Source: a virus
DNA length: 20,048 bases
Virus record (IMG/VR): IMGVR_UViG_3300048919_000426
Span: 1 to 20,048 of that record
Strand: one strand, 5' to 3'
Part shown: piece by piece, positions 1-20,048 of the stretch
Position numbering within the stretch: the stretch's first letter is position 1
Layout: each line of letters starts with the position of its first letter
Position numbers and translations under genes: made by a program
Notes under the pieces: model-generated
The model's input: the letters and a program-made list of their open reading frames with translations, nothing else
Database searches by the model: none
Told to the model about the DNA's origin: nothing

Positions 1-13
1 GACGGACCAGCGC

Positions 14-1636
14 TTGCCAGCCGCGAAGCCGAACCGGGTTGAGCGGCGCGTCGCGGACGCCAATACGGGCAAGGTCGCTGGCGCCTTGCTGGACTACAGT
101 CATAAAATGGATGCGATCGTGGCGAAACGGGCTGATGACCGCGCGGTAATCCTGGACGCCGTTGCGCGTGGCGCCGCGTTGGCCGGGGCGATGTCGCAGC
201 CGGATAGCGGGGCGGTGGCAGCGGCGGTTTTCGGTGAGGCGCCGGTGGTTGGCGCGGGGGCGAACAGTGTGCCCCGGTCCGCCAACGCCAACGCCGATGT
301 CCATGCTGGCGCCGATGCCGAAGCTGGTGCCGGCGTCGATGTCGGCGAGCCCAATCTCTCGCTGGCCGACATGCTCGACCTTCCCGCCGAGGACCTTGCG
401 GAACGGCTGAAGCTCTGGCCTTCGCTCGGCAATCTCTGGGCCTTCACCGGCCGCGACGAACAGCAGCCGCCGCCGGGAGACTGGCGCACATGGCTGATCA
501 TGGGCGGGCGCGGCTCGGGCAAGACGCGGGCAGGGGCCGAATGGGTGCATGCGATTGCGAGCGCCGGTCGCGTGTCGGATCTGCGCATCGCGCTGATCGC
601 CGAAACGCTGGGCGACGCCCGCGAGGTGATGATCGACGGCATCTCGGGCATCATGCGGATCGCCCGCAGCCGTCGTCCCGAATTCGAGATCTCCCGCCGC
701 CGGCTAGTCTGGCCGAACGGCGCGGTGGCGCAGATATTCTCGTCGGAAGATCCCGAAAGCCTGCGCGGACCGCAGTTTCATTTCGCCTGGAGCGACGAGC
801 TCGCCAAATGGAAGCATGGGCAGGAGACCTGGGACATGCTGCAGTTCGGCCTGAGATTGGGCAACGCACCGCGCCAGCTGGTAACGACGACGCCGCGCCC
901 GGTGCCGCTGTTGAAGGCGCTGATGAATGATCCCGGCACGCTGACGACGCGCATCAGCACCCGCGCCAATGCCCAAAACCTGGCGCCCGGCTTCATCGAC
1001 GCGCTCGCCAACCGCTATGGCGGCACGCGGCTGGGGCGGCAGGAGCTGGATGGCGAGCTGATCGAGGATCGCGAGGATGCGCTCTGGCGCCGCGAGATGT
1101 TCGATGCCGTGACGATACGCTTTTCCGGCGATCTCCGCCGCATCGTCGTGGCGGTCGATCCGCCGGCGGCGGCGGGGCCGAATTCTTGCTGCGGCATCGT
1201 TGTGGCCGGGCTGGATGCGAGCGGCCGTGCCGTGGTGTTGGCCGATTGCTCGGTGGAGGGCGCAAGCCCGGCGGGATGGGCGGGTGCGGTGGCGAAAGCC
1301 TATCGCCGCTTCGCCGCCGACCGCGTGGTGGCCGAGATCAACCAGGGCGGCGATATGGTGACCGCGATGCTGAAAAGCATCGACGAGACGCTGCCGGTAA
1401 CGACGGTGCGCGCCACGCGCGGCAAATTTCTGCGCGCCGAACCGGTCGCGGCACTCTACGAGCAGGGGCGCGTCGCCCATGCCGGGCGCTTCATGGCGCT
1501 GGAAGATCAGATGTGTGATTTCGGCCCGGATGGATTATCCCAGGGCCGCTCGCCCGACCGACTGGATGCTCTGGTCTGGGCGCTGACGGCATTGATGCTC
1601 GAAGGCGGCGGGGAGCCGCGTGTGCGGGGTATCTGA
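14..1636 (+). CDS. Large terminase (DNA-packaging motor), GTA g2-like, with unusual N-terminal extension
   Basis: ATPase/nuclease that pumps DNA into the capsid. Walker A GGRGSGKT is at residues 164-171. A Walker B-like FAWSDE is at 257-262. A C-terminal RNase H-like nuclease is marked by D382 (VAVDPP), E441 (VAEINQGG) and D518 (RLDALVWAL). From about residue 120 the protein matches GTA/HK97-type TerL. Residues 1-115 are unusual: a helical, charged stretch (1-55), then Ala/Gly/Val-rich low complexity with ANANAD and AGADAEAGAG runs, absent from the usual roughly 430-aa family members. The assigned start is TTG at 14, but the frame is open to the window edge, so the gene may begin further left. 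Internal ATGs at 107, 191 and 371 are alternatives; 371 would still leave the ATPase intact. The next GTA gene, the portal, begins 2.8 kb downstream. Family call is sure; the start is not. Confidence 0.93.
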   Translation: MPAAKPNRVERRVADANTGKVAGALLDYSHKMDAIVAKRADDRAVILDAVARGAALAGAMSQPDSGAVAAAVFGEAPVVGAGANSVPRSANANADVHAGADAEAGAGVDVGEPNLSLADMLDLPAEDLAERLKLWPSLGNLWAFTGRDEQQPPPGDWRTWLIMGGRGSGKTRAGAEWVHAIASAGRVSDLRIALIAETLGDAREVMIDGISGIMRIARSRRPEFEISRRRLVWPNGAVAQIFSSEDPESLRGPQFHFAWSDELAKWKHGQETWDMLQFGLRLGNAPRQLVTTTPRPVPLLKALMNDPGTLTTRISTRANAQNLAPGFIDALANRYGGTRLGRQELDGELIEDREDALWRREMFDAVTIRFSGDLRRIVVAVDPPAAAGPNSCCGIVVAGLDASGRAVVLADCSVEGASPAGWAGAVAKAYRRFAADRVVAEINQGGDMVTAMLKSIDETLPVTTVRATRGKFLRAEPVAALYEQGRVAHAGRFMALEDQMCDFGPDGLSQGRSPDRLDALVWALTALMLEGGGEPRVRGI

Positions 1637-1711
1637 AGCCTTGAGGGTGCAATCGCCACTCTGGGAGAGGCAGGCCGTGAGGGGGTGTTTGACACCCCCA
1701 GGCACTTGCGC

Positions 1712-1843
1712 TTAACGCTGCTGTTGCTGCGTCGCCGGACGTTGCGCCTGTGGCACGGGGCGAACCTGACGCCACTCGCTTTCGAGTTGGTCCGTCACGT
1801 GCTGGGGAATGATCGGCTGATTGCTGTGAACGGGCTGCGTCAT
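1712..1843 (-). CDS. Possible 43-aa Gln/Pro-rich small protein
   Basis: I do not recognise this protein. It reads MTQPVHSNQPIIPQHV at the N-terminus and ends in PATQQQQR. It is hydrophilic, with no membrane segment. Support comes from a perfect GGAGG ribosome-binding site on the minus strand (complement of 1849-1853), five bases before the ATG, and from a composition more protein-like than the overlapping plus-strand frame. The frame extends upstream to 1894 only through a TTG with no ribosome-binding site, so I prefer 1843. It faces the terminase gene (convergent) and diverges from the endolysin gene, with which it may share the AT-rich control region at 1895-1992. It could be a chance frame. 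Confidence 0.4.
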   Translation of the reverse strand: MTQPVHSNQPIIPQHVTDQLESEWRQVRPVPQAQRPATQQQQR

Positions 1844-1912
1844 GCGGTCCTCCGAAGACGAATTGAATGATGGATCATCACTGCCATGCGCCAAACGGTC
1901 TGTAAATCAGGG

Positions 1913-1956
1913 CCTTAAACGCTTTAAACGATTAAAATAAATTTAATCGATTAAGG
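1913..1956. promoter_or_regulatory. AT-rich nested palindrome with a CtrA-like TTAA-N7-TTAA site
   Basis: TTAA at 1932-1935 and TTAA at 1943-1946 are separated by exactly seven bases, which is the CtrA full-site consensus. They lie inside an inverted repeat CGATTAAA (1929-1936) / TTTAATCG (1942-1949). Outside it is a second pair, CCTTAA (1913-1918) / TTAAGG (1951-1956). Additional TTAA words start at 1915, 1924 and 1951. The island sits 37 bases before the endolysin ATG and also upstream of the minus-strand small gene, so it is well placed as an operator for either. CtrA binding is inferred from the motif only; AT-rich sequence makes chance TTAA pairs more likely. Confidence 0.45.
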
Positions 1957-1992
1957 ACATCAAGTCCTCATCAGCTTTTAGGATTACACGCT

Positions 1993-2679
1993 ATGGTTAT
2001 CCACATCGACAGGCGGTTTTTCTTCGACACGGTGCGCGAGGCGCTGTTCAAGGGCACGCTTTCGGCCCCGCAGGTCGAGGGCATGACGGCGATTCTGGAT
2101 TTCTGGGAAGAGCGCATGGCCGATGCCGACCCGCGCTGGCTGGCCTATATCCTGGCGACCGCCTTTCACGAGACGGCCTACACCATGCAGCCCGTGCGCG
2201 AGACGCTGGCGACGAGCGATGCGCGCGCCGTCGAGATCCTGGAAAATGCATTCGCGAGCGGCAAGCTCTCCTGGGTGAAGACGCCCTATTGGCGGCCCGA
2301 CAATGACGGCAAGAGCTGGCTCGGCCGCGGCCTGGTGCAGCTCACCCACAAGCGCAATTACGAGGCGATGAGCGCGCTCACGGGCATCGATCTCGTCGCC
2401 GAGCCCGACCGGGCGATGGAGATGGGGCCGGCGGTATCGATCCTGATCGAGGGCATGGTTCAGGGCAGCTTCTCCAACCACAAGCTCGCCGACCACCTGA
2501 ACGAAACGAATGACGACTGGATCAACGCCCGCCGCATCGTCAACGGCACCGACCGCGCCGAGAAACTGGCCGGCTACGGCAAGACCTTCCTCGCCGCCAT
2601 CCGGCCCGAGCGCCCCTCCGGTTGGTTCGCCCGGTTGAAGCAATGGGTCTGCCGTGGTATCGCCCGGCTTATGGGCTGA
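1993..2679 (+). CDS. Endolysin, GH19 chitinase-like (lysozyme superfamily)
   Basis: Probable peptidoglycan-cleaving endolysin of 228 aa that would release particles by lysing the cell. The GH19 fingerprint is clear: AFHETAY with putative catalytic acid E60, and GRGLVQLTHKRNY at 111-123, matching the substrate-cleft motif of GH19 chitinases and phage lysins. The C-terminus (WFARLKQWVCRGIARLMG) is basic and amphipathic and might contact membranes or polyanions. No signal peptide is present, so export would need a holin; a holin-like gene lies at 18767. ATG 1993 is preceded by AGGA at 1980-1983. It lies between terminase and portal, whereas RcGTA lysis genes lie outside its structural cluster. 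Lytic activity is inferred from the family. Confidence 0.85.
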   Translation: MVIHIDRRFFFDTVREALFKGTLSAPQVEGMTAILDFWEERMADADPRWLAYILATAFHETAYTMQPVRETLATSDARAVEILENAFASGKLSWVKTPYWRPDNDGKSWLGRGLVQLTHKRNYEAMSALTGIDLVAEPDRAMEMGPAVSILIEGMVQGSFSNHKLADHLNETNDDWINARRIVNGTDRAEKLAGYGKTFLAAIRPERPSGWFARLKQWVCRGIARLMG

Positions 2680-2707
2680 GCCCGCATCAGACAGACAGGA
2701 GTTCCGC

Positions 2708-3016
2708 GTGATCCGCCACATCGTCTTCTTCACGGCGCCGATCGAAAACCTGGAAAAGGTGCGCGCCGGCTTGTCGATCCTGACGGCGATCCCGCACGCA
2801 AGGCTGCTGGAGATCGGCACCAACGTGAAGACCGACCAGCTCGGCACAGAGGTCGACCTGATCGTCTACGGCGAGTTCGACAACGAGGCGGCACTCGCCG
2901 CCTACAAGGCGCACCCGAACTACCAGCTCTCCATCGACCTCGTCCGCCCGATCCGCGAAATGCGGATGGCGGCGGATTACCAGACTGATTTGGCGGTGAA
3001 ACAGCCGCTGGGGTGA
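2708..3016 (+). CDS. Dabb-domain (stress-responsive alpha/beta barrel) protein
   Basis: This small 102-aa protein opens with (V)IRHIVFFTA, the typical first strand of Dabb-family ferredoxin-like dimers (PF07876). It continues with a helix, EVDLIVYGEFDNEAALAAYKAHPNY (the conserved strand, then helix, then HP motif) and a final strand-like segment. Dabb proteins form dimeric barrels; roles range from stress-linked to polyketide cyclase-like, and nothing here identifies a substrate. The frame is open from 2654 inside the endolysin gene, but GTG 2708 has a CAGGAG ribosome-binding site (2697-2702) and places the conserved strand at the N-terminus. It starts 28 bases after the endolysin stop and is probably cotranscribed with it. 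It has no known GTA role and looks like a passenger. Confidence 0.8.
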   Translation: MIRHIVFFTAPIENLEKVRAGLSILTAIPHARLLEIGTNVKTDQLGTEVDLIVYGEFDNEAALAAYKAHPNYQLSIDLVRPIREMRMAADYQTDLAVKQPLG

Positions 3017-3073
3017 TTGGGGCTTAGCTGCTCGTGCCTGTGGTTCGCCAACGAGGCGACCTTGGAAATTGGA

Positions 3074-3102
3074 TTGTTGCTAACAAGAACTACCTGTAAA
3101 AT
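3074..3102 (+). promoter_or_regulatory. Candidate sigma-70 promoter for the HicB-like gene
   Basis: TTGTTG (3074-3079) and TAAAAT (3097-3102) are separated by 17 bases, a good match to a housekeeping promoter. It lies 84 bases before the HicB-like ATG, within a 170-base spacer (3017-3186) that has no other feature I can support. This suggests the gene is expressed independently of the GTA operon. Confidence 0.4.
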
Positions 3103-3186
3103 CATTGCGACTGGAATTCGGTTGCGATGATGGGCGATCAATCGTGCCAACCGGATACGCAACGGTCTGATTGACAGGAAAGAGCT

Positions 3187-3510
3187 ATGAAGCCGATCAC
3201 CTACAAGGGCTATCAGGCCTCGGTCGAGTATCAGGACGGTACGCTGTTCATCAAGATACTGCATATCGACGATCTCCTGCTGGCGGAGTGCGAGGATTCC
3301 AGATTGGTGGAAGCGACCGCACGGGCTTTGATCGACGATTATATCCAGACCTGCATCGATGAAGGCCGCGATCCCGAGAAGCCCTTCAAGGGCTCGCTTA
3401 ACATCCGCATGGACCCCACGCTGCACCGCCGCGCGGCCATGGCCGCTGCCGATGAAGACAAGTCGCTGAATGCGTGGATTTGCGAGGCGATCGCGGAGAA
3501 GGTCGATTGA
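3187..3510 (+). CDS. HicB-like antitoxin, orphan
   Basis: This 107-aa protein has the two parts of HicB antitoxins. An N-terminal partial RNase H-like fold begins MKPITYKGYQASVEYQDG and ends in IDDYIQTCIDEGRDPEKPF. A C-terminal ribbon-helix-helix segment follows (GSLNIRMDPTLHRRAAMAAADEDKSLNAW in abbreviated form: strand 70-76, helices to 107). HicB normally neutralises HicA, a roughly 60-aa mRNA interferase, and represses its own promoter. No HicA-like frame is found on either side, so this is either an orphan regulator or an antitoxin left after toxin loss. ATG 3187 has an AGGAAAG ribosome-binding site (3176-3182). It has its own candidate promoter. Confidence 0.8.
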   Translation: MKPITYKGYQASVEYQDGTLFIKILHIDDLLLAECEDSRLVEATARALIDDYIQTCIDEGRDPEKPFKGSLNIRMDPTLHRRAAMAAADEDKSLNAWICEAIAEKVD

Positions 3511-3545
3511 TGGTAGGATACGGACGTCAGACCCGGAGATTGCAC

Positions 3546-3740
3546 ATGCAAGAGGTGAAGCTGCAGATCACCGATCTCGACGGGTTCTTCGCCGATGCGA
3601 TCGAGGCCGCCCGCCGCATCGACGGCGGTGACTTTAGCGTACAGCAGAGCGTTGTCGCCTTCGAAAGCATGGAGACGTTGCTGAGGACGCTCCCCGTTCG
3701 CCACTGGCGCCCGATCCCGGCACTTAAGGATCGCAGCTGA
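3546..3740 (+). pseudogene. Truncated HVO_A0114/TumA-like regulator (N-terminal fragment)
   Basis: A 64-aa frame reads MQEVKLQITDLDGFFADAIE then AARRIDGGDF and FESMETLLRTLP near residues 39-50. The pattern resembles the N-terminal part of HVO_A0114-family winged-helix regulators, which include TumA antitoxins. In those proteins this part is followed by a helix-turn-helix; here the frame stops after PALKDRS, and the other frames downstream do not restore one. ATG 3546 lies 35 bases after the HicB-like stop, so the two are probably cotranscribed. The neighbouring toxin (TumE, DUF6516) is not present. Family assignment is from memory of the motif; it could instead be a complete small protein of unknown function. 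Confidence 0.45.
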
Positions 3741-3857
3741 CGCTTTCGAGCGCCGCAAACGCGCCGGTTGCCGCCGCGTGCATATTTCCGGTTTTATTTC
3801 AACCTGAAGTCGGATATTCCCATTGAGTTGGGAAAACACACGTTTCAGGAGATAAAA

Positions 3858-4268
3858 TTGAAGATCATGGTAATCACGGCGGCGCTGCTGCTTTCGGGCG
3901 CGGGGTTGGCTCAGGCGGCTTCCTGCGAGGCGAATTTCAAGGTGTCGGGCGTGCCGATGATGACGGCGCTGAGCTACAAGACGTGGCAGGAGTTTCCGAA
4001 GGCGAAATCCGCCGCCGTCTTGAAGAACCTCGCCCAGGCGGTCGCCGCCGAGGGCTTTTCCGGCATCAAGGTCAACAAGGAACTCTCCTCGGTCGACGCC
4101 TACCAGGAAACGACAGGCAGCGGCCGCATCCAGACGCTGCGCGTCGTCGCCCGCCAGAAAGGCGCCGGTGTGCGCGTCGATGCCGTCTTCGATATCCAGG
4201 CCGGCCAGCTGACCACCAAGGAAGTGGTGCGCACCGGGCTTTGCAACATCATCGGCTCGGCGCTGTGA
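3858..4268 (+). CDS. Small secreted (periplasmic) protein of unknown function
   Basis: The 136-aa product begins MKIMVITAALLLSGAGLAQA, a Sec signal peptide with likely cleavage after AQA (residue 20). The mature part has two cysteines, one right after the signal peptide (ASCEANF) and one near the C-terminus (GLCNIIG), which could form a disulfide. I do not recognise the domain. I chose TTG 3858 because AGGAG (3847-3851) lies six bases ahead and it supplies the signal peptide's lysine; ATG 3867 is the alternative. The frame is open back to 3768 without a plausible start. The 117 bases before it (3741-3857) hold no gene. It is not a GTA structural family; its role in this locus is unknown. Confidence 0.7.
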   Translation: MKIMVITAALLLSGAGLAQAASCEANFKVSGVPMMTALSYKTWQEFPKAKSAAVLKNLAQAVAAEGFSGIKVNKELSSVDAYQETTGSGRIQTLRVVARQKGAGVRVDAVFDIQAGQLTTKEVVRTGLCNIIGSAL

Positions 4269-4273
4269 TGCCG

Positions 4274-4339
4274 GCGGCCGGACACGCTTCGGCCGCGCAT
4301 CGTTCTGGAGCATCTACGTCGCGGGGACATGCCCGCGAC
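4274..4339 (+). terminator. Two hairpins after the secreted-protein gene
   Basis: GCGGCCG (4274-4280) pairs with CGGCCGC (4290-4296), and GTCGCGGG (4318-4325) pairs with CCCGCGAC (4332-4339). Both lie between the secreted-protein stop and the portal start. Neither is followed by a T-run, so they are at best weak or factor-assisted terminators. The rest of the 164-base spacer shows only the portal ribosome-binding site. Confidence 0.25.
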
Positions 4340-4432
4340 CGCCGCCTTTGAGACGGCTCGGGCTTCATTGCCCGCTATAGACGATAGCACCGGCCAATCG
4401 AGCGCCGGTCGCAAACATCAGGAAACCGGATC

Positions 4433-5608
4433 ATGAACCTTCGATCTCTCCTGCCGTGGGGCTCCCCGGCGGGCCGCACATCCGTGCCCGCAAGCCAATC
4501 CACCCCTGAACGAAAGGCAGCCTCCGGCTTCCTGTCGCTGACATCGGAGGGCAGGGCGAGCTGGACCGGCCGCTCCTACGCGGCCTTGTCGCGCGAGGGC
4601 TTCATGCGCAATCCGGTCGCGCATCGCTGTGTGAGAATGGTCTCGGAGGCAGCTGCCTCGGTGCCGCTGCTGCTTTACGAGCAGGACCGCGAACGGCCGG
4701 ATCACCCGCTGCTTCATCTTCTGCGCCAGCCGAACGCCCGCATGAGCGGCCCCGATTTCTTCGAGGCGCTTTATGGCCATCTGCTGCTGTCGGGCAACGC
4801 CTATGTTGAGCCGGTCGAGATCGGCGGCGCGCTGCGCGAACTGCATCTGCTGAGGCCCGATCGTATCGGCATCGTCGAGGGCCGCGACGGCTGGCCGGAA
4901 GCCTATGACTACCGCGCCGGCGGCCTCGTCCGTCGCTTTGCCGTCGAGACCGACGGGCTCGGTCTGCTGCACCTGAAACTCTTCCACCCGCTCGACGATC
5001 ATCTCGGCTTTCCGCCGCTGGCGGCAGCCCAGGTGGCGCTCGATCTCTCCAATGCGGCGGCCACCTGGAACAAGGCGCTGCTTGATAACTCCGCGCGCCC
5101 CTCCGGCGCGCTCGTCTACCAGCCCAAGGAGGGCGGCAATCTCTCGCCGGACCAGTATGAGCGGCTGAAGCAGGAGCTCGACGAGGGCTATTCCGGCCCG
5201 ATGCGCGCCGGCCGGCCGCTGCTGCTCGAAGGCGGGCTCGACTGGAAATCCATGGGCCTCTCGCCCAAGGACATGGACTTCGTCGAAGCCCGCAACGGCG
5301 CCGCCCGCGACATCGCGCTCGCCTTCGGTGTGCCCCCCATGCTCCTCGGCATCCCTGGCGACAACACCTACGCCAACTACCAGGAAGCCAACCGCGCCTT
5401 TTACAGGTTGACGGTGCTGCCCATGCTGACCCGCACGCTGGCGGCGCTGGCGAGTTGGGCGGCCGCAGGCTATGGCGACGGGCTGCGGCTGGAGCCGGAT
5501 CTCGACAAGGTCGCGGGGCTTAGCGCCGAACGCGGCGAGCTCTGGAAAAGGGTGGGCGAGGCGGCGTTTCTGACGGATGAGGAGAAGCGGCAGGCGGTGG
5601 GGTATTGA
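4433..5608 (+). CDS. HK97-family portal protein, GTA g3-like
   Basis: Forms the dodecameric ring at one capsid vertex through which terminase drives DNA and to which the tail attaches. The 391-aa length is normal for the family. Recognisable segments are VAHRCVRMVSEAAASVPLLLY near residues 62-82 and AFGVPPMLLG at 297-306, followed by IPGDNTYANYQEANRAFYR, the hallmark of HK97-type portals. ATG 4433 is preceded by an AGGAAA ribosome-binding site. In RcGTA this gene directly follows terminase; here six other possible genes intervene. An unrelated CopG-like gene follows before the g3.5-position gene. Confidence 0.95.
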   Translation: MNLRSLLPWGSPAGRTSVPASQSTPERKAASGFLSLTSEGRASWTGRSYAALSREGFMRNPVAHRCVRMVSEAAASVPLLLYEQDRERPDHPLLHLLRQPNARMSGPDFFEALYGHLLLSGNAYVEPVEIGGALRELHLLRPDRIGIVEGRDGWPEAYDYRAGGLVRRFAVETDGLGLLHLKLFHPLDDHLGFPPLAAAQVALDLSNAAATWNKALLDNSARPSGALVYQPKEGGNLSPDQYERLKQELDEGYSGPMRAGRPLLLEGGLDWKSMGLSPKDMDFVEARNGAARDIALAFGVPPMLLGIPGDNTYANYQEANRAFYRLTVLPMLTRTLAALASWAAAGYGDGLRLEPDLDKVAGLSAERGELWKRVGEAAFLTDEEKRQAVGY

Positions 5609-5620
5609 GGGGGGGTGACA

Positions 5621-5649
5621 TTGAGGTCAGTTCCGCGATTTGGTAGCAT
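5621..5649 (+). promoter_or_regulatory. Weak candidate sigma-70 promoter for the CopG-like gene
   Basis: TTGAGG (5621-5626), 17-base spacer, TAGCAT (5644-5649), located just after the portal stop and 26 bases before the CopG-like ATG. The match is 4/6 in each box, so support is modest. Confidence 0.3.
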
Positions 5650-5675
5650 CGAGTGTCTCCAATCGAGGAACAACC

Positions 5676-5960
5676 ATGGCGGCGTCCGTTCTCTCCGATC
5701 CGATCGCGCTACGCATTCCTGAAGACATTTTGACGGACATCGACACCATCGCTGGCGCTACTGAGCGGAGCCGCAATTGGGTGATCGTCCGCGCGCTGAA
5801 ATACTACCTCATGCAAGAGGGAAATGACGTCCTGCAGATTCTGAAGGGCGAGGAAGCGATAAGGCGAGGCGACGTCATGGATATGGACGATTTTCTGGCT
5901 GAGCTTGAGGCAGAGGATGAATTGGACGCTACCGCGAGTGGCGAACACCAAGAGCGGTGA
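5676..5960 (+). CDS. Ribbon-helix-helix (CopG/ParD-like) antitoxin-type regulator, orphan
   Basis: The 94-aa protein has an N-terminal RHH DNA-binding unit: strand DPIALRIPEDI, helix LTDIDTIAGATE, turn RSRN and helix WVIVRALKYYLMQ. An acidic tail follows (MDMDDFLAELEAEDELDA), of the kind that in ParD/RelB-type antitoxins wraps around a toxin. No ParE/RelE-like frame is found downstream; the next 215 bases (5961-6175) hold only a small hairpin at 6060-6084. I chose ATG 5676 because GAGGA (5665-5669) precedes it; the frame is open to 5640. It separates the portal from the g3.5-position gene and probably has its own promoter. The DNA-binding fold is fairly sure; antitoxin function is inferred. 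Confidence 0.75.
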   Translation: MAASVLSDPIALRIPEDILTDIDTIAGATERSRNWVIVRALKYYLMQEGNDVLQILKGEEAIRRGDVMDMDDFLAELEAEDELDATASGEHQER

Positions 5961-6175
5961 TCAGCCTCCCGACACTGCTCCAGATCGACGAAGACGGCGC
6001 TCTTTCAGACACTTAACATCGAAATCTGAATCGTCCGCGTAGAACGGGCCAAATCGAATGCTCACGCGCAACAGGCGCATGAGCCGCTGCCGCCAACCGA
6101 CTCAAAAGACTCGGCGAAAGCCTGACGCGCGTCTCTCGCGCACCCCCACACCACCCATCACAAAGGCCCAAACCA

Positions 6176-6493
6176 ATGGCCGATTTCTCCAACGATGCCG
6201 GGCTCTGGGCGACCAGGGCGCTGGGCGCGTCGGCGGGTGCCGCCGTGTCGCTGATCTATCTCTTGCCGAAAAGCCGTCGCGAGGCGGCGAGCCGGTTTTT
6301 CACCGGGCTTGCCTGCGGCATCGTTTTTGGCGGCCCGACTGGGATCTGGATCGCCGAGCGGCTGGATCTGGTCGGTCAGCTCTCTGCTGTCGAAGTGCTG
6401 CTGTCGGGTTCGGCCGCCTCTAGCCTCTGCGCCTGGTGGGGGCTCGGCATTCTCCAGCGCATCGCCGGCCGATACGGCGCCCGTAACCGGTAA
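6176..6493 (+). CDS. Small membrane protein at the GTA g3.5 position
   Basis: This 105-aa protein has three hydrophobic segments: about residues 10-30 (WATRALGASAGAAVSLIYLL), about 41-58 (FFTGLACGIVFGG) and about 73-95 (VLLSGSAASSLCAWWGLGIL). Charged, Arg-rich loops lie between them and at the C-terminus. It resembles DUF6107-type small proteins found between portal and prohead protease in alphaproteobacterial GTA-like clusters, the position called g3.5 in RcGTA. Its function is not established. The start codon follows a loosely placed AAGG. The prohead protease begins 38 bases downstream, so it is likely part of the head operon. Confidence 0.75.
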   Translation: MADFSNDAGLWATRALGASAGAAVSLIYLLPKSRREAASRFFTGLACGIVFGGPTGIWIAERLDLVGQLSAVEVLLSGSAASSLCAWWGLGILQRIAGRYGARNR

Positions 6494-6531
6494 GGAGCCG
6501 GCCAAATATCCATGAAACGAGGAGCATGATC

Positions 6532-7140
6532 ATGACCGCAAGCCGCGCGCTGGCGCGATCTCCCACGCGCTTGTCCACCCGGGCCATTCCCGGCGCGGAT
6601 ACGCGCAAGTTCGCCAATCTGGAGCTGCGAGGCCTCAGCCGCGACGGCACATTTTCCGGCTATGCCAGCGTCTTCGGCGAGGTCGATCTTGGCAAGGACG
6701 CGATCGAGCGCGGGGCCTTTCTGCGCTCGCTGAAGACACGTGGTGCGGCGGGTGTACGCATGCTCTTCCAGCATGATCCGGCCGAGCCGATCGGCGCTTG
6801 GAAGACGATCCGCGAGGATAGCCGCGGGCTCTATGTCGAGGGCGTGCTCGCTGATGGCGTCAGCCGCGCCCGCGAAGTGCACCAGCTTTTGAAGAACGGC
6901 GCGCTCGATGGCCTGTCGATCGGCTTTCGCACCGTCCGCGCCAAGACCGACGCCAAGTCTGGCGTGCGCCGCATCCTGGAGGCCGACCTCTGGGAGATCT
7001 CGGTGGTGACCTTCCCCATGCTGCCGTCCGCCCGCGTGCAGAACATCAAGAATGCGCGGTGGTTCCGCGACAAGGAGACCGAGCTCGTCCGCGCCATGCG
7101 CCGGGCGGCCCGGATGATGCTGCAAGACACCTTCAAGTAG
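6532..7140 (+). CDS. HK97-type prohead protease, GTA g4-like
   Basis: Serine protease (peptidase U35 family) that trims the capsid protein's N-terminal scaffold domain during head maturation. The 202-aa protein shows the family signature: GYASVFGEVD near the N-terminus, FQHDPAEPIGAW with catalytic H81, LDGLSIGFRTV with catalytic S129, and the EADLWEISVVTFPML strand-turn motif. I chose ATG 6532 over ATG 6526 because GAGGAG (6519-6524) is seven bases from the former and only one base from the latter. It lies 25 bases before the capsid gene, as expected for protease and substrate. Confidence 0.95.
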   Translation: MTASRALARSPTRLSTRAIPGADTRKFANLELRGLSRDGTFSGYASVFGEVDLGKDAIERGAFLRSLKTRGAAGVRMLFQHDPAEPIGAWKTIREDSRGLYVEGVLADGVSRAREVHQLLKNGALDGLSIGFRTVRAKTDAKSGVRRILEADLWEISVVTFPMLPSARVQNIKNARWFRDKETELVRAMRRAARMMLQDTFK

Positions 7141-7165
7141 ACCCTTCACAAAGGATGATCCCGCA

Positions 7166-8422
7166 ATGACCAACATGCAGATTGCCGAGAAGACCGCCCC
7201 CGAGATCAAGGCCGCGCCGGAAATGACTGCCGCCTTCGACGAGTTCATGGAAGCCTTCGAGGCCTTCAAGGAAACCAACGACGCCAGGCTCGGCGAGATC
7301 GAGCAGAAGCTGACGTCGGATGTCGTCACCCGCGATAAGATGGATCGCATCAGCCGCGCGATGGACGAGCAGAAGAAGGTGCTCGACCAGCTGGCGCTGA
7401 AAAGGGCCCGCCCGCCGCTCGGCCGCAGCGCATCTGTGGGCGCCGAGACTACCGAGCACAAGCAGGCCTTCGAGCAGTATATCCGCCGTGGCGACGAAGC
7501 CGGCCTGCGCGAGATCGAGGCCAAGGCCATGTCTGCAGGCTCCGGCGCCGATGGCGGCTATCTCGTGCCCGACGAGACCGACAGCGCCATCGGCCGCCGC
7601 CTCTCCGTCGTGTCGCCGATCCGCTCGATCGCGACCGTTCGCCAGGTCTCGGGTGCTGTGCTGAAGAAGCCCTTCGCGATCTCGGGCATGGCGTCGGGCT
7701 GGGTGGCCGAAACGGCGGCGCGGCCGCAGACCAATGGCGCCCAGCTTGCCGAGCTCTCTTTCCCGACCATGGAACTCTACGCCATGCCGGCCGCCACCCA
7801 GGCGCTGCTCGACGATGCCGCCGTCGACATCGAGGCCTGGATTTCGAGCGAGGTCGACACCGTCTTCGCAGAGCAGGAGGGCGCCGCCTTCGTCGCCGGC
7901 GACGGCATCAACAAGCCGAAGGGCCTGCTGGCCTATACCGTGGTCGCCGACAGCGCCTGGAGCTGGGGCAACATCGGCTACATCGCCACCGGTGCCGCCG
8001 GCGGCTTCAAGGCGACCGGCGCTTCCGACACGCTGATCGACACGATCTATTCGCTGAAGGCGGGCCACCGCCAGAACGCCAACTTCGTGATGAACCGCAA
8101 GACCCAGGCCGAGGTGCGCAAGCTGAAGGACGCCGAAGGCCGCTACCTCTGGCAGCCGCCGGCAACGGCAGGCGAAGCCGCCTCGCTCGTCGGCTTCCCC
8201 GTCGTCGAGGCTGAGGACATGCCCGATATCGCCGCCAACGCGATGGCCATCGCCTTCGGGGATTTCCGCGCGGGCTATCTGGTGGTCGACCGCACGGGCG
8301 TGCGGGTGCTGCGCGACCCGTATACGGCCAAGCCGTATGTGTTGTTTTACACGACCAAGCGGGTCGGTGGCGGGGTGCAGAACTTCGAGGCGATCAAGCT
8401 GGTGAAGTTTGCGGTGAGTTGA
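7166..8422 (+). CDS. HK97-fold major capsid protein, GTA g5-like
   Basis: Shell protein of the particle head, 418 aa. Residues about 20-85 form the charged, coiled-coil delta (scaffolding) domain that the upstream protease should remove. The HK97 core follows, with GGYLVPDETDSAIGRR near 131-146, the P-domain helix and the AGDGINKPKGLL loop that is very characteristic of this family, and FGDFRAGYLVVDR near the C-terminus. An AAGGA ribosome-binding site lies at 7150-7154. The following spacer is enlarged by a RIME-type repeat. Confidence 0.96.
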   Translation: MTNMQIAEKTAPEIKAAPEMTAAFDEFMEAFEAFKETNDARLGEIEQKLTSDVVTRDKMDRISRAMDEQKKVLDQLALKRARPPLGRSASVGAETTEHKQAFEQYIRRGDEAGLREIEAKAMSAGSGADGGYLVPDETDSAIGRRLSVVSPIRSIATVRQVSGAVLKKPFAISGMASGWVAETAARPQTNGAQLAELSFPTMELYAMPAATQALLDDAAVDIEAWISSEVDTVFAEQEGAAFVAGDGINKPKGLLAYTVVADSAWSWGNIGYIATGAAGGFKATGASDTLIDTIYSLKAGHRQNANFVMNRKTQAEVRKLKDAEGRYLWQPPATAGEAASLVGFPVVEAEDMPDIAANAMAIAFGDFRAGYLVVDRTGVRVLRDPYTAKPYVLFYTTKRVGGGVQNFEAIKLVKFAVS

Positions 8423-8486
8423 GTGGGTGAGGGGGGCGGTGGGTGCGGTGCGCCGAGCGGCTTTGAATGCGGTTACCGCCGCGCCT

Positions 8487-8617
8487 GTGGCCCCCTCATC
8501 CGACCCTTCGGGCCACCTTCTCCCCGCGGGGGAGAAGGGAAGATGGAGCGAGCGGCCCACTCCGAGTCTCTTCTCCCCAGCGGGGAGAAGGTGCCGGCAG
8601 GCGGATGAGGGGGCCAC
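8487..8617. repeat. RIME1-type palindromic intergenic element
   Basis: A 131-base element bounded by perfect 16-bp inverted repeats, GTGGCCCCCTCATCCG (8487-8502) and its complement (8602-8617). Inside are two hairpins: CCTTCTCCCC/GGGGAGAAGG (8516-8525 / 8529-8538) and CTTCTCCCC/GGGGAGAAG (8570-8578 / 8582-8590). This architecture and the CTTCTCCCC core match the Rhizobium-specific intergenic mosaic elements (RIME) known from rhizobial genomes. It fills most of the 260-base gap (8423-8682) between capsid and connector genes. Transcribed RNA would fold into a large structure, which could affect downstream expression. Confidence 0.8.
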
Positions 8618-8682
8618 TTGCTCCAGCCTCTCAAAGGCACCAACCCGGCACACGCATCTCAAACACCACCAGGAACCCCACA

Positions 8683-9252
8683 ATGACCTACGCCCTCATC
8701 ACCCCACCCACCTCTGAACCCATCACCCTCGCCGAGACCAAATCCCACCTCCGCCTCGACGACACCAACGAGGACGCGCTGCTCGCCGCCCTCATTCGCA
8801 CTGCCCGCGAACATCTCGAGCGCACAACCGGCCTCAGCCTCATCACCCAAACCTGGCGCCTCTATCTTGATTCAATTCCTGAAGACGGCGTGATTCAGAT
8901 CGCGAGGGGCCCCGTCCAAGCCATTGAAAGCCTGACGCTTTACGACGCCTCAGGCGAAGAGCTGAATTTGCCGCTGACCGGCCACATCCTCGACGGCCAT
9001 GCCCGCCCGGCGCGCCTCGTGCTCGGCCGCGCCGTCAGGTCGGGCCAGCAGATCAACGGTATCGAGATCGACTTCACTGCCGGCTTCGGAGAGAGCGGCG
9101 CCGAGGTGCCGGATACGTTGAAGCGGGCGATGCTGATGCATGTCACGCAGATGTTTGCGTTTCGCGGCACGGTGGCGGTCGAGGACCAGCCGGCCGATAT
9201 TCCCGCAGGCTACGACCGCCTGATCGCACCGTTCATGGTGAGGAGGCTCTGA
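8683..9252 (+). CDS. Head-tail connector / adaptor protein, GTA g6-like
   Basis: The 189-aa protein belongs to the gp6/phiE125 gp8-type connectors that bind below the portal. The signature opening is EPITLAETKSHLRLDDTNEDALLAALIRTAREHLERTTG, seen here at about residues 10-49: a conserved helix pair. IEIDFTAGFGESGAEVPDTLKRAMLMHV follows near the C-terminal third. Start ATG 8683 is preceded by AGGAA (8671-8675). It ends in a TGATG overlap with the next gene, indicating translational coupling. Together with the next two genes it forms the neck of the particle. Confidence 0.92.
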   Translation: MTYALITPPTSEPITLAETKSHLRLDDTNEDALLAALIRTAREHLERTTGLSLITQTWRLYLDSIPEDGVIQIARGPVQAIESLTLYDASGEELNLPLTGHILDGHARPARLVLGRAVRSGQQINGIEIDFTAGFGESGAEVPDTLKRAMLMHVTQMFAFRGTVAVEDQPADIPAGYDRLIAPFMVRRL

Positions 9253-9587
9253 TGCGCTCGGTCTTCTTCGACCCCGGCCAGATGACGGCGCGGCTGGCGC
9301 TGGAAGCGCCGGTGGAGACGCCGGACGGGCAGGGCGGCGCCACCGTCTCTTTCACCGAGATCACCTCATTCTGGGCCCGCGTCGAACCGGTCAGCGAGCT
9401 GCGCGAGGAGCAGGCGGGCGCCGATGTCTTCACGCTCACCCACCGCATCTGGCTGCGCTTTCGCGACGATATCCAAGCCGGCATGCGGCTGCGCAAGGGC
9501 GCGCGGGTCTTCGCGATCCGCACCTGGCGCGACCCCGACGAGCGCGGCAACTATCTCGTCTGCCTGTGCGAGGAGGAGGGCCGATGA
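9252..9587 (+). CDS. Head-tail adaptor (head closure/stopper), GTA g7-like
   Basis: The 111-aa protein is of the phage head-tail adaptor family (SPP1 gp16/HK97 gp10-like). It opens with FDPGQMTARLALEAPVETPDGQGG, continues with VSFTEITSFWARVEPVSELREEQAGA and ends in KGARVFAIRTWRDPDERGNYLVCLCEEE, all typical of this beta-rich stopper. The start shares one base with the preceding stop (TGATG) and the end overlaps the next start by four bases (ATGA), so the three neck genes are translated as a unit. Confidence 0.92.
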   Translation: MRSVFFDPGQMTARLALEAPVETPDGQGGATVSFTEITSFWARVEPVSELREEQAGADVFTLTHRIWLRFRDDIQAGMRLRKGARVFAIRTWRDPDERGNYLVCLCEEEGR

Positions 9588-9994
9588 GCGCCGCCAACGA
9601 ACTGCTCACGGCGATCCAGACGCACCTCGCCGACGATGCGGACCTGTCCGCCATGATCGGCCCCGAAGGCCTGCGCGACCGCCTGGTCTCCGGCCGAAAA
9701 CTCCCGGCCGTCATCATCGCCGACATCGCAAGCAACGACTATTCGACGGCGACCGAGACCGGCGCCGAGCACCTGCTGACGCTCGAAATCTGGACCGACG
9801 CCGGCGGTAGAAAAGAGGCCGCGAGCATCGCCGAGCGCCTGCGCGCGCTGCTGCACGAGGCGCCGCTCTCGCTGGAGACCCACCACCTCGTCAGCCTGCT
9901 GCATCTTTCGACACGCACCCGGCGCGAGGCGAAGACGCGGCTGCATGTCGCCGAGGTCAGGTTCCGGGCGGTGACGGAGGCTGTCACTAGCTGA
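9584..9994 (+). CDS. Tail terminator protein (DUF3168), GTA g8-like
   Basis: The 136-aa protein resembles DUF3168 tail terminators. It starts MSAANELLTAIQTHLADDADL, then GLRDRLVSGRKLPAVIIADI, and has the conserved LTLEIWTDAGGRKEAASIAERLRALLHE segment (about residues 65-92). It caps the end of the tail tube and joins it to the head. ATG 9584 overlaps the upstream stop (ATGA); the frame is open back to 9566 but that start has no support. In RcGTA the major tail gene follows at once; here an inverted MFS gene intervenes. Confidence 0.92.
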   Translation: MSAANELLTAIQTHLADDADLSAMIGPEGLRDRLVSGRKLPAVIIADIASNDYSTATETGAEHLLTLEIWTDAGGRKEAASIAERLRALLHEAPLSLETHHLVSLLHLSTRTRREAKTRLHVAEVRFRAVTEAVTS

Positions 9995-10019
9995 GTTTGC
10001 GACGTACTCCGTCGCTCAG
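9991..10019. terminator. Hairpin between convergent g8 and MFS genes
   Basis: CTGAG (9991-9995) can pair with CTCAG (10015-10019), and CGACG (10000-10004) with CGTCG (10010-10014), with a TTTG bulge. It spans the whole gap between the g8 stop and the MFS stop, a usual place for a shared terminator. There is no T-run on either side, so support is limited. Confidence 0.25.
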
Positions 10020-11230
10020 GCGACCTGAGCAACCGGCTTCGCGCGGCGGATAAGGCTTGCCAGCATCAGCACGAGGCCGAAGGCGAGTGCTGCGAGCGTG
10101 CAGCACAGGGCCATCACCATGCCGGCGCCGGCGCGGTCGAGGATGGCGGTGAAGATGATGGGGGCGGCGGCGTTGGCGATGTTTTGCGGCAGCGACAGGC
10201 GGGCGGCCTGCAGGCCGTATTCGCGCGGCGAAAACAGTGCCAGCGGCAGCAAAGCGCGGGCGACGGCCATGACGCCGGCGCCGAAGCTGTAGATCACGAT
10301 GAAGCCGACGAGCAGCGATGTCGAGGGCGGGACGATGAGGATCAATCCGAAGCTCGCCACCATCAGGCCGATCCCGGCAATGGCGCTGACGATCGGGCTG
10401 CCGCGCTTGCCGAGCAGCATGTCCATGCCGCGCGCCGATATGCCGATGACCCCGCGCGCCGAGCCGAGCTGCAGCGCGAGCACCGGCGAGGCGCCGTATT
10501 GGCGCAGGACCTCCAGCAGCGATGGCGCCAGGCCGAAGGTCACGAAGCTCGATAGCGTCGTTGCCGCCGCAAGCAGCAGGAAGGCCTTGCGCCGATCATC
10601 AGGCGAAAGATCGACCGGCGCCGCATGCATTTCGGCCGAACCGGTTTGCGTGGCGACCGGGCGCGGCAGACCGAAGAGATAGAGCGGCAGGCAAACACAC
10701 AATTGCAGCGCGGCGCAGATGACGAAGGTGATCCGCCAGCCGAACTGGGCATCGAGCAGGCTGAGGATCGGCCAGAACAGCGCGCTGGATAGGCCGGTGA
10801 ACAGCATCAGCATGGCGATGATACGCTTGCTGTTTGCGCCCTCGCGCTCGACGACGGCGGTGTAGGTCGGCGTTGTGAGACCCAGCGCGCCGCCGATGCC
10901 GATGACGATCCAGGAGATAGTGTAGAGCACGATGCCTTGTGCCGCGGCCAGCATGAGAAGGCCGGCGGCGAAGGTGACGGATGAGGCGGCGAGCACCGGC
11001 ACGGCGCCGTGGCGTTGCAGCAGCCGCCCGATCGTCGGGCCAAGGAGCGCGAGGACGACCATCATCACGGTCAGGCCGCCGAAGACGATTTCGTTCGCCA
11101 GCCCGAGATCGGGCGCGATCACCCGGCCCATGACGCCGAGCATGTCGAATGTCGTGCCCCAGCCGATGAGCTGCGTCACGGTGAGCACGGCAATCATCTG
11201 TGTCGAACGCAGGGGGAAGGCCCGGGACAT
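10016..11230 (-). CDS. MFS transporter inserted in reverse between g8 and g9
   Basis: Integral membrane major facilitator with about 12 hydrophobic helices in about 404 aa. The N-terminal half includes TQLIGWGTTFDMLGVMGRV, LLGPTIGRLLQRHG (the loop 2-3 motif region) and WIVIGIGGALGLTTPTYTAVV. A central cytoplasmic loop (ATQTGSAEMHAAPVDLSPDDRRK) precedes the second six helices. Substrate cannot be told from sequence. The frame runs to a TTG at 11293; ATG 11275 and ATG 11230 are the candidate starts, and I chose 11230 because MSRAFPLRS leads straight into helix 1, although no strong ribosome-binding site is visible. It is the only well-supported minus-strand gene in the window and splits the GTA neck and tail genes. 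It is not a particle component in known GTAs. Confidence 0.88.
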   Translation of the reverse strand: MSRAFPLRSTQMIAVLTVTQLIGWGTTFDMLGVMGRVIAPDLGLANEIVFGGLTVMMVVLALLGPTIGRLLQRHGAVPVLAASSVTFAAGLLMLAAAQGIVLYTISWIVIGIGGALGLTTPTYTAVVEREGANSKRIIAMLMLFTGLSSALFWPILSLLDAQFGWRITFVICAALQLCVCLPLYLFGLPRPVATQTGSAEMHAAPVDLSPDDRRKAFLLLAAATTLSSFVTFGLAPSLLEVLRQYGASPVLALQLGSARGVIGISARGMDMLLGKRGSPIVSAIAGIGLMVASFGLILIVPPSTSLLVGFIVIYSFGAGVMAVARALLPLALFSPREYGLQAARLSLPQNIANAAAPIIFTAILDRAGAGMVMALCCTLAALAFGLVLMLASLIRRAKPVAQVA

Positions 11231-11315
11231 GGCGTGGATTTCGGCGAAGAGAAGGGATCGAAGCGGTCGTAGCATCTTCGCCGCCAGCTTCAAAGTGACA
11301 AGTCGATGACATCGC

Positions 11316-11340
11316 GGGCGTCCCTCTGGGGCGCCCTTTT
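11316..11340 (+). terminator. Rho-independent terminator-like hairpin just before g9
   Basis: GGGCGTCCC (11316-11324), loop TCT, GGGGCGCCC (11328-11336) form a 9-bp stem with one G-T pair, followed by TTTT (11337-11340). It reads in the plus direction and lies only 18 bases before the major tail ATG, between the divergent MFS and g9 starts. It could stop plus-strand read-through from the head genes, or act as an attenuator or 5'-UTR structure for the tail operon. Confidence 0.5.
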
Positions 11341-11358
11341 CGTGGAAGGGATGAAGCC

Positions 11359-11766
11359 ATGGTGGCGCAGAAGGGCAAGGATCTGCTGTTGAGGGTTTTC
11401 AACGGCACGGATTATGAAACGGTGGCGGGGCTGCGCTCGAAGCGGCTGGCCTTCAATGCCGAGACGGTGGATGTGACCGATGCCGAAAGCGCCGGGCGTT
11501 GGCGCGAGCTTTTGGGCGGCGCCGGCGTGCAGCGGGCCTCGGTCTCGGGCTCAGGCATCTTCAAGGACGCGGCCTCCGACCAGCTGGTGCGCAACGCCTT
11601 CTTCAATGCCTCGATCCTGAGCTGGCAGATCGTCGTGCCGGATTTCGGCAGCGTCACCGGCCCGTTCCAGGCAAGCGCGCTTGAATATTCCGGCCAGTAT
11701 AATGGCGAGGTGATGTTCGAGCTGGCACTGGAATCGGCCGGCGCGATCACCTTCGAGGTGCTGTGA
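11359..11766 (+). CDS. Major tail tube protein (TP901-1 type), GTA g9-like
   Basis: The 135-aa protein builds the tail tube. It begins MVAQKGKDLLLRVFNGTDYE and has VDVTDAESAGRWRELLGGAGVQRASVSGSGIF in the middle, a typical tube-protein motif (shown abbreviated, about residues 36-67). A C-terminal beta segment, EYSGQYNGEVMFELALESAGAITFE, follows. The ribosome-binding site is GGAAGGGA (11343-11350). This is the first gene after the MFS insertion, so a new promoter is needed unless transcription reads through from the head genes; I could not identify a convincing one. It is coupled to the next gene through TGATG. Confidence 0.92.
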   Translation: MVAQKGKDLLLRVFNGTDYETVAGLRSKRLAFNAETVDVTDAESAGRWRELLGGAGVQRASVSGSGIFKDAASDQLVRNAFFNASILSWQIVVPDFGSVTGPFQASALEYSGQYNGEVMFELALESAGAITFEVL

Positions 11767-12140
11767 TGTCGGGCGGGCGGCAAGGGTCCGCCATCGGGCG
11801 AAGGGCCAATCGCAGGCGCGGTGAGATCGAGGCCGAGATCGATGGCGAGCGGCGGGTGTTGTGCCTGACGCTGGGCGCGCTGGCCGAGCTCGAGACGGCC
11901 TTTTCGGTCGATAGCCTGAATGGGCTGGCTGAGCGTTTCGCCGGCGGTCGGCTGAAGGCGGCGGATATGATCCGCATCATCGGCGCCGGCCTGCGCGGCG
12001 GCGGCAATCTCTATTCCGACGAGGATGTGGCGGAGGCCGATATCGAGGGCGGCATCGGTGGTTATGCCGCGATTGTCGGCGATCTGCTGACCGCAACGTT
12101 TTCGGGGGATGGCGCGGACGCCTCCGCGCGCCCCCTCTAG
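11766..12140 (+). CDS. GTA gp10-family protein (tail assembly)
   Basis: The 124-aa protein matches the GTA-gp10 family (GTA_gp10-like): a basic N-terminus (SGGRQGSAIGRRANRRRGE), then IEAEIDGERRVLCLTLGALAELE, the conserved strand-helix core, and LKAADMIRIIGAGLRGGGN. It probably acts in tail tube assembly with the next small protein, in the place of the lambda G/GT chaperones. I chose ATG 11766, which overlaps the upstream stop; GTG 11763 is in frame and only one codon earlier. It is separated from g10.1 by 11 bases. Confidence 0.88.
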   Translation: MSGGRQGSAIGRRANRRRGEIEAEIDGERRVLCLTLGALAELETAFSVDSLNGLAERFAGGRLKAADMIRIIGAGLRGGGNLYSDEDVAEADIEGGIGGYAAIVGDLLTATFSGDGADASARPL

Positions 12141-12151
12141 CCGCAGCGGGC

Positions 12152-12397
12152 ATGAAGACGACGGACAATGCGGGGCCCACGCCATTCCCCTGGGCGCGGG
12201 GCCTGCATGTCGGTCTCTGCCTGCTGCGGCTTCCCCCGCAATCCTTCTGGGCGATGACGCCGGTGGAGTTTCACGCCGCAGCCGGTGGCCTCTCGCCGCC
12301 GCGACCCGCTGTCTCCCGCGCCGATCTCGACAGGCTGATGGCCCGCTTTCCGGACAGCCGGGCAACATCCGAAACGAGGAACGACCATGACCGATGA
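12152..12397 (+). CDS. Small tail assembly chaperone, GTA g10.1-like
   Basis: The 81-aa protein has the signature of the rcc01693-type/TAC family of GTA clusters: PFPWARGLHVGLCLLRLPP, then SFWAMTPVEFHAAAGGL, and DLDRLMARFPD near residues 59-69. Members of this family sit between gp10 and the tape measure gene and are thought to hold the tape measure protein during tail assembly. Its end overlaps the tape measure start by 11 bases. Confidence 0.85.
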   Translation: MKTTDNAGPTPFPWARGLHVGLCLLRLPPQSFWAMTPVEFHAAAGGLSPPRPAVSRADLDRLMARFPDSRATSETRNDHDR

Positions 12398-12932
12398 CCA
12401 GACCGACCTCTCCGCCATGACCGACGAAGCGGCGACGCTGCGGCGCGCGCTCGATGATCTCGATGGTCGCTCGCGCTCCTTCGGCTCGGCGTTGTCAGGG
12501 GCGCTGCGCAGCGCTGTGTCGGGCGGCAAGGGGCTGGATGATGTGCTGCGCGGGCTGGCCAATCGCATGACGGATATCGTGCTGCAGGCGGGATTGAAGC
12601 CGCTGGAGACGATGCTGTCAGGCGCCGCCTCCAGTCTCCTCAGTGGCGCCGGCAAGCTGCTGCCCTTCGCCGATGGCGGTGTCGTCTCGCAGCCCACCTA
12701 TTTCCCTCTCGGCGGCGACATGGGGCTGATGGGCGAGGCGGGCAGCGAGGCGATCCTGCCCTTGCGGCGCGGTGCCGATGGTTCGCTCGGCGTCGCCGCT
12801 TCAGCGGCGGGCTCGCAGCCGCAGATTGTCTTCAACGTCACCGCGACGGATGCCGAGAGCTTCCGAAAGAGCGAGGCGCAGATTTCCTCGATGCTGGCGC
12901 GCACCGCGATGCGCGGCCAGCGCAACCTGTGA
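12387..12932 (+). CDS. Short tail tape measure protein, GTA g11-like
   Basis: The 181-aa protein begins with a predicted coiled-coil helix (about 9-30, LSAMTDEAATLRRALDDLD). It continues with the amphipathic LRGLANRMTDIVLQAGLKPLE, a small-residue stretch (SGAASSLLSGAGKLL) and the FADGGVVSQPTYFPLGGDMGLMGEAGSEAILPL module typical of the C-terminus of lambda-type tape measure proteins (here shown abbreviated). Tape measure length sets tail length; at 181 aa this is very short, as in GTAs, and predicts a short tail. It overlaps g10.1 and lies seven bases from g12. Confidence 0.88.
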   Translation: MTDDQTDLSAMTDEAATLRRALDDLDGRSRSFGSALSGALRSAVSGGKGLDDVLRGLANRMTDIVLQAGLKPLETMLSGAASSLLSGAGKLLPFADGGVVSQPTYFPLGGDMGLMGEAGSEAILPLRRGADGSLGVAASAAGSQPQIVFNVTATDAESFRKSEAQISSMLARTAMRGQRNL

Positions 12933-12939
12933 GGTGATG

Positions 12940-13578
12940 ATGCCAGGTTTCCACGAGGTGCGCTTTCCGCTCCGCCTGTCGCTGTCGACGAGCGGCGGGC
13001 CGGTCCGGCGTACCGATATCGTCAATCTCTCCAATGGCCGCGAAAGCCGCAACAGCCGCTGGCGCGATGCGCGCCGCAGCTATGATGCCGGCTCCGGCCT
13101 GCGCTCGGTGGCGGATCTCTATGAGGTGCTGGAGTTCTTCGAGGCCCGTAGCGGCGAGCTCTATGGCTTCCGCTTCCGCGATCCGATCGACTGGACCTCG
13201 ACACGACCGGGAGCCGAGATCGGACCGGGCGACCAGCCGATCGGGATCGGCGACGGCGTGGCCGTCGCGTTCCCGCTCGCCAAGACCTATGGCGATGCCG
13301 GGGCCAGCAGCACGCGGCGGATCGCCAAGCCCGTGGAGGGCTCGGTCGTCGTCGCGGTGGATGGCGTGCCGCAGCCGTCGTCCGCCTTCGTGTGCGACCC
13401 CACGACCGGCATCGTCACCTTCGCGGCGGATGCCGTTCCGCCGGAGGGCGCGTCGGTGACTTCAGGGTTCCTGTTCGACGTGCCGGTGCGCTTTGCGACC
13501 GGGCGCATCGACGTCAACCTCTCGGCCTTCAATGCCGGGCGCATTCCCACCATTCCGCTGATGGAGATCATGCCATGA
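12940..13578 (+). CDS. Distal tail protein (DUF2460), GTA g12-like
   Basis: The 212-aa protein has the DUF2460 pattern. It opens MPGFHEVRFPLRLSLSTSGG, has RTDIVNLSNGRESRNSRW (about 26-43), DLYEVLEFFEARSGELYGFRFRDP (about 61-84), the central GDGVAVAFPLAKTYG strand and the FDVPVRFATGRIDVNLSAF C-terminus. It forms the hexameric ring that links tail tube and baseplate hub. I chose ATG 12940 because GAGG (12931-12934) is five bases away; ATG 12937 is also possible, while the open frame to 12772 overlaps g11. It overlaps the next gene by four bases (ATGA). Confidence 0.92.
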   Translation: MPGFHEVRFPLRLSLSTSGGPVRRTDIVNLSNGRESRNSRWRDARRSYDAGSGLRSVADLYEVLEFFEARSGELYGFRFRDPIDWTSTRPGAEIGPGDQPIGIGDGVAVAFPLAKTYGDAGASSTRRIAKPVEGSVVVAVDGVPQPSSAFVCDPTTGIVTFAADAVPPEGASVTSGFLFDVPVRFATGRIDVNLSAFNAGRIPTIPLMEIMP

Positions 13579-14465
13579 GGCATATTCCCCACGCGCTCGC
13601 CGCGCATCTCGCCGGCGACGCCACGACGCTCTGCCACGCCTGGCGGGTGACGCGCCGCGATGGCGTCGTGCTTGGGTTTACCGAACACGATCACGACCTG
13701 ACCTTCGCGGGCACCGCCTTCCTGGCCGCGAGCGGCTTTTCGGCCAGTGCGGCGGAAGAGGAGGCGGGCTTGCCGGCCGCCACCAGCGATGTCGCCGGCG
13801 GCTTCTCCAGCGCGGCGATCACCGAAGAGGATCTCAAGCGCGGCCGCTATGACGGCGCCCGCGTCGAGGTCCATCTCGTCAACTGGGCGGACCCCGGCCA
13901 GCACATGCTCCTGAAGGTGCAGGAGATCGGCGATGTCACGCGCGATGCCGGCCAGTTCCAGGCGGAGCTGCGCAGCTTCGCCAGCCGCCTCGGCGAACCA
14001 CAGGGTCGCGTCTATGGCCGGCGCTGCGACGCCACGCTTGGCGATCAAAGATGCGGTGTCGATCTATCGGCACCCGCGATGCGCGCCGAAGGCGTGGTGG
14101 TCTCGGTGGCGGATGCCAGCCGGCTTATGCTCTCGGATGTCCGCGCCGTGCCGGACGGCTTCTTCCGTTTCGGCGTGCTCGGTTTTCTCGATGGCGACAA
14201 TCAGGGCCAGCGGCTGGAGATCGAGACGCATGCGGTGAAGGACGGTCTGCTGGAGGTGACCCTCTGGCTGCCGCTCGAGGCCACGCCACGGGCGGGCGAT
14301 CGCGTCGTGCTGACGGCGGGCTGCGACAAGGCCTTTTCCACCTGCCGAACGAAGTTCGCCAACCACCTGAATTTTCGCGGTTTCCCGCACATCCCCGGCA
14401 CCGATTTCGCCTACACCTATGCCGATGGCGAGACCCTTCACGATGGGAGCGCGCTGTTCAAATGA
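13575..14465 (+). CDS. Baseplate hub with probable Fe-S cluster (DUF2163), GTA g13-like
   Basis: The 296-aa protein is DUF2163 plus the C-terminal phage BR0599-like region. It begins MRHIPHALAAHLAGDATTLC, with TRRDGVVLGFTEHDHDLTF (about 26-44) highly typical. Four cysteines, C151 and C160 (RRCDATLGDQRC) and C250 and C257 (AGCDKAFSTC), have spacings C-x8-C and C-x6-C, the same as the [4Fe-4S] ligands I recall for phage lambda tail-tip protein gpL. This supports a hub with a metal cluster, as reported for RcGTA. A fifth cysteine (C20) is likely not a ligand. Both gene ends overlap neighbours (ATGA on the left, four bases on the right), so g12-g14 are translationally coupled. Confidence 0.92.
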   Translation: MRHIPHALAAHLAGDATTLCHAWRVTRRDGVVLGFTEHDHDLTFAGTAFLAASGFSASAAEEEAGLPAATSDVAGGFSSAAITEEDLKRGRYDGARVEVHLVNWADPGQHMLLKVQEIGDVTRDAGQFQAELRSFASRLGEPQGRVYGRRCDATLGDQRCGVDLSAPAMRAEGVVVSVADASRLMLSDVRAVPDGFFRFGVLGFLDGDNQGQRLEIETHAVKDGLLEVTLWLPLEATPRAGDRVVLTAGCDKAFSTCRTKFANHLNFRGFPHIPGTDFAYTYADGETLHDGSALFK

Positions 14466-14896
14466 CCCACATTTCAACGCAAGTGCTGCGGCTGGCCGAA
14501 GGCTGGATCGGCACGCCCTACAGGCATCAGGCCTCGCTCAAGGGCGTCGGCTGCGATTGTCTCGGGCTGATCCGGGGCATCTGGCGCGAGCTTTACGGGC
14601 AGGAGCCGGAGCGCCCGCCGCCCTATGCGCCCGATTGGGCCGAACGCGGCGGCGGGGATCGGCTGATGGAAGCCGCACTCCGGCATTTCGGCCCGCCGCT
14701 GCCGCTTGTCGAGGCAAGACCCGGCGACGTGCTTCTGTTTCGCTGGCGCCCGCAGCTTGCCGCCAAGCATGCCGGTATCCTCTCCGGCGAGCGGCAGTTC
14801 ATCCATGCCTACGAGCAGGCGGCGGTTGTCACATCGCCGCTGGTGCCGAGCTGGCGCCGGCGCATTTCGGGCGTTTTTCGTTTTCCGGAGAGATAG
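14462..14896 (+). CDS. NlpC/P60 peptidoglycan peptidase of the tail, GTA g14-like
   Basis: The 144-aa cysteine peptidase is expected to cut peptide bonds in the recipient's cell wall during DNA entry. Catalytic residues are visible: C33 in GCDCLGLIRG, H103 in AKHAGIL and H115 in FIHAYEQ as third polar residue. The opening WIGTPYRHQASLKGVGCDC is the classic NlpC/P60 start. A second cysteine (C31) precedes the nucleophile, as in many GTA and phage homologues. The gene starts within the g13 stop (ATGA) and abuts g15 with no gap. Confidence 0.93.
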   Translation: MTHISTQVLRLAEGWIGTPYRHQASLKGVGCDCLGLIRGIWRELYGQEPERPPPYAPDWAERGGGDRLMEAALRHFGPPLPLVEARPGDVLLFRWRPQLAAKHAGILSGERQFIHAYEQAAVVTSPLVPSWRRRISGVFRFPER

Positions 14897-17800
14897 ATGG
14901 CAACGCTCCTCTTCCAAGCCGCCGGCGCGGCACTCGGCGGCGTCTTCGGACCTGTCGGCGCCATCATCGGCCGCGCGGCCGGCGCGCTTGCTGGAAGTGT
15001 CGTCGATCGCGCGCTGATCAACGGCCGCTCCACCGTGCGCGGCGCGCATCTGTCGAGCGCCCGCATTCCCGGCGCCGACGAGGGCACGGCGATCAACCGC
15101 GTCTATGGCAGCGTCCGCGTCGGCGGCACGCTGATCTGGGCGACGCGCTTCGAGGAGGAGGTGACCAGCGAGCGGCAGGGCGGCAAGGCCACCGGCGGCA
15201 CCCGCGTCGAGAGCTTCCGCTACTTCGCCAATCTCGCGGTTGGGCTGACGGAAGGGCCGATCGGGCATGTCAGGCGCGTCTGGGCCGATGGCAAGGAACT
15301 GGATCTGACGAGGATCGAGATGCGCGTCTATCGCGGCGACGACGCGCAGCTGCCTGATCCGCTGATCGAGGCCAAGCAGGGGGCGGGCAACGCGCCCGCC
15401 TATCGCGGCCTAGCCTATGTCGTCTTCGAACGCCTGCCGCTGGATGTCTACGGCAACCGCATTCCGCTGCTGCAGTTCGAGGTGGTGAGACCGGTCGGTG
15501 AGCTGGAAAATGAGATCAGGGCCGTCTGCATCATCCCCGGCGCGACCGAGCATGGCTATCAGCTGGCCCAGGTCTCGGAGAGCCTCGGTGCCGGCAGCGC
15601 CCGCATTCTCAACCGCAACAGCCTGCGCGGCACGAGCGACTGGGATATCTCAATCGACGAGCTGATGGCGCTTTGCCCCAATCTCGAGCGCGTGGCGCTC
15701 GTCGTCTCGTGGTTCGGCACCGATCTGCGCGCCGGCCAATGCCGCGTGGTGCCCGGCGTCGAGGTGGCGAGCCGCGCGGAGGAAAGCACGCCGTGGTCGG
15801 TGTCCGGCATCACGCGCGGCGCTGCCCATCTCGTCAGCCGCAGCAATGGTGGCCCGGCCTATGGCGGCACGCCCGATGATGCCAGCGTGCTGTCGGCGAT
15901 CACCGATCTCAGGAGCCGTGGCCTTGAGGTCTATCTCTATCCCTTCGTGATGATGGACATTCCTGCCGATACCGCGCTTGCCGATCCCTATGGCGGCGCG
16001 CGACAGGCGTCCTATCCCTGGCGAGGCCGCATCACCTGCGATCCCGCGCCGGGCAGGCCTGCTAGCGCCGATCGTACGGCTGTCGCGCGGGGGCAGGTGC
16101 AGGCCTTCGCGGGCAATGCGCAGGCGGGCGATTTCACGATTGCGAACGGCCATGTGACCTATCCCGGCGGCGAGGAGAGCTACCGCCGTTTCGTCCTGCA
16201 CTATGCGCAACTGGCGCGTCTTGCGCGCGGGGTCGATGGCTTCCTGATCGGATCCGAACTGCGCGGGCTGACGCAGCTGCGCGACGGAGGCGATGCCTTT
16301 CCCTTCGTCGAGGCGCTGGTGCGGCTGGCGGGCGACGTCAAGGCGCTGCTGCCGGCGGTGAAGATCACCTATGGCGCCGATTGGAGCGAGTATTTCGGCT
16401 ATCACCCGCCTGACGGCAGCGGCGACGTCTATTTCCATCTCGACCCGCTCTGGGCCTCGCCCGATATCGATGCAGTGGGTATCGACAATTACATGCCGCT
16501 CGCCGACTGGCGCGACGACGATCTCGCCAGCGCCAACCCCGATGGCTTCCGGCTTGCCGATGATCGAAATGCGTTGATGGTGGCGATAAACTCCGGCGAG
16601 GGTTTCGACTGGTACTACGCAGACGACGATGCCCGCAAAGCCCGGCAGCACAGCCCGATTACCGATGGTCTGGCCGGCAAGCCCTGGGTCTTCCGCTACA
16701 AGGATATCGCCGCCTGGTGGGCCAATCCGCACTACGAGCGCATCGGCGGCGCCGAGCGCGCGTCGCCCACGGCATGGATCCCGTCGGGCAAGCCGGTCTG
16801 GTTCACCGAGCTTGGCTGCGGCGCCGTCGATAAGGGCGCCAACCAGCCCAATGTCTTCGCCGATCCGAAGTCGGTGGAAAGCGGGGCGCCGTATTTCTCC
16901 ACCGGCATGCGCTCGGACAGCACGCAGCGCCGCTTTCTCGAGGCGCACCATCTCTGGTGGGCCGGCGATGGTGCGCCCGCCGGCATGGTCGATCCCTCGC
17001 ATCTTTTCGTCTGGTGCTGGGATGCGCGGCCGTTCCCGGCCTTTCCGCTGGCAACGGATATCTGGTCCGATGGCGGCAATTGGCGCACCGGGCACTGGCT
17101 GAACGGAAGGCTTGGCGCCGGCACCCTGGCCGATATCGTGGCGGCGGTGCTGCGCGACCACGGCTTTTCGGATTTCGACGTCTCCGAGGTGAGCGGCGAC
17201 CTGATCGGTTACGTCAAGGGCGAGCTCGGTTCGGCTCGGGACCTGATCGAGCCGCTGCTGCAGGCATTCCAGATCGATGCCTTCGAGGATGCCGGCCTTC
17301 TGCGCTTCCGCTCGCGCACGCGCGCCAGCTTGCCGGCAATACGGATCGAAACGCTCGTCGACAGCGAGAATGAACCGCTCTGGCAGGAGACGCGCGGCCA
17401 CGACAGCGATTTCGCCGCCGAGGCGGTGATGACCTTCTACAATCCCGATCTCGACTACGAGCAGGCCAGCGCCCGCTCGCACCGCGCCGAACAGGCGACG
17501 AGCCGGCTGATCAAGCAGGATCTGCCGGCCGTGCTTGCCGAAGAAACGGCGCTCGATGCGGCCGAGGCGCTGCTGCGCGACGTCAGAATTGCCCGCCGCT
17601 CGCTGCGCTTCTCGCTGGCGCCGGGCCGGCTGGACGTGCAGCCGGGCGATGTCGTCTCGCTCGCCGATGGTCCTGATGGCCGATTCCTGGTCTCGCGCAT
17701 TGAGGATGGCGATGCACGCCGCATCGAGGCGCGGGCCTTTGCGCCATCCTCGGGCGGCGCTCCGCCTGCGGTGACCGACGGTCGCAATGGCGGCGGCACC

Positions 17801-18742
17801 GCCTCGAACCTGTTCAAGCCGCTGGTCCATCTCATGGATCTGCCGCGCTTCGACGGCGAGGCGGCGACGAGCTTCGCGCGGGCCGCGGTCTTCGCCAAGC
17901 CGTGGCGCACCGTCGGCCTGTCGTCATCGGCGACGACGGAGGGTTATCGGGGCAGGGCGGTGCTCGATCGTCCGGCAACGATGGGGACTCTTGCATCCGC
18001 ATTGGCACCGGGTATTGCCGGCCGCTTCGACTGGTCTCAGGCGCTGATCGTCGATCTCGCTTACGGCGAACTGTCCTCGGCGGCCGAGATAGCGGTGCTG
18101 AACGGCGCCAATCGGCTGGCCGTGCGCTCAGTGGGTGGCGTCTGGGAAATCCTGTCCTTCCTGCAGGCCGAAGAGATCGCGGCCGGGCGATGGCGGCTTG
18201 GCGGGTTGCTGCGCGGGCTTGCCGGCACCGAGGATGCGATGACCTCGGGCAGTCTCGAGGGTGCGGCGATCGTGTTGCTCGACGAGGCGGTCAAACCGCT
18301 CGGTCTGCGCGGCGACGAGGCCGGCCTGTCGCTCAACTGGATCGCCGAGGCGGCCGGTTCGCTTGCCATGGCGGGGCCGTTCGTGTTCGCGGGCGGCCTG
18401 CGCGCAGAGACGCCGCTCGCCCCGGTGCATCTGCGCTGCCGGCGCACGGATGCTGGCGATGCCGTGATCTCCTGGACCCGGCGCGGACGCGACAATGCCG
18501 ACGGCTGGACCGGCGCCGACATTCCGCTCGATGAACCTTTCGAACGCTACCGGGTCGAGGTGCTTGGCGGCGCCGACGTTGTAATCCGGGCCGTGGAGGT
18601 CGCGACGCCGGCATGGACCTATCCGCTCGCCGACGAAGTGCTCGATTTCGGCGGGCGGCAGACCAGCCTTGCGGTGACGATCCGTCAGCTTGGCGAGCGC
18701 GTGCCGCTGGGATTGCCGGCGCGGGCGATCTTTCAGACGTGA
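14897..18742 (+). CDS. Tail-tip 'megatron' with GTA TIM-barrel-like domain, GTA g15-like
   Basis: At 1281 aa this is the large tail-tip protein that contacts the recipient. Residues 1-45 are Gly/Ala-rich and hydrophobic (GGVFGPVGAIIGRAAGALAG). Residues to about 400 hold the hub-like part with RVYGSVRVGGTLIWATRF. About 428-690 is the GTA TIM-barrel-like domain (PF13547 type): GFLIGSELRGLTQL with E454, GIDNYMPLADWRDDD and PVWFTELGCGAVDKG with E638. The phage-tail_3-like domain follows (about 780-960; EPLWQETRGHDSDFAAEAV, then RRSLRFSLAPGRLDVQPGD). A beta-rich C-terminus resembles receptor-binding modules. The two glutamates are placed like acid/base and nucleophile of clan A glycosidases, but activity is inferred. 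SD GGAG at 14887-14890. Confidence 0.93.
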   Translation: MATLLFQAAGAALGGVFGPVGAIIGRAAGALAGSVVDRALINGRSTVRGAHLSSARIPGADEGTAINRVYGSVRVGGTLIWATRFEEEVTSERQGGKATGGTRVESFRYFANLAVGLTEGPIGHVRRVWADGKELDLTRIEMRVYRGDDAQLPDPLIEAKQGAGNAPAYRGLAYVVFERLPLDVYGNRIPLLQFEVVRPVGELENEIRAVCIIPGATEHGYQLAQVSESLGAGSARILNRNSLRGTSDWDISIDELMALCPNLERVALVVSWFGTDLRAGQCRVVPGVEVASRAEESTPWSVSGITRGAAHLVSRSNGGPAYGGTPDDASVLSAITDLRSRGLEVYLYPFVMMDIPADTALADPYGGARQASYPWRGRITCDPAPGRPASADRTAVARGQVQAFAGNAQAGDFTIANGHVTYPGGEESYRRFVLHYAQLARLARGVDGFLIGSELRGLTQLRDGGDAFPFVEALVRLAGDVKALLPAVKITYGADWSEYFGYHPPDGSGDVYFHLDPLWASPDIDAVGIDNYMPLADWRDDDLASANPDGFRLADDRNALMVAINSGEGFDWYYADDDARKARQHSPITDGLAGKPWVFRYKDIAAWWANPHYERIGGAERASPTAWIPSGKPVWFTELGCGAVDKGANQPNVFADPKSVESGAPYFSTGMRSDSTQRRFLEAHHLWWAGDGAPAGMVDPSHLFVWCWDARPFPAFPLATDIWSDGGNWRTGHWLNGRLGAGTLADIVAAVLRDHGFSDFDVSEVSGDLIGYVKGELGSARDLIEPLLQAFQIDAFEDAGLLRFRSRTRASLPAIRIETLVDSENEPLWQETRGHDSDFAAEAVMTFYNPDLDYEQASARSHRAEQATSRLIKQDLPAVLAEETALDAAEALLRDVRIARRSLRFSLAPGRLDVQPGDVVSLADGPDGRFLVSRIEDGDARRIEARAFAPSSGGAPPAVTDGRNGGGTASNLFKPLVHLMDLPRFDGEAATSFARAAVFAKPWRTVGLSSSATTEGYRGRAVLDRPATMGTLASALAPGIAGRFDWSQALIVDLAYGELSSAAEIAVLNGANRLAVRSVGGVWEILSFLQAEEIAAGRWRLGGLLRGLAGTEDAMTSGSLEGAAIVLLDEAVKPLGLRGDEAGLSLNWIAEAAGSLAMAGPFVFAGGLRAETPLAPVHLRCRRTDAGDAVISWTRRGRDNADGWTGADIPLDEPFERYRVEVLGGADVVIRAVEVATPAWTYPLADEVLDFGGRQTSLAVTIRQLGERVPLGLPARAIFQT

Positions 18743-18766
18743 CATTTCAACCGAAGGAGAAAGACG

Positions 18767-18976
18767 ATGCCTGACTTGAAAAACTGGTACAGCTCGAAGA
18801 CCATCTGGGGCGCGGTCGTTGCGATCCTCGCTTCGGCTTTGCACTTTACGGGTGTGGATATCGCATCCGGCGATCGCGGCCAGATCGTCGATGCGATCGT
18901 CAATATCGTGGGTGCGCTGGGCGGGTTGCTCGCGGTCTATGGCAGGGTGACGGCGAAGTCGGCGATCAAGCCTTGA
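18767..18976 (+). CDS. Two-helix holin-like membrane protein
   Basis: The 69-aa protein has two hydrophobic segments, about residues 13-31 (IWGAVVAILASALHFTGVD) and about 42-60 (VDAIVNIVGALGGLLAVYG). They are joined by a short charged loop, with a basic tail (RVTAKSAIKP). Size, topology and the N-terminal MPDLKNWYSSKTIWGA fit a widespread alphaproteobacterial phage family annotated as putative holin. It would open the membrane for the signal-less endolysin at 1993. AAGGAGA (18754-18760) precedes ATG 18767. It follows g15 by 24 bases and is the last gene of the cluster. Holin function is inferred. Confidence 0.72.
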   Translation: MPDLKNWYSSKTIWGAVVAILASALHFTGVDIASGDRGQIVDAIVNIVGALGGLLAVYGRVTAKSAIKP

Positions 18977-18992
18977 GTCCAGGGGCGATTGC

Positions 18993-19030
18993 GGCACGGT
19001 GGCGCGAATGCCACCGCCAACCGTGCCTTT
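18993..19030 (+). terminator. Hairpin at the end of the GTA cluster
   Basis: GGCACGGTGGC (18993-19003) folds onto the GCCACC (19010-19015) and GTGCC (19023-19027) segments, with a 7-base bulge on the 3' arm, and is followed by TTT (19028-19030). An alternative pairing uses GGCACGGT with ACCGTGCC. It lies 17 bases after the holin-like stop and probably ends the operon. The T-run is short. Confidence 0.45.
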
Positions 19031-19109
19031 CCGGCCACAGCAGCTACGTCGGGTGCCTTGCGGCGTGCTCCGAGACACCCCCAGGGACCCGACATTACCT
19101 TGCATTCAT

Positions 19110-19144
19110 TTGCCATTCAGGTCTCCTGAGTACATAGTCAGGTC
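19110..19144 (+). promoter_or_regulatory. Candidate feuN promoter with direct TCAGGTC repeats
   Basis: TTGCCA (19110-19115), 17-base spacer, CATAGT (19133-19138) resembles a sigma-70 promoter. TCAGGTC occurs twice (19117-19123 and 19138-19144), starts 21 bases apart, i.e. two helical turns. CCTGA (19125-19129) lies between them. OmpR-class regulators such as FeuP bind direct repeats on one DNA face, so autoregulation is possible. Nothing else of note is seen in the 18977-19172 spacer apart from the terminator. Confidence 0.4.
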
Positions 19145-19172
19145 AAGTTGGTATCCATTGAAAGCATAGCAC

Positions 19173-19421
19173 ATGGCCTCTCCTCTGAGCGTCGCAGCGT
19201 TGGCCGTTTGGCTGACGGTCCCGTCGCCCTCACCGGATAATACGCACAACCTTTTGGTGCGTGTAGCAGGCGATTGCAGTGAAGCCGCCCAGCAGGTTGT
19301 CGAGAAGACCGGGGGGCAACTGCTCTCCGTTCAGCCCTCCGGCGACAGCTGCATCATCACCGTGCTCGTCCAGGGCAACGGCCAGCGACCGCGTAAAGTA
19401 ACCGTCAAGGTTCCGATGTAG
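19173..19421 (+). CDS. feuN: FeuN-like small periplasmic inhibitor of FeuPQ signalling
   Basis: The 82-aa protein starts MASPLSVAALAVWLTVPSPS, a hydrophobic leader fitting export, though without the usual N-terminal basic residues. The rest contains two cysteines (VAGDCSEAAQ and SGDSCIITVL) that could form a disulfide, alternating strand-like segments and a basic end (GQRPRKVTVKVPM). In Sinorhizobium meliloti FeuN is an essential small protein encoded just upstream of feuP that restrains the FeuQ kinase; size, position and exported character match here. A stop codon two codons upstream fixes ATG 19173 as the first possible start; its ribosome-binding site is weak. The call rests mainly on position next to feuP. 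Confidence 0.62.
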   Translation: MASPLSVAALAVWLTVPSPSPDNTHNLLVRVAGDCSEAAQQVVEKTGGQLLSVQPSGDSCIITVLVQGNGQRPRKVTVKVPM

Positions 19422-19474
19422 GCAGAATCGCCCTATTTAGACATCGAAGACATAAAGCGGAGTAGAGCGGACCG

Positions 19475-20048
19475 ATGCGCATCCTGGTAGTCGAAGACGA
19501 CGTCAATCTGAATCGTCAGCTGAGCGAAACCCTGAAAGAGGCCGGCTACGTCGTCGATCAGGCGTTCGACGGCGAGGAGGGACACTTCCTCGGCGATACC
19601 GAACCCTACGACGCGATCATCCTCGATATCGGCCTGCCCGAACTCGATGGCGTCAGCGTTCTGGAGAAGTGGCGCGGCGCCGGTCGCGGCATGCCGGTGC
19701 TGATCCTGACCGCCCGCGACCGCTGGAGCGACAAGGTCGCCGGCATCGACGCGGGCGCCGACGATTACGTGACCAAGCCCTTCCACGTCGAAGAAGTGCT
19801 CGCCCGCATCCGCGCGCTCATCCGCCGCGCCGCCGGTCATTCATCCTCGGAGATCGTTTGCGGCCCCGTTCGCTTGGACACCAAGACCTCGAAGGCGGTG
19901 GTCAACGGCGTGGCGCTGAAGCTCACCTCGCACGAGTACCGGCTGCTTGCCTATCTCATGCATCACATGGGCGAGGTCGTGTCGCGCACCGAGCTGGTCG
20001 AGCACATGTACGACCAGGATTTCGACCGCGACAGCAACACGATCGAAG
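19475..20048 (+). CDS. feuP: FeuP-like OmpR-family response regulator (3' end outside window)
   Basis: The window holds the first 191 residues of a protein of about 220. The receiver domain begins MRILVVEDDVNLNRQL with acidic pocket D8/D9. Phospho-acceptor D51 lies in AIILDIGLPELDG, switch T79 in PVLILTARDR and K101 in DDYVTKPFHVEE. The DNA-binding winged helix begins near 125 with CGPVRLDTKTSKAVVNG and KLTSHEYRLLAYLMHH. The wording DRWSDKVAGIDAGADDY and EHMYDQDFDRDSNTIE closely recalls rhizobial FeuP, which in S. meliloti controls cyclic beta-glucan export (ndvA). It lies 53 bases after feuN; the kinase gene feuQ is expected to follow beyond the window. Confidence 0.88.
   Translation, partial: MRILVVEDDVNLNRQLSETLKEAGYVVDQAFDGEEGHFLGDTEPYDAIILDIGLPELDGVSVLEKWRGAGRGMPVLILTARDRWSDKVAGIDAGADDYVTKPFHVEEVLARIRALIRRAAGHSSSEIVCGPVRLDTKTSKAVVNGVALKLTSHEYRLLAYLMHHMGEVVSRTELVEHMYDQDFDRDSNTIE

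Follow-up and report, generated by a model that had tools for sequence, protein, structure and literature searches.

Clusters resembling RcGTA, the type I gene transfer agents (GTAs), have been found in 435 out of 730 Rhizobiales genomes (PMC6821227). In the clusters of Agrobacterium and Rhizobium sp. IRBG74, a gene called 'lysozyme' lies between terL and the portal gene (PMC11409702). Split gafA genes were noted earlier in Rhizobiales (PMC6363796), and in CcGTA of Caulobacter crescentus, gafY and gafZ are separate, antitermination by GafZ has been shown, and the cluster contains a terminator element (PMC11150451). The TspA tailspike is reported to be absent outside Rhodobacterales (PMC13420450), and Rhodogtaviriformidae has so far been limited to Rhodobacterales GTAs (PMC9662315).

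The window analyzed here is an entire IMG/VR virus record of 20,048 bases. Since the analysis covered its own genome only as far as this record, the flanks were read in the genomes of relatives, and the gafYZ-like genes, g1, and the copy number are known from those relatives alone. Gene calls and Pfam searches place 16 head-tail genes (g2 to g15, with g3.5 and g10.1) in the window in RcGTA order, well above the minimum of six RcGTA homologs, including g2 and g5, that a published criterion asks for in one neighborhood (PMC9662315). Fifteen of the 16 are assigned above Pfam cut-offs. The exception, g11, has no Pfam match, and its 181 aa match only the C-terminal ends of phage tape-measure profiles of ~1000 aa. 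Motifs read directly from the translations are intact in the large terminase, TerL (Walker A GGRGSGKT, Walker B FHFAWSDE), in the prohead protease (QHDP and LSIGF), and in the NlpC/P60 peptidase (GCDCLG, KHAG, and IHAYE). All 16 frames are open in the window, that of g2 running off the left edge, so that its listed position 2 is not a called start.

The initial annotation had described 16 genes from terminase to tail-tip protein in RcGTA order, with intact catalytic residues and no frameshift, and each of these statements holds, g11 by its tape-measure profile match. Its description of the cluster as complete goes too far: g1 lies outside, just left of the edge (L005:3516-4085; the g1 match in L083 stops about where the window starts), and seven genes foreign to RcGTA, one of them antisense, interrupt the order. 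The end of the cluster, given there as 18976, has to be moved, as g15 stops at 18742.

Table 1. Features of the 20,048-base window, in order of position
Feature	Position	Strand	Evidence or remark
g2, large terminase	2..1636	+	Terminase_6N 2.6e-34, Terminase_6C 2.4e-24; frame open at left edge
GH19 gene of phage endolysin type, g2-g3 interval	1993..2679	+	PHROG 181 endolysin 8.9e-33
Dabb-domain passenger	2708..3016	+	PF07876 4e-17
HicB-like antitoxin, passenger	3187..3510	+	PF05534 2.1e-19; phrog_9151
Small ORF, passenger	3510..3740	+	phrog_11214 1.3e-4
Secreted-protein-like ORF, lineage-specific passenger	3858..4268	+	among relatives, present only in L002, L003, L004, L083
g3, portal	4433..5608	+	PF04860 4.7e-88
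RHH antitoxin	5676..5960	+	PF01402
g3.5, DUF6107, small hydrophobic	6176..6493	+	PF19602 5.8e-50
g4, prohead protease (S78)	6532..7140	+	PF04586 4e-34
g5, major capsid protein (HK97)	7166..8422	+	PF05065 7.6e-89; Rcc01687 (solved RcGTA chain 6tb9) 4e-104
Palindromic interspersed repeat (RIME-like), between g5 and g6	8490..8617		blastn
g6, head-tail connector	8683..9252	+	PF05135 2.5e-10
g7, head closure	9252..9587	+	PF05521 5.6e-27
g8, tail terminator	9584..9994	+	PF11367 1.2e-27
MFS exporter, between g8 and g9	10016..11293	-	PF07690 2.2e-22
Terminator-like hairpin + TTTT, 22 nt upstream of g9	11316..11336	+	terminator scan
g9, tail tube	11359..11766	+	PF06199 9.2e-46
g10, TAC_11	11766..12140	+	PF11836 6.4e-29; in-frame GTG at 11763
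g10.1, TAC_6	12152..12397	+	PF09550 2e-19
g11, short tape measure, 181 aa	12387..12932	+	C-terminal ends of phage tape-measure profiles
g12, distal tail protein (DUF2460)	12940..13578	+	PF09343 7.2e-78
g13, hub	13575..14465	+	PF09931 2.1e-57, PF09356 1.8e-27
g14, NlpC/P60 peptidase	14462..14896	+	PF00877 9e-8
g15, megatron tail-tip	14897..18742	+	GTA_TIM 2.5e-128, Phage-tail_3 1.2e-36, Rcc01698_C 5.6e-29; solved RcGTA chains 6tba/6teh 3e-252
Small conserved right-flank gene, PepSY-like by eye	19173..19421	+	no Pfam match
PhoP-type response regulator, right neighbor	19475..20048	+	PF00072 8.6e-25, PF00486; cut by window end

We compared the site by tblastn of the window proteins against 80 genomic loci. 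Gene order is constant among them, and the response regulator adjoins g15 wherever the loci extend so far; the order and right neighbor seen in the window recur in Shinella, Martelella, Hoeflea, Mesorhizobium, Aminobacter, and Paenochrobactrum. GTA_TIM is found in 45 out of 45 related genomes, all of them chosen for carrying the capsid gene, and occurs once per genome, the exceptions being G037 and G042, where the match is split, and G038, which has a further, partial copy. On the left of g1, locus L175 carries HD-GYP, a CxxCxxCC protein, a penicillin-binding protein, DUF2336, and peptidoglycan-binding proteins; further left come an overlapping pair of ORFs, one with a DnaA-type HTH (GafY-like) and one with DUF6456 (GafZ-like), and then MucR. 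Between this pair and the cluster the genomes of relatives hold housekeeping genes only and no integrase, and the 3.5 kb upstream in L005 likewise contain no integrase, only housekeeping genes. DUF6456 is single copy in 45/45 genomes, mostly on the contig of the cluster at a distance of about 3-25 kb. Its Bac_DnaA_C partner was confirmed in the two genomes checked, and in G001, the closest genome, neither gene is broken. By its position and partner gene in relatives, the DUF6456 ORF is probably a GafZ equivalent. Neither the window nor the flanks in relatives contain integrase, repressor, or replication genes, as the initial annotation had said of the window; it had also named an integrase to the left and strain-specific presence as observations that would speak against a GTA, and the comparison gives the opposite picture in both respects. 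Order, right neighbor, and copy number in relatives thus describe a cluster that is endogenized and vertically inherited at a stable chromosomal site.

The genes at this site are under selection. Measured by the Nei-Gojobori method against a close relative (L083, dS about 0.2), dN/dS lies between 0.03 and 0.23 for all 16 head-tail genes; against more distant relatives it is also well under 1, but there dS is near saturation. All head-tail genes are therefore under purifying selection, which argues against decay; dN/dS across related strains was among the checks that had been proposed. Some relatives have nevertheless lost parts of the cluster. Three loci (L008, L059, and L064) have g9/g10-g14 or more deleted while keeping GH19, and frameshifts, possibly sequencing errors, occur in the draft genomes of others: in g15 (L010, L077), in g2 (L020), and in g3.5 (G001, G006, and G040, with a truncated match in G007; some near residue 40-50). 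These deletions and frameshifts indicate that some lineages can do without the cluster. The side-chain carbon content is below that of phage homologs in 14/14 and 12/14 genes for the two phages compared, with differing G+C a partial confounder, in line with the cheap amino-acid composition that is among the features described for GTAs in PMC7360931.

In the TerL tree, the GTAs of Rhizobiales and Rhodobacterales lie on one side of a branch with support 100/98.6 and all phages on the other, and the window is placed inside Rhizobium. The capsid tree has two separate GTA clades, that of Rhizobiales, with the window in it (99/99), and that of Rhodobacterales (98/100). The proposed phylogeny of g2 and g5 therefore supports GTA descent in part: TerL falls in the GTA clade and the capsid groups with Rhizobiales GTAs rather than with temperate phages, but the union of the two orders is not recovered from the capsid. 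The AU test counts against GTA monophyly for the capsid (p = 0.04), in a tree that leaves the deeper order without resolution and in which long phage branches intrude. By its nearest relatives the host is a member of Rhizobiaceae, and the window consequently stands outside Rhodogtaviriformidae as presently delimited. We rejected two candidate close phages, MW091529 (L162) and MW462191 (L183), with capsids 65-68% identical: they are GTA loci with a regulator of the same kind at right, and they fall within the Rhizobiales GTA clade. Public records thus contain GTA clusters deposited as phages. Two IMG/VR capsid scans also returned capsid relatives among the matches listed.

We consider it very probable that the window is a type I (RcGTA-like) GTA head-tail cluster of a Rhizobium species, vertically inherited at a fixed locus and kept by purifying selection. 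Gene set, order, site, selection, phylogeny, and the regulator pair in relatives are matters of observation. The structural genes are of phage type and the database entry is a viral one, as one would expect of a decaying prophage remnant; but the same site is occupied across families, the flanks hold no integrase, dN/dS is low, and TerL belongs to the GTA clade, and we reject that reading as very improbable. The initial annotation had likewise favored a conserved GTA in a Rhizobiaceae host over a decaying prophage. Even less credit can be given to the idea that the window edges have truncated a working temperate phage: the record does stop at 20 kb, but it stops in a response regulator, housekeeping genes lie on both sides in relatives, replication, repressor, and integrase genes are missing from the window and those flanks, and the tape measure has only 181 aa.

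A more serious alternative is that the structural genes are kept by descent in a lineage that has stopped making transducing particles, either through a recent loss of regulation or of an unlinked part, or with selection acting on another use. The deletions and frameshifts of several relatives would fit such a loss, as would the passengers and repeats that have entered the cluster. Against it stand the 16 out of 16 genes intact here, with the dN/dS range given above against L083, as well as the intact GafY/GafZ-like genes of G001 and the presence of DUF6456 in every related genome; we regard it as unlikely. A GTA cluster maintained by its host thus remains the preferred reading.

The seven inserted genes differ in their distribution. 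In many loci of Rhizobium, Agrobacterium, and Ciceribacter the Dabb gene likewise lies between g2 and g3, and the HicB-like gene is common to L002, L004, and L083. The secreted-protein-like ORF has a dN/dS of 0.06-0.13. In L002 (8155-8807), L084, and L004 a gene for a ParE-like toxin comes after the RHH antitoxin gene; this toxin gene has no match in the window, leaving the antitoxin orphaned here. Many Rhizobiaceae loci have the antisense MFS exporter at the identical site and in the same orientation; among the loci compared, it is absent from the cluster in Shinella, Martelella, and others. Copies of the RIME-like repeat occur elsewhere in many related loci, and at one and the same place blastn matches it in both orientations; L002 and L003, the two closest relatives, have contigs that end about at the g5-g6 repeat.

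In the region as a whole, 8 terminators are counted, no more than the 9.9 in shuffled sequences, so that a single hairpin is weak evidence alone; a sigma-70 promoter scan (three sites, 2.5 expected) was uninformative. We also counted across relatives, which are related sequences and not independent: the last 60 nt before g9 hold a hairpin with a T-rich tail in 26 out of 124 distinct sequences, those before g15 in 18/103, and those before g6 in 18/135, compared with 1% of random 60-base windows. The interspersed repeat may account for those at g6. For g9 this enrichment was used instead of pair counts, the rows of the alignment being out of register.

The hairpins before g9 in relatives fit antitermination by GafZ, and we infer the following mode of expression by analogy with Caulobacter. 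GafY, with its DnaA-type HTH and encoded upstream in relatives, would start transcription before g1, as in CcGTA, and GafZ (DUF6456) would carry RNA polymerase through the internal hairpins and past the inserted genes. TerL would then package random host DNA into HK97-type heads, which would be joined to a short siphovirus-like tail of a length suggested by the short tape measure. The producing cell would finally lyse, most likely through the GH19 endolysin within the cluster and perhaps with g3.5 as holin.

RcGTA itself has unlinked lysis genes, a GTA holin (PF11351) and a GH108-type endolysin. The relatives depart from this RcGTA-proper arrangement: the holin family exceeds the cut-off in one out of 45 genomes, and GH108 (PF05838) occurs in nine out of 45. 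The near absence of that holin family makes GH19 the best endolysin candidate. The GH19 protein is up to 50% identical to phage GH19 proteins, several of them annotated as endolysins, has relatives in 37/45 genomes, and shows a dN/dS of 0.10-0.16 against the closest of these. Among the same 45 genomes, no GH19 relative is found in Martelella, Hoeflea, Mesorhizobium, and others that have the cluster, so GH19 is not a universal GTA part. Co-loss does not speak for a dependency between GH19 and the GTA, as the gene stays in L008, L059, and L064 despite their tail-gene deletions. The g3.5 family (DUF6107) is present in 41/45 genomes and has up to three hydrophobic stretches, which makes it perhaps a holin. 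Broken g3.5 genes in a few genomes and the absences of GH19 both count against a universal role in lysis. The GH19 slot in the cluster is not itself new, having already been published (PMC11409702).

These features can be joined in a more speculative proposal, which we hold to be possible but rather doubtful. The Rhizobiaceae GTA would be self-contained for release, a captured GH19 and a DUF6107 holin having replaced the unlinked lysis genes of RcGTA, and the terminators before g9 and g15 would silence the tail module unless GafZ-loaded RNA polymerase reads through, which would also let the antisense exporter persist. A possible unlinked tail-fiber gene is the DUF2793 gene, found in 45/45 genomes (single copy in 44) and lying directly after g15 in phage ctuI7215.

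Using profile HMMs built from Rhizobiaceae loci, we found two phage genomes with a nearly full gene set: Desulfofustis phage LS06-2018-MD02 and phage ctuI7215 (L191, OP947159, 3034-23776; L192, MW202777, 25159-42637) each have 15 of the 16 window genes in order and lack only g3.5. Neither g3.5 nor GH19 has a match in the two. Rhizobium phage 16-3 (first 50 kb) and Mesorhizobium phage vB_MseS-P1, named in 2024 as the likely closest genuine phage relatives in an account that leaves Desulfofustis unmentioned (PMC11409702), have six genes each. That account credits the most homologs to the M. nodulans prophages LC1-LC5 (PMC11409702); our comparison covered the four phages given here. With MW091529 and MW462191 set aside, the best phage matches of g2, g3, g4, and g5 by identity, or nearly so, are MD02 and ctuI7215, whose TerL and capsid are 47-51% identical to those of the window. 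They differ from it as phage genomes with a DNA polymerase and a tape measure of ~700 aa. Both trees make them sisters, with weak support for their closeness to the GTA clade. The host call for MD02 drew on few CRISPR spacer matches, one of them from a Rhodobacteraceae array, and the word GTA is not used in its description (PMC10370329). We propose that they may be the closest free relatives so far known of the ancestor of type I GTAs; carrying almost the entire RcGTA head-tail set, they would allow direct comparison of the transition from phage to GTA.

A record filed as a virus thus appears to be a gene transfer cluster that its hosts, plant-associated bacteria, have kept under selection. 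The main interest lies in its acquired genes, including a cell-wall-cutting enzyme that may release particles. The analysis offers testable candidates for the way in which particles of Rhizobiales GTAs are released where the RcGTA holin family is lacking, and for how one transcript crosses inserted genes.

In comparison with known systems, the cluster is like RcGTA in having all head-tail genes in order and a short tape measure, probably with GafA-type regulation, and the RcGTA capsid and megatron chains are the top PDB matches of g5 and g15. It differs from RcGTA in that GafA is split, in relatives, into GafY-like and GafZ-like ORFs near the cluster, in that GH19 lies inside the cluster and relatives almost all lack the RcGTA-type holin family, and in its seven passenger genes, one antisense. 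The RcGTA-like clusters of Agrobacterium and Rhizobium (PMC11409702, PMC6821227) are of the same kind, to which the window adds the Dabb, HicB, and RHH genes, lineage ORFs, the antisense MFS exporter, and the interspersed repeat. With CcGTA (PMC11150451) it shares separate gafY and gafZ and a terminator element within the cluster; the CcGTA terminator follows the first gene whereas the hairpin here precedes g9, and GafZ would act in Rhizobium by analogy. The cluster is thus an ordinary member of the RcGTA-like kind, with unusual passengers and good evidence of selection, for which we infer particle production.
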